NCBI GenBank assembly: GCA_947034885.2
Contig: OX344751.2
Coordinates: 13,330,001-13,394,000, forward strand
Source of the DNA: Thuidium tamariscinum
Lineage: Eukaryota > Streptophyta > Bryopsida > Hypnales > Thuidiaceae
Direction of reading: 5' to 3'
Length of the DNA stretch: 64,000 nucleotides
Positions 1-64,000 of this stretch are shown piece by piece. A model generated the notes under the pieces. That model ran no database searches. It was given only the letters and a program-made list of their open reading frames with translations, and was not told the DNA's origin. Both the position numbers and the translations under genes were made by a program. Numbering within the stretch: the first letter of the stretch is position 1; every line of letters starts with the position of its first letter.

Positions 1-519
1 TTTGTTGTGGTTTCAACAGTACTCATGATTTTTTGGGAGTACTTTAAAATTAGAAACTAATTTTATTTTAATATAAAAAATATGAATTATGTGTACACCT
101 TTAATACAAAGGTAACCATCAAAGGAAATTTACAAAAAAATTCTCTAAGTAGGAGAACTAGAAAAGTGCCAAATCTCAAAAAAATAGATAGTTGAATGTT
201 TAAATTAGTTTAAAATATTAAAAAACTTGAATAGAGAAAATTTAAAATGTTCATTTGTAACAACTATATAGAGATGGTCATGCACCAAAAGAAACCACCA
301 AAATCATATTTTATATGTTTGAAAATACAAGCAAAAAGAAGCTGTTTTTGTAGACATCCAAACCACACAAAATTAGTTATTTTTTAAAATCCTTCAGCCA
401 TTAGCTACAAGTCTATGCAAGGACCATCTCATGTAAATTTCACTTCAAAATTTGTTTCTTTGGATACTAAATAGTACTGAAAACCTCCAAATTGGCTAGT
501 GTGTCATTTCTATTTTTGG

Positions 520-689
520 ATAGTAAACTATTTTTGAAAATTATAGAAAAAAGATGTGTATAATAGTTATAACTACCTCCTCTATAAATCTTGAGTCATT
601 TGGAGCCAAAATATAAAAGTTATGGCTAAAAAGTAGATCAATATACATGGTGTGATGCAAAATAGTATAGGTGTTTTTTGCAATCACCC
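520..689. mobile_element. Arm of GGGTGATTGCAA foldback element (partial)
   Basis: This stretch matches the right arm of the complete foldback at 38540-39633. Both contain a block reading TATAAATYTTGAGTCATTTG and both end in a CAAxxACACCC-type terminus, here TTGCAATCACCC ending at 689. The left end is not visible and probably lies in poorly matching sequence before 520 or outside the window. No coding potential is seen. The match is by eye and diverged. Confidence 0.55.
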
Positions 690-1887
690 TTAACAATGTT
701 TTATGTTGACAAAAATGTTGAAATTAGGGCACATATTTAGTAAACCTACTTATTGAATTTGGTCTCTTCTAACTTTTGCATTCAATATTTAAAGGTCATT
801 CTTGATGTTCAATTCATTTGGGTTTAGTAGTAACTTATTTACATGATGTGGCAATTAATTAAACTTCATTAATGCACAACCATGGCTATTAATTTTATTC
901 AATTTTAATCTATCCAACTTAACTCCTAGAAGATGAGAGTATTTTTCAAGAAAAATTGTCAAAAACTGCCATTTTTTAGCAAATTGATTAAAATTGCAAA
1001 AAAAAATTTAATCCTTGAACTTTAATTTATTATATAAAAAAATAATAGAACATTATATGGATTTGTGCAAAAAAAACAAAAAAAATATTTGCCCAAGTGA
1101 ATTGAAAGATTATGATATTTGAAGTGAGAAAAGAAATTCTTATTATTCTTGCAAGACAAAGTCACTAATTTTTAAACCCTTTATTATAAGTGTAAAATTT
1201 TTGTTTTTAATGAAAATGCATCTATCTAGATTGAAATCTAAATCTTGTTAGATATACTCATACAATTTTAAAAAAAAATATGGATTCTAACTTATTGTAA
1301 ATTACAATGTGATGCAACAAAATTAGGTGGATTGGCTATATATATATATATATATATTAGTCATTTTTTTGATGATTTCTTATGTAGTAAGGGATTTTTT
1401 TGATTTGAAATCCAAAAGATAAAAATTACAATCAAATATTAGGAATATGAGAGAAGATTTCAAGGTAATAGCCTTTGAAGTTTAGAGAAAATATTTTTTC
1501 TCGAACTTGTCTAGAAGGATTGGTACAATTTGGCTTCTATTAGAAAAAAAAATTTGTACTAAATGCAAGTTTTATTACAATTACATACTATATTATGTTA
1601 GTTACCTACATGTCAAATTTCAAAAGTAGATGAAGGATTTTGCATAGGATTTCAAATTATCCAAAGTGCTCAAATTTTTTAAGTAGCAGAATTTTTTATA
1701 TGGACATCCAATTGGAATTTTCTTGATACCTATGTAGGAGTTGAGTGATACCATCTTATATCAAATTATGTGAACATGTGTTAAAAATTGACTTTGTATA
1801 ATCTTACTTAAATTTTAAGTGTTCATTGAACAAGAACTTGGTCTTTTAGGATGTAACTTAGAGCGAGATTGATTTTAGAACACTTAA
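690..1887. other. AT-rich intergenic stretch with a TA microsatellite
   Basis: No open frame of useful length and no recognisable repeat ends. A (TA)n tract of about 21 bp lies at 1337-1357. Homopolymer A and T runs are frequent. Confidence 0.6.
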
Positions 1888-2703
1888 TCTCCTACGAGCC
1901 TAAGCCTTGGCAAGTGTGTTTTTCTTATGGAAAAAGAGCATTGACTTCTAGTATTCTCCAATGAAGCAAATTTTTCTTTTTTCAAAATCAAACTATATAG
2001 ATGTTTTAAGAGCTTGCTTATTAGTCTAGAAACCAATTTTGAGTGCAAAATTGCAAAGGAGTTGTGAGACTATACTAAGAGAAATGTGTGTGTTCTATTT
2101 TTAGTATATGGCATCTCTCTACAATATTTTAGAAATATGTATATTAAAGTTTTTTGGGATTAACAGTGATATGAACAAATACAAATAGTGTTAGCACATT
2201 AAAATGTACTTTCAAAAAACTTAATTTCACTTGGAAAGATATCATATTCATTACACAATCTACCTTGTAATTGTTGTAATACAAATTTTTTGCATAACTA
2301 AAATCACAAAAATCTACAAATCAATACTTGCATGTTGAAATTTTCAATGGTGAAAATCATGAAATACTTTACTCTTTCTATTGGGACCATTTTCAAAGCA
2401 TTTGGATAAGTACAATTTTTTAAATCTCAAATCAAGTGAAATTGGCAAGTTGTGCGCTAAAGTGGAAAATGAAGTAAAATTGGCAAGCTTTACACTCCAC
2501 TAATGTACATACATGCCTTTGAAGACCCTTCAATAATCAAATATTTACTTTTTTCTATGAAAAATAAATGTTTCCAATAGTTAACACTAAAAATTGCCCA
2601 AAACCAAGAAAAATTCAAAACAATCAAAGGAATTCAATTGCCCATTTAGATTTGAGCCTAAAATTTCTACGTGACCATATATGGTCGCGCAAGCAATTAG
2701 GGG
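1888..2703. mobile_element. TTAA-flanked non-autonomous element, family 2, copy a
   Basis: It is flanked by TTAA (1884-1887) and a degraded TTAT (2704-2707). The interior matches the copies at 13532-14318 (opposite orientation) and 20923-21725 (same orientation). Shared landmarks are the block around AAAAGAGCATTG near the left end and the palindrome GACCATATATGGTC at 2673-2686 near the right end. It is about 816 bp and non-coding. This is the most diverged family-2 copy. Confidence 0.75.
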
Positions 2704-2795
2704 TTATTATCTAGAAGTTACACCAATATTAAAACATCCTCAATGTTACTATACACATAGGTTTACATTCAAAACAATTGATGAAAAATATTTAA

Positions 2796-3336
2796 CTCCT
2801 AAAAGCCCAAGGGTTTAGCACAAAACACAAATGTGTTATAAAATACAAGCTCTATAACTTTTTTGAAGTTAGCATCAAAAAAGATAATGTAAAGCACAAA
2901 ATGTAAAAAACATCCGTATGGTCAAAATAAAAAAATTATTTTTAGATTCTTTTCAAATGAATTTTGAAGATATAACTTCAAAAATTCACTAAAAATATAA
3001 TTTCGAAAAGTAGAAATTAGGATTAAATTTTTTTTTTGATTGGTCAAAATTATGATTTTCATTGATTTGTAAAAAAATGCAAACATTTAGTAATGAGAGC
3101 ATCAATACTTTCTCCAAATAGTATATTTCTCAACACTAAGCAATATTAAACACTTTGTGCTATTTTTCTTATATTTTTTTCTTGACCATAGCGATCTTAG
3201 TTTTGAATATAAATGTTGAAAGGAAATTCAATATTTTTAAAATTTGAGAAAAAAAATTTTGAATTTTTTTTTCTGCCCGAAAATGCTGCCCGACTTTGGG
3301 CAACAACCAAAAAATGGTCGCTTGGGCGTTTAGGTG
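2796..3336. mobile_element. TTAA-flanked non-autonomous element, family 4
   Basis: TTAA lies at 2792-2795 and 3337-3340. The left end CTCCTAAAAGCCCAAGGG mirrors the right end, whose reverse complement is CACCTAAACGCCCAAGCG. The 541-bp interior is AT-rich and non-coding. The short open frame that starts inside it at 3213 crosses the element end and is not credible as a gene. Confidence 0.65.
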
Positions 3337-3496
3337 TTAAAATATTTAATTTTTATCGTGAAGTTCAAATTAACATTCACAATGAGTCTTTCAAACAACA
3401 TGTGCCTAAGGGGTAGCTTTATGGCCTAATAATTTTCATAACATTTGACTACATCTTTAAAATTTATTACATGATATGTGATTTTCTTTGATTTTT

Positions 3497-3845
3497 GGGC
3501 AACCTGGGCAGATCAAGAAACTTCTTTAAAATCTCTTCAAAAAAAAGAAAAAAGATTGAAATTGATTTTAAAAAATTATATGTACTTGAGAAGCTTTGAA
3601 TCATTCCATTTGGATAGATGAATTGAAGTTATGAGGAGTTATAGTTTGCAAATACTTAGTGGTATGGTTTTCAAAAACTCCATACCTACCTACAAGGTAA
3701 AACTCCTCAAAACTTTCACTTCATTTATCCAAATGAAATGATTCAAAGCTTCCCAAGTACATATAATCCTAAAGAATCAATTTTGATCTTTTATTTTTTC
3801 AAAAAGTGATTTTTAAGGAAGTTTTTTGAGCTGCCTGGGCATGCC
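3497..3845. repeat. Inverted repeat derived from a family-1 TTAA element
   Basis: Two arms of about 165 bp face each other; both carry AAGCTTTGAATCATT and GCTGCCTGGGCA-like motifs. The arm sequence matches the right half of family 1 (compare 10380-10500). The flank at about 3370-3497 continues the family-1 match in inverted orientation. It looks like a rearranged foldback built from a family-1 end. Confidence 0.6.
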
Positions 3846-4837
3846 AATTTTGAATTTGTGCAATTACAATTTTTTTTAAATTGATAAAGTTGATCAAAAT
3901 GGTGGATATTTGTTCAATTTAGAGCAAATTCTAAAAAGCTTAAAAAAGGCCTTGGACATTTAGGATTTATACTCTAGTCTTAGGGCAAAGAATCCATTAA
4001 AAAAATGCATTACATAGCTCTAATGTATAAATTGAACACATTTTCCTTTTTAACAAATATTTCAACTACAAGGGCATTAAGATGTAACAATGCTTCATGT
4101 TGCAACCTATACACTCCATACAATCACTAATCATGTAATTCCATGCTCTCAATTTGAGGAAAAATTCAAATTTTGTGAGAACCAACACCATTTTCATGCT
4201 TGTCAATTTGTAAATATTTTAATCCTATTAAATTCAATTTTCTTCAATTTTTGTATACAAAAATCTAAAATGATGAATACCAACATGCTAAAGCACAAAA
4301 AGAAATTTAAGCCCTATGAAAAAATGACAAAATATAAAGTAGTTTCAAGTTATAATATATAGAACAAAGTTTTAACATGGCTAGCTTTGAAAATTAGTTG
4401 TCTTTCACATCACAACTAATTTTTCTTGAAACTTCTACAATAATGTATTTCATGTCACACACTCCATCTTTAACGTATCAACTCTTGGAATTTTCCCATT
4501 GTTGCTTTGTTTGAATGAAAAAATTCCAAATCCATGTTTATTTTTGTTTGTGAATGTACACAATTGGAGAATTGTTCTAGATAGACAATACTTTATTTTA
4601 TTTTCTTTGTAGAAATTAAATTTTTGAAATTGTTTTTGGTTGCCAAATTCAATAGTATATATTGTTATAGAAATTAATCATATTTTTATTTTTAGTATCA
4701 AAGAAGCAAGCATCTATATAGAAAATGTTTGTTGATCGAATCTAATTTGAAACTTGAAGATGATTTTTGTAACCACAATTTGCAACTGAAAACATAAAAG
4801 TTTACATAACATTCAATAGCAAGGTTGGCATTGCCTT
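3846..4837. other. AT-rich intergenic stretch
   Basis: I see no supported gene or repeat boundary. The open frame at 4090-4362 has low-complexity, AT-driven composition and no recognisable domain, so it is not called. Confidence 0.5.
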
Positions 4838-4935
4838 GGCTCTACAGTGATGGTGTGGAATATGCCACATCCAATAGTATTCTTCAGTAACTAATTGGTT
4901 GGGTGTGGAATATGCCTCACCATCAGTGTAGAGGC
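4838..4935. repeat. Short imperfect palindrome
   Basis: The left arm begins GGCTCTACAGTGATGGTG. It is mirrored by a right arm ending CACCATCAGTGTAGAGGC. The motif GGTGTGGAATATGCC also occurs twice in direct orientation at about 4853 and 4903. It sits at the AT-rich to GC-richer transition that leads into the pogo-like block. Confidence 0.55.
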
Positions 4936-5959
4936 ATGGCATGCTACTATGGTAGGATGCTCAGAAACCGTGCATATAACAGAAGAAGCTGCTTCTGAGA
5001 GAAAGTTGAAGATGTGAATTGAACGTGAGAGTCGTCGATGCAGTTGCCAGAGAGCGTGCTCAAATGGAGAAGGCAGATGAAATTTTTTGAATTGCCATAT
5101 ATTTATAGAGAAACATAACAAGTGTTGAGTCCGGTGATCACTGGCAGCGCTCATAGGGTGCATACTTTGCTACCTGCCTAGAGCTGTTACGCAGATCACA
5201 GAACACTTAATAACGGAACTAGGTACTATGAAACAATATATATTGCAGAGGAAAAATAGTTCCACGTCGTTCCTAAGTGCCGTGACATTGTTGTCGTGCT
5301 AGTCCGTTGCTTCCTGTAAGAAGTTCTAAATTCCGATTACTACCGCCAGTAATTACTGTGTACAGTGAATTTACTGCCTTCCAGATGCCGCCCGAAACTG
5401 CGCCCTCTATTTCCCCCCAAAAGCGCGGGCACTTTAAAAAAAAGCAGACGTCTCATCCGCATGACATGAACAGAGACGTCAGACTTGAGAAAACGTTTAA
5501 TACGTGGGACTGCGGTCATCCGATCACCACCGCGCCGTTCCCTTGTACATCCACCATCGACATCTTCATGGAGTCCGCTTCCTGCGGCCGTTGCGTGGAC
5601 CGTTTTCAAAATCAGATCATGCCTCGGATTCCCTAGTCCTCCCGCGTGCCATTTCAAAAGATCAGAAATGGCGCTGCACCTACATCATATTTGTCTCCTG
5701 CCCACTCCATTGTTGTGTGAGTCGTTTCAGTTATCCTTATTCCCACAGTGTCTCCAACAGGCGGACGCCATGATCGATCTGCGTCGGTCGACTGCATGGA
5801 GAGCTTGTTGAAGTCGACGTCGATGGCAACAAGCGCCTCCTCCATCGCTGAAGACTTCCACCATATTTACAGTACGTTTGTAAGCATCCTCCACCCTCTG
5901 CCTTGTTGCTAATTCTCTAGAACCGTACACCTCAGTTGCGAATGTCAACAACAGTGTTG
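4936..5959. other. GC-richer flank of the pogo-like transposase
   Basis: Base composition shifts upward here and several short overlapping frames appear on both strands, as expected by chance in GC-richer DNA. A 63-codon frame on the minus strand (5654-5845) has a protein-like composition and could be the remains of a second ORF or 3' part of the element. No domain is recognisable. No clear terminal inverted repeat of the pogo element could be found by eye. Confidence 0.4.
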
Positions 5960-8900
5960 TCATCGTTGTGCACCGCAGTGATGTTGTGGTTGTGCGTTGC
6001 TTGGTCCAAGGCCTGCTGAAGAGAAAGGTGGATGTTGGAAGCAGTGGGGGCCGTGGAACTGACCCCATGCACCGCTTGTGGGACACCAACGCGGTCTCAC
6101 CTCTGTTGGAGGAGGCATGTGACTCGTGTCTTCACCCCTTCGCTTCGCTGCTCTACGCGCCATAGCTAGTTTTTGATTATCGCGGCACACTTGGGGCACA
6201 CTTCCGCAATACAGAGCTACATAACCAACTACAGGCTTGTTCCTCTTTATAGCCGCATGCAGTTTCTCACCTGCTGCTCGAACATTCCTGACGCTCCATT
6301 CTTCGTTGTGCTTCTGTTTCGATTCTCTCATGACCGCCCTCACCTGCTTTGCTTGTAAGTCCAAACGACGTTGTTCTGCTCTAGCATCTTTCTCAGCATC
6401 TTTGATTGCTTGTCTCCTCTGTCTTTTTTCTGCTGCAACAGTCTTCTTGTTTGCAACGCTATCTAAATCGGGCATGTGATTCTCCTCTGTCAAAACAACC
6501 GAATTGTGGTAGTCAATATCTGGTTCCAATTACTGTCTTATAGTACGGGGTACGTAGACTCGCGGGAGCCATAGTAAGTCACAAAAGGTCTGGCTGGCGG
6601 TGCCGGCTACCGATCCTCCGACTGCAGTGTAAGTTGCCGCCGTCGCTTCACTTCCGCTCGGTTGCAATCCCGTCGGTCGTCGTTGGACCGGACTTGATCG
6701 TCGATCCAAGTCGGGGACGAACTGGTCCTCATCGTCATCGCTCTCTACATAGTACTCCTGGCAATGGGGAATGTCGATGGGCTCCTTGTCGAAAATTTCT
6801 TGGAGTTCCCATTGCGGAAGTTCATCCGCCACGACTGCTGTGTTTGTGTTCTCTTGCGCCTCCATATTGACGTCCGCTTCAGTTTCCTTGCTGTACACTT
6901 CGCTTGGTCCGATTTTAGAATTCACAACGTTGGTGTTTAGAGGAAACACACCTGTGGCTCTGAAGCCGCTTTGAATATTGCTTGTCGATAGAGCCCTCCT
7001 CAAAGCATTGGCGACCCACTGTGCAAGATCTTCCTTTTGGGGTACTTATGGTCAATTTTGTTAAAATGGCAGTATTCCAATAAAATGGCATGATATTCCG
7101 TTAAAATGGCACATTTTCTTCCTCTACTTCTAAGCCTCTATGTCAAAGTGGTACATGAAATATGTCAAAATGGCACTTGAAATTTGTCAAAGTGGCACAT
7201 GGAATATGTCAAAATGGCATTGGAATTTGTCAAAATGGCACTTGGAATACCGCCATTTTAACAAAATTGACCATACTTTCCCTAAGTTCCCCAAGCTCCA
7301 CTTGTCCCTGTAAGCTCAGAATGCTAGCTTGAAAGGCCTGAAACATGATACGTCCAGAGGTTGCAATGCATGCGATGTATGGGAAGGAATAGTTAGCAAG
7401 TCAAGACCACGGGACATGGCTAACTTGATGACCTCCATGGTGATGTGCGAACCGTGACCATCCAGAATGAATAAATGCCGGTTGGTTGGAGAAATGTCAT
7501 GGCGTTTACTGACAATGCCAAGGAAATGAGTCATCCACTCTATGAATATATCATTAGTCATCCAGGCCTTTGCTTGCATTGCAAATGCAGCATCTCTCTC
7601 TCTCCTGTTCTATAAACAAAATTCCGTTATTTACGCTTTCCCTTGAATATGTAGAAATTGGGCAAGCTGTCTCCACAGGCATTGATGCATGACACGACGG
7701 AGATCCACTCCCACTGATCCGAAGTTACCTTCATGACACTTCTTCCTCCTCTCCTTGCAAATACGTAACTTCCATCATCTTTGCCAGCTTGTGCCCCAGA
7801 CTCGTTGTAGTTCCAAATAGCTTCCGATCTGTAGTTGTGTTGATCGTACAGCATTTTCAAGTTCCCGTAGAACAAGGCTACAGTTTCTGCGCACAAATAC
7901 TTCGCTCGATTTTGGTCCAATGACTGAGGCTTCCGAAGAGTCAATTCCTTATGCCTTCCACGGAAGCAATGTGCCCACCCCGCTCCAGGGACTCCGTTTT
8001 TGAACGGTGTGACCCGACTCTAAGTGAGCATACTAACTTTCTACTGCAGCTGCCCTATGGTAACCGAGTACCCTATGTCTTGCATTTTCAGAACATATTG
8101 CACTAACTGCTGCTCCTCCTCATCAGTGAGTACTCCTTTCCTACCCCTCTTCTTATTCAATACAATTCCATAAACATGCCCCCCCAAAGTGGAAGATGGT
8201 ATGCTGAACTCTTTGGCGGCTGATCGCACAGGCATACCATCATCCACTGCTGCCAATGCTCGTTGCAAATCAATTTTACTCCACTTCCCATTAACCCTCG
8301 TACGTCCTATGTTTGCAGTCAAAGGCGTGGAATGAAAAGGGGAGTTCCTCTGTGAACGAGTACCTCTGTCCGCAATTAAGTCGGGCGATGTGTAGGCTCT
8401 GTTAGTTACACACCGCGTCTTCATGCGTGTCCGGTGTTGCGAACCTTGGCTGCCACCGTCTGTTGGTTGCGAAGCCCCCCGTCCGCCGCTTATCGGTTCA
8501 ACAGCGGCGGCAAGAACAACACGTCTTCGCGATCCGCTTCTACTGGAGGGATGCGTAGTTGACGGTGGGCTGCCTTCTTGAGGTACGACACGTGCTACCC
8601 GGGATCCGCCATGCGTTGCCAATGGGCCTGGAACAGGAGCACTACTCGATGTGCTAGCATATTCCATGAACAGTTCTCCAACTTGACGGGTTGCCTCCAT
8701 CAGTGCATCCATGTGAATTGTGGCCTTGTCAGGCACATGTTGTGACGACGGTCCCATGCCTCTCAATCCAACGGCACACGAGGCGGCTGCTTGATTCAGC
8801 TCGACTACTGCTTGCAAGTTCTCCTATTCAACACTGAAGTCTACGAAATCATCGCAGTCGTCGTTGTCACTGGAGCAGTACTCCGTGTCACTGCTCCCCT

Positions 8901-8961
8901 CGCTTCCTCTTTCCCAAGTGCTGTTGCTGCTACCGTCATCAGAGATTCCGTCGAAATTCAT
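5960..8961 (-). pseudogene. Decayed pogo/Tigger-like transposase
   Basis: Read on minus from an ATG at 8961. First comes an acidic Ser/Asp-rich leader, then a basic Ser/Arg-rich segment, then a pipsqueak-type helix-turn-helix (WSKIDLQRALAAV...RSAAKEFSIPSSTL, about 8270-8190), a second DNA-binding part (KGVLTDEEEQQLVQYVL), then the DDE domain. DDE landmarks are NYNESG (first acidic site, 7804-7806, now Asn), LDGHGSH (second Asp) and QPLDV (third Asp), followed by the family hallmark SGFRATGVFPLN and a basic coiled C-terminus. The frame is broken by at least six stops and one shift near 7600. It is also interrupted by a 227-bp MITE at 7048-7274 whose removal with one target copy restores LGNLGKVPQKEDLAQWV. 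Three of the stops are TAG where CAG fits (one at 8824-8826). This is a plain DNA transposon, dead in several ways. Confidence 0.88.
7048..7274. mobile_element. MITE with 4-bp target duplication, nested in the pogo-like gene
   Basis: Ends ATGGTCAATTTTGTTAAAAT and its inverted copy ATTTTAACAAAATTGACCAT. It is flanked by ACTT at 7044-7047 and 7275-7278. The inside is an array of about five 20-bp units with the core TGTCAAAATGGCA. Terminal sequence relates it to the copies at 10836, 20333 and 34101, but the interior is different. Its insertion splits the transposase reading frame, so it is younger than the pogo-like element. Confidence 0.88.
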
Positions 8962-9734
8962 TGATGCAAACTTGGGCGTGTACTCCCTCCAGTGAATACT
9001 ATGATGACTACAAATTTCGATGTACTCACTTCTCTCAAAAAAAGATAATGATGAAGGTGGAATTGGAAAAAACAGAATTCTTGCAGCATATGCTCTTCAG
9101 TTCATTACAAAAGTGTAGAAGACCCATGTAGGACATCCTTGTTGTCTAGTAGGAAGAATTAAGGAGTGACAGTGGTACAATCGTCTGATTAATTACATGC
9201 ATTGTATTGCAATTCCACTTAGTTATGGCATGGCAGAAGTTCACTGGAGAACTAAGGAGTGACGGCCACATTTTTAAAAATAATCACCCTTAATCTGAAT
9301 TAGTGACAGCACTTCTTCAAACTTACCATGCACACTTTCTCTTCATAAATGAAAATCACTTCCGTATTGCACTCAATAATATATAAAAAAAGGTCTGCAC
9401 AGGGTTCGATCTTATATATTCTTTGTTTACAAGTTCCTAATTAAGAATTGAAGGCCAAGGTGACAGTGGGCTTTGTTGTCACTCCAATCGTGTTGGGCAT
9501 GTCTTTCTATGGTCCACGTACATTTCCACTGTCAGAGAAAACTGACGTCGACATATTTTACATCAATGTCTGCACTGTTCCTAGAACTACCTATTGGTCC
9601 CATTTACACAGCCGGTTGAGAATACGAGCATCCTACCATAAGTGTTATGAATGTGTATTGTTTTTCAAATCTTAAGAATCTATAGATATTGAACATTTGA
9701 CTCTTCTTGCATTCTCTACGAGTGAGTGATTCTA
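8962..9734. other. Intergenic stretch downstream of the pogo-like start
   Basis: This is the 5' side of the pogo-like gene. Base composition falls back toward AT. No transposon end could be fixed. The short frame at 9448-9675 has no recognisable domain and is not called. Confidence 0.4.
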
Positions 9735-9738
9735 TTAA

Positions 9739-10683
9739 CCCCTAAACCCCTAACGGCGTTTTCACCAAAAAAAAATGCTCCAAAATTGCCATTTCTAATA
9801 CAAGAGCAATTTTTTTTTTAAAACACATTTTTGACTCATGTAACCGTAGGATCTTGTAGTAAGGTGGTTTGTAAACATGTGGAAAAAATTTCAGAAATTT
9901 CCACCATGTAGATTGCAAGATATATGCATTTGAATTGACAAAAACTGTTTTTTTATCCCTTCGAAAATTCGGGCAGCTGCACTTCACAAGGTCACATTTG
10001 TGTTAAAAAAATTCAAAATGGTGGTTACTCTTTGAATTCATACTTCAATGCAAGTTGGCTACATTCTCAAAAAATTTCAAACCATTTGGAGTTGTACAAC
10101 ATATAGGAAAAAATAAGTAAGTAGAAAGAAGTAAAAAATGAGCCAAAATACTAAATTGTGAACATTTTATTCATGGAATTGAAAATTTTCAATCCCAATG
10201 GTTAAATGTTGAAATAAACAATCTACACATTTTGTTTTTATTTTTTTCCAAAAATATGAAAAATTGAATTAAATGAAGAATTTCAAACTTTTTTTGTAGT
10301 GTGGAGATTCTGTAACTGGCCGCAAACTACCCCAAACTCAAAATCTTCATAACTTTTGACTCATTGATCGGAATGGATTGATTCAAAGCTTCACATGTCT
10401 GTATAAGCCTAAAGAACCAATTTGAAATTTCACTTTTCAAAAAAAAGTTTTTTTGAAAAAGTTTTTTCAGCTGCCCGGGATGCCCGCCGAGCAAACAAAG
10501 TGACATATCATGCCATAACTTTTTATCCACAGAGTCAAAAGTTATGAAAATTGTTGGGCCTTAAATCTACTCCTCGGACACACATTGTATCAAAAGTTCA
10601 AAGAAAAAAAATAAAAACTCCATCCGTAGTGAGCTGCCCAAAAAATCTATAATCTCAAAAAACGTTGTTAAGGGGTTTAGGGG
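9739..10683. mobile_element. TTAA-flanked non-autonomous element, family 1, copy a
   Basis: TTAA at 9735-9738 and 10684-10687. The left end is CCCCTAAACCCCTAACGGCG; the right end reads inward as CCCCTAAACCCCTTAACAAC. At 945 bp it aligns along its whole length with 22428-23371 (944 bp), apparently at well over 90 percent identity by eye. Open frames inside are short and not conserved in phase. No transposase is encoded. Confidence 0.9.
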
Positions 10684-10835
10684 TTAAACATATGTGTTCA
10701 AGATGCACTTCATCCAAAATGTTAGGCACATATTATTTTTAAATAACGTTTTTAGAAGATTATGATGTCCAAATTATGTATGATCAAGACATTCACCTCT
10801 TTTTTAGCAAAGACATTTAGCACTTGAAAGGGTAA

Positions 10836-11121
10836 ATGGCGAATTTCGTTAAATTGGCAATTTTCCATTAGTTTGACACTTTTGACAGTTCAAACCATAC
10901 GGTCTAAAATCTAAATTTGTCATAGATTTTTGAAATCTACATCTATCCAAGATGTTTCAAATCGTGAGGTCTGAAATGTAAAACTATCATAGATTTTGTA
11001 AATCTATATGTGTCCTAGATTTCTGAAAATCTATACCTGTTGCAGTTGTCAGTTTTCAATTTAGACCGCGCGGTCTGAAAAATGGCATTTGAAATACCGC
11101 CATTTTAACGAAATTTGCCAT
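10836..11121. mobile_element. MITE, ATGGCGAATTT family, 4-bp target duplication GTAA
   Basis: Ends ATGGCGAATTTCGTTAAA and its inverted copy. Flanked by GTAA at 10832-10835 and 11122-11125. The interior has repeated AGATTTTxxAAATCT palindromes and pairs of CGGTCTGAAA-like motifs, shared with 20333-20644 and 34101-34412. Confidence 0.88.
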
Positions 11122-11125
11122 GTAA

Positions 11126-11730
11126 ATGTAATAATATCCCTAATTAATAAATTCATAGGGCACAACGGAATGTCCCAACACACTTAAAATTTCCAATGTG
11201 CTTACCCCAAAAAGAGAATGGAAGGGAAAAATAAGAATAAAGAAGGTTGCTTGCGTGGAGAGCATCAGTACCCTGTTTCCCGAATTCAGTTCTCAGACGT
11301 TCTTTCTGATCCGGAGGCCCAGCAAGCTCTCTGAGAGCACGAGCAGGACATCGGTGGAGATACGTAGATTGGGTTTGAAAAGCATAGATTTCGGAATTTG
11401 GAGTTGAATCTGACGATAGACTGACGGTGATCCGATGGTGTTTTCGTTGATGCGGAGGGACTCATCTGAACAGCCATACCAATTGCGAAACACAGGTTTC
11501 TGTGAGCCCATCCCGGTCTGGGTGAACTGGCCCCCTCGCTCGGCCGCTCCCTGGGTGCAAGTAAAACAAAATGCCCCCTCTTTGGGGTTTGAAAAAATTG
11601 CCTCCTACACTTTTCCTAGCTAATTGGAGGTCTCTGATTGCAAATGTGAATTCAAAAATTACAAATTCTATCAGGAGAGAATTTTTTTTTAAATTAGGAT
11701 TTTTCCGAGTGGCCAAGCAAGGGGGCAACG
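11126..11730. other. GC-richer intergenic patch
   Basis: The segment 11190-11640 is richer in G and C than its surroundings. It ends in a block around CTAGCTAATTGGAGGTCTCTGATT (split here as CTAGCTAATTGGAG and GTCTCTGATT) that recurs at about 43160 and inverted at about 44030. It is therefore part of a dispersed repeat. Short frames on both strands show no domain. Confidence 0.45.
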
Positions 11731-11958
11731 GTGCTAGTATGTGAGCATGAAAGTGTGAGCATGTGAGCCTTGAGCATATATATAAATATATATCATGCAA
11801 CCATTGAAGGTGTTTATCACATAAACACCTATAATATAGGTACTTATAACATATATATACTATTAACATAGAAGGTTACTATAATATAAACACTTATATC
11901 ATAAGTGTATAGTCTTCTAGGCTCATAGGCTTACACTTTTATGCTCACATAATAGCAA
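11731..11958. mobile_element. Short palindromic MITE-like element
   Basis: About 42 bp at the left (GCTAGTATGTGAGCATGAAA...) is mirrored at the right (reverse complement GCTATTATGTGAGCATAAAA...). The centre contains further short palindromes and TA runs. The flanks share a CAAGGGGG motif on both sides, but a clean target duplication could not be fixed. Confidence 0.65.
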
Positions 11959-13527
11959 CCCTCAGCAAGGGGGTCAATGCACTCTAGCCAGTTACTGTAC
12001 GTGTAGGGTTGTTTCAACAAGTCAGGCTGAAATAGTTTACTTTTCCAAATTCAATAGTTCAACAAGGAGATTGGAATTTTTCTGTTTTGGGCATTTAACG
12101 AGTACACTCCTAATTTTGGATTAATTCTTTCTATTCATGAACAAATGTGTTTCTTTTTCTATTTTTTTCTCAAGAACAATTTTTTCAGATTTTTAGAAAT
12201 AGTTGCAAATAATTTTTTAAATTTTAACATTTTCCAAATTTCCCAATTTATTTACAAAACTAACCTACACGTATAGTTTTCCCATGTGATGTTGGGGAGC
12301 AATTATGGGGATAGGGAATGAGTGTCCCTACCAATTCTTCCCTGGAACACCAAATTGAAAGTAATTACTACCATTGTTATCAATTCAATTGGTTAGAACA
12401 TATCATTGTTGTAATGACTACCATTGTTATCAATTGGCTTGAACATATAACTACACAAAATAGTAAATTTATGTTGCCTTATTTCAAGAAAGTTACTTTA
12501 TAAGCCATCAATGTCAACAAATATTTCTTCAACTGTTTTCATTTGTACACAATGAGGCTCATAAGTCCCAATTACAACAACACCTAATTCAAAAGTAGTG
12601 CATTCTAGTAGAGAAACAAAAAATGTTTTTAGTGTAGAGTAAATTTCAAGAAATTAGTAAGAGACAAATTAATTTCACTATTTTATGTAGTGCAAAGAAG
12701 GCTACAATTTCTAAAATATTATCACATTAAATTATTTTATTTATTATATATTGTAAAAAGGTTAAAATTTCATTTTAAAAATTCTTCTTGGCCAGTAAGT
12801 ACCCATCACTAACTTAATAAGCAAACACAATCAATTCATTGTAGACATGACCACTGAGTACAATGGATAAGTTATTTTGATTGTATACATGATAAGTGAG
12901 CACAATCATTATTAACCCATGAAGGACAATGAGGTCAAAAAGTGTTTGATCAATGATTTCATTGTTCATTGTGGAAACAAAAAATGCACCTATTGGTCAA
13001 ATAATTAGAATGCTTTTTGTGACTACCTTGGCCATAGGACCCTTGCCCTTGAAGGGTTCAACCAACTTTTTCCTTCAACCTCTATTGAATGCAAGCAATA
13101 AGACAATGTGCAAAAAACAATGACCATTGGATAAGTATGGAATAATAATGTGTGTTTTATTAAGTAAAGGCAAATACAGGGATTATAAAGGCCAAGTTTG
13201 TATCCCCTTGTCGATATTAAATTAAGAATCCTCCATCCCTAAATATTTATAGATCCTAATATGCTAGTGGAGGGGATCCATCCTATCTTAGAGATGGATT
13301 TTATCTAAATAGGGATAGGAAAGATCCCCTAGTGGAGATGTTTTCTTCTTCAATTTTGTGGCAAACTTCGTATACAAAGGACTTGCAAAATTAGCAAACA
13401 TCAAAGAATTCGTAAGACATTGGATATTTGTATTGTATAAAGGTCTAGTCCATATTATTTCATTTTGAAACATTTTAATATTTGTTTGGTATATGCTATT
13501 TCAAGGGTATTCAAAATTGACACACTA
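11959..13527. other. AT-rich intergenic stretch
   Basis: No supported gene, RNA or repeat end was found. Open frames are short and driven by AT composition. Confidence 0.5.
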
Positions 13528-13531
13528 TTAA

Positions 13532-14318
13532 CTGCTAACTATCCAATTGACCATATATGGTTGATTTGAAATTTCAGGCCCAATTCTGAATGGGCAGTTA
13601 AATTCCTATGACCTTTTAAAAAAAAATTCAGGCAGTTTTAAGGGTTAACTATTTTTCACTGAAAAAAGTACATATTTGATTATTGAGAGGTCTTCAAAGG
13701 CATACATGTACTATAAGTGAAGTGTAAAGCTTGCCAATTATACTTCATTTCATAGCTTTATGCAATTTCACTTAATTTGAGATCTAAAGAATTGTACATA
13801 TCCATTTACTTTGAAAATGGTCCCAATGGAAATAGGAAAGTGTTTTCATGATATGCACTATTGAAAATTTAATCATACAACTATTGATTTGGAGTTATTT
13901 TCAGTTTCTACTTATAAAAATAATTGCATTTCAACCATTGCAAGGTGGATTATGCAATGAATTTAATAGCTTTTCATGTGAAATCAAGTTTTTTAGAAGT
14001 GCATTTTAGTTTGCTAACACTTTTTGTAGTTGTTTATGTCACCTCAAATCTCCAAAAAAATTTATATGCAAATTTGAAAAACGTTGTGGGAAAGGTAGCA
14101 TACTAAATATAGAAAATGTACTTTTCTCTCCTTATAATCTCACAACTCCAATGTAGTTTTGTGCTCAAAATTTGTGTACTTACTAATAAACAAGCTCTTT
14201 AAACATCTATGTGGTTAGATTTTGGAAATAAATAAATTTGCTTCACTAGGGATGACTACAAGTCCATGCACTTTTTTCATAGTCAAAACACACTTGAAAA
14301 GGCTTGGGCATGTAGCGG
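13532..14318. mobile_element. TTAA-flanked non-autonomous element, family 2, copy b
   Basis: TTAA at 13528-13531 and 14319-14322. It is in the opposite orientation to copies a and c. The terminus CTGCTAACTATCCAATTGACC leads into the palindrome at 13549-13562. The right end GGCTTGGGCATGTAGCGG mirrors the left end of copy c. Length 787 bp, non-coding; the 60-codon frame inside is a chance frame within repeat sequence. Confidence 0.82.
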
Positions 14319-14709
14319 TTAAGCAAAATCAAATGTTCTCTATATTGTAGACAAAAAAAGGTGTTTTGTTTGCATCCTTTTTCAACCTCAATCTATTACC
14401 CTCTCATAGTGAACAAGTATGCCATTAGAAGGCACTCTAGGTTTTGAGCAAATTCCATTGAGTCTTAATTGTTGACATAAATCTATCAACTTAGAAAGTT
14501 TTGATTTATTTCATTTAGACTAATCATGAGAAACTTGTGGAGAGTCTTGTTTTCCAAGAAATTAGAGCATCTTCTTCAAAAACTAATTTGTAGGTGTTTT
14601 TTTTTATGTCAATGTTCATGAAAAAAAAGTTCCTAGAAATTTAGTTAGCGTACTAGAACAATCTCACCATTGGATTTATTGTATTTCAATTACATCTTAG
14701 AATTATTCG

Positions 14710-15629
14710 CCTCTAAAATTCTTTGACTATATTTTCATAAAAAATGCTCCAAAATTGCCATTTCTAAAGCAAGACATTATTAATTTCTTCTTTTAAAAAA
14801 ACATTTTTGGCACATATAACCTTAGAATCTTGAAGTATACTAGCTTGAAAAGATGTGGAAAAAAATTTCTGAATTTTTCACCACGTGGATTGCAAGATAT
14901 TATTTAGAGTTTAAATTCACAAAAATCCTTTTTGGCCATGCAAAAATAGAGATGTTGCACTTCACAAGGTCACATTTGTATGAAAAATGGTTCATATTGT
15001 TGGTGCTTCTTCAGTTTAATTCTTCAAAAAAAGTTGGCTACATGCTTGAAAAATTTTAGATTACTTAGAATTGTACAATATAAAGGGAAAAAATAGAAAG
15101 TAGAAAGAACTGGGAAATGTTTAAATACTAATTCTATTTATAGAATTGAAAAATGTTGATCCCAATAGTTGTAGTATTGTTATAAAGTATCTAAATTCTA
15201 TGATTTTATTTTTTCAAAAAATATTGAAAATTGAGTTAAATAAAGGACTTCAAAGGTTTATTTTAGACCAAAAAATTGATAAGTGCTCACAAACTAAAAT
15301 CCCCCATAACTTTCATTTCATTAATTAAAATTTTGAAATCATGATTCAAATCTTTCCACATGTATATAAATCTAAAATATTTATTTATTTATTTATGAAA
15401 AAAGTGATTTTTTCTTATTTGCTTGGATTGCCTTATTTAAAAAAATCACATATCATACAATAATTTTTTAACCATGTAGTTAAAATTTATAAAAATATTG
15501 GGTCTAGAAAAACCTTGTCAATATATTATGTAGAAAAGTTCAATGAAAGGAAATAAATAAAAACTCTATTCATAATCAATTGCCTAAAATTGCTATGTTG
15601 CTAAAAACCGCAATTTGGTCTTTTAGGAC
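14710..15629. mobile_element. TTAA-flanked non-autonomous element, family 1, old copy
   Basis: It aligns with family 1 along its length: the block AAAATGCTCCAAAATTGCCA is at 14742, and the subterminal Phe/Lys-like AT blocks follow in the same order. The left TTAA has decayed to TTCG (14706-14709); the right TTAA is intact at 15630-15633. It is clearly older than the copies at 9739 and 22428. Confidence 0.75.
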
Positions 15630-15633
15630 TTAA

Positions 15634-16059
15634 CAATTTGTTTTCTTTTGTCTTATTTTCTACCAACTTCTACATAATAACAATAGTAAAAATGAAAATT
15701 AAATTAAATTTTTAAATTTTTTAGTCACAAACTCAAATTGAGTTTTCAACATTAAAAAAATTTAATCCAAAGTCTATAGTGCAATTTTTTTTAAGTTAAG
15801 AAGATTCAAAGGCAACAAAATCTAGTCTCATGAGGTGCAAAACCTTTTTTTCCACTTTAAAATGTTTATATTGTGCAATCACGCACTCAATCTACAAGAG
15901 TATAGTTTCTAAATTTCTTCCTCACAATTTTTTGCTAGTCTATTGCAAGATCCAATAGTTAGATATGCCAAACAAATTAAAAGATATTAAATTTGATAAT
16001 AGAATTGGCAATTTTGAATGTTTTTACACCAAAAAAGTCCTTGGTCCTTTTGGGGTTAA
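15634..16059. other. AT-rich stretch ending in a possible TTAA-element end
   Basis: The sequence GTCCTTTTGGGG followed by TTAA (16056-16059) looks like the right end of another TTAA-flanked element. A short CCAA...TTGG palindrome precedes it. The matching left end was not found. Confidence 0.35.
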
Positions 16060-18187
16060 TGGTATAACAACCAAATAACCTCATTTTTCTTTAAACATGT
16101 TAGACTAATTAAAAAAATTTGAAGGAACAACACTAGAGCAACGAAATATAATTATTAGACAACCTCAGTGCCCATGCATTCAATCTACAAACCCACTAAG
16201 AGAAGAAAAGAAATGGTGTACAACAATGGGAGAAGCAACTCTTGAGCATTAGAAATGTCAAATAATTAATAGGATCCTACAAAACCAATGTCATGAGCAC
16301 ATACAATTGTGTGTGTATGTCTCATTGCCACAAATTAAAACTAAATATAATTACTATTAAATTATACGATTAGTTTCTATCATGTCATATTGATAAAAAG
16401 AAAAGACCTGAAGGGATTCAAGCACTATTTATGATGCATTATATGGACAACAAAAGAATAAGTTATAACTTTTATAATTGCTAGTGGCAAGTTTACTTCA
16501 AGGTTCAAATGTTTACATAATGTACTTCCTCAAGATTAATTTTTTAATTCTAAAAGAGATTCTTGATATGACAACTTTCATTTAATCAATATCCCTTAGC
16601 ATATAAATTTTTTCTTGAATTTTTAATATTTTTCCTTATACCTTTATAAACATATTATTTACATCAATTTAATCTAATTCATTATAAAAAAAATACTTGT
16701 AAAAAATTCAAAGCATTGATTTGAATTTTTTTTTTAATTCTATATTTATCCTTTAGATTTTGGATGTTAGATTGTTGAGGGATTAATGAAGATTTTTGGT
16801 CCACTGATCTTATAAGTAGAAGATATTGTCCTAGTAGAAACTTGGTAAAACTTTGTAGTGGTACTAAAGTTGATATTGGAGCATGGGGCAATAGAAGGCC
16901 CTCCAAAGATAGGGCCAAATAAAACTTAATCGCAACTCCTAAATATCAACTTCTTTTTTATAACAATTCCTATAGATTCTTATTTAAAATAGCCACTATT
17001 CATATTTTAAAAGCACCTACTTTTAGCCCTTTGAAAGTTCATAGTTCATTCATGTGAACACATAGTCACATAGTCTCCAAAAAATGTATAAGAAAATAAT
17101 CTAAAATACTTTTTTGACTATCAACAAAATCCAACAAATTATTGACAATTTCAAAATACAAACAAGTTTCAATTGCCTACTTGGATGCAATTAGGTGTAG
17201 TTACCTTAATGCTTTTGCCAATCAAAACAATCAAAACAACAACCATTCACTTCTATATATGAGGAAAAGGTGGAACATATGATAGAGTCGGAACATTTGT
17301 CTTGTCTATTTTTTGACTTGGTAAGTAATCAATAATTTTGTTTAGATTCTCTTTGTAACTAATGTACTAATAATTGTAAACTAAATAACTTCATTCAATT
17401 ACCTTGAAATTTTACCATTTCACTATCACTATGGATAATGTTGACTAAGATGTGAAATTGTCTTTGTATCATTTAAGTGATTTTATACTCAATATTAGAG
17501 ATAGTCACACCTTCTTTATAATCCTAACTTCTCTAAATAATGGAGAAGTATTGAATGCAATTTATTGATTTCTAATTGGGGGTTGTTGAAAGAATATTTT
17601 TGCTTTGTAAAGTCTTCATTGTGTTTGTTCATCTGCTCTAGAGGTGAATAATGAATATGAAGAAATGATATGCAAGTGAAAGGTTTTATCTATCCACTCC
17701 ATGGTTTCACCCACTAGTTACTAATTTCACGGCCATCCCCAATGGAACTTGCATTGTCTTTAGTGGTGTTAGCGTTGTCCTAATGTTTTCAGTGGAGCTT
17801 CCATTCAATTGGGTCCCCAAAACAACCAAAATTACCCCATCCAATTAGAAGATGAAATTCATTCTCCACATATTGAATCTCCATGCTTGTCCCCTCTCAA
17901 AGAAGTGTCACGCCTTCTCCACCTAGTACTATCTGACTCTGTTGGCTTTTATTTCCCAGATCACCTTTTTAGAGAAGTTTGGGGCTATGAAGAAGGTATA
18001 AGTACCCATATTGATGCAAAATTTTGAACCTAAGAATTTGTTGCAATGAACCTTGCATGAATTTATTCTCATAGAAAAATTATTTTTTTAAAATAAATTT
18101 TTAAAGTTTAAAATGTTTTACAAATTGGAGCTTCTGAATTTCAACATGCATGTCAAGTGAAACAAGTGCTTCTCCATAAGAATGAGT
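16060..18187. other. AT-rich intergenic stretch
   Basis: No recognised repeat end or gene. A modest GC rise at 17700-18030 contains a 72-codon open frame that lacks an ATG start and a known domain. It might be an exon fragment but is not called as a gene. Confidence 0.45.
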
Positions 18188-18191
18188 TTAA

Positions 18192-19072
18192 CCCTTTAAG
18201 GATCAGTCAATCACTTTTTGGTTGATTTTTGCACTCTCGGTCTTCTATAGTGCAAAATACATTTGATTATAAATATCTCAAAAAGTAACGCAATTAGAGT
18301 GTCTTCATGCACTTCAAACAAAACCAATTTCAAGATAATTGAAGCATTAATGCATTAGCTATGAGGTTGCAAATTCAAATGGTCTGGACCCTCAAATGGA
18401 AAGTATTCAACAAAAATACAAAAAAATATCAACCAATTTGTGAGACTTTTTTGTATCGTGATGTCTTGACAAGGCATAAGTGTTGCTTTGTGATCTCATG
18501 AATGCCCAAGGTAAACTTATGCATTGAAATTTATGTAGCACAAATTCTAAAGGGTCATTCAAGTCATTGATTTTTGAGGATTAAGGAAAACAACTCAATT
18601 CCAACAAGGCTTTAAAAGCAAACATGATTTAGAGGTACATTTTGCTTTCTTCAATGTACCAAATCTACACATTTTAGAAGGATATTGCTTTTGATGAACA
18701 TGGATGACTATTTTTTGTAAACTTCAAAAATTTGTAACTAATTTCAAAAAGCTTCAAAAAATATGAAACGACTTGATTTAGATGCCTATTCTACTTGCCT
18801 CTTAAGAAAAATTTACTGAAAAATATTTAAAGATGTTCCTCATCTTTAAAATTCAATTCTATCCCTTAAAAGGTTGATTTATGGACCTTTCTACCTTATT
18901 TATAGCAATTTGTATTGTTGGATGAGTTTGATTTTTGGTTAGGTTGAAGAATCTCCCTTATGGCAATACTTTATACGGTTTGATCTAAGATTACATCCTT
19001 AGAATGGCCACAAAATTCACTTTCTTGAAAAACTATGCCCACCCCCCCAAATCAACCACAATCCTTAAGAGA
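18192..19072. mobile_element. TTAA-flanked non-autonomous element, family 5
   Basis: TTAA at 18188-18191 and 19073-19076. The left end CCCTTTAAGGATCAGTCAA mirrors the right end (reverse complement TCTCTTAAGGATTGTGGTTG). A subterminal CAATCACTTTTTGGTTG palindrome follows the left end. It is 881 bp and non-coding. Confidence 0.72.
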
Positions 19073-19076
19073 TTAA

Positions 19077-20332
19077 TTGATATGCATTCAAAATTGTTTG
19101 ATCTCTCATAAGCACAACTCCGTCAACCGTATGGTGGCAACTGCTGGAATTGAAGACAGCTTCAATCAAGACTGTGCTTCCATTTCGTGTTCAACCAATT
19201 TCAATTGTGATAATGAATTGAATAGCCTAAAATTGAAGTGGAACTTCAACGATTCATCCCCCGCACACAGTATATAGCCCTATGAATTAAAATATGTTTC
19301 AAGTTTAATATGTGACTTTCAAACACTTACAATTGCTCAATGACCCACTGCAAAGCAAATGCACGAAGCGAAATAATGGCTGGGAGGAAATGCAAATGGA
19401 GCATTGATCTGCGGGATTATAATTTAGCGCAATTGGGTGTTCCCTGCTTCTCAATGCTCAAGATCGGAAGCCACAAGTATGAACATTATTCAGAAATGGC
19501 AAATTTTTATTTGAACACTACCAAGTATGGTCAAGAGATAACTTAACTACTGAAGATTTTTGAATGGCACCGACTAGCTCGTTGAAGCCGTGATCCCGGT
19601 GTTTCTACTCGAATTCACCCGTTTTGTTGGATTTTCAACATTAATTTTATTAGCAAATGCAGAGTATTTGTTGACTGTGCCTCTTGGTTTCTATAAACAG
19701 GTGGCTCCTACCATACAGTATATTGCTGAACGAGGATTCCCGATTCCTGTTGCCACTTCGGGCTATCTGATCCTCGCTACCGATGCTACCGACTGGATTA
19801 TTCTAATCATATAATGAATCGAGCACGATTCAAGCATCCAAACACTCAAGTAGCTTTCTAATCTACTGTACTGTGATGAACATAACGCATTTTCCTGCCT
19901 CCAGTATCAGTTTATGGTACTTCGCAAATCGTGAATGTCCAACCGTAGACGCCGATGCAGATCGATCAATCGTCTCCAAGTTGCAAAGAAAGGATCTGAA
20001 GGGGAAGCTGAAGGGGAAGGCGGGTGAATTGTTGTAGACGACCATAGTCGAATTAATACTGTTATGCATTCAACTGCGGTCATGGTCAAATTCACTGAAA
20101 CTACACAATTCAAATCGGCAACATGATTCTGTATTGTAGTGATCTAAAATTGCGAAATCGCTATTAAATCGCTACAATTGCACAATTGCTTGCCGTAGCC
20201 TCAGGTTTCCGACGTGATCGATTGAATGGTATCGTCCATCACTCTGCCTCGTCATTCCTGTTGACTTTCGGAAATCTGATCCCTCTGTACCGATCTTACC
20301 GACCAGTTGGAGTATTCTAATCAGAACTTTAA
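19077..20332. other. Remnant related to the 5' flank of the triplicated gene
   Basis: The segment 19870-20000 (CGCATTTTCCTGCC, GTAGACGCCGATGCAGATCGATCAATCG and similar blocks, quoted in part) resembles the 5' flank of copy A at 24180-24265. About 60 bp at 19735-19800 (ending ACTGGATTATTCTAATCA) is repeated at 20260-20325. This suggests a degraded fourth copy of only the promoter side. Short open frames here have no recognisable domain. Confidence 0.45.
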
Positions 20333-20644
20333 ATGGCGAATTTTATTTAAATGGCGGTATTCCATACGCCATTTTTGAGACCGTGCAGTCTGAACTAAAA
20401 AATGACATTTAGGACAGGTATAGATTTTCAGACATTTAGGACTCATAGAGGTTTCCAAAATCTATAAACAATTTAGATTTCAGCCTACATAGTCTGAAAC
20501 ATCTTGGACAGGAATAAATTTCAGACATCTATGACTCGTGTAGATTTCAAAAATCTATGACAAATTCCAACTTCAAGATGTGTAGTCTGAACTATAAAAA
20601 GTGTCAAAGTAATGAAATTTCACCATTTTAATGAAATTTGCCAT
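20333..20644. mobile_element. MITE, ATGGCGAATTT family, diverged copy
   Basis: Ends ATGGCGAATTTTATTTAAAT and an inverted AAATTTGCCAT. The interior matches 10836-11121 and 34101-34412. The flanks (TTAA left, AGTA right) do not match, so the target duplication has decayed or the copy is recombinant. Confidence 0.78.
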
Positions 20645-20922
20645 AGTAGCAGAATTCAAGCAGTTTCACACTCAATTTTAGCTCTCACTTTGCTCTATGT
20701 AGGATCGGTGGTAAAACCTTGACACACTCATCCCTGTTGTTGTGAGAAGAGGTGATTTATAAAATTGGAAGATTGGTGATTACTGGGAAGCATGTATTAC
20801 TAACCCTATTTGTTCACATCTGTGACTTTACGTAGTTTCCAGATGTTTGAAAAAAGTGCCAGCAAGGAAAAAACGATATAATGGGCAGGAGAGAGGTTCA
20901 CATTAGGAACCACTACACTTAA

Positions 20923-21725
20923 CCCCTAAATGCCCAAGCCTTTTCAAATCTGTTTTGACTATGAAAAAAGTGCATGGATTTGTAGTCATCCCTAGTGAAG
21001 CAAATTAATTTTTTTCAAAAATCTAACCGCATAGATGTATAAAGAGCTTGTTTATTAGTAAGTACACAAATTTTGAGTACAAAACTGCATTGGAGTTGTG
21101 AGATTATAACGAGAGAAGAGTACATTTTCTATATTTAGTATGTTGCCTTTTCCCACAATGTTTCTCAAATTTGCATATAAATTTTTGGAGGGATTTGAGG
21201 TGACATGAACAACTACAAAAAGTGTTAGCAGACTGAAATGCACTTCTAAAAAACTTGATTTCACATGAAAAGCTATTAAACTCATTACACAATCCACCTT
21301 GCAATTGTTGAAATGCAATTATTTTTATAAGTAGAAATTGCAAATAACTCTGAATCAATAGTTATATGTTTAATTTTCAATGGTGAATATCATGAGAACA
21401 CTTTCCTCTTTCCATTGGGACCATTTTCAAAGCAAATGGATATGTACAATTTTTTAGATATCAAATTAAGTGAAATTGCATAAAGCTATGAAATGAAGTA
21501 AAATTGGCAAGCTTTACACTTCACTTATGGTACATATATGCCTTTGAAGACCTCTCAATAATCAATTATGTACTTTCTTTTCAGTGAAAGATGAAAGTTT
21601 ACAATAGTTAATCCTTCAAACTGCCCGAATTCTTTTTTACAACGGTCACAGAAATTTAACTGCCCATTCAAAAATGAACCTGAAATTTCAAATTGACCAT
21701 ATATGGTCAATTGGGCAGTTAGGGG
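20923..21725. mobile_element. TTAA-flanked non-autonomous element, family 2, copy c
   Basis: TTAA at 20919-20922 and 21726-21729. The left end CCCCTAAATGCCCAAGCC mirrors the right end (reverse complement CCCCTAACTGCCCAATTGAC). The perfect palindrome GACCATATATGGTC lies at 21695-21708. It is 803 bp and the best preserved copy of family 2. Open frames on the minus strand inside it match those of copy b only because the repeat does. Confidence 0.88.
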
Positions 21726-22427
21726 TTAAGGAAGATTGCACATCCAAAAAAATTTACTTTTCTTAGTTCGACAATTTGGCACACAAATATAATTTTCTTT
21801 GTTTTCAGCACTTTATGAGGACACTCCTAATTTTAAATAGATTCTTTATATTCATGCATAAATGCGCTCCTTTTTCTAATTTTTTCAAGAACAATTTTTT
21901 TCCAATTTTTAGAAATAGTTGTGAATAATCTTTAAAATTTCCACATCTTCCAAATTTTCCTGAGTTATTTATAAAACTGACCTACAGTTACAGTTGTCAC
22001 CTCCTCCACTGCACTTTCCCTTGATTACAGTGTCCTTCCCCCCTATTTCTCTAGAGGCTCATTACATGTAGCTCTTCCACAAATCGCCCCTATTTTTCCA
22101 TGAGAGTTATTTAATAGCCAAATTTCAAGGCTATTAGGAAGCAAAAGAGAATTTCTAGGATTAATCTAAAAGGAAATTAAATATCTTCCTAAAGAAATGT
22201 CTTCCTCATATCTTCCTAAAGAAATTTCGTAAGAGCTTATTCTTGTGTAAGGACATCAAGAGAGTCTAAATAATTATAGAGGTGTAAAAAAACTTTTCTT
22301 CAGGAACACATGATACACAAAAATAAGAATCTAGTTTTTTGTTCCTACTAAAATCTAGAAAACAAGTTCCAATGTTGATTAAAACGAACCATACTAGTTT
22401 CTTCTTGACGTCCTGCCAGTACATTAA

Positions 22428-23371
22428 CCCCTAAAGCCCTGACTATGTTTTCACCAAAAAATGCTCCGAAACTGCCATTTCTAATACAAGTGCAATTTTT
22501 TTTTAAAAACACATTTTTGACTCATGTAACCGTAGAATCTTGTAGTAAGGTGGTTTGTAAACATGTGGAAAAAATTTCAGAAATTTTCACCGTGTACATT
22601 GCAAGATATAAGCATTTGAATTGACAAAAACTGTTTTTTTATCCATGCGAAAATCCGGGCAGCTGCACTTCACAAGGTCACATGTGTGTGAAAAAAACTT
22701 CAAAATGGTGGTTACTCTTTGAATTCATACTTCAATGCAAGTTGGCTACATTCTCGAAAAATTTCAAACCATTTGGAATTGTACAACATATAGGAAAAAA
22801 TAAGTAAGTAGAAAGAAGTAAAAAATGAGCCAAAATACTAAATTGTGAACATTTTATTCATGGAATTGAAAATTTTCAATCCCAATGGTTAAAATGTTGT
22901 AATAAACAATCTACACCTTATATTTTTATTTTTTTCCAAAAATATGAAAAATTGAATTAAATGAAGAATTTCAAACTTTTTTTGGACTGTAGAGATTCTG
23001 TAACTGGCCACAAACTACCCCAAACTCAAAATCTTCATAACTTTTGACTCATTGATCGGAATGGATTGATTCAAAGCTTCCCATGTCTGTATAAACCTAA
23101 AGAACCAATTTGAAATTTCACTTTTAAAAAAAAAGTTTTTTTGAAGAAGTTTTTTCAGCTGCCCGGGCTGCCCGCCGAGTAAAGGAAACGACATATCCTG
23201 CTATAACTTTTTAACCGTGAAGTCAAAAGTTATGAAACTTGTCAGGCCTTAAAGCTACTCCTCGGGCACACATTGTATCAAAAGTTCAAAGAAAAAAAAT
23301 AAAAACTCCATCCGTAGTGAGCTGCCCAAAAAATTTATAATCTCAAAAAACGGGGTTCAAGGCTTTAGGGG
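22428..23371. mobile_element. TTAA-flanked non-autonomous element, family 1, copy b
   Basis: TTAA at 22424-22427 and 23372-23375. The left end CCCCTAAAGCCCTGACTATG mirrors the right end (reverse complement CCCCTAAAGCCTTGAACCCC). It is near-identical to 9739-10683 in sequence and length, so family 1 moved recently. Confidence 0.9.
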
Positions 23372-23373
23372 TT

Positions 23374-23826
23374 AAAATTGGTAAATAGTGTTGGCAACAC
23401 TAATTTGTTGAGATAATACTAATTGTGATCTGCAAGGTTAGTGTTAGAAGATTATTAATTCAATCGAACACTATTTTAGCTCTATAGTAAATTACAATTT
23501 TCTAGGAAAAGGATAGATTTTCGTGGCACAAGGCAAAAAATACAGTTTTCTAGGAAAGGGATAGATTTTCGGAGCGGGAGGCAAAAATTATAGTTTTCTT
23601 AGAAAGAAACAAATTTTAACGGCAGGAGGTAAAAATTACAATTTTGCAAGAAAGGGACAAATTTTTACGGTGGGGGACAAAAATTACAGTTTTATAGGGA
23701 AGGGACAGATTTTTTTATGACAGCAATTAAGTGCCCCAACACTATTTACACATAAGTTGAAAAATAATATTGGGGTAAAAAACAAGGAACAACACTAATT
23801 ATCACCCAACACTATTTACCAATTTT
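23374..23826. mobile_element. MITE-like element carrying a minisatellite
   Basis: The left end AAAATTGGTAAATAGTGTTG is repeated inverted at 23807-23826. Inside, at 23487-23720, a unit of about 54 bp (core TTTTCTAGGAAAGGGATAGA, then a purine-rich GGCAAAAATTA) is repeated four to five times with variation. It abuts the right TTAA of the family-1 element. No target duplication could be fixed. Confidence 0.7.
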
Positions 23827-24627
23827 AGTGTAGTTCTTTCGAGCTAGCCAAATCCAAAATTTCACCAACCATCTAGAATCTGCTCTTTTGTGGAGCTACG
23901 CACTAGAGATTAGAAAGCAGCGCAGCTAAAGTCACAAGATTTTCTAAAATCTTCATTTTGATAAGAAAGAAGTACTACGGAAAACCTGCTGTTGAAGCCG
24001 AAGTTTTCTCATGATGCTCAACAACTTTCCACCTAACAACGCTCTTACAACTTCTCCAGCAGGTACTCCACGTACGTTCGGTGGATAAAACTGGGCATTG
24101 CTGTGAACATGCACGGTTGTTCACATTACAACTATCGCTCTTACGAAATTCCTAAGGCCAAGTGAGAATGAGACTAACGCGTTTTCCTGCCGCCCAATAT
24201 TAGAGTTCATGATAAATATAATGTCCAACTGTAGACGCTGATACAGTGAGATCAATCGCCTCCAAGTTGCTAAGAACAATTCTGGAAGGGAGCACAAACC
24301 ACGAAGGCATTTGGCACAAGTAAAAGCTTCTCATTTGTTCGTCGCGGCTTAGACTGTTAGGTGGTCGATCAAGGTCTGTTGTCAAGTCTTTGGACTTCAG
24401 ATCATTCTCATCTCGAACTTGTAGATCAGCACCCGAAATTCTTCACATATATTTGAAGTGCATTCTCTTCACAATCTCCGAGATAGGCTGATCGATACAC
24501 GACTCCTAAGTCGATGTACTAGTTTGTCTCTCTGCCTGTCAAGGTTTTTTTGGGACAGCCTGGTAGTGAGTTTCCCCCGTTTCCCCGTTTGTTCTAACTA
24601 GTTCATTGATCGAAGCAGGCAATATAA

Positions 24628-25410
24628 ATGGATTTGTCTGTGTTCTTGATCCTTCTCTTCGTCACCTTGAATTTCGTTGCCGAGTGCTACAATTGGAGTC
24701 AGTACAGGGTGAAGTTGGGCATATTCATCGCCACTCTCATCATCACCTTGCCAAATATCACATTCATGGTCATTGATTGGTGGCAATCCCCGCACTCCAA
24801 GATGGCCTTGTTGGTTTTGAACACGTTCCAGCCGATACTTCGAGGAGAAACGTACAGGTTGTTCAGGTGGTTGAAAAGTGGGGGAATGGGTTTAACTTCT
24901 GACGAACTCAATTACCTGCTCATTTCAAACCCCAGTAACAGTGCCGATTTCTTCATGACCAGAGAATGCTTCCTAGCTTCGAGAAGTGCAGGGTTCAAGG
25001 TCATAACAGAAGATGACGACGAGTTTGAAGTTTCATTCCCTTTTTTAGACTATAATAGATGTACTGGATTTACGATGCACTATGAAAATGAGACCACTTT
25101 TGTTCAAGAGTTTAGGTTTAGTAGGAAATTAAGGGATCTTTGGAGGAAGTTGGGCTATGAAGGTTTCGTAAGTCATCGTTTATTTAGGTCCAGTTTGATT
25201 AGAAATCGAACTTACACAAATGTGGATGTCCCAACAGCAAAGCGGTTAGCAATTCGGTTGATGAAAATATGTAACACTAAATTGCCTATCCTAGCAGAAT
25301 TTGAATGTAGGCGGGAGTGGTTTTATTTTCATGCAGCTTCCACTCTTGACTACCTCGACAAAGACCTCGTGCTCATACACGCTCAAGGAGAAGCCATTGC
25401 AGTGGGCTAG
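24628..25410 (+). CDS. Two-TM unknown protein, family copy A
   Basis: A 260-residue open frame with no in-frame break. Residues 3-20 are hydrophobic (FLILLFVTLNFVA) and end at a Cys, so they could be a signal peptide or signal anchor. Residues 29-48 form a second hydrophobic segment (GIFIATLIITLPNITFMVI). The rest is soluble-looking, with an acidic stretch at about 128-133 and a conserved potential N-glycosylation site in YENET. The tail YFHAASTLDYLDKDLVLI is invariant in all three copies. The ATG at 24628 is preferred because the leader CGAAGCAGGCAATATAA just upstream is identical in copies A and B. I do not recognise the family. No intron is needed. The gene is plausibly expressed, given that the frame is maintained in A and B. 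Confidence 0.72.
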   Translation: MDLSVFLILLFVTLNFVAECYNWSQYRVKLGIFIATLIITLPNITFMVIDWWQSPHSKMALLVLNTFQPILRGETYRLFRWLKSGGMGLTSDELNYLLISNPSNSADFFMTRECFLASRSAGFKVITEDDDEFEVSFPFLDYNRCTGFTMHYENETTFVQEFRFSRKLRDLWRKLGYEGFVSHRLFRSSLIRNRTYTNVDVPTAKRLAIRLMKICNTKLPILAEFECRREWFYFHAASTLDYLDKDLVLIHAQGEAIAVG

Positions 25411-26940
25411 TACTTCCTTGTTTTGACAATATTGTCAACGGACTTTGTTGAAGGCCAGCCAGAACAAAAGATGGAACGGTTCAAGTTGTTGGAATCGAAA
25501 GCAACTTAAAGGTGATCGATGTTGCTCCCAGGACCAGTGCCTAAGAATTTCCTTACAGACCTCTGCTTTTATTTCTATTTTTCATCTCTGGGAATCAAAT
25601 CCTTGGCCTAGAACAAGATGCACATTCTGAACATTCAGTCTTGATTGGGCGACATTAAACCTGTTGTTGAGGCCAGGTAATTAACTCAAGGTCGACTGGT
25701 AGCTTAGGTTTATGAAGAATCCATTTGGATGGCTGTTGTGGGAGATGCAAACTTGTTTAGGGTTACATACAGGCTTTGCGGAGTATGTGCAGACTCTGTG
25801 CTCCTTCAAGCGATGTAACGTAGCTCCCCTTGCTGGCAATAAGTTGGAATATAGTGTTGCTCCAAACCCTAAAGTCGATGCATAGCAGGAAGGAGTTGCT
25901 CTTTGAGAGAGAATTCACTGTACCTTACATGGCCAATGGTTTCTTTCGGAGGTTATATGGGCTTTACGTTTCCTATCGTTGCGGTTGGAGGTGGGTTAAG
26001 ATGTGATAACAATGCTCTCATGATGCAATTTGTAGATGCTTTTAACAGGTCATCACGATTGGGACGGAAGCATTTGAACCCACTTGCAACGGTCTCTAAG
26101 CAAGGAGACAAAAATTTCCACCAGGAGTTCCAAACACTTCGTCCAAAAATGTAGAGAGCGAACATCGTTTCGGTTCCGTCCAGCTGATTATTTTTCACCT
26201 GAGATGCGTCACTCGGGTCTTGCGGTTGAAGGCACAGAGTGCGGGTACCTCCCATGGACTGGGCGGCTGTCCCCAGCTTCAACGGTAGTTATTTTGTACC
26301 TTCAAAACTTCATCCTTTCAATCATATTCTGAAGACGGTAACGCACATGTTTCATTTGCGGCATTGACTTGGGTAATGTTGTGTCTGATGGCAATCTTCT
26401 GCAAATTATTTGCAAATCACGGAAAGGTTGGATCTGGACTTCTGGAGCCTCATTGTATATTGGAGGATTACGAAGGCAACCTCCAAGTCAAATTCACTCC
26501 GGGCACATGAGGAGCTTCTTAATTATTATAACTGAGTCCGCCCTTGGTTCTGAATTGGGTTTTCTGCTCTCTGGTTGCAGCATCTGTTGCTGTCGAGAGC
26601 TTTCTGCGAAAATCGTTAGTTGAATTCCTGCGCTTGCAAGTGCTTTTGTCGGTTCCCCTCCCCTGGCATTTAAACTTAGCTTGGAGGCTTAATCTGTTTC
26701 GACCGAGATTGCAGGCCCCACTTTGTTGATAACTGTTAAAGCCATCGGTTTGCTGTTTGTGATTACATTTTTAATTGTCCAAACTATTTTTGATGGAAAA
26801 GGATTCATTTGATGTCTCAAAATTGTATCAAGTGCATAAGAGTAATGAACAGGAGTTGAAGAGTCTTTTGAGTAATCAACAGTTGAAGCATTTTGAGCTT
26901 CAAGGTTAGAGGAGTCTAGTTGCATGATCTAAGCATCCTG
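25411..26940 (+). other. Conserved 3' region of copy A
   Basis: This is strongly similar to 31794-34700 in B and 46379-48400 in C, in part above 90 percent by eye. It could be a long 3' UTR or a decayed second gene. An 82-codon frame (26084-26332) exists in all three copies, but nearly all differences change the residue, so it is not under protein constraint. Short frames elsewhere shift between copies. Confidence 0.55.
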
Positions 26941-27620
26941 TGTTTTCAGCTTTGAATGTTCTAAGAATATTGTGTGAATGCTAGAAAATTAAGAAATAAA
27001 TTAGGTTGGTTTTCCCTTGTGGGGCTAACATTTTTTAGCCAAAAAATTGTCATTTCAATCAACAAGCTCTCCAAAGCAAAAACAACGGATGGTTTCAAGT
27101 GCATATCCCTTAAAAGACAAAGGCTTTAGAAGGTACATATGCATATGCCACTAAGATGGACGTACCCAACCAGTTTTCAATACTATATTTTGAACCAAGC
27201 TTGAAAATATATATAAATATAGAATGTCCAAAATGTACAATTTCCTTAAATGAATTCAAAAATTGGTCCAAGATATTTGAAATAGTTAAACTTCACAAAT
27301 TTATAGTGTTTTCATACATACTCAAAAAGTTACCAATTTTTTTTGAAAATTCATGCTTTTCAATTGCTAATGTGTTAAAAATTATTTCATTTGTTTATTC
27401 CACTTCAAAATACCATAAGTGGGGATTATATTTAGCTATGAGCAACCATAATTGAATTTCTATATTAGATATTGATAAGTCCACATCACCTTGCACCAAT
27501 CACTAGATGACATATGGGGTATTTTCTTACAAATATGAATTCATCTATGCTCAATTTGATCTCATGTAGGGTATGTGAAATTGCTTAAAATGATGTATAC
27601 AGGTACCTTGGACACTTTAA

Positions 27621-27652
27621 CCTCTTAAGACCCAAGTGACCATTTATTGGTC
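27621..27652. repeat. Old TTAA-element end shared by copies A, B and C
   Basis: TTAA at 27617-27620 is followed by CCTCTTAAGACCCAAGTGACC and the palindrome GACCATTTATTGGTC (27638-27652). The same end is at 35388 in B and 49081 in C, so it predates the duplication. The other end was not found. Confidence 0.5.
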
Positions 27653-29363
27653 AAAGCCATTCTTTTCTAATCTTCCTATTTTCAAAATTTTGAATTTTTT
27701 TCAAAAAATAACTTCCAAGCAAATAGACTACATTATTAATCCAATAATAGTAGTTTTGTCAAATTCCAAGTTAATTTCCACATTGAAGAATTGTTTAACT
27801 TTAGTTGAGTGGTACATAGTGAATTTCGTATAATATATAATATCTCATGTTTTTACATTTAGTTTGGGCAAGTACTAAAAAGTTAGCCAACTAATGTAGG
27901 TCTTGCCCACCTAAAAAAACAACTCTAGATAACTCAAGGAGAAATCAAGCCTATTCCCATCTTTGTTTTCTTACAAATTGACTACTCTCATTTCAATGAT
28001 AAGTGTGCATTGCAAACTTCACCAAAAATTGCAAAATGACTAGAATATTGTAAAATTTTAGATGAGAATTTTCAACTCTCTCCGTTGAGTGCAAAAGGCA
28101 TTATTTCAAAATATTCTCATTGAAGTATGCTCCTTTCAAAAGTGTTGCCTTGTTTTTTTATTGACCTAAATAAAACTTCAAACTTCAAATATCTACTATT
28201 AAACTATACGGTCAAATAATCTTAAATTTTTTTAGGTGCTTACCTCAATGTGAATTACAAGATTGTACTATTGTATTATATTGAATCTCAAAAACAAATG
28301 AACAAAAAAATTTGCTTAAGTTTTTGGCAACTTTAGTCCATTTTGAAAGTAGACTCTCCTTGGATCTCGATATTTGGGCCTCAATTTCTATTATTTCACA
28401 TTTTTGTAAAAGTTTCCTTATATATTGGACAAAACACAAAATTGTAAACATTTTGGCAAAGTCATAGAGAAAATTATGAGATCAAAAAATAAATTAAAAA
28501 AATAAAAGGATAAAAACTATGCCTTTACAAAGTACGTATTCTATGAGATTACAATGATTACATTGATTTTTTCTCCATACTTCTCTAACATGTGAAAATC
28601 TTAAGAAATATTGCAAGGGATGCTATGTACATACCTCAATCCTAATTTTTGGCCCTAGCAAACCAATTTTTCACAACCGAACACTACAGAAACGAGGCCC
28701 TAAATAGTATAAGATTAACTTATTTGTGTTGATTGAGACAAAATTGGAATTTTATGTGTTGATCCATTCACTTCATTTCTCAACAAAAATGTGTTGGTTG
28801 TGACAAAAACAAATTTTGCTTAATTGATTTGGCTATCCAATAAACATATTTTAAGTGAAATTTTAGACTTCATTTAGACATTATAGAATAATTTTTTTCA
28901 AAAAAATTTGTACAAAGAAGAAATGGGATATCAAACCGGAATTTATCTAGAAAAATCCATTTGTGATTTCAAGCCTCCAACCAAAGTAATGGGCAAATTT
29001 TAGAGAGGGGTTGTAAGGGACACATTTTAGGACAATTTAAATTTCTTCTTTAAAATTTGTACATAACTTTTGATTAAAGGCTAAACAAATTTTTCAAAAT
29101 ATACTTTATTTTGATTTTCCACCTTTTCTAAGTCCAAATTTTTTTGAAAAAAAGTTGAACTACTATGCTTAAATAAAGTCTAAAATTCTACTTAGAGTAT
29201 GTTCTCTAGTCTTGACTTAACTTTGAATGATTGAACTCATACTCATCCTATTCAAATATAGCCCATGTGACTTATTCTTCCTACTATTATCCTTTTAATA
29301 TAAAGAGCTTGCCTTTTCCTAACTTTCACTGCTAAAGTAAGTGGCACTTAAAGTTCAAATGTC

Positions 29364-29381
29364 ATATATATATATATATAT
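29364..29381. repeat. TA microsatellite
   Basis: A simple (TA)n run of about 18 bp in AT-rich DNA of copy A. Confidence 0.8.
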
Positions 29382-31004
29382 TTTATGAAATTTAGTGTAA
29401 ATTAAACTTTAGTATACATTTAATTAAAATTTTAATATAAATTTAGTATTATCAAATTTTACTTTTATATTCCTATCCATGTGGAAAGTCTATTGACATG
29501 GCAACCTTGCCTACAAGGCAATTTCTCGGGGCAATTTTTGCATATATTGCAATCCACACGGAAATTTTTGAACAATAAAAATTTGACCAAACAAAAATCA
29601 AGATAGTTATGTTGATTATTATCTGAATCAAAATTATATTCTAATCAAATGTCCTACATTAGAAAAGACTTGAACCCAAAAGAGGGCGCTTTGTAATGCA
29701 AAAATTTGGGTGGGAAGAGCCTTCACAACTTACTAATTAGGCCAAGAATTCTATGATGAATTCAAAAATTAGTCATCATTACTCAATCCATCTCAATGAT
29801 CTGAGGAATTAGTGGGTGGGAAGAGCCTTCTAAATTCACTAATTGGCCATGAATTGCATTATGAACTCAAAAATTCCTCATCATTACCCAATATAACTTC
29901 AAGATATCATAAATCTTTTGATGATTTCCTCATGAAGGATGGAACACATACCAAGTGGTGGGTGTAATGCCACGTATGATTGCTTTCATACTCATGTAAT
30001 TACATGCAATTAGTACTAAAATTGGTAAGAAAACTCGAGGTCTCTTCTGGGTTCAATTCTTTTCTAATGGACAATAATTTTCATGTTAGTTTGAACATTG
30101 TTTTTTCTTGTATTGTAAATCTAGATTGTATATACTTAGAAGATGTAATGCATCTTAACTTAAGTTAAAGTAGACCAGGCTAATTCTGTCTGCAATCTAT
30201 TTCCATCACCCTATATTTGACGGCAACTTGAACTGGGCTGGGCTCCTCATCATTCGTTACTGTAAGTTACTGTAAGTTAAGTTAGTGTCTTTGTTGCGTC
30301 GGCTCCATTGGCATGGCCATCTCCTCGTCTCTGCCATCTCAAGAATTTCAAGTGCATACTTGCACCAATACTAACTTCGGTGCCTTCTATTTCTCTACAG
30401 TTGACGGACTGGTGACCGTGGAAATCATGCATTTTGATTCCGTGTGACATCATCTACTTTAGAAAAGCCAAATATATTCATTGGAAGTCAAAACCCTGTA
30501 GAAGATTTCCCCTTTCCACCCCTAAAACCGAGGACCAATAATTGCACTTCCACTCTACAAGGGAAGATTCTCTCTCATTCTGCGGACGCAAAACGTCCTC
30601 TTCGACGTTTAAGGGTTAAGGTTGCTCAGTTTTCTCTCCTGTAGCCCGTAGCTGGTGCACTTGGCGCTTCGATAGTCTCCAATAACGAGATCGAAAGTTG
30701 AATCGACTCTTGTAATATCTTGGGTCGAACAACCTTAATTTGGACTTAGCTTCAGATCATTCTCTCCCCGAAGTTGTTGATCAGAAGACCCTATTTCTCC
30801 CGGAACTCTGCACACTAGCTTACAAGTGCTTTCTCTTTCCAGTCTCCGAGATTGTAAAACGGATCCATGCATGCGCCGACTGCGAAGTCGATGTACTAGT
30901 TTGTATCTCTGTCTGTCAAGGTTTCTTTCGGACAGCCTGGTAGTGAGTTTCCCCCGTTTCTCCGTTTATTCTAACTAGTTCATTGATCGAAACAGGCAAT
31001 ATAA

Positions 31005-31793
31005 ATGGATTTGTCTGTGTTCTTGATCCTTCTCTTCGTCACCATGAATTTCGTTGCCGAGTGCTACAATTGGAGTCAGTACAGGGTGAAGTTGGGCATA
31101 TTCATCGCCACTCTCATCATCACCTTGCCAAACATCGTATTCGTGGTCATTGATTGGTGGCAATCCCCGCACTCCAAGATGGCCTTGTTGGTTTTGAACA
31201 CGTTCCAGCCGATACTTCGAGGAGAAACGTACAGGTTGTTCATGTGGTTGAAAAGTGTGGGAATGGGTTTAACTTCTGACGAGCTCAATTACCTGCCCAC
31301 TTTAAACCCTTGCAACCGTTCTGATTTCTTCATGACCAGAGAATGCTTTGACCAAGCTTCAGAAAGTGCAGTGTGGAAGGCCATACCAGAAGATGACGAC
31401 GTACCCGAACCTCCATTCCCTTCTTTGGATAATAACGGATTTATTGGCTTTCTAACGGACTATGAAAATGAGACTGTCTTTATTCATGAATTTAGGTTGA
31501 GTAGGAAACTATGGGATCTTTGGAACAAGTTGAGCTACTGTGAAGATTTAATGAGTCATCGTTTATTTAGGTCCAGTTTGATTAGAAGTCGAACTTACAC
31601 AAATGTAGATGTGCCAACAGCAAAGCGGTTAGCAACGAGATTGGGTAAAATTTGTAGCTCAAGATTGCCCATAGTTGCGAAAGTTGAATGGAAACGGGAG
31701 TGGGCATATTTTCATGCTGCTTCCACTCTTGACTACCTCGACAAAGACCTCGTGCTCATACAGAGTGAAGGAGAAGGCCTTGCAGTGGGGTAG
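31005..31793 (+). CDS. Two-TM unknown protein, family copy B
   Basis: A 262-residue open frame, intact. It shares the architecture of copy A: two hydrophobic N-terminal segments (about residues 3-20 and 29-48), a soluble C-terminal part, YENET, and the invariant YFHAASTLDYLDKDLVLI tail. Over residues 1-97 it differs from A at only about five positions, whereas the middle (about 98-235) differs at roughly a third of positions and carries two small insertions. The start is fixed by the conserved leader before the ATG. The 5' flank is closer to that of copy C in places (TTCAGATCATTCTCTCCCCG). Function is unknown. It sits at the 5' side of the duplicated block, like its paralogues. Confidence 0.72.
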   Translation: MDLSVFLILLFVTMNFVAECYNWSQYRVKLGIFIATLIITLPNIVFVVIDWWQSPHSKMALLVLNTFQPILRGETYRLFMWLKSVGMGLTSDELNYLPTLNPCNRSDFFMTRECFDQASESAVWKAIPEDDDVPEPPFPSLDNNGFIGFLTDYENETVFIHEFRLSRKLWDLWNKLSYCEDLMSHRLFRSSLIRSRTYTNVDVPTAKRLATRLGKICSSRLPIVAKVEWKREWAYFHAASTLDYLDKDLVLIQSEGEGLAVG

Positions 31794-34700
31794 TAAGTTA
31801 CATCCTTATTCCAACACCATTGTGGTCGGGCCCAGCTGAAGGCCATGCTGAACAGAAGATGGAATGCGTCAGATTGTTGGAATCGAAAGCAGCTAAACAA
31901 GGTGATCGATGATGCTCCCAGGACCAGTGCCAAAGTATTTCCTTACACATCTCTGCTTTTGTTTCAATCCCTTCATCTGCAAATCAAATTCATGGCATAC
32001 AAGTATAGAACAAGAAGCACATTCACTGGTACGATCTTCATTAGGTGACAATCAAGCTGTTGTTGAGGCTAAGTAATCAACACAAGGTCGATTGGGAACT
32101 TAAGTCTATGAAGAATCCATTTGGATGGCTCTTGTGGGAGATGTAAACTTATGCATGATTAAATGCAGGCTTTGATGAGTATGTGCGGACTTTTTGTTCT
32201 TTATAGGGCTTTTCTTTTTTTTCTCATTTTTGTGAAGTGCCAATGTGGTGATACAAAATGTACTAGTGGTGCTCCAAATTTCAGTTTTCATCCACATATT
32301 GGATAGGAAATATCACATTAGCCCATATCACATGTCTATAGTTCTATTTTCGTCGACAATTTTGCGATTTCACCCAAGGTTGTTTTTTTAATTCAAAGTT
32401 TTTTGGTGAAAACTTCATGTTTTTTGCCATTTTGTAGCCAAGTTCTTTTTTTCTGGTGCAATCTGGCACCAGATGGCAAAAAAAAATGCCCTTGATTGAA
32501 GCTTTGTAGTAGATACAACTCTCTTTGTTGTGTAATTATTGTTGGTGTGTGCTTATTATGGAATAGAAGTTTCTTAGGTTGAGCTTTGATTTCTTCTCAA
32601 GCATGGATACAGGAAATGATGTCGTCCCCTTCAAGCGATGTAACGTAGCTCCCCTTGCTGGCTATAAGTTGGAATATAGTGTTGCTCGAAACCCTAAATT
32701 CGATGCATAGCAGGAAGGAGTTGCTCTTTGAGAGAGAATTCACTCTACCTTACATGGCCAATGGTTCCTCTCGGAGGTTTTCTGTGCTTTACGTTTCCTA
32801 TCGTTGCGGTTGGAGGTGGGTTAAGACTTAAGATATGACAACAGTGCTCTCATGATGCATTTTGTAGATGCTTTAACAGGTCATCGTGAATGTGATGGAA
32901 GCATTTGAATCCACATGCAACGGTCTCTAAGCAAGGAGACAAAAATTTCCACCAGGAGTTCCAGACACTTCGTCCAAAAATGTAGAGAGCGAACATCGTT
33001 TCGGTTCCGTCCAGCTGATTATTTTTCACCTGCTATGCGTCACTCGGGTCTTGCGGTCGAAGGCACAGAGTTCGGGTACCTCCCATGGACTGCGTGGCTG
33101 TCCCCAGCTTCAACGGTAGTTATTTCGTACCTTCAAAACTTCATCCTTTCAATCATATTCTGAAGACGGTAACGCACATGTTTCATTTGCGGCATTGACT
33201 TGGGTAATGCTGTGTCTGATGGCATTCTTCTGCAAGTTATTTGCAAATCACGGAAGGGTGGGATCTGGACTTCTGGAGCCTCATTACATTACGAACTAAG
33301 GCATCGTCCAAGTCAAATTCACTCCGGGTACATGAGGAGCTTCTTAGTTATTATAACTGAGTCCGCTCTTGGTTCTGAATTGGTGCTTCTGTGTATTCCC
33401 CTCCCCTGGCATATAAGCTTAGCTTGGAGGCTTGATCTTTGTTGAGAATTGTGACACATTTCTAATTATTCCAACTATTTTCGATGGAAATGCATGGTTC
33501 ACTTGATGTTTCAAAACTGCCTGAAGCAAGAGTAATCAACAGGAGTTGAAGAGATCTTTGAGGCACCAATGGGAGTTGAAGCATTTCTTGCTTTGAGGGT
33601 AGTTGTTTTAGGGGAGTCTATTGGCATGATTTAGGCCCCCCATATGTTCAACTTTTGAGTATTAAAAAAACAGTTCACGAGTATTAAAGAACAAGGAAAC
33701 AACTTAGATTGGTCTTCTCTTGAGGAGGGTAAAATTCTTGAGTTTCAAGCAGTTCGACTGACTAGGACTGAGTTCACTCGCTCCTTCGATTCTCATGCTT
33801 GCAATGTGCTGGAATGGATATGTGCTCACTGCTCAATGTGATGAGTAACAAAAATGTGTTTTGGGGTTTGAGGGAGATTCAAACGCTTGATTGCCAGCGC
33901 TTGTTCGTAGCTTCAATGGTGTCTATCTAATTAGTGCCTTCAAAATTCCGCCCTTGTTTCAGAATTGGGTTTTCTGCTCTCCGTTTGCAGCATCTGCTGC
34001 TGTCGAGAGCTTGTTGCGTTGATTGTGAGTTGAATTCCTGCGCTTGCAAGTGCTTTTGTGGGTTCCCCTCCCCTGGCATTTAAGCTTAGCTTGGAGGTTT
34101 ATGGCGAATTTCGTTAAAACGGCGATATGCCATTAGTTTGGCAGTTTTTATAGTTCGGACCGCGAAGTCCGAAATCTAAACCTGTCATACATTTTTAAAA
34201 TCTATATGTGTTGTAGATGAATGAAATCTATACTAGTCCAAGATGTTTCAGACTGCAACGTCCAAACTTTAAAAATGTCGTAGATTTTGTAAATCTATAC
34301 AAGTCTTAGATGTTTGAAATTCTATACCAGTCTTAGATGTTAGCTTTTAGCTTGGACCACGTGATCTGAAAAATGGCATAGTGAATATTGCCATTTTTTT
34401 AAAATTCGCCATGTTTGATCTTTGTTGTGAATTACTCTCCGGGATTGCAGGGCCCACTTTGTTGATAACCTGGAAATACTGACTGTTAAAGCCATTGGTT
34501 TGCTATTCACTGATTACGTTTTGAATTGTCCAAACTATTTTTGATGGAAAAGGATTCATTTGATGTTTCAAAATTGTATCAAGTGCTAAGAGTAATGAGC
34601 AAGAGTTGAAGAGTTTTTTGAAGCAATCAACAAGAGTTGAAGCATTTTGAGCTTGGAGGGTGGTTGTTTTAAGAAAGTCTAGTGGCATGATCCAAGCATC
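31794..34700 (+). other. Conserved 3' region of copy B
   Basis: Homologous to 25411-26940 and 46379-48400. It holds the MITE at 34101-34412 and an internal duplication around GGCATWTAAGCTTAGCTTGG (33407 and 34074). A short segment just after the gene (31845-31990) is open in B and C but shifted in A. No convincing coding content. Confidence 0.5.
34101..34412. mobile_element. MITE, ATGGCGAATTT family, target duplication GTTT
   Basis: Ends ATGGCGAATTTCGTTAAA and an inverted AATTCGCCAT. Flanked by GTTT at 34097-34100 and 34413-34416. Copies A and C continue without it at the same place (CTTAGCTTGGAGGCTTAATC in C), which is a related empty site and proves insertion after the duplication. Confidence 0.92.
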
Positions 34701-36411
34701 CTATGTTTTCAACTTTGAATGTTCTAAGAATATTGTGTGAATGCTAAAAAATTAGGAAATAAATTAGGTTGGTTTTCCCTTGTAGGGGCTAACATTTTTG
34801 AGCAAAAAATTGTCATTTCAATCAACAAGCTGACAAGCTCTCCAAAGCAAAAACAATAGATGGTTTCAACTGCATATCCCTTAAAAGGCAAAGGCTTTAG
34901 AAGGTACATATGCTTATGCCACTAAGATGGATGTGCCCAACCAATTTTTAACACTCTATTTTGTACCAAGCTTGAAAATATATAGATAGACAATGTCCAA
35001 AATGTACAACTTCCTTAAATGATTGCAAAAATTGGTCCAAGATATTCCATATAGTTGAAATTTACAAATTCATAGTGTATTCATACATACTCAAAAAGTT
35101 ATCAATTTTTTTGAAAATTCATGCTTTTCAATTGCCAACATGTAAAAAATTATATCATTTGTTTATTCCTCTTCAAAGGACCATAAGTGGGGATTATATT
35201 TAGCTAAGAGCAACCATAACTGAATTTCCATATTAGATTTTGATAAGCTCAAATTACCTTGCACTAATCGCTAGGTAACATATGAGGCATTTTTTACAAA
35301 TATGAATTCATCTATGCTAAATTTGACCTCACGTAAGATATGTGAGATTGCTTAAAGTGATGTGTTTAGGTGCCTTAGACACCTTAAACTCTAAAGACAC
35401 AAGTGACCACTTATTGGTCAAAGCCACTCTTTTTTGAACTTTCTATTTTCAAATTTTGAATTGTTTTCAAAAGAATAACTTCTAAGCAAATAGACTACAT
35501 TACTAATTCAATAATAGTAGTTTCATCAATAAAATACCAAGTTAAATTCCAAATTATAGAATTGTTTACAGTTGAATGGTATATAATAACGTTCATATAT
35601 ATTTTATGTTTTTACATTTTGTTTGGGCATGTATTGAAAAGTTAGCCAACCAATGCAATTCTTGCCTACCTAAAAAAGAACAAATCTAGAGAGTTCAAGG
35701 ACAAGATAAGTATTCCCACCTTTGTTTTTCTTACAGACACTATTCTCATTTCAAGCACCACTATGCATTGTAAGCTTCACCAAAATTGCAAAATGACCAG
35801 AATGTTGTAAAATTTTAGATGAGCATTCTCAACTCTCTCCACTCAGTGCAAAAGGCATCATTTCAAAATATTCTCAGTAAGATATACTCTTTCAAAAAAA
35901 ATATTTATTGACTCAAAAAATCCTTCAAACTTAAACATCTACTACTAATCTATATGGACAAATAATTTGAAATTTTTTGAGGTTCTTGCCACAGTGTGAG
36001 CTACAAGATTCTACAATCATATTATATTGAATCTCAAAAACAAATGAATAAACAAATTGCTCAAGTTTTCATCAACTTTAGTCCATTTGAAAGTACACTC
36101 TTTTTAGATCATAAGCTAGATCATAAGAGATTGACTTTCCAAAGATATGAGACCATATTTGGGCCTCAATTTATATTATTTTATAATTTTGTACAAGTTT
36201 CCTTATATTTGACAAAGTATAAAGTTCTATACATCTTGGCAAAGTTGTAGAGCAAATTATGAAATTAAAAAATTAATTAAAAAAATTAAAAGGGTAAAGT
36301 TATACCTTTACAAAAAACATATTCTATGACTTCACAATGAGTACATTGATTTTTTCTCCATACTTCTCTAAGTGCAAAAATCTTCCAAAAAATTGCAAAG
36401 CTTACCATGTA

Positions 36412-37801
36412 CAGTGGGGTACCAATCAAAATGTTGTTTTCGAATTTACAGTGAGAAAAATTTCAGTATTGCCAACTTTGAAAGCCCCTCGAGAGCTCAA
36501 AAATTGGTGTTTTACCATGAAATTTTTACCACGGCATCATCTTTAAGTTAATTATATGTATGCCGAATTTCAAGGCCAAAAGATTCACCAAAAAGAAGTT
36601 ATTTAAAATCTACCAACATGGGTAGTGGTGACAAACATTTCACTACTTTCAACTTTGACACCTTCCTAAGGATTGAGTTTTTTTTTCTTTTGCCATGAAA
36701 TTTTTGTCATGAAACAATCTCTATGTTTTTAGTATGCATAAGAAATTTTAAGGTAAATTTTTTTTTTAAGAAGATATTTGAAATCTCCCAACATGTGTAG
36801 TTTTGAGAAAATTTTCACAATTGCCAACTTTGACACCCTCTTAAGGGCTGAAAAATTGGTTTCTTACCATGAATTTTTTGTGTGAAGTCATCTATATGTT
36901 GATAATATGTGCTACAAATTTCAAATTCAAATGAATTACCAAAAAAAAGATATACAAAATCTCCCAACATGTGTAGTTGTGAGAAATTTTTCACTATTGC
37001 CAACTTTGACACCCTCCCAAGGGCTGAAAATTTGTCTATTTAACATGAATTTTTTTGAATAAGATCAAATTTATGTTGATAATATATGCTCCAAATTTCA
37101 AGTTCAAAATACTTACCCAAAAAAAGATATTCAAAATCTCTCAACATGTGTAGTTGTAAGATTCAGTTTTTACATTCGTGTCAAACTTTGCTCCACAAAA
37201 TAACACTATACTAAGGGCTCAAAAACTCCTCCTCACAACTACACATGTTAGGAGATTTTGTATATCTTTTTTATGGTAATTCATTTGAAATTGAAATTTG
37301 TAGCACATATTATCAACATATAGATGACTTCACACAAAAAATTCATGGTAAGAAACCAATTTTTCAGCCCTTAAGAGGGTGTCAAAGTTGGCAATTGTGA
37401 AAATTTTCTCAAAACTACACATGTTGGGAGATTTCAAATATCTTCTTAAAAAAAATTTTACCTTAAAATTTCTTATACATACTAAAAACATAGAGATTGT
37501 TTCATGACAAAAATTTCATGGCAAAAGAAAAAAAACTCAATCCTTAGAAAGGTGTCAAAGTTGAAAGTAGTGAAATGTTTGTCACTACTACCCATGTTGG
37601 TAGATTTTAAATGACTTTTTTTCGGTGAATCTTTTGGCCTTGAAATTCGGCATACATATAATTAACTTAAAGATGATGCTGTGGTAAAAATTTCGTGGTA
37701 AAATACTAATTTTTGAGCTCTCGAGGGGCTTTCAAAGTTGGCAATACTGAAATTTTTCTCACTGTGAATTCGAAAATGACATTTTGATTGGTACCCCACT
37801 G
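36412..37801. mobile_element. Foldback element, TA target, CAGTGGGG termini
   Basis: A near-perfect palindrome of 1390 bp with arms of about 600-690 bp. Ends CAGTGGGGTACCAATCAAAA and its inverted copy. The left flank is TA (36410-36411); the right flank is TG, where copy A shows a single TA in TATGTACATACCTCAATCC at about 28626. Each arm contains subrepeats of about 180 bp with the cores CCAACATGTGTAG and TTGCCAACTTTGACACC. It is non-coding. TA target and CAGT ends fit a Tc1/mariner-type relative. Confidence 0.9.
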
Positions 37802-38539
37802 TGCATACCTCAATCCCAAATAATTTTTTGGCCCTAGCAAACCAATTTTTCATAACCTGACACTACAAAAAAGGGGACCTAATTAACATAAGATTAACTA
37901 ATTTGTGTTGATTGTGACAAAATGGAATTTTTTTCATTAATCTAGCTACATCTCTTAACAAAAATATTAATCAACAAAAATGTATTGATTGTATCCAAAA
38001 AATAAATTTGCTTAATTGATTTGGCTATCCATTAAGTATATTTTAAGTGAAAATTTGGACCTCATTTGGGCATAGTAGAATAACTTTTTTCAAAAAAATT
38101 TGAACTAAGAAGAAGTGGGATGTCAAACCAAATTTCATCTTCAAAAATCCATTTGAGAATTCAAGCCTCCCATTAAAAGTTATGGGCAAATTCTAGAGAG
38201 GGTTTGGAAGGGACATTTTTTTGGACAATTTAAATTTCTTCTTTGAAATTTGTCCATAACTTTTGATTAGAAGCTTGAAATGTCAAATTAATTTTGGAGA
38301 TAAAACTTGTTCTAATATCTCACCTTTTCTTAGTTTGAATTTTTTGAAAAAAGTTGAACTACTATTCTTAAATGAGGTCTAAAATTCACCTTAGACTATA
38401 ATCACTAGTCTTGACTTAACTATGAGCAATTGAGCTCATACTCATCCTAATCAAATATATTCCATATGGCTTGTTCTACCTCCTACCATGCAACTAGTAT
38501 AAAGGACTTGCCTTCTCCTTTCTTTTAGCATTGAAGTAA

Positions 38540-39633
38540 GGGTGATTGCAAGAAATACTTAAACCCCTTTGTCACACTCTAGTTTTTTACTTTTTTTTTT
38601 GCCATAAATTTGTTGTTTTAGCTCTAAATGACTCAAAATTTATAGGAAAGGTACTCATAGCTATTAAATATCTATAATGAATTTTAGAGATTTTTCAAAA
38701 ATAATTTTGTATTTTTAAATAGCCCCAAAAATTTCTCACAATACTCAATTTAGGGGTTTATAGCACGATTTATCTTCCAAAAAACGAATTTTGACCTAAA
38801 ATTTGGAGAGAATGGTCTCATAGTAGACTTATACCTATTATTAAAAGGAATTCAAAGAATACTTACTTTTTAAGTGTTGTAGAAGTCCACAAATAAAGCT
38901 TCATTTTGTATTTTTTTCCAAAGGTATAAGACATTATTTTGGTGAGTTTTTTGGTCAAATCTCATCACCAAAAAGTTTTTATAAGTTCTTTATTTTTATA
39001 TATGTTTTGAAAAAAGAATACTATTTCTTACAAATAAAAACGTCACAAGTTGTATTTTCTTCACCGGAACTTTGGACATAGAATTCTCATAGAATTCCAG
39101 TGAAGAAAATACAACTTCTGACATTTTAATTTGTAAGAAATAATATTCTTTTTTCAAAACATATATAAAAATAAAAAACTTATAAAAACTTTTTGGTGAT
39201 GAGATTTGACAAAAAAACTCACCAAAATAATGTCTTATACCTTTGGGAAAAAATGCAAAATGAAGCTCTCTTTGTGGACTTCTACAACACTTTAAAATAA
39301 ATATTTTTTGAATTACTTTGGACAGTAGGTATAGGTTCACAAAGAAACCATCCTCTCTTAATTTTAGGTCAAAATTTGTTTTTTTGGAGATAAATGGTGC
39401 TAAAAACCCCTAATTGAGTACTATGAGAAATCTTTGGGGCTATTTAAAAATAAAAAATTATTTTTGAAAAATCTCTAAAATTAATTATAGGTGAAAAATA
39501 GCTATGAGTAGCTTCCCTATAAATTTTGAGTCATTTGGAGCTAAAACACAAAAGCTATGTCTAAAATAAAATAAAATAAACTAAGGTCTGAGGAATCGCA
39601 ACAAATAGTACAAGTGTTTCTTGCAAATCACCC
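38540..39633. mobile_element. Foldback element, GGGTGATTGCAAG termini, GTAA target duplication
   Basis: A 1094-bp palindrome with arms of over 500 bp meeting near 39085. Ends GGGTGATTGCAAGAAA and an inverted CTTGCAAATCACCC. GTAA occurs at 38536-38539 and 39634-39637. Copy A has the unoccupied site AAAGTAAGTGGCACTTAAAG at about 29333. The minus-strand frame inside is palindrome sequence, not a gene. A partial relative is at 520-689. Confidence 0.92.
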
Positions 39634-40060
39634 GTAAGTGACACTCAAAGTCCAAAGGTCAAATATGTATTTAATTACTTTGTATATACAGTAAACTTTT
39701 ATGAAATTTAGTTTCAATTAAATTTAAGTTTCATTTCATTTCAATTTTAAAATTAAATTAAATTTTTAATGTAAATTTTAAAATATCAAAATTTAATTTT
39801 ACAATCTTATTCATGTAGCAGGTCTATTGACATAGGAGCCTTGTCTATGTGCCAATTTTTACCTAAGTGATATTGTACATGGTTGATTTTTTAACAATAA
39901 AAATTTCACCAAACGAAAGTCAATATAGTTATATTGATTATAGTCTAAATCAAATTGTCCTAATCAATTGTTCTAAACAACAATTTTCATGTTGGTTTGG
40001 ACACTCTTTTGTCTTGTAATGCAAATCTAGATTGCATATACATGACAGAATGCATCTACA

Positions 40061-40480
40061 TTATATCTTGCTAGCCAACATACCAAAAGAATTAATTCCT
40101 CAAATGTTTGGTCTACTAGCCTTGCTTTGATCATGAAAGTCTTCTTATGTTCTATAACACTTTTGTTCAAGTATGATGAGCTTTGTGCAAATCAAACCTA
40201 CAATACTCTTGTTATAATATATGAATTTTTGAGACCATTATTGTATTGGTACAATTTTTAGTGCAAAATTTGTAGCAGTGAACTATACTTGTTTGTCCTA
40301 AAGACTCAAAATATACAAATTTTCCTAAATTAGAGTATTTTTAAATTAGTAAAATTTTAGCTACAAGAAATATGTTAGCATTGTCTAAATTGATGGAGAG
40401 CACATTAATTGTGAATGTTAAGGATTAGTTATAGGACCCAATCAAGCAATTTGTTCATCTACTTGTGTTTTCCTCTATGA
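40061..40480. other. AT-rich spacer between copy B and the Mutator-type MITE
   Basis: No gene or repeat boundary seen. Confidence 0.5.
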
Positions 40481-40490
40481 TAGAAAATCT

Positions 40491-40786
40491 AGGGGAGGAC
40501 ACTTCCCATTTTTTAATAACCTACGTGCGGCGGAATATAGGGTACATTTAAATAATCTTAGGTAAAATTTATAAGAAATTTACATATAAAATAGGGGACA
40601 TTAAAAAGGCAAAGTGTTTTAAAAATAAAATAGGGATGATAATATGGTTGATTTTTCCGCTTTATGGTAAAATAGGGACTCTTTTAATGTTGCCAAGTAA
40701 TGATTACAAGTAATTGATAGCCCCCCTAAAAATACCCCACCGCCGCACGTGGATCCCCCCAATATACAAGAAGTGTCCTCCCCGGG
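40491..40786. mobile_element. Mutator-type MITE with 9-10 bp target duplication
   Basis: The left end GGGGAGGACACTTCCC is mirrored by the right end AAGAAGTGTCCTCCCC; inside each is a second mirrored block, ACGTGCGGCGG. The direct repeats TAGAAAATCT (40481-40490) and TAGAAAATTT (40787-40796) flank it. A 9-10 bp target duplication is the Mutator superfamily signature. The 296-bp body is non-coding. Confidence 0.85.
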
Positions 40787-40796
40787 TAGAAAATTT

Positions 40797-42384
40797 CTAT
40801 ATTAGCTATAGATTGGAAATCATTAGAGGAAATTTAGAGCATCCAAAAAATTGCTTTAGGGCCATTCTTTGAAAGCGCTTCTAATGTTGCCACCCAACCT
40901 TTGTTGATCAAAATTCTTGAATTTAAAAAAAAATTAAAATTTTATTACAAAAATTTCAAAAATTATTCAAAATTTAAAATTTAAAATTTATTAATCAATT
41001 TAATCAATTTATATTATTTGACATGGCAATCACCCAACTACATCAAATTGCTTATATGGAAGTGATCCTAGAATTCCTACAATCTAGGAATTTGCAATTT
41101 TTTGGATTCCATAAATTTTCCCTAATGTTTTTAGGCAAATTGAATTTTCGCAAGAAGTGCATTTCTTTGCTTTGTAAATTATAAAATGGTGTGGAAAATA
41201 CTTGAAGGAAAGAGATTGAAATTGTATGACAAATTATTTTAATGTTTGGATAGTATATAAAGTTAGGACTAGACTGTAAAATAGCAACTTTTTGGATCCA
41301 TTGATCATCAATTAAATTTTGATTTGCAAATGTGAAAGTAGCATAAATGTAATTTCTAATCAAATGGTAATCTTATTGATAGTATAGAATGATTGGTGTA
41401 GTTGCTTAAGAATGTTTCACAAATTTAAGTTTATAAAAGCATTGACTTAATGTAGAAAATCATATGATTGTGTGAAGTATGGATAATTGACTAAGCAAGT
41501 TGACATTAAATGCATATATTAATATTATAAACTAAAAATTGAACAAAATAAAATAAAATTCACATAACAAAACTAAGAATGAATCTTTTTAATTAAGATT
41601 TTAGAAAATAAAGTTGTATACTTAGTTTAAAAGACTAATTGACAATACAAGGTATCTCACATATCAATAAGCATTGTGCACATGCAAACTAATTGTAAAT
41701 CACATCCATAGGATTTGTACAATCAACCTCAAGAAAAGTTTGCTTGGTCTTTAGATGTAAAGTGCCTTTGAAAATTTCAACTTTTTTCTCTGTTTTCTTT
41801 AGGTTTTATTGACTTGACTTGGCCTCTTGACATTATGGCCTTTACATATGGGAGAATTTATCTCTGTTAGAATCTTATGCTAATGAAGCTAGCCTTTAGC
41901 CCATAAAGGGCTAAAATTTTATATATTTGGCTTCAAAGAAAATTGGCTTAGCCTCTAGGTAGAAAGTGGCCGTTACTAAGCATAGCTACCATTGGTAGAG
42001 CCCAAACATTAGCATTTTTCAAAAAAATAAAAATAAGGTAGTTGATCCATTTCCAATGACATACACATTTCAAATCTATGCTTTGCTTTCTTTTTGTGAA
42101 GCTATGGTGTAGCTCCCGTAGCAATTGTAACACATTAAGGTTGGTTGTAAGGCTCTCATAAATGCAACCAACCCTTGAGTCAATTTTGCAATTAGCCTAT
42201 GGTCACAAATACAAAAGGTCTATATCACCATTATAGGTGAAAGAGAATCTCCTAGTAAAAAATTCATAGTAATTATTTTTTTGTGTAATAAAATTTTAGA
42301 AAATATTCTAACCTTCCAAATTCTATTTTTAAACATGGAAAAAATTCTTCAATAAAAAATGGCAATCAAAATATGCCTAATCGC
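40797..42384. other. AT-rich intergenic stretch
   Basis: No supported gene. Open frames, including one at 41052-41363 on minus, are AT-driven and lack domains. Confidence 0.5.
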
Positions 42385-42388
42385 TTAA

Positions 42389-42883
42389 CCTTTAAGTGTC
42401 GAGATTCATCTCTTGAATTGATGAGTTTGAGTTTTAGGTTCTATTGGCATATGATTAGATTCACCAATGCTATCACCAATATTTTCCTCTAAATTTTTGA
42501 AAGAAAAAATTCAAAATTCAATTACAAGCAAAATATTGTCATTTTTTGAGTAAATGTTGTTGAAAAGGATTTGAAATGAAGTTCTTGTGACATGGTGATT
42601 TTTTGGAGTTTTTACGTTCTTTGAATCTATAACCTCATTTTTGCAATTCTAAATTTGAACTAAAGTCAAACCAAGTCAACCACTTGATATACTTCCACAT
42701 TTATAATTTCTTTAAAATAAGGGCTTTAGTAACACTAAATCCAACCTTTGGATAGGACCACAACTTCATAAAATATCTCTTAAAATTAGAATGACTTTCA
42801 TCAAAACTATAATGAGAAAGAAATCTGGATTTCAATGTGTGTAAGTTGATTGTGTAGAAATTGAACGTCAGAGCGCTCCAAGG
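42389..42883. mobile_element. TTAA-flanked non-autonomous element, family 3, inverted copy
   Basis: TTAA at 42385-42388 and 42884-42887. In reverse complement it aligns with 62770-63337: the end CTTGGAGCGCTCTGACGTTC matches that element's left end, and the interior blocks TGATGAAAGTCAT and AATGTGGA recur in order. Length 495 bp, non-coding. Confidence 0.75.
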
Positions 42884-42887
42884 TTAA

Positions 42888-43896
42888 GTGATTGGAAATG
42901 GGTCGGCTACCTTCCCCATTTACAGTTCGTCAGTCCACCAACTCAAGCTTATTCATTTTCAACCTCACTCGAATTTGGTGGCCAGAAATCCCGAGGAAGC
43001 TATGATTTGCTTATTGACTGGGCAGCTCTTGCCACGCAGGACGTTAAATGATACCATTGAAAGTGGGCCCCGCGCAATAAATCTCATTTTACTGCGGGTT
43101 GACAAGGGTTTGGGGTTTATATTTGTGTTGGGTTTTTTGGTATGTTCAAGGTCTCCCTAGCTAATTTGGAGTTTCTGATTCTATATCTGAATTCAGAATT
43201 TGAAAAAAATAAAAAATAAAAAAATAAAAAATTTCAGCGGGGGTTCGATGGTGTCATTTAACGCGCTCCTCTTCCCACTTTCCAACTTCAAGTCCACTGG
43301 TAAGGTATTTAAGTTATGACTGTGCACCAATGATCTCATAACTATTTTTGGAATTTAGTGCAATATGCTACCTTTCAAGAGATACAAGCATCAACTTTGG
43401 CTATCTTGAGAGTAAGTAGTGGCAGAACAAAATAGAAAAGAAAGAATTTTGTAATTTGTGAAGGATTATTGGGGGTACTGTAAGATAAAACTAACTAAAT
43501 ATATGCTAATTCTACTATAAAGAAGTTGCAAATTGGCTATCAAATTTGATTGATTGTTGTAATTTTGACTAAAATGGCTCCATTAAAGGCCCTTTTTTAC
43601 AATGTAATAGTAACACAAGGATTTTTTTGGAAGAAACGGAGCAAAATTTAGCCAGTTTTGAGAACGATGTTGTGTACCAACCTTCAATTTTAATTAAAAT
43701 TATTAATTTTTTGCTAACAAATGAAACGCACCTTCAAATTCTTTTTTTTGACACGACTGAAACGAAATTTTATTTGCAAAGGAAGAATACAAAGCCACCA
43801 CTCCCACCTTCAAATTTCCAACATTGGACAATAATGCACACACAGAACATTGCGGCATTGAATTTCTAGCTCTTGGTTCCATGTTTGATAATGGGT
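42888..43896. other. Intergenic stretch with dispersed repeat
   Basis: A GC-richer piece (42890-43300) contains the block CTAGCTAATTTGGAG seen also at 11615, and a GTTAAATGATACCATTGAAA block related to 43929. The 90-codon frame at 42888-43160 runs through this repeat and is not credible as a gene. The rest is AT-rich. Confidence 0.45.
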
Positions 43897-44842
43897 TAAG
43901 GTAGAGGTACCTATAATGGATGCAAGATGTTAAATCATACAATTGAAGGTGGGCATGGCAGGTGGATTTACCTCCGGGGAAAATGCAATTATGTTTTTAT
44001 TTTTCTCAAATTCTGAATTCATATTTGCAATCAGAGACCCAAAAATAGTTTCTAGGGGTCTAAAACATACCTTAGACATGGCCCAAAATAGGGGGATTTT
44101 TTCACTTTAATTTATCTAATAACCCCATAATTTATCATGTTAGGCCCACCTTTGATGGTAGGATTTAACATCCAACATAATGGATAACTTAAGCATTTCA
44201 ACATGGAAGATGTGGGAAATTCACTTTGAAATTCAACTTAGTGTGTGCAAATGTAAAGATGAGGAGGAACAATGCAAGAAAAAAGAATTTTTTTCCTTCA
44301 AAAATGAATATTTTATTCAATATGAACATAGTTTTTGCATTAGGATCCATTTTGATTTCATAGATTCGCCTATTATGGTTAATTTTTAGACTTCTCCCTA
44401 AGCAATAAAAGAAGAAAGATGATTGGATGAGAAGGTACAAATAGAGAATCTTTTTCAATGAATAGCACATCCAAGAGTTGTCCACACTAGGACATCCTAT
44501 GAAGTCATTAAAGGAGGGTTGTTTAAAATAGGTACTTTTACCTTATCTATTGAAAATGATTCTATGTTTGTACCTTCTTGTCCAATCATCTTTCTTTCTT
44601 CATTGCTTAGGGAGAATTGTAAAAAGCTAACCATAATAGGTGAGTTTATGAAATCAAAATGAGTCCTAATGAAAAATCTACATTCATATTAAATAAAATA
44701 TTTATTTTTGAAGAAGAATTTTTTTTTTTGGCATTGTTCCTCCTCATCCTTGTATTTGCACACACTAAATTAAATTTCACAAAAAATTTGCTATATCTTC
44801 CATGCTGAAATGCTTAAGTTATCCATAATTGGTACCTCTACC
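43897..44842. mobile_element. Complex foldback element
   Basis: Outer ends AGGTAGAGGTACCTATAATG and its inverted copy (CATAATTGGTACCTCTACCC, about 44820-44842). Inside are two palindromes: about 43913-44183 (arms around GATGTTAAATC) and about 44180-44825 (arms of over 250 bp starting TGGATAACTTAAGCATTTC). An 80-bp block at about 44464-44547 is directly repeated at 44847-44935, just outside the right end. The small frames at 44180-44389 and on minus are palindrome sequence. Confidence 0.6.
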
Positions 44843-45596
44843 CTAGCACATCCAAGTGTTGTCCGCAATAGGATAGCCTATGAAGCCATTAAACGGGGGT
44901 TGTGCGAAATAAGTACTTCTACCTTGAGCTTGATTGCCTGGAGCTCCCCACAATAATATTAAGTTCAATGGTATTGTCAGACCTGCCGTGAGAAATTGAT
45001 GATGCTCGGCGGGAACTTGAATTTGACTGAACTCCTCCTCGTTTGCTACTGTAAGTTAAGTGTCTTTGTAGCGTCGGCTCCATGGCCATGGCCATCCCCT
45101 CGTTTCAGTCATCTCAAGAATTTCAAGTGCATTCGTGCGCCAATACTTACTTCGGTGCCTTCTATTTCTCAACAGTTGACGGTGAAGTTGCATTGCAGGG
45201 TTAAGATTGCTCAGTTTTCTCTCCTGTAGACCGTAGCTGGTGCACTGGGCGCTTCAATAGTTTCCAATAGCTAGCTAGAAGGTTGAATCGACTCTTGTAA
45301 TATATATCTTGGGTCGAACAAGCCTAGCTTTGGGCTTAGCTTCAGATCATTCTCTCCCCGAAGTTATTGGTCCGTAGACCCGATTTCTCCCGGAACTCTG
45401 CACACTAGCTTACAAGTGCTTTCTCTTTGCAGTCTCCGAGATTGTAAAACGGATCCATGCATGCGCCGACTGCGAAGTCGATGTCTTAGTTAGTATCTCT
45501 GGCTGCCAAGGTTTCTTCAGCTGGACGTACAGCTAGTAGTGAGTTTCCCCGATTTCTCCGTTCGCTCGTTCTAGTTCATTGATCGAATCGGGCACT

Positions 45597-46378
45597 ATGG
45601 ACCTGTCTGTATTCGTGCTCCTTCTCTTTGTCACCTTGAATTTCGTTGCAGAGTGCTACAGTTGGAGTCAGTACAGGGTGAAGTTGGGCATATTCATCGC
45701 CACTGTCATCATCACCTTGCCAAATATCACATTCATGTTCATTGATTGGTGGAAATCCCCGCATTCCAAGATCGCCTTGCTGGTTTTGAACACGTTCAGG
45801 CCAATACTTCGAGGAGAAACGTACAAATTGTTCAGGTGGTTGAAAAGTGTGGGAATAAGTTTAACTTCTGACGAGCTCAATTACCTGCCCATTTCAAACC
45901 CATTAACAGTTCTGATTTCTTCATGACCAGAGAATGCTTTTCAGACGCTTCGAGAAGTGCAGCGTGGAAGGTCATACCAGAAGATAATGACGACGTGCCT
46001 GGAGTTCGATTCCCTTTTATGAACTATACCAGATGTACTGGATTTGCGATGCACTATGAAAATGAGACTGTCATAGTTCATGAGTTGAGTAGGAAATTAG
46101 AAGATCTTTTCAAGGTGTTGGGCTATGAGGGTTTCATAAGTCATCGTTCGTTTAGGTCCAGTTTGATAGATCATCGAACTTATACAAATGTGGATGTCCG
46201 GAAGGCAAATCGGATGAAGAGTCGTTTGGTCAAAATATGTCACTCTGAATTGCCTATCCTAGCGAAATTTGAAATGAGACGGGAATGGGCATATTTTCAT
46301 GCAGCTTCCACTCTTGACTACCTCGACAAAGACCTCGTGCTCATACAGGCTAAAGGAGGACCCCTTGCAGTGGGGTAG
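45597..46378 (+). pseudogene. Two-TM unknown protein, family copy C, frameshifted
   Basis: The ATG at 45597 corresponds to the starts of copies A and B. The first about 100 residues read as in A and B: two hydrophobic segments, IDWWKSPHSK, RPILRGETYKLF. A one-base deletion near 45900, against AACCCCAGTAAC in A, then shifts the frame. The downstream part from MTRECFSDAS to the conserved YFHAASTLDYLDKDLVLI tail is in another phase, with YENET kept. Apart from this single shift the gene looks well preserved, so inactivation is recent or the shift is a sequencing error. Its leader differs more from A and B than they do from each other. Confidence 0.72.
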
Positions 46379-48400
46379 TTTGTCCTTATTCCAACATCAT
46401 TGTGGTCGGGCCCAGCTGAAGGCCATGCTGAACAGAAGATGGAATGCGTCAGATTGTTGGAATCAGAAGCAGCTGAACAAGGTGATCGATGATGCTTCCA
46501 GGATCAGAGCCAAAGTATTTCCTTACATATCTCTGCTTTTGTTTCAATTCATAGCATAGGAGAATAGGACAAGGCGCACATTCTGGTATGATCTCGACTA
46601 GGTGGCAATCAAGCTGTTGTTGAGGCTAGGTAATCAACACAAGGTCGATTGGGAACTTAAGTCAATGAAGAATCCATTAGGATGGTTCTTATGGGAGATG
46701 TAAACTTATGCATGATTAAATGCAGGCTTTGCCGAGTATGTGCGAACTTTTTGTTCTTTATAGGGCTTTTCTTTTTTTTTCTCATTTTTTGTGAATGATT
46801 TTTTTGTATGTGGTGATACAAAATGTACTACAGTAGTGGTGCTCCAAATTTCAGTATTCATCCACATTAGATAGGAAATATCACATTAGTCCATATCACA
46901 TGTCCATAGTTCTATTTTCATCCACAATTTGGCAATTTCATGCAAGATACATATTTCTAATTCAAAGTTTTTTCCTGAAACTTCATGGTTTTTGCCATTT
47001 GGGAGCCAAATTATTTATTTTTGGTGCAATCTGGCCCCAGAAAGCTAAAAAAAATGCCCTTGATTGAAGCTTTGTAGAAAATCTGTAGAGATACAACTCT
47101 CTTTGTTGTGTAATTATTGTTGGTGTGTGCTTATTATGGACTAGAAGTCTCCTAGGTTGAGCTTTGATTTCTTCTCAAGCATGGATACAGGAACTGATGT
47201 CGTCTCCTTCACGCGATGTAACGTAGCTCCCCTTGCTGGCTATAAGTTGGAATATAGTGTTGCTCGAAACCCTAAATTCGATGCATAACTGGAAGGAGTT
47301 GCTCTTTGAGAGAGAATTCACTCTACCTTACATGGCCAATGGTTCCTCTCGGAGGTTTTCTGTGCTTTACGTTTCCTATCGTTGCGGTTGGAGGTGGGTT
47401 AAGACTTAAGATTGACAACAGTGCTCTCATGATGCATTTTGTAGATGCTTTAACAGGTCATCGTGAATGTGATGGAAGCATTTGAATCCACATGCAACGG
47501 TCTCTAAGCAAGGAGACAAAAATTTCCACCAGGAGTTCCATACACTTCGTCCAAAAATGTAGAGAGCGAACATCGTTTCGGTTCCGTCCAGCTGATTATT
47601 TTTCACCTGAGATGCGTCACTCGGGTCTTGCGGTCGAAGGCACAGAGTTCGGGTACCTCCCATTGACTGCGCGGCTGTACTCAGCTTCAACGGTAGTTAT
47701 TTCGTACCTTCAAGATTTCATCCTTTCAATCATATTCTGAAGACGGTAACGCACATGTTTCATTTGGGGCATTGACTTGGGTACTGCTGTGTCTGATGGC
47801 ATTCTTCTGCAAGTTATTTGCAAATCACGGAAGGGTGGGATCTGGACTTCTGGAGCCTCATTATATATTGGAGGATTACGAACTAAAGCATCGTCCAAGT
47901 CAAATTCACTCCGGGCACATGAGGAGCTTCTTAATTATAATTAACTGAGTCCGCCCTTGGTTCTGAATTGGGTTTTCTGCTCTCTGGTTGCAGCATCTGT
48001 TGCTGTCGAGAGCTTGCTGCGAAAATTGTCAGTTGAATTCCCGTGCTTGCAAGTGCCGCTTTTGTGGGTTCCCCTCCCGTGGCATTTAAACTTAGCTTGG
48101 AGGCTTAATCTGTTTCGTGAATTACTCTCCGGGATTGCAGGCCCCTCTTTGTTGATAACTTGGAAATATTGACTGCTAAAGCCATCGGTTTGTTGTTTGC
48201 TGAATATGTTTTGAATTGTCCAAATTATTTTTGACGCAAAAGAATTCATTAGATTTCTCAAAAATGTATCAAGTGCATAAGAGTAATAACATGAGTTGAA
48301 GAGTTCTTTGAAGCAACCAACGAGAGTTGAAGCACTTTGAGCTTCAAGGGTGGTTGTTTTAGGGGAGTCTAGTGGAATGATCCACGCATCTTATGGTTTC
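46379..48400 (+). other. Conserved 3' region of copy C
   Basis: Homologous to 25411-26940 and 31794-34700. It keeps the pre-insertion form of the MITE site at about 48090-48120. No convincing coding content. Confidence 0.55.
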
Positions 48401-49407
48401 AACTTTGAATATTCTAAGAATATTGTGTAAATGCTAGAAAATTAGGAAATACATAAGGTTGGTTTTATCTCTAGGGGGCTAACATTTTTGAACAAAAAAT
48501 TGTCATTTCAATCACCAAGCTCTCCAAAGCAAAAATAGTAGATGGTTTTAGGTGCTTATACCTGAAAAGGTAAAGGCTTTAGAAGGTACATATGCTCATG
48601 CCACTAAGATGGATGTGCCCAATGAGTTTTCAACACTATATTTTGAACCAAGCTTGAAAATAAATATAAATATAGAATGTCCAAAATGTACAATTTTCTT
48701 ATATGATTGCAAAAATTGATCTAGGATATTCCATAAATTTGAACTTCACAAATTCATAATGTATGCATACATACTCAAAAAGTTTCAACTTTTTTTGAAA
48801 ATTCATGCTTTTCAATTGCCAATGTGTAAGAAACTATTTCATTTGTTTATTCTACTTCAAAGTACCATGAGAAGGGATTATATTTAGCTACTTAAGAAGA
48901 GCTATAGTTGAATTTCTATATTAGATTTTCACAAGTTCACATCACCTTGAACCAATCACTAGGTGACATACGGCACATTTTTTTACAAATATGAATTCAT
49001 CTATGCTAAATTTGACCTCATGTACGTAGGATAAGTAAAATTGGTTGAAGGGATGCATATAGATACCTTGAACACCTTAACCTCTAATGACCCAAGTGAC
49101 CATTTATTGGTCAAAGCCACTCTTTTTTAAACTTCTTGTATTCAAATTTCAAATTTTTTTCAAAAAAATAACTTCTAAGCAAATAGACTACATTATTTTT
49201 TCAATAATAGTAGTTTCATCAAATACCAAGTTAAATTCCACCTTGTAGAATTGTTTAAAGTTGAGTGGTACATAACAAAGTTCATATATATCTCATGTTT
49301 TATATTTAATTTTGGCATGTACTAAAAAGTTAGCCAACCAATGCAATTCTTATCCACCTAAAAAAGGACAAATCTAGAGAGCTCAAGGACAAGACAAGTG
49401 TTTCCAT

Positions 49408-49681
49408 TAGAGACCATTTGAGGTCATTAGAAGGCCTTTGTGGGGCAGCCGCTTGTGGAGGAAAGGACGGTGTCACCTGTGCTGTCCACTCTGATACCAA
49501 TGCTGCCATGCTGCCAAACAGGTCGAAAGTTCTGGGAGTGCGGCCAATGAAGAAGGTTTCGCCGCATCCTAGGTGGAATGCGTACTATTTGTGGTTTAAT
49601 AAAAGTGGATTATTTTATGGAAGCACGGCAGTTGACAACGGCCTTGTGTTCGAGTTCCTTGTACGCATGCTCGAAGGATAA
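49408..49681 (+). CDS. C-terminal fragment of an unknown ORF at the island edge
   Basis: An open frame runs in from the duplication junction and ends at 49681. It has no ATG near its beginning, so it is a 5'-truncated fragment or a terminal exon. The residues (GLCGAAACGGKDG, HPRWNAYYLWFNKSG, VFEFLVRMLEG) are protein-like in composition and richer in G and C than the flanks. I recognise no family. It lies 230 bp before the BAH-like ORF on the same strand and may belong to the same unit. Confidence 0.35.
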
Positions 49682-49908
49682 ACACTTTTAAATTGAATAA
49701 CTTCAATATAATATGCGTCTATGGCCGCACAGATGGGGATGTGTTGGCGCGGGAAAATTGCCACAAGGCGCCACATAGACAACAATTATGTTTTGGAAGC
49801 ACAAACGGTGCGATCACTGAAGCAAAGGAGGCATTTTAGCTTCCTTCGCTTTTTTTGAAGCGTGTTTGATCGTTTGATAGGTTTGATCTTGGAATCACAC
49901 GCGGAATC

Positions 49909-51078
49909 ATGGTAGGCCAAGACAACCCAGCAACTGAGGTGCAATCCGTTGTGATTTACAACAACAAGGATGCTGCTGGAAGGTGGATTCCACTGCGGAT
50001 TGAGATTGGCTCATGGGTTACGCTAAAGCCTGCAGCAACCGGTCCGTGGTCAAAGGATGCTCGTGTGCACGGTGAGGAATCCTTTGCGGGCGCATGGAAG
50101 GCGCAGATTATCAGCTTTAAGTTTTATGCCAGCAGCGTTGAAGGCAGGGATGTGCAGAAGTTGGTAGCAATCCGGGTGTGCCATGCTTACCAACGTCGTC
50201 AGTTGGAACTGGATCCAATGGCGTTAGCCAGCGAGCCCCGCGCTTGCAACTACTTGTATGCATCGTATTGGGATGATTTGGTGCCACCCTCATCAATTTT
50301 GGATGTCATTTTGGTGCTGCACCATGAAATTGGCGAACCAGGATGCAATGGGAGGATCCATCGACAGCTGCTACAGAATGGTACGTTCTTTTTGAGAGGA
50401 GTGTATGTACCTCGCTCTGGCAGTGAGTTGTATGGAAGTTTGGAGGCACTGCCGCTTCCAAAACTGACTGACGTGTTTTGGCCGATACCGGACATGCATA
50501 CATCCGAGGCCTTTCGTTTGAAGATGTCCCATGACGTTGCGTCCGCAATGAAAGGGAGTACGGGAAGCAAGGTTGCGCATGTGCAGTGGTTCCTACCAGT
50601 GCACATAATGGCCGACTTGTTTGCGGTAGTAGACGACATGCGGCGCACTCCGACAATGTACGTCTTCTGATCTCCCTTTGCCTTGCTTTTGGCAAGCTTA
50701 ATGGATCCTGGCTAGGATGAAAAGTGGCAGAGCGGGCAAGACATCATCAAATGCGTAGTCAGCCGAGGTAGTGTTGGATTTCGCTACCATCTAGCACGAC
50801 AGATGCTATACATGAACTTCTGCTACGTGAGGTATAGGCGTAAAGGGCAGCAGTGGGTGGCGATGGATCAAATTGTGCTTCCAGACATGGTGAGGACAGA
50901 GGTCGTGTTCAGGGGCGAAGTATTGCCTACGTTCGAGGTTGGGAAGTCTTGGCATGTGTCCCAAATTCGAAATGAGATTGCTATTTTGTTGCCGCAAGAT
51001 GTCATCCCCGACTACTACGACCTTGTTATCGAGCGACCTGGTCGACCGGACAGAAAGATATGCTGTTTTTACACATAG
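49909..51078 (+). pseudogene. Decayed BAH-like domain protein
   Basis: One 389-residue frame from ATG 49909 to TAG 51078, broken by two in-frame stops in a short stretch (50668-50730) with the frame kept on both sides. Residues about 30-140 resemble a bromo-adjacent homology fold: WIPLRIEIGSWVTLKP at the start, AWKAQIISFKF, then the typical end YLYASYWDDLVPPSSILDVILVLH (split here for length: YLYASYWDDLVPP and SSILDVILVLH). The C-terminal third (RYRRKGQQWVAMDQIVLPD, WHVSQIRNEIAILLP) is unrecognised. BAH domains bind nucleosomes or other proteins on chromatin. The stops read TGA and TAG where CGA and CAG fit. The downstream neighbour converges on the minus strand. The BAH call is by pattern only. 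Confidence 0.6.
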
Positions 51079-52186
51079 AATGAAAATTTGACATGCAGAC
51101 TATGACATCAACTGCATTGTACCAATAAGTTTGTGAATTGGTGCCGTCACAGATAAATCATCGGCTGGAACGGTGCACTGAGATTCAAGCTATCATGCCA
51201 CCGGGAGCGAGATTCAAGGTGGTGCTGCAGTAGCATGCTTCAGCAAGGCTTCAACGTAGTGTAGTATGAATCCCTAGGCGATTTGCAGATGGCTAACATG
51301 ACATTGAGTTGTCTAGGATTTTGTAAAGGTGTAGTACGTGCCAGAAACGTCTTCCATATGCGTATATTTCTAAAGACTAGCGATGAGTTCAATTGACTTG
51401 TAACTCTCGATTTTGATGTCAGCTATAAAGTTGGATATTCAATCTAGTGCAGATTTGCAGTTCTAAACTTTGCGGTCATGTGGTTGTACAACACATTTGG
51501 CTCACTGGGCCATTTTTCTGAAGTTGGAAGCCTCATTTAGACTAGGTAGTAATGGTCGCAAATGATTTTATTGGATAGTGCATGAATTGTAGAATGCTTT
51601 AGCAACACAGTCACGAAATGAAAGTAAATGCCCCCAAAAATGACACTCAAGGATTGTGCACGGATTGTAGGAAGTGCGTCAATAGAGGAATGCTTCAGCA
51701 GCTTACAATAAGAGGATAAATTATATTTGCGTGCCATTTGTTTAATGATTCAGCAGCACTTTGCAAGACAGAAGATGGGAGAATGACAATCTGGGTTACA
51801 CCGCTTTTGTAACAGGCAAATACCGAATCCACATACAAGAAGAAAAGGAGGATAGGATGACAATTTGACATACAACAATTTTCAGCAAATGATGTCCTTA
51901 ACAAAAAGGTGCAATGCACATCAATACAAAAGCTATACTCCCTATGTCTCAAAACAACAAACACCCCCTCAGAATCAGTAGATTGTTCTGCCAACATTGT
52001 GCTAAATTTGAGGAGGTGCTTTTAATTTGGGATACACATTCTTACTACTGCATTGCTGGGATATACAGTATATAGTCTAATGCACTTACTACCGCTGTAG
52101 CAGCTGAATTAAGCGTACATTTTATTCCTATGGGTGAGCACCATTTGAGGGGAGTCCTACAACGTATGCTATACTAGAAGAACAAA
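51079..52186. other. Spacer between the convergent BAH-like and RING-like ORFs
   Basis: Non-coding, intermediate GC. Two partly similar blocks around GCATGAATTGTAGAATGCTT (51580) and CACGGATTGTAGGAAGTGC (51660) repeat. A small Stowaway-like inverted repeat is listed separately. Confidence 0.5.
51938..52044. mobile_element. Possible small Stowaway-like MITE
   Basis: TA followed by CTCCCTATGTCTCAAAAC recalls the canonical Stowaway end CTCCCTCCGTCCC. The reverse complement of the other side contains GTATCCCAAATTAAAAGCAC. About 28 bp inside each end pair, but the outermost bases do not. Confidence 0.4.
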
Positions 52187-54256
52187 CTATTCTTCTACTC
52201 TATGCATGCCTGCAATGCCTGCATCTGTTGGTGCCTTACCATCGACACTGCTTGGCTTATTTGCTACCGGTCCGTCCATACTCCCTGCGGTTGATGTTGC
52301 TGCCATGTCCACACTCGTCGCCTCTGCTGCTGCCGCCTCATCCACACCACCTGCATTTGTTGCTGCTGCCCCGTCCACAGTGCTGCATTTTGCTGGTGTT
52401 GCTACCTTAACTTCCGCAAAGGCTGCAGTTGATACTGCCATCACTTTCTGTGATCCTGCTACTACCAATTCATTCGAACCTAAAGCACTCGGGCGTTCAT
52501 TTTCAATGACAATCCCACGAGTACTTGAGGAACCACAATGTCGCTTCAACACTTCCCATGCTGCACGCTCCTCCAATCCTGCTCCACACGCAATATTCTC
52601 CCCCGATGTCACCTTGGTAGCTGCTTGTGCGACTTCAAAGCTTACCCTCATTGCATTTGAGGTTTTGGCAAATCCCCACTGCTCCATCCACACCCCGCTT
52701 GGAGATGCGGCACACCTTAGGCAAGAAGGAGGTCTTGACAGAGCCGTCTTGAACATGCAATGCGGGTGGAATAAGCATCCACAACTGAATGCTGCAAATG
52801 CGTTTTCAGCAAAGAATTTGCTGCAGCTAGCGCACGGTTGAGATGTTTGGATAATACCCATGCCAGTGGACTTGGATGGCATTAGCTCCAATAATGCTTG
52901 CGGGTGGATGGAGTTGTTTTCAACGATGAGGTTGTCAATTGACATGCTGAGCTCCCGAGTTTCAGCTCTTGCGTCCTTCAACTTCAATCGGATAGACGAT
53001 GCTTCAGCCTTCAATTTAGTGACAACAGCTTCAAAAGCTTCAAGAGAAGCACTAACCTCGTTTGCTTCTCGAGATTTCGCTCTGACAACAATATTTAATA
53101 CTGCCCGTTCTGCGGAGTGGTCCCCAACTAGTTGTGATCACTTCCGCAATTCCGCTTGCTCATCCCAGAGACGATTTTCTGCTTTAGCCAAGTCACTGCA
53201 CTTCAATAGTGCATCAACCAACGCCTTTTCCACATTATCCTCTGTTTGCCGCAAGCCAGCAATGTTCTCATCCACAATCCGACGCTTCTCAAGAAGGACT
53301 TGCATTTTGGGGACATTCTGTTGCGTTCCAGCAAAAGAAGTAGGCACGTTCGGAGCCCTCGTCTGCACAGGAAGATTCACATCCGGAGGTGTCCGCTTAC
53401 GCTTCTACAGAGGAGCCTGTGCGGGTATCGTTGTCGATGCAGGCATCGTTGCGGGTGCGGGCATCATTGTTGCCAGAGGAGCGGGGTTTAAAACTGGACG
53501 ACGAGCAACTGGAACAACCTCACTGGGGCGGCCATTGCGACGAGGAGCTTCCTCAGAGTGTTGCCCAAAAACATTCAACATTGCTTGAATTTGCTCCCGC
53601 AAGCATGGAGGGGTGAGCTTCATCGGATTCTTACCAGGGGAATTCGCTCTTGCCTTTGCCAACGACGCTGCTTTATCTGCCCATTTGACATTCGTATTCT
53701 TCTGATAATACAATGCCAGTCCGTGGATGAAGCTCGTGCCAAATTCACCATTGTTAGGGTGCGTCCCACCATACACTCGTTGGAACATGTGCAGCGCGTC
53801 ACGAGCAGTGGCCTTGTCTGCAATTAGCTTCAGTGGGTGTCGATTTCCCTTTCTGCTCACAGGATACGTACCTACAAGGTCCTCCAAAGGGAAGAGCTTG
53901 TCATCGGTCAACTTCTTAAACGGGATGCCCTCATTACAAAGCCCACCAATGTATTGGAAGAACGTAGCTGGGTAACGAGCACGATCGCTTCCCAAGAGAA
54001 ATGGAGCTCGCTTAATCATCTCCAGCGACATGTTTTGGGGGAGCTTCCCAAGGTCAAACGGTTGTGACCAGATCGTGGTGAAATTCGCCTCAGTATCGCT
54101 GGTAGCTTCTTCCACATTTACATCTTCTTCCTCCCTTGTCGCATCATCCTCCGTCTCTACTGAATCATCACTTGAAGAATCAGGGTGAGACACAGAATAC
54201 ACGGATTGGCGCCTCGATGGTCCAACCGGAGCCATGCTCTGCGTACAAGAGTTCAA
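52187..54256 (-). pseudogene. Decayed coiled-coil protein with a RING-H2-like finger
   Basis: One 689-residue minus frame from ATG 54256, broken by two in-frame stops with the phase kept. Order: an acidic Ser/Asp/Glu-rich segment (residues 20-60), a globular part with no known match (FTTIWSQPFDLGKLPQNM to YYQKNTNVKWADK), a Pro/Ala-rich linker, a coiled coil (VLLEKRRIVDENIAGLRQ onward, continuing to the ETRELSMSIDNL helix), then a zinc finger at 52712-52834. The finger has the ligands C-x2-C-x13-C-x-C-x2-H-x2-C-x11-C-x2-C, with the CGCLFHPHC core typical of RING domains except Cys for His at the fourth ligand. The tail is Ala/Thr/Val-rich and repetitive. The stops read TAG and TGA where CAG and CGA fit. 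The family is unknown. Such proteins are often ubiquitin ligases, but that is inference. Confidence 0.6.
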
Positions 54257-54660
54257 CCTACAACGTAATGGAAAAAATTCTTGCCACTAAGCTGCTGTAA
54301 GCTACCTCGCAATAGAGCTTGTGGCTACAACACTCGACCAACACAAAATCTACCTCTCAAGGCGGCGTTCTTAGGTTCACAACAATTCAATGTCTATCGA
54401 ACACGGCACCTGTGGTTGGAGCACGCTTAGTGGAGAAGAATTGAAGCAGGGATGCATTAGAGAAGCGGAATGCAAGTGCGTGCTGCAGCTTCTAGTAAGC
54501 TGGAGCATGAGGGAATTAAAGAATTTCATCATGGAAAAATAGGTCGTGCTGGAGGTGATGTCTTCAGTGTGACAACCGGCCAGTCAGCCACCTTGTGAAG
54601 CCAATCAGTCATCACCATTTGTAATTTTCATTATTAAGCTGAGTTGTGGACTATCAAATA
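54257..54660. other. GC-richer 5' flank of the RING-like ORF
   Basis: This is the upstream side of the minus-strand ORF. I could not find an inverted repeat matching the island's left edge at 49408. Confidence 0.4.
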
Positions 54661-57600
54661 TACCATCATACATAAGACCGAGTACGACACCTTGTGCAAT
54701 TGCTGATGTTTGCCCTTATGCCATTGCACTCATGCTTTAGCGGATTGTTATCCCAAAAGGTAGAATTGCACAACATTTGGAAAATGAAAATGAGGAATTT
54801 GCCCTCATGCCATTGCTGAAATTTTTCTTTGTGCTTCCACAAAAAGAAGTGCTTGAAATTGTATTTCTTTGACAAAGTATGAGTTCAAAATTAAATTCTG
54901 AAGTGTCATTAATGAATCCATTTTTGTCACTTGGGATATCAATTGTAGCCAATTACTGCATTCATACAACAAAAAAATTGACTCATTCCATTTCAAGTGA
55001 GGATTGGAAAAAAAGAGGAGAATCTTGTTTTAAGGGCACTTTAAGCATCTTCTGCAAAAAATAACATGTAGGCTTTGTGTTCAAATTGAATTTTTATAAT
55101 TTTCTTAAAGTGAAAGATCAATTCCATTTGGTTTATTAAAATCCTATGGAATTACTGAATTTCAATTCCAATTTAGAGCTATTAATGAATTTAGAGTTTT
55201 TCATCAATTAAACATACTTCTATTCAAAAATGAAGCATATTTCAAAATTTTGTTTAGGGTCTCCTAATTCATTTCTTCAATATAAAAAGAATCCAAAATT
55301 CAATATCAATAGTGCAGAAATTTTAAACTATGATGATACAAAGCCCAAAAATATAGGAGACTAATGTGACTAAAAATTCTTTTTCTTTACTTTAAATGCA
55401 AAAAGTTTGCAATATACATGGTTAAAGTTTTTGAAATTTCTTCCCTACAGTTATACATTAGACTTGTGGTATATTATACAATTACATATAATAAAATAAG
55501 ATAAAATAGGTATCTCAAATAAGGGCAACTATAATCATCAAGCAATTCCAATTGAATATAGTTCTCGGGGGGTGCACTAAGTATTACCTTAAGACATCAC
55601 ATGCGTGCAAGGCCCTATTGGGTTGGGGCTATGTAGGTACATTTGTTGAATTTAAATTGGGCTATCTTTAGGTAAATTTCAAAATCCATCTCATTTCAAG
55701 TACCCTACCTTTCATTTTAAAAGTTTTGCAATGTAAATTTAGAATACCCTATGTTCATTATAAGTAAGAAAAGATCTACACTTTTAGCCCCAACATTTGT
55801 AGGACCAAAATGAAAATGTTAAAGGTTTAGGAATTTTCTATATATGTGTATTGCAAAAAAGTCTTAAAAAACAATTTGGACACAACCGTTGCAATCCAAC
55901 ATATTTTAACTTAAAATAAGGTAAGCGACTCAAAAACCGCTCATTTTAAGGGTTGGTCTGCCTTTATCATTTATTTTTTTAGATGGTGATATTTCCACTC
56001 ATTTTTCAGTGGAAGAAAAAAAAATGGGGAATCTAACTCAAGTTGTTTCATAATTTTTGAAGCATTTATGAATTACTTATGAAATTTCAAGCAAAATATG
56101 GCATATGTCCCTATTTGTGATTCATAGGCCTTGGAAACTCATACATGCTTAGTTTCTTAAAAAAATCTAGTTTTGTTCAAAAACTAGCATTGCAACATGT
56201 AAAAAGTAACAGAGATGGTTTCCAAATTCCCCCCTTTCTAAAACTGAAATGAATGCTTGAATCAATCGTTACTTCAAATTTTTTAGCATTTGTAAGAAGG
56301 TAGTTGGATTGCTATTTTTTATTTTGAATAAAATTAGTACACCTATCCACTCAGATAGAAAACCCCCATTGTGGCTCTTAAACCATCCATTGAAGAAGTA
56401 TAAACCAAATCTTATTATGCTTTGATGTAATCAAGAGGCCATTTTTCCACAATCAAGTATCCATTTCAAAGCCTCCTACTGGATAGTTGAAAATGCTTGT
56501 ACTGTTTTAGAGCCCTCTCCTATATATCGTAAACCATGGAGAAAAATAACAAAAAACAAAACCAATAAGATTTACAAACCCTAAACATATGTAATGCATT
56601 GAAATTGTAAATGTTTTCAAGAACATGGAAAAAAGTAACCTAAGGCTAAAACCATGAAGATATACAAAGTGTGCAAGTAGCCCACTCAAGCACTTCCCTT
56701 GAAGATTGTATTTGTTTTCTACTTGTAGAAAATTCCTAACAATGTAATTCAAAACTTTTTTTTTAAACAAATAAACAAGAATTCATTGCTAGAGAAACAA
56801 AATACAAACCAACCAACAAGTGGCATGGTGGAGACAGACAGGGCTAACGGACAAGCAATAAAACAATTCAAAACATTTGAATTACCTTCTTCACTGGCAT
56901 TTTTTTTGACCCCTCACTGCATTCTTAGACAAAACCAAACCCTGGCTAACTAACTGAGACAAAGAAAAAGTTAAAAAGTTAAATTTAAGAAGAACTGATT
57001 GAATGTTGGATAGTCAGAATCATTTGCTTCCAACTCATTCATGACTTGACATGCACTGTCCCCAAACGCCACTTCATTAACAGTTAGACTTGTCTTTACA
57101 ACTCAGCCCTTTGGATTCCCAAACCCAAACTTAGTATACTTCATAAAAGTTCAAATTTTTGGAGGAACTTTTTGGTAGGGCTACTTTAGAAAAAAAATAG
57201 GTAAAGTGGTATAATATCTCCTACCCTTCATTATTTATAATGAGGAATAACCTTTTCTAGTGATGCTACTTTAATTCTAAAAATTGTCTAAAATTTAGGA
57301 CAATTTAATTAAAACTACTCTTCATTCGATTGCACGTTACAGTTAATGAAATTGGGAGTGCCCCCCCGAGACATACTGTTACCTCAATCAAATAGATATT
57401 ACCTTTGTTTCAAATTTTACTAGCAAAAAAAAACATTTTGTTGTACTTTAGCATGAATTATTTAGATACTGTGTGAAGTAAGTTTTGAAGTTTTAAAACC
57501 AATTGCCTATAGTTATGAAAGAAACCAAATTTAGATACCATATAAATTGAAATTAAAGAAAAACAAAAAAAACATTCGCTTTTCGCTCTATCACATCTAG

Positions 57601-58112
57601 GCTTTAAGGCCATGTGAGTTCACTTTCCTTCCTTCTAAGGAAGAAAGGTTTATTAAAGAATTGGAAGTTCTAACGGCATGTGTCAAAATGACTCTTATCC
57701 AAGTCTAAAAAAAATCTAGAAAAAAGGTTTACTTCCAAACATCTTATAGAAATATTGAATATCATTAGAAGCTGCAATACCATCTTGGAGTGGAGGAGTG
57801 CTTTGCCCTCTTGTGAGCGCTCCTAACTCCACCCTCGAGCTAAGAGTTTTTCACACGGGTCCTGTGTCTAATTGAGTTTTCTTTCTAATTGGGTGAAAAA
57901 GAAAGCCTTCCAAGCAATGAACTCTTTTAGTCACGTCTTTTAAGTGTTTCTAATCTAATTTTGTGGTTATGATTCGATCTTTTTTAGTCTAAAATTCAAC
58001 CAAGTGACCCTACTCTATTCTATAGTTTTGCCTAAATCTAATTCCAAGCGTTTGGTAAAAAAAAACTTAACAGTAAAACAATGAGAATGAAAATCAAATG
58101 TGAGCGGTTTAC
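54661..58112. other. AT-rich intergenic stretch
   Basis: No supported gene. Two GC-rich spots, CTCGGGGGGTGCACT at 55567 and its rough inverse AGTGCCCCCCCGAG at 57357-57370, could be the ends of a 1.8-kb element, but only about 15 bp pair. The frame at 56507-56770 on minus is AT-driven. Confidence 0.4.
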
Positions 58113-58208
58113 CTCCTCTGCGTAAATCTCCATGGTCCCGTCGTCAAACATCATCATGTGTAAATATTCCCCTACGACCTCGCCATCGAAATCATCCCGA
58201 CTCTCCAT
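58113..58208 (-). CDS. Possible isolated exon
   Basis: In AT-rich DNA, a 96-bp GC-richer patch reads on minus from an ATG at 58208 as MESRDDFDGEVVGEYL then HMMMFDDGTMEIYAEE. It ends at GAG followed by GTAAAC, a good splice donor. A stop directly precedes the ATG, so it would be a first exon of 32 codons, or an internal exon if the TTAG before it is an acceptor. No continuation was found downstream. No family recognised. It may be an exon remnant. Confidence 0.3.
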
Positions 58209-59400
58209 CTAATCCATAGTAATTTCCCACAACTGTTGGTAAATTTTCTCCTAATTAAAAGAAACCACTGGAAGTTATGTAGGTTCAAGTTGATTGCACA
58301 TTCTCTCTTCAATTCCTAATTTATTGGTAATTGGAAAATGTCACAATATTTTGAATCTACTAAATAGTTCAAATGATCAATGGAAATCCTATCTAATTGT
58401 TAGTATTATTATTCTTGGATTAATTGAATTAGCAAATTAATTGAATTACGAATTTTTCTTAAAATGAATTGATTAGCAACTTAATTGAATTACGAATTTA
58501 AGAATTAAATTTCACCTAATTTTGAAGTAATGAGTTGTTCTTTTGTTTTCTTTCTTTTGGCTTTCGTGAATTAGAATTGGAATATTATCACCAAACCTAA
58601 TTAATTCAATTTCTTGGTAATTCCCAACGAAATTGGTTGTCAATTAGTTTGTCTTTTTAGAATTAATTTAAATAAAGAATTGCAACCGAATCTTTTATAA
58701 TCCAATTAATTTTAATTTCTTTTAAATTCCTAAAGAAATTGGTTGTCAATTTGTCTTTTTTAATTTGGCTTATTAGGATTAATTTGAATAAAGAATTGCA
58801 ACCAAATCTTTTATAATCCGATTAATTTTAATTTTCTTAAAATTCCTAAAGAAATTGGTTGTCAATTTGTTGTTTTCCTTTTGGCTTATTAGGCCTAATA
58901 AAAAAAAACTAACAAAATCCAAACCTTCTAAGAATCTAATAGCCAAAGAATGTAGAACATTCCAAAAGACCGAGAACAATTTCAATAGTGTTATTCCAAA
59001 TAAATGGATTTTTTATTCCCAAAGGTCAACCCCCAAGAATAAAGAATCCCACTCTATAGTGTTATTCCAAAGAAATTAGTTTTTTAATCTAATTTGTCAC
59101 GGTTAGGAATCTCACAACCTTAATCTCCCACCTAATTCTCTTTCTTTCTCATTCTTGTTGTGCAAAAGTTGTTGCAATTTTGAGAGTTAGAAGATGGCTA
59201 TGGCGGTTGAGTTGTCAATGATTGAAGACCCTCTTTAGATGTTGCAAATTTTGAGTTTTTTGATGGAAAATTGAAGAGAGAGGTTGGGAATTTCCCTTCC
59301 AATTCCTTTTAATTTGGTCAAAAATTTCAATGTTTGCAATGTCAAAAAATATTTTGTAATAGTTGAACTTACTTGTAAAGTGTGAGTTGTGGTTTAGTTA
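58209..59400. other. AT-rich intergenic stretch with a short tandem duplication
   Basis: About 115 bp (from AATTAATTTAAATAAAGAATTG, quoted in part as TAAATAAAGAATTGCAACC) at 58660-58755 is repeated at 58780-58870. Otherwise featureless. Confidence 0.5.
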
Positions 59401-59404
59401 AGTG

Positions 59405-59640
59405 ACTTGAGCTCCTGGACTCCCCAGCTACCACCCTGGCAGGCCCCCGCTCTCCCCCGTACGCGTGGCGGCTGGTGGGTGGGCGGACCCCCTCCCCCTG
59501 CCCCGTCAGCTCCCGCCACGTGGCGCGGCGCGATTGGTGGGGGGGTCGTTTTCTCGTCAGTACTGGTGCTGGATTGCTCCTTCGGTGCTGGACTGGCTCC
59601 TTCGGTGTTGGACTGGCTCCTTCGGTGCTGGACTGGCTTG
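59405..59640. repeat. Very GC-rich patch with a 20-bp tandem repeat and a G-box
   Basis: 59405-59545 is far richer in G and C than anything nearby and contains the perfect palindrome GCCACGTGGC (59515-59524), a plant G-box, and GGTGGGTGGGCGG-type G runs. At 59565-59640 the unit GGTGCTGGACTGGCTCCTTC is repeated nearly four times. The open frames through it are driven by composition. It may be a promoter or the edge of an unidentified repeat. Confidence 0.6.
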
Positions 59641-60382
59641 ATAATTCACTCCTTTTGGGGGGATTTTTGGACTTAACTAATTTTTGGATAACTAAAACTA
59701 ACTAATCACTCAATTTTCTTGGGATTTTTGGGCTAAAACTAACTCACTATCTTAATCAATTGAACTCTCTAGGATTTTTGGGCTAAACCAAATACGAGGA
59801 GGGTTTTGACACACCACTTAATGACTCATCATTTTGGTGATCCAATAACGTGTCACTCTAATAGAACAAGAGAAGTGGTTGAGGTTTCCACTGGAAATGC
59901 TAATAAAGGGTTGTGAGTGAGATACCAAGTCTTCCCTTATTCTTAGCATATACCCAACCTTCTACTATCTTTTCAACTTCAATTGTTTGATCGAAATTAC
60001 TTGGTTGTCAAATTTCTTGTAAAAGGTTCAAGGCTCCGCCATTTAAGAAGGTTCCAATAATATTTTGAGTACTTTAATCGCAAAAAGAGGTGCACATGAC
60101 AGTGCTTAACCAAACTTTCACTTTAAGTTTTCAAAATTTCTAGTATTTCAAGGTTTTGCAATCAAAGGAGGTATACATGACAGTGTTTAAACCGAACTTT
60201 AATGCTTCACACTTGAAATTTCCACTTCAAGTAGCCAACCAAAGATTGAAGATTATCCTTAAATGCAAACTAAAAGTCACTTGAAGGGGCCCTAAGCCTT
60301 CAAATTCCAACAAAATACATAAAACTTGGCCAAACTGTTGGTCCAAGTAGTGCTCCAGCCACGCCGGTAGCACTTAAGTGAA
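59641..60382. other. AT-rich intergenic stretch
   Basis: A block around CATGACAGTGYTTAACC occurs twice (60094 and 60176) in a local duplication of about 80 bp. No gene seen. Confidence 0.5.
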
Positions 60383-60498
60383 ATAACAAAGTGTCAGTGC
60401 GAGAAATAAGGGTACTGGCAACCTCGAGGGGGGCCCTTATATACCCGTGGCCGGGCCCCTCTCGGTAGTTGCCGGTGAAAACACTTTGTTACTTCTTA
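60383..60498. repeat. Strong imperfect hairpin with a TATATA loop
   Basis: The left arm runs from AATAACAAAGTGT through CTGGCAACCTCGAGGGG to GGGCCC. The right arm mirrors it: GGGCCCCTCTCGG, GTTGCCGG, ACACTTTGTTA. The loop is TTATATACCCGTGGCC. The GC-rich stem stands out in AT-rich DNA. Confidence 0.7.
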
Positions 60499-62224
60499 CC
60501 CTAAACTACCCTAATGTAATTCCAAAATATTAGTTGTTTAATGGTGGAAATTTCTAAAAACATCCCCATTTGGTCAAAGAAATCTTGGCCAAATCAAATC
60601 CAAGATCTTAACCCAAAATATTTTGAAATTAACCCTAATTTACATAGATATTTTGCAAATTAACCAAAAGTCATTTCGAAAATTGTCTTTCTTTAGCTCA
60701 AAGATGGCTTTTTACGCAAGAAAGAGATCTTGACCAAATCCAATCTTTGATTTTCCAAGAGATATTCCCAAAATCACTTCTAATTAACCGCAATTAACGA
60801 TTAAAAAGTCAAACTAAGAGCTGACCCTCTCTATCTTTTAGGGAACAACTCGAAACGGAAAACCGTCTGCGCCATTGTCTTCAGAAGACCCCAATTAGCC
60901 TAAGGGACCCCTTACCCCTCACTCCTAGGCCATTTGCGTGCCCAAATTGGAATTACGGTAACTCCAATTAAAAGTCAAAAATCTAACTTTTAGGATTTAC
61001 GCAATTTGATGAATCTGTCAGGCTAGGGTTGTTAAGAATGTCCGTGAGAGTAAGGAATGACTCCTTATTTGCGACAATCGGACATCATTCACTCCTGATA
61101 CGCCGGTCAACCCGCCGCCAATTTGTAACTTCCAGTGAATTTCGATGTCGATGCCGATTTTGGTAGTTGGGAATGTCGGAATGTCTTCAAACTTGACCGG
61201 GCGCTTATTAAGCACACAAAAAACTATCCTAATTTTTAGTGAGATTTTACCGCATCATATGTAATTTCTATGATTTTACGAACATTTCTATGTGCGGTTG
61301 ACTTCCCATGGAGTCAACGTGGAATTTCGGAAAAATCCGAAATAAATTGGGTAACATCTAGGGCAATCCTAGATTCTTGGTGTAAGTTCCACGCAACCTT
61401 GCACATTTCTAATTTTAGCAATTTGGAATTACTTTGCCCAATTGGACAATTTAATTCCCGATGCCCGGGAATCTTGGACAATTGTTTGATTCTTGTTTGT
61501 TCCTGGCATGCTCCTACCCTTGGAACACCTCTCTGTAGTCTTCAATCTCCAATCCTCCATCTTTTGCCTCATGAAATTCGAATTCTCCAAATTCATTGTA
61601 GTGGTTTTACCTTTAAATCCAATTTATTCCAAAATTGAACTTAATCCTTGGTAACTCTTCTAGGCTCGTAGTAGACTCTTTTAGCTTAGTCAGTATGTCG
61701 TGTGCATTCTTAAAAGGCTGACTTTGCAAAGACATTCGCTAGGACTGACTAACTCTCTATTCCTTATTTCTCTTGGAATTACTAAATCTTTGCATAAACT
61801 TGCTTTGGAGACTTAGAATGATTCAAATTTCTAGGATTAGGAATTTTTTACCTTCTAAGTTGGTTTTCCACCATTTTGGCATAGACTGACACCAAAACTC
61901 CCTCAACACTCTTTTTATGTCTTTTTCTTGAATATTTTGACTAATTTTCGCTATTTAATCGCGAAAAATGGACCCAGAGTCCTAAGTGCCATCTCGAGGG
62001 CTTACACCTCCCAAGGAAAAAAAATGGAGAGTGTAGAAGAAATCTTGACTCCATCTAAATAAATTCCTAGGGAGTGGGATGGTACTTTGCTAATTGAAGG
62101 AAAAATTTACGAAGGCAACATTAAGTACACTTTTAATGAAGGATTTAGGATTATGTAGGAAAGACAAAAGTGAAATTATAATCAAATTCTACAATAGGGC
62201 ATATCATTGGATATAGTCTTCTTT
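60499..62224. other. Intergenic stretch, mixed composition
   Basis: Moderately GC-richer patches at 60840-61220 and 61440-61700 hold short frames on both strands (a 65-codon minus frame at 61018-61215 and a 122-codon plus frame at 61270-61638) with no recognised domain. They could be remnants of a repeat. I do not call a gene. Confidence 0.4.
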
Positions 62225-62228
62225 AACC

Positions 62229-62472
62229 TTAAAGCGCTTTGACATTCAATTTTTGGAAGAAAGAAAAATTGAAAATTAGTTTTCATTGTTATTAGTTGAT
62301 AATCTACATGATTACAATCACTTCATTTCAAAATTGGATTAGCAAAAATGAGGTCTTAGATTTTCACATTACTTGTATTTGTACATCAGCTCCAAAATAT
62401 TCTTCCAAATATTACTTTATAACAATTTTTTCCAAATGACCAATACTAGAGAAGGATCTAAATCTTGAGGGG
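62229..62472. mobile_element. TTAA-flanked element, family 3, deleted copy
   Basis: TTAA at 62225-62228; the right flank is CTAA (62473-62476), a decayed TTAA. The left end CTTAAAGCGCTTTGACATTC and the right end AGGATCTAAATCTTGAGGGG match 62770-63337, with the middle deleted. It lies 300 bp from the full copy in the same orientation. Confidence 0.7.
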
Positions 62473-62769
62473 CTAAAAAAGATTCTTAATTTTGTAGTTT
62501 ATATCATCTTGTCTACTCACCTACCTTGCTTCTTTGATTAGAGATAAGCTTACCAAGTGGCTTGGCTGTAATTTAGTTTAAAATTCTATGAGATTTTAAT
62601 ATTCATCACCATCTTGAAAAAATAATTGCCTGTGTTCTACACTCTTCTTCACTTTTTTCTATTTCTGCATAAGAGGATTGTAATTTCTAAATGAATTCCC
62701 CACCAATTGACATGCTCAAATGCTTAAGTTATCCATTTTAGGGACTGGATCCTTACTGAAAGGGTTTAA

Positions 62770-63337
62770 CCCCTAAGCGCTGCAACGTCCAATTTTTGGA
62801 CGATGCATAGATTCCAAATCAGTTTTCAAGTTTCATCACCGCTTGGATGAAAGTCATCTAATTTGTGGTGATACTTCATAGAGTCTTTGTCCTATCTAAT
62901 GGTTGGATTGGGTGTTATTGGAGTTCATATTTTTCTAAAATTACAAATGTGGAAGTTAGTCAAGCCAAAAATTGCATTCATTTTAGTTCAAATCCGGATT
63001 TGCAAAAATGAGTTAATAGATTTTAAGAACACAAAAATTTCAAAAAATCACCATATAAAGACAACCTCATTTCAAATTCATTCCAACAAGTTTTACTCAA
63101 AAAATGATAATATTTTGTTTGTGATTGAATTTAGAAGAAATTATGAATTTTCCCTTTCAAAATTTATAAATAAATATTGGTGATAGCATTGAGGAATCTA
63201 AATATATGGATGGAATCTAAAATTCAAAGTCTACAACTTTTACTTGTATGTCAAGTTCAAAATATTCTTCCAAATTGTATTTTTTAATGATTTTCCCAAA
63301 GTAGTCAATTTTGGAGATGGATCAGGACGTTTAGGGG
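62770..63337. mobile_element. TTAA-flanked non-autonomous element, family 3, full copy
   Basis: TTAA at 62766-62769 and 63338-63341. The left end CCCCTAAGCGCTGCAACG mirrors the right end (reverse complement CCCCTAAACGTCCTGATCC). A subterminal palindrome CGTCCAATTTTTGGACG is at 62786-62802. It is 568 bp. The 98-codon frame inside is not conserved in the copy at 42389 and is not a gene. Confidence 0.87.
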
Positions 63338-63341
63338 TTAA

Positions 63342-64000
63342 ACTTTTTAATTGCTTATAAAAAATGTGATTAGGTTAGATTAAATTACCTTTGATTTGAA
63401 ATGCTAGTCCTTCAAAAAGTCATCATCGTCATCTGTCCTCATCTCTCCTATCTGCTAGTCCTTCAAAGTGACTTCATTAAAATCTCGTAAGCTGGCTATG
63501 ATTTGGATTTGCTGCATCACCAACGTATCTCAGTGAATCATAGTCGGAAATCAATTAAGCTCATTGTGAAGTTATGAAGTAATCATGCTTCAGATGAATT
63601 GCTTAAGGTTAAGCTTTAGCCATCGGCACCCGAGTTTACCCAGCAGTCCAAGCTTGACGGCGGACTTAGTACGTCTAAGGTCAGACGAACTAATGTGTTA
63701 AGCTTTTGGCACGCTTGCAGCATCATTCAGTGCTATGTGTCATCATCTTCAGCTGCGGCTTAAGAAGTAACCTTGGCAACTGAAGAAGTAAAGTTGGTAG
63801 TTAGTAAGCTCATGTGTGCTTGTTTGAGAGTGTTGCAGGTTGTGTTAGGTGAGTGTTTGCTGCTTTTGAGGTGGAACGCACTGCCGCACCTTCAACACCT
63901 GCCGAGCCGAGTTGTGTTGTAACTATATGTTGTGGAATTGAACGTTGATTGTACTGGAAGTGTGATTTGCTTAGTGGTTTCCAAACGCTAGCAGTGTTGT
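63342..64000. other. GC-richer window edge
   Basis: From about 63390 composition rises sharply and the sequence loses its A and T runs. No open frame above 60 codons is seen, so it may be a 5' untranslated region, a promoter or a non-coding gene that continues beyond the window. Confidence 0.4.

Follow-up and report, generated by a model that had tools for sequence, protein, structure and literature searches.

A 64-kb stretch of DNA, referred to here as the window (C3:13330001-13394000 of a 363.2-Mb assembly in 19 contigs), contains eleven TTAA-flanked miniature elements. We conclude, with a probability of about 0.92, that these belong to the piggyBac superfamily as non-autonomous (MITE-type) elements, mobilised in trans by larger piggyBacs elsewhere in the genome. 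Together they cover ~8.0 of the 64 kb, or ~12.5% (a sum of boundaries, two of which are approximate). All eleven positions given in the earlier note proved to be real elements, each listed start falling 4-7 bases inward of a TTAA, intact or decayed (11/11). With boundaries corrected so as to include the flanking tetranucleotides, the elements fall by sequence into exactly five families, where about five had been claimed, with three members each in families A, B and D and one each in E and F.

Family A comprised a 952-bp copy at 22424..23375, a copy 93.5% identical to it at 9735..10687, and an old, decayed copy (74%) at ~14703..15633 whose 3' end is approximate, all on the plus strand. The members of family B were an 811-bp copy at 20919..21729 (plus), a 90% copy at 13528..14322 (minus) and a 76% copy at 1884..2707 (plus), while those of family D were a 576-bp copy at 62766..63341 (plus), a 254-bp copy with an internal deletion at 62223..62476 (plus) and a 75% copy at ~42385..42882 (minus), the far end of which is approximate. 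Family E was represented by a 549-bp element at 2792..3340 and family F by an 889-bp element at 18188..19076, both on the plus strand. Exact TTAA was found at both flanks of 7 of the 11 (those starting at 2792, 9735, 13528, 18188, 20919, 22424 and 62766). The other four were the element at 1884, where the right flank has decayed to TTAT; that at 14703, which begins with TTAT at its 5' flank; the deleted family D copy, which starts with TTAA and ends at 62476 with CTAA; and that at 42385, where one end was not located.

There were 11 open reading frames of at least 150 aa in the window, none of which overlapped an element. A tblastn search with transposase frames from 30 loci detected no transposase in the window at E <= 0.01, which bears out the earlier statement that the window lacks one. 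The further claim that the interiors are unrelated did not hold for all families, as family A and an additional family, C (locus L003), have interior stretches in common. The motif TTAACCCCTAA, with at most one mismatch, occurred 17 times in the window against 1.77 expected, a count reached by 0 of 100 shuffles, and its 8 exact matches there resolved into 4 convergent elements. Genome-wide, exact matches numbered 23,459 (11,789 + 11,670), compared with 330 (176 + 154) for the reversed control.

First-look searches of the genome returned 6,638 candidates for family A, 1,592 for B, 2,863 for D, 3,567 for F (with a query that included flanks) and 8,382 for E (with a query containing other repeats as well), all of these being candidates and not confirmed copies. 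For each family the 40 best candidates were scored, the window copy among them, and the following figures describe best matches, not random copies. The match spanned exactly 1-952 in 36 of 40 for family A, 1-811 in all 40 for B and 1-576 in 35 of 40 for D. Among the best 39 non-window matches of family F, 35 started within 4 bases of 18188 and 20 ended within 2 bases of 19076; the corresponding numbers for family E were 32 within 4 bases of 2792 and 32 within 2 bases of 3340. Recurrence of boundaries in B, D, E and F was judged from match coordinates. Failure of the ends to align across copies had been named beforehand as an observation that would refute the finding, and what we observed was that boundaries mostly recur among the best-scored matches. 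Matches to the window copy of family B tied near 93-94% among the best 40 scored, so this copy is not the youngest of its family. High in copy number, short and non-coding, the window families have the properties of MITEs.

We fetched 29 family A loci from outside the window (L044-L072), of which 28 had both ends, L063 having lost its left end. TTAA/TTAA within differing flanks was found at 26 of these 28, and the remaining two carried TTAA/TTAG (L049) and ATAT/ATAT (L059). That L059 is flanked by ATAT on either side marks the four bases as part of the target. Paralogous empty sites were sought with joined flanks. For the L054 insertion, the filled site itself was returned as query 1-304 plus 301-604, so that both parts include the TTAA; the other 38 first-listed matches all crossed the junction, at 67-80% identity, and 21 further matches were pieces of one side that stopped short of it. 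Read by letter, the junction tetranucleotide was TTAA in L068, TTGA in L051, TTTG in L003 and TCAA in L077, L068 being the only paralogous empty site read in this way with an exact TTAA. All 8 paralogs shown for the L056 insertion also crossed the junction, none with an exact TTAA and most with TTAT. With identities of 67-80% and a tetranucleotide that has mostly decayed, the empty sites are paralogous and old; as far as their sequence can tell, they are consistent with insertion at one TTAA. L058 and L071, whose spanning matches were weak and lacked TTAA at the site, were rejected as empty sites, as was the joined-flank match of wD, which was the region itself. The TTAA target duplication that had been proposed from the window is thus upheld, as the paralogous empty sites cross the junction without a second copy, and it is duplication of the piggyBac type. 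Beside the TTAA lie CCC...GGG termini, with variants in families E and F.

Outside the window, a search with the PF13843 profile gave 659 candidates genome-wide, and all 116 that were scored exceeded the cut-off; the same profile found none in 14 control genomes. One full-length element, PB-E, is 5,096 bp long with TTAA at both ends and is identical at two loci, on C2 and C8. We found PB-E at 11 loci, each beside different flanking DNA; over 3,984 nt each, nine of them (the reference included) showed 0 differences and two showed 1. Within its 1,023-codon open frame lies a DDE domain (residues 501-900 of the 991 scanned); aligned with the piggyBat and piggyBac structures, the frame keeps the three motifs, and it ends in a Cys/His cluster. 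The full-length element with such ends and a DDD transposase that the earlier note had proposed to look for therefore exists in this genome. A second element, PB-E2 (L041), is 4,896 bp long and has ends similar to those of PB-E. A third piggyBac, of ~5.9 kb, lies at C7:5357160-5363105; L031 covers its transposase and 3' end and L078 its 5' end, with ~0.7 kb between them left unread.

Against the PDB, the transposase matched piggyBat (9c0f) at E=3e-27 and piggyBac (6x67) at E=1e-22. When L024 was aligned with these two structures, the DE, DN and GVD..D motifs were all kept, at what we take to be the positions of the DDD triad. By pattern, all three DDD motifs were present in L011, L024 and L036 out of 14 transposase sequences; four others were truncated by stops and the remainder were partial matches. 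A putative C-terminal cysteine-rich domain, C-x2-C...C-x2-C...C-x3-C-x4-H, could be read in L011, L013, L024 and L036. Interruptions in L066 and L050 were considered as nested piggyBacs and turned out to be other kinds of insert. The genome holds several distinct piggyBac lines, one of which has been copied very recently.

We compared the miniatures with these larger elements. The left end of family E was 90.9% identical over 22 bp to the 3' end of the C7 piggyBac, and its right end was 83.7% identical over 43 bp, palindrome included, to the 5' end of that element. Among the five families, a match to a transposase-bearing element at both ends was seen for family E. Family B shared 20 bp at 95% with the 3' end of the C7 piggyBac. 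At E <= 0.001 family D showed no similarity to PB-E or PB-E2 in its DNA, and its link to the PB-E group therefore rests on end architecture. For family A we found no larger partner element.

We compared the ends of eight chosen element types, namely A, B, D, E, F, family C, PB-E and PB-E2. In the tip (bases 5-11), left-right identity was 0.88 within an element and 0.83 between elements, while in the adjacent box (bases 12-19) it was 0.73 within and 0.43 between, a result equalled by 2 of 40,320 permutations; over bases 20-34 it was 0.24 within and 0.30 between. Because the tip is alike both within and between elements and the box is alike only within them, the tip is common to all and the box is type-specific. 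Behind the box, 13 of 53 unique ends had a palindrome score of at least 7; the proportion was 8.9% among 3,000 control TTAA sites and 4.7% among shuffles. Loci duplicating others, 17 in number, had been excluded beforehand. The excess is a moderate one. PB-E, PB-E2, B, C and D carry the palindrome at one end, and the ends of family A had none in this test.

These observations suggest a model in which the transposases of the larger piggyBacs would cut out the miniatures and insert them at TTAA, acting in trans. Each end would consist of modules, with a common tip (CCCCTAA or a variant) adjoining the TTAA, then a type-specific box of ~8 bp that is alike at both ends and, in several types, a palindrome of ~15-20 bp behind the box at one end. 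The catalytic core would read the tip, and box and palindrome would be recognised by the other parts of the transposase, including the C-terminal cysteine-rich domain, as in piggyBat. Each MITE family would then probably be served by its own transposase line.

The earlier note had favoured a single active transposase that reads the common tip alone and moves every family with its diverse passengers. The distribution of the tip is in keeping with that idea, as exact CCCCTAA occurs at both ends in four of the eight types (A, B, C and D) and at one end in two more (PB-E and PB-E2), with variants in E and F. It is nevertheless hard to see why boxes behind a 7-bp tip should then be type-specific and alike at both ends, why family E should match one particular piggyBac at both of its ends, or why the 14 transposase sequences (four cut short by stops) should be only 33-56% identical between groups, with 63-77% inside the two groups that have more than one close member. 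We regard a single transposase as improbable. Sola3, which according to the earlier note also uses TTAA, or another TTAA-using superfamily, is a still less likely mover, given that the full-length elements bearing these tips and TTAA code for PF13843 transposases with a DDE_Tnp_1_7 domain, which supports the earlier assignment to piggyBac by TTAA and CCC...GGG.

piggyBac is best known as a jumping gene of animals, which might raise the suspicion that animal or fungal DNA has contaminated a plant assembly. We consider this extremely unlikely. The 40 scored family A matches are spread over eleven contigs, C1-C11, and eight of these (C1-C4, C6, C7, C9 and C10) also carry chlorophyll-binding matches. 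Counting exon pieces, the whole genome had 49 chlorophyll a/b-binding matches, which identifies the host as a plant. When one LHCII protein was compared with PDB chains, its best single-domain matches were 8htu_U and 7xqp_a, ranked below two multi-domain chains of 9vfj; 8htu and 7xqp are moss (Physcomitrium) structures, hence the description of the host as moss-like.

Upstream of the transposase frame, in another reading frame, lies a further open frame (ORF1) of 285 aa in PB-E and 297 aa in PB-E2. At the protein level the two show 44% identity over 259 positions (E=8e-60), and their DNA is barely alignable (86 bp at 72%). The 285-aa protein, scanned as the sole representative, matched nothing in Pfam at E values up to 1, and a 137-aa stretch of ORF1 gave one PDB match, at E=0.77, and none of note. 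In the genome this stretch had 148 matches, from 150 scored out of 238 candidates; many were weak, at 27-40% identity. Fifty-eight of the 148 lay 1.2-3.9 kb upstream of a transposase on the same strand, one per transposase, for 58 of the 116 listed transposases, and none of the other 90 lay within 8 kb of any of the 116 in another arrangement. The other 58 listed transposases were without an ORF1 match, and ORF1 may be too divergent there or absent. No ORF1 relatives were found in viral contigs by the patterns used. By eye, PB-E2 could have an intron that links ORF1 with the transposase frame (ORF2), with no clean counterpart in PB-E. ORF1, which may be a first exon or encode a separate protein, is possibly a new accessory domain.

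Piggybac MITEs that make up about an eighth of one window, together with near-identical full-length copies, suggest a live plant piggyBac system. A broader reading, which we hold at even odds, is that piggyBacs with an extra N-terminal protein or exon (ORF1) have radiated in a moss-like plant, that boxes and transposases have diversified together and given rise to MITEs by the thousand, and that one or more lines are active today. Such a system would offer natural replicates of joint change in transposase and end sequence and a still unnamed domain for study, and it might also supply plants with a native scarless transposon tool.

Published records of piggyBac in plants are brief in the accessible text of the sources. 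PiggyBac is one of seven angiosperm MITE superfamilies in a review (PMC10004981), a fern repeat table gives it 122,417 bases, printed as 0.00% (PMC6890710), another table has PiggyBac in all groups studied (PMC4438587), and plants receive a passing mention in two papers (PMC10813416, PMC8086355). In its accessible text, a 2022 land-plant review recognizes six superfamilies of plant TIR transposons, and the word piggyBac is absent from it (PMC9033089). PMC10619864 was set aside, as it contains only the expression "piggybacking". The accessible text of the openly licensed PMC literature, a scope outside which Repbase and most subscription journals lie, yielded no description of intact, recently copied piggyBacs in a plant or of intact piggyBacs in a bryophyte, and plant piggyBacs may possibly have been described elsewhere. 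The biology of the superfamily is already known and the host is unusual; the additions made here are the full-length copies that are almost identical and the domain upstream of the transposase.

The plant elements resemble piggyBac of Trichoplusia ni (6x67) and piggyBat of Myotis (9c0f) in their TTAA duplication, their CCC...GGG tips, a DDE_Tnp_1_7 domain with aligned DE, DN and GVD..D motifs, and a C-terminal Cys/His cluster. In piggyBat the Cys-rich domain is described as binding an imperfect palindrome near the end (PMC11707139), and by analogy the same palindrome-reading role may be expected in the plant elements. They differ from both in their plant host, in the position of the DDE domain (L024 and L015 have it at about residue 500 of their open frame), and in the extra upstream coding domain seen for half of the scored matches. 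At 4.9-5.9 kb they are also longer than a typical piggyBac, given as 2,472 bp (PMC10813416). The miniatures recall the coral CMITE, likewise short and non-coding and, in the account available (PMC2872659), tied in its spread to piggyBac-like transposons. CMITE differs in having an animal host and, according to the same account, an interior more conserved between families than its terminal repeats, whereas the families described here are defined by tip and box.

TTAACC-type ends were also found in the window beyond the eleven elements listed in the earlier note, at 12912, 16059, 27617, 30619, and 49077. The stretch at 15661-16059 showed 67% similarity to family C, an element type represented by locus L003 elsewhere in the genome, and the ends at 27617 and 49077 were two copies of one further end type, with a TGACCATTTATTGGTCA palindrome. 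Outside the window, we observed a copy of family A, one of the TTAA-flanked miniature families, that was flanked on both sides by ATAT, an unusual target (L059), and a family A relative interrupted by a different insert (L066, 236-975).

Three mutually related open reading frames on the forward strand (24628-25410, 31005-31793, and 45923-46378), the longest of 262 amino acids, constitute a small local gene family; a Pfam scan of two of them, 24628-25410 and 31005-31793, returned no match. Adjacent reading frames on the reverse strand at 5960-8817, one with an HTH_psq match, are perhaps a relic of a pogo-type transposase.

Long inverted repeats occupied 36407-37806, 38583-39579, and 44177-44829, with arms of up to 284 bp that were 95% complementary. 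DNA adjoining the piggyBac element at locus L037 was similar to the 44177 repeat (84% over 134 bp). These repeats are fold-back elements, different in kind from the piggyBac miniatures.
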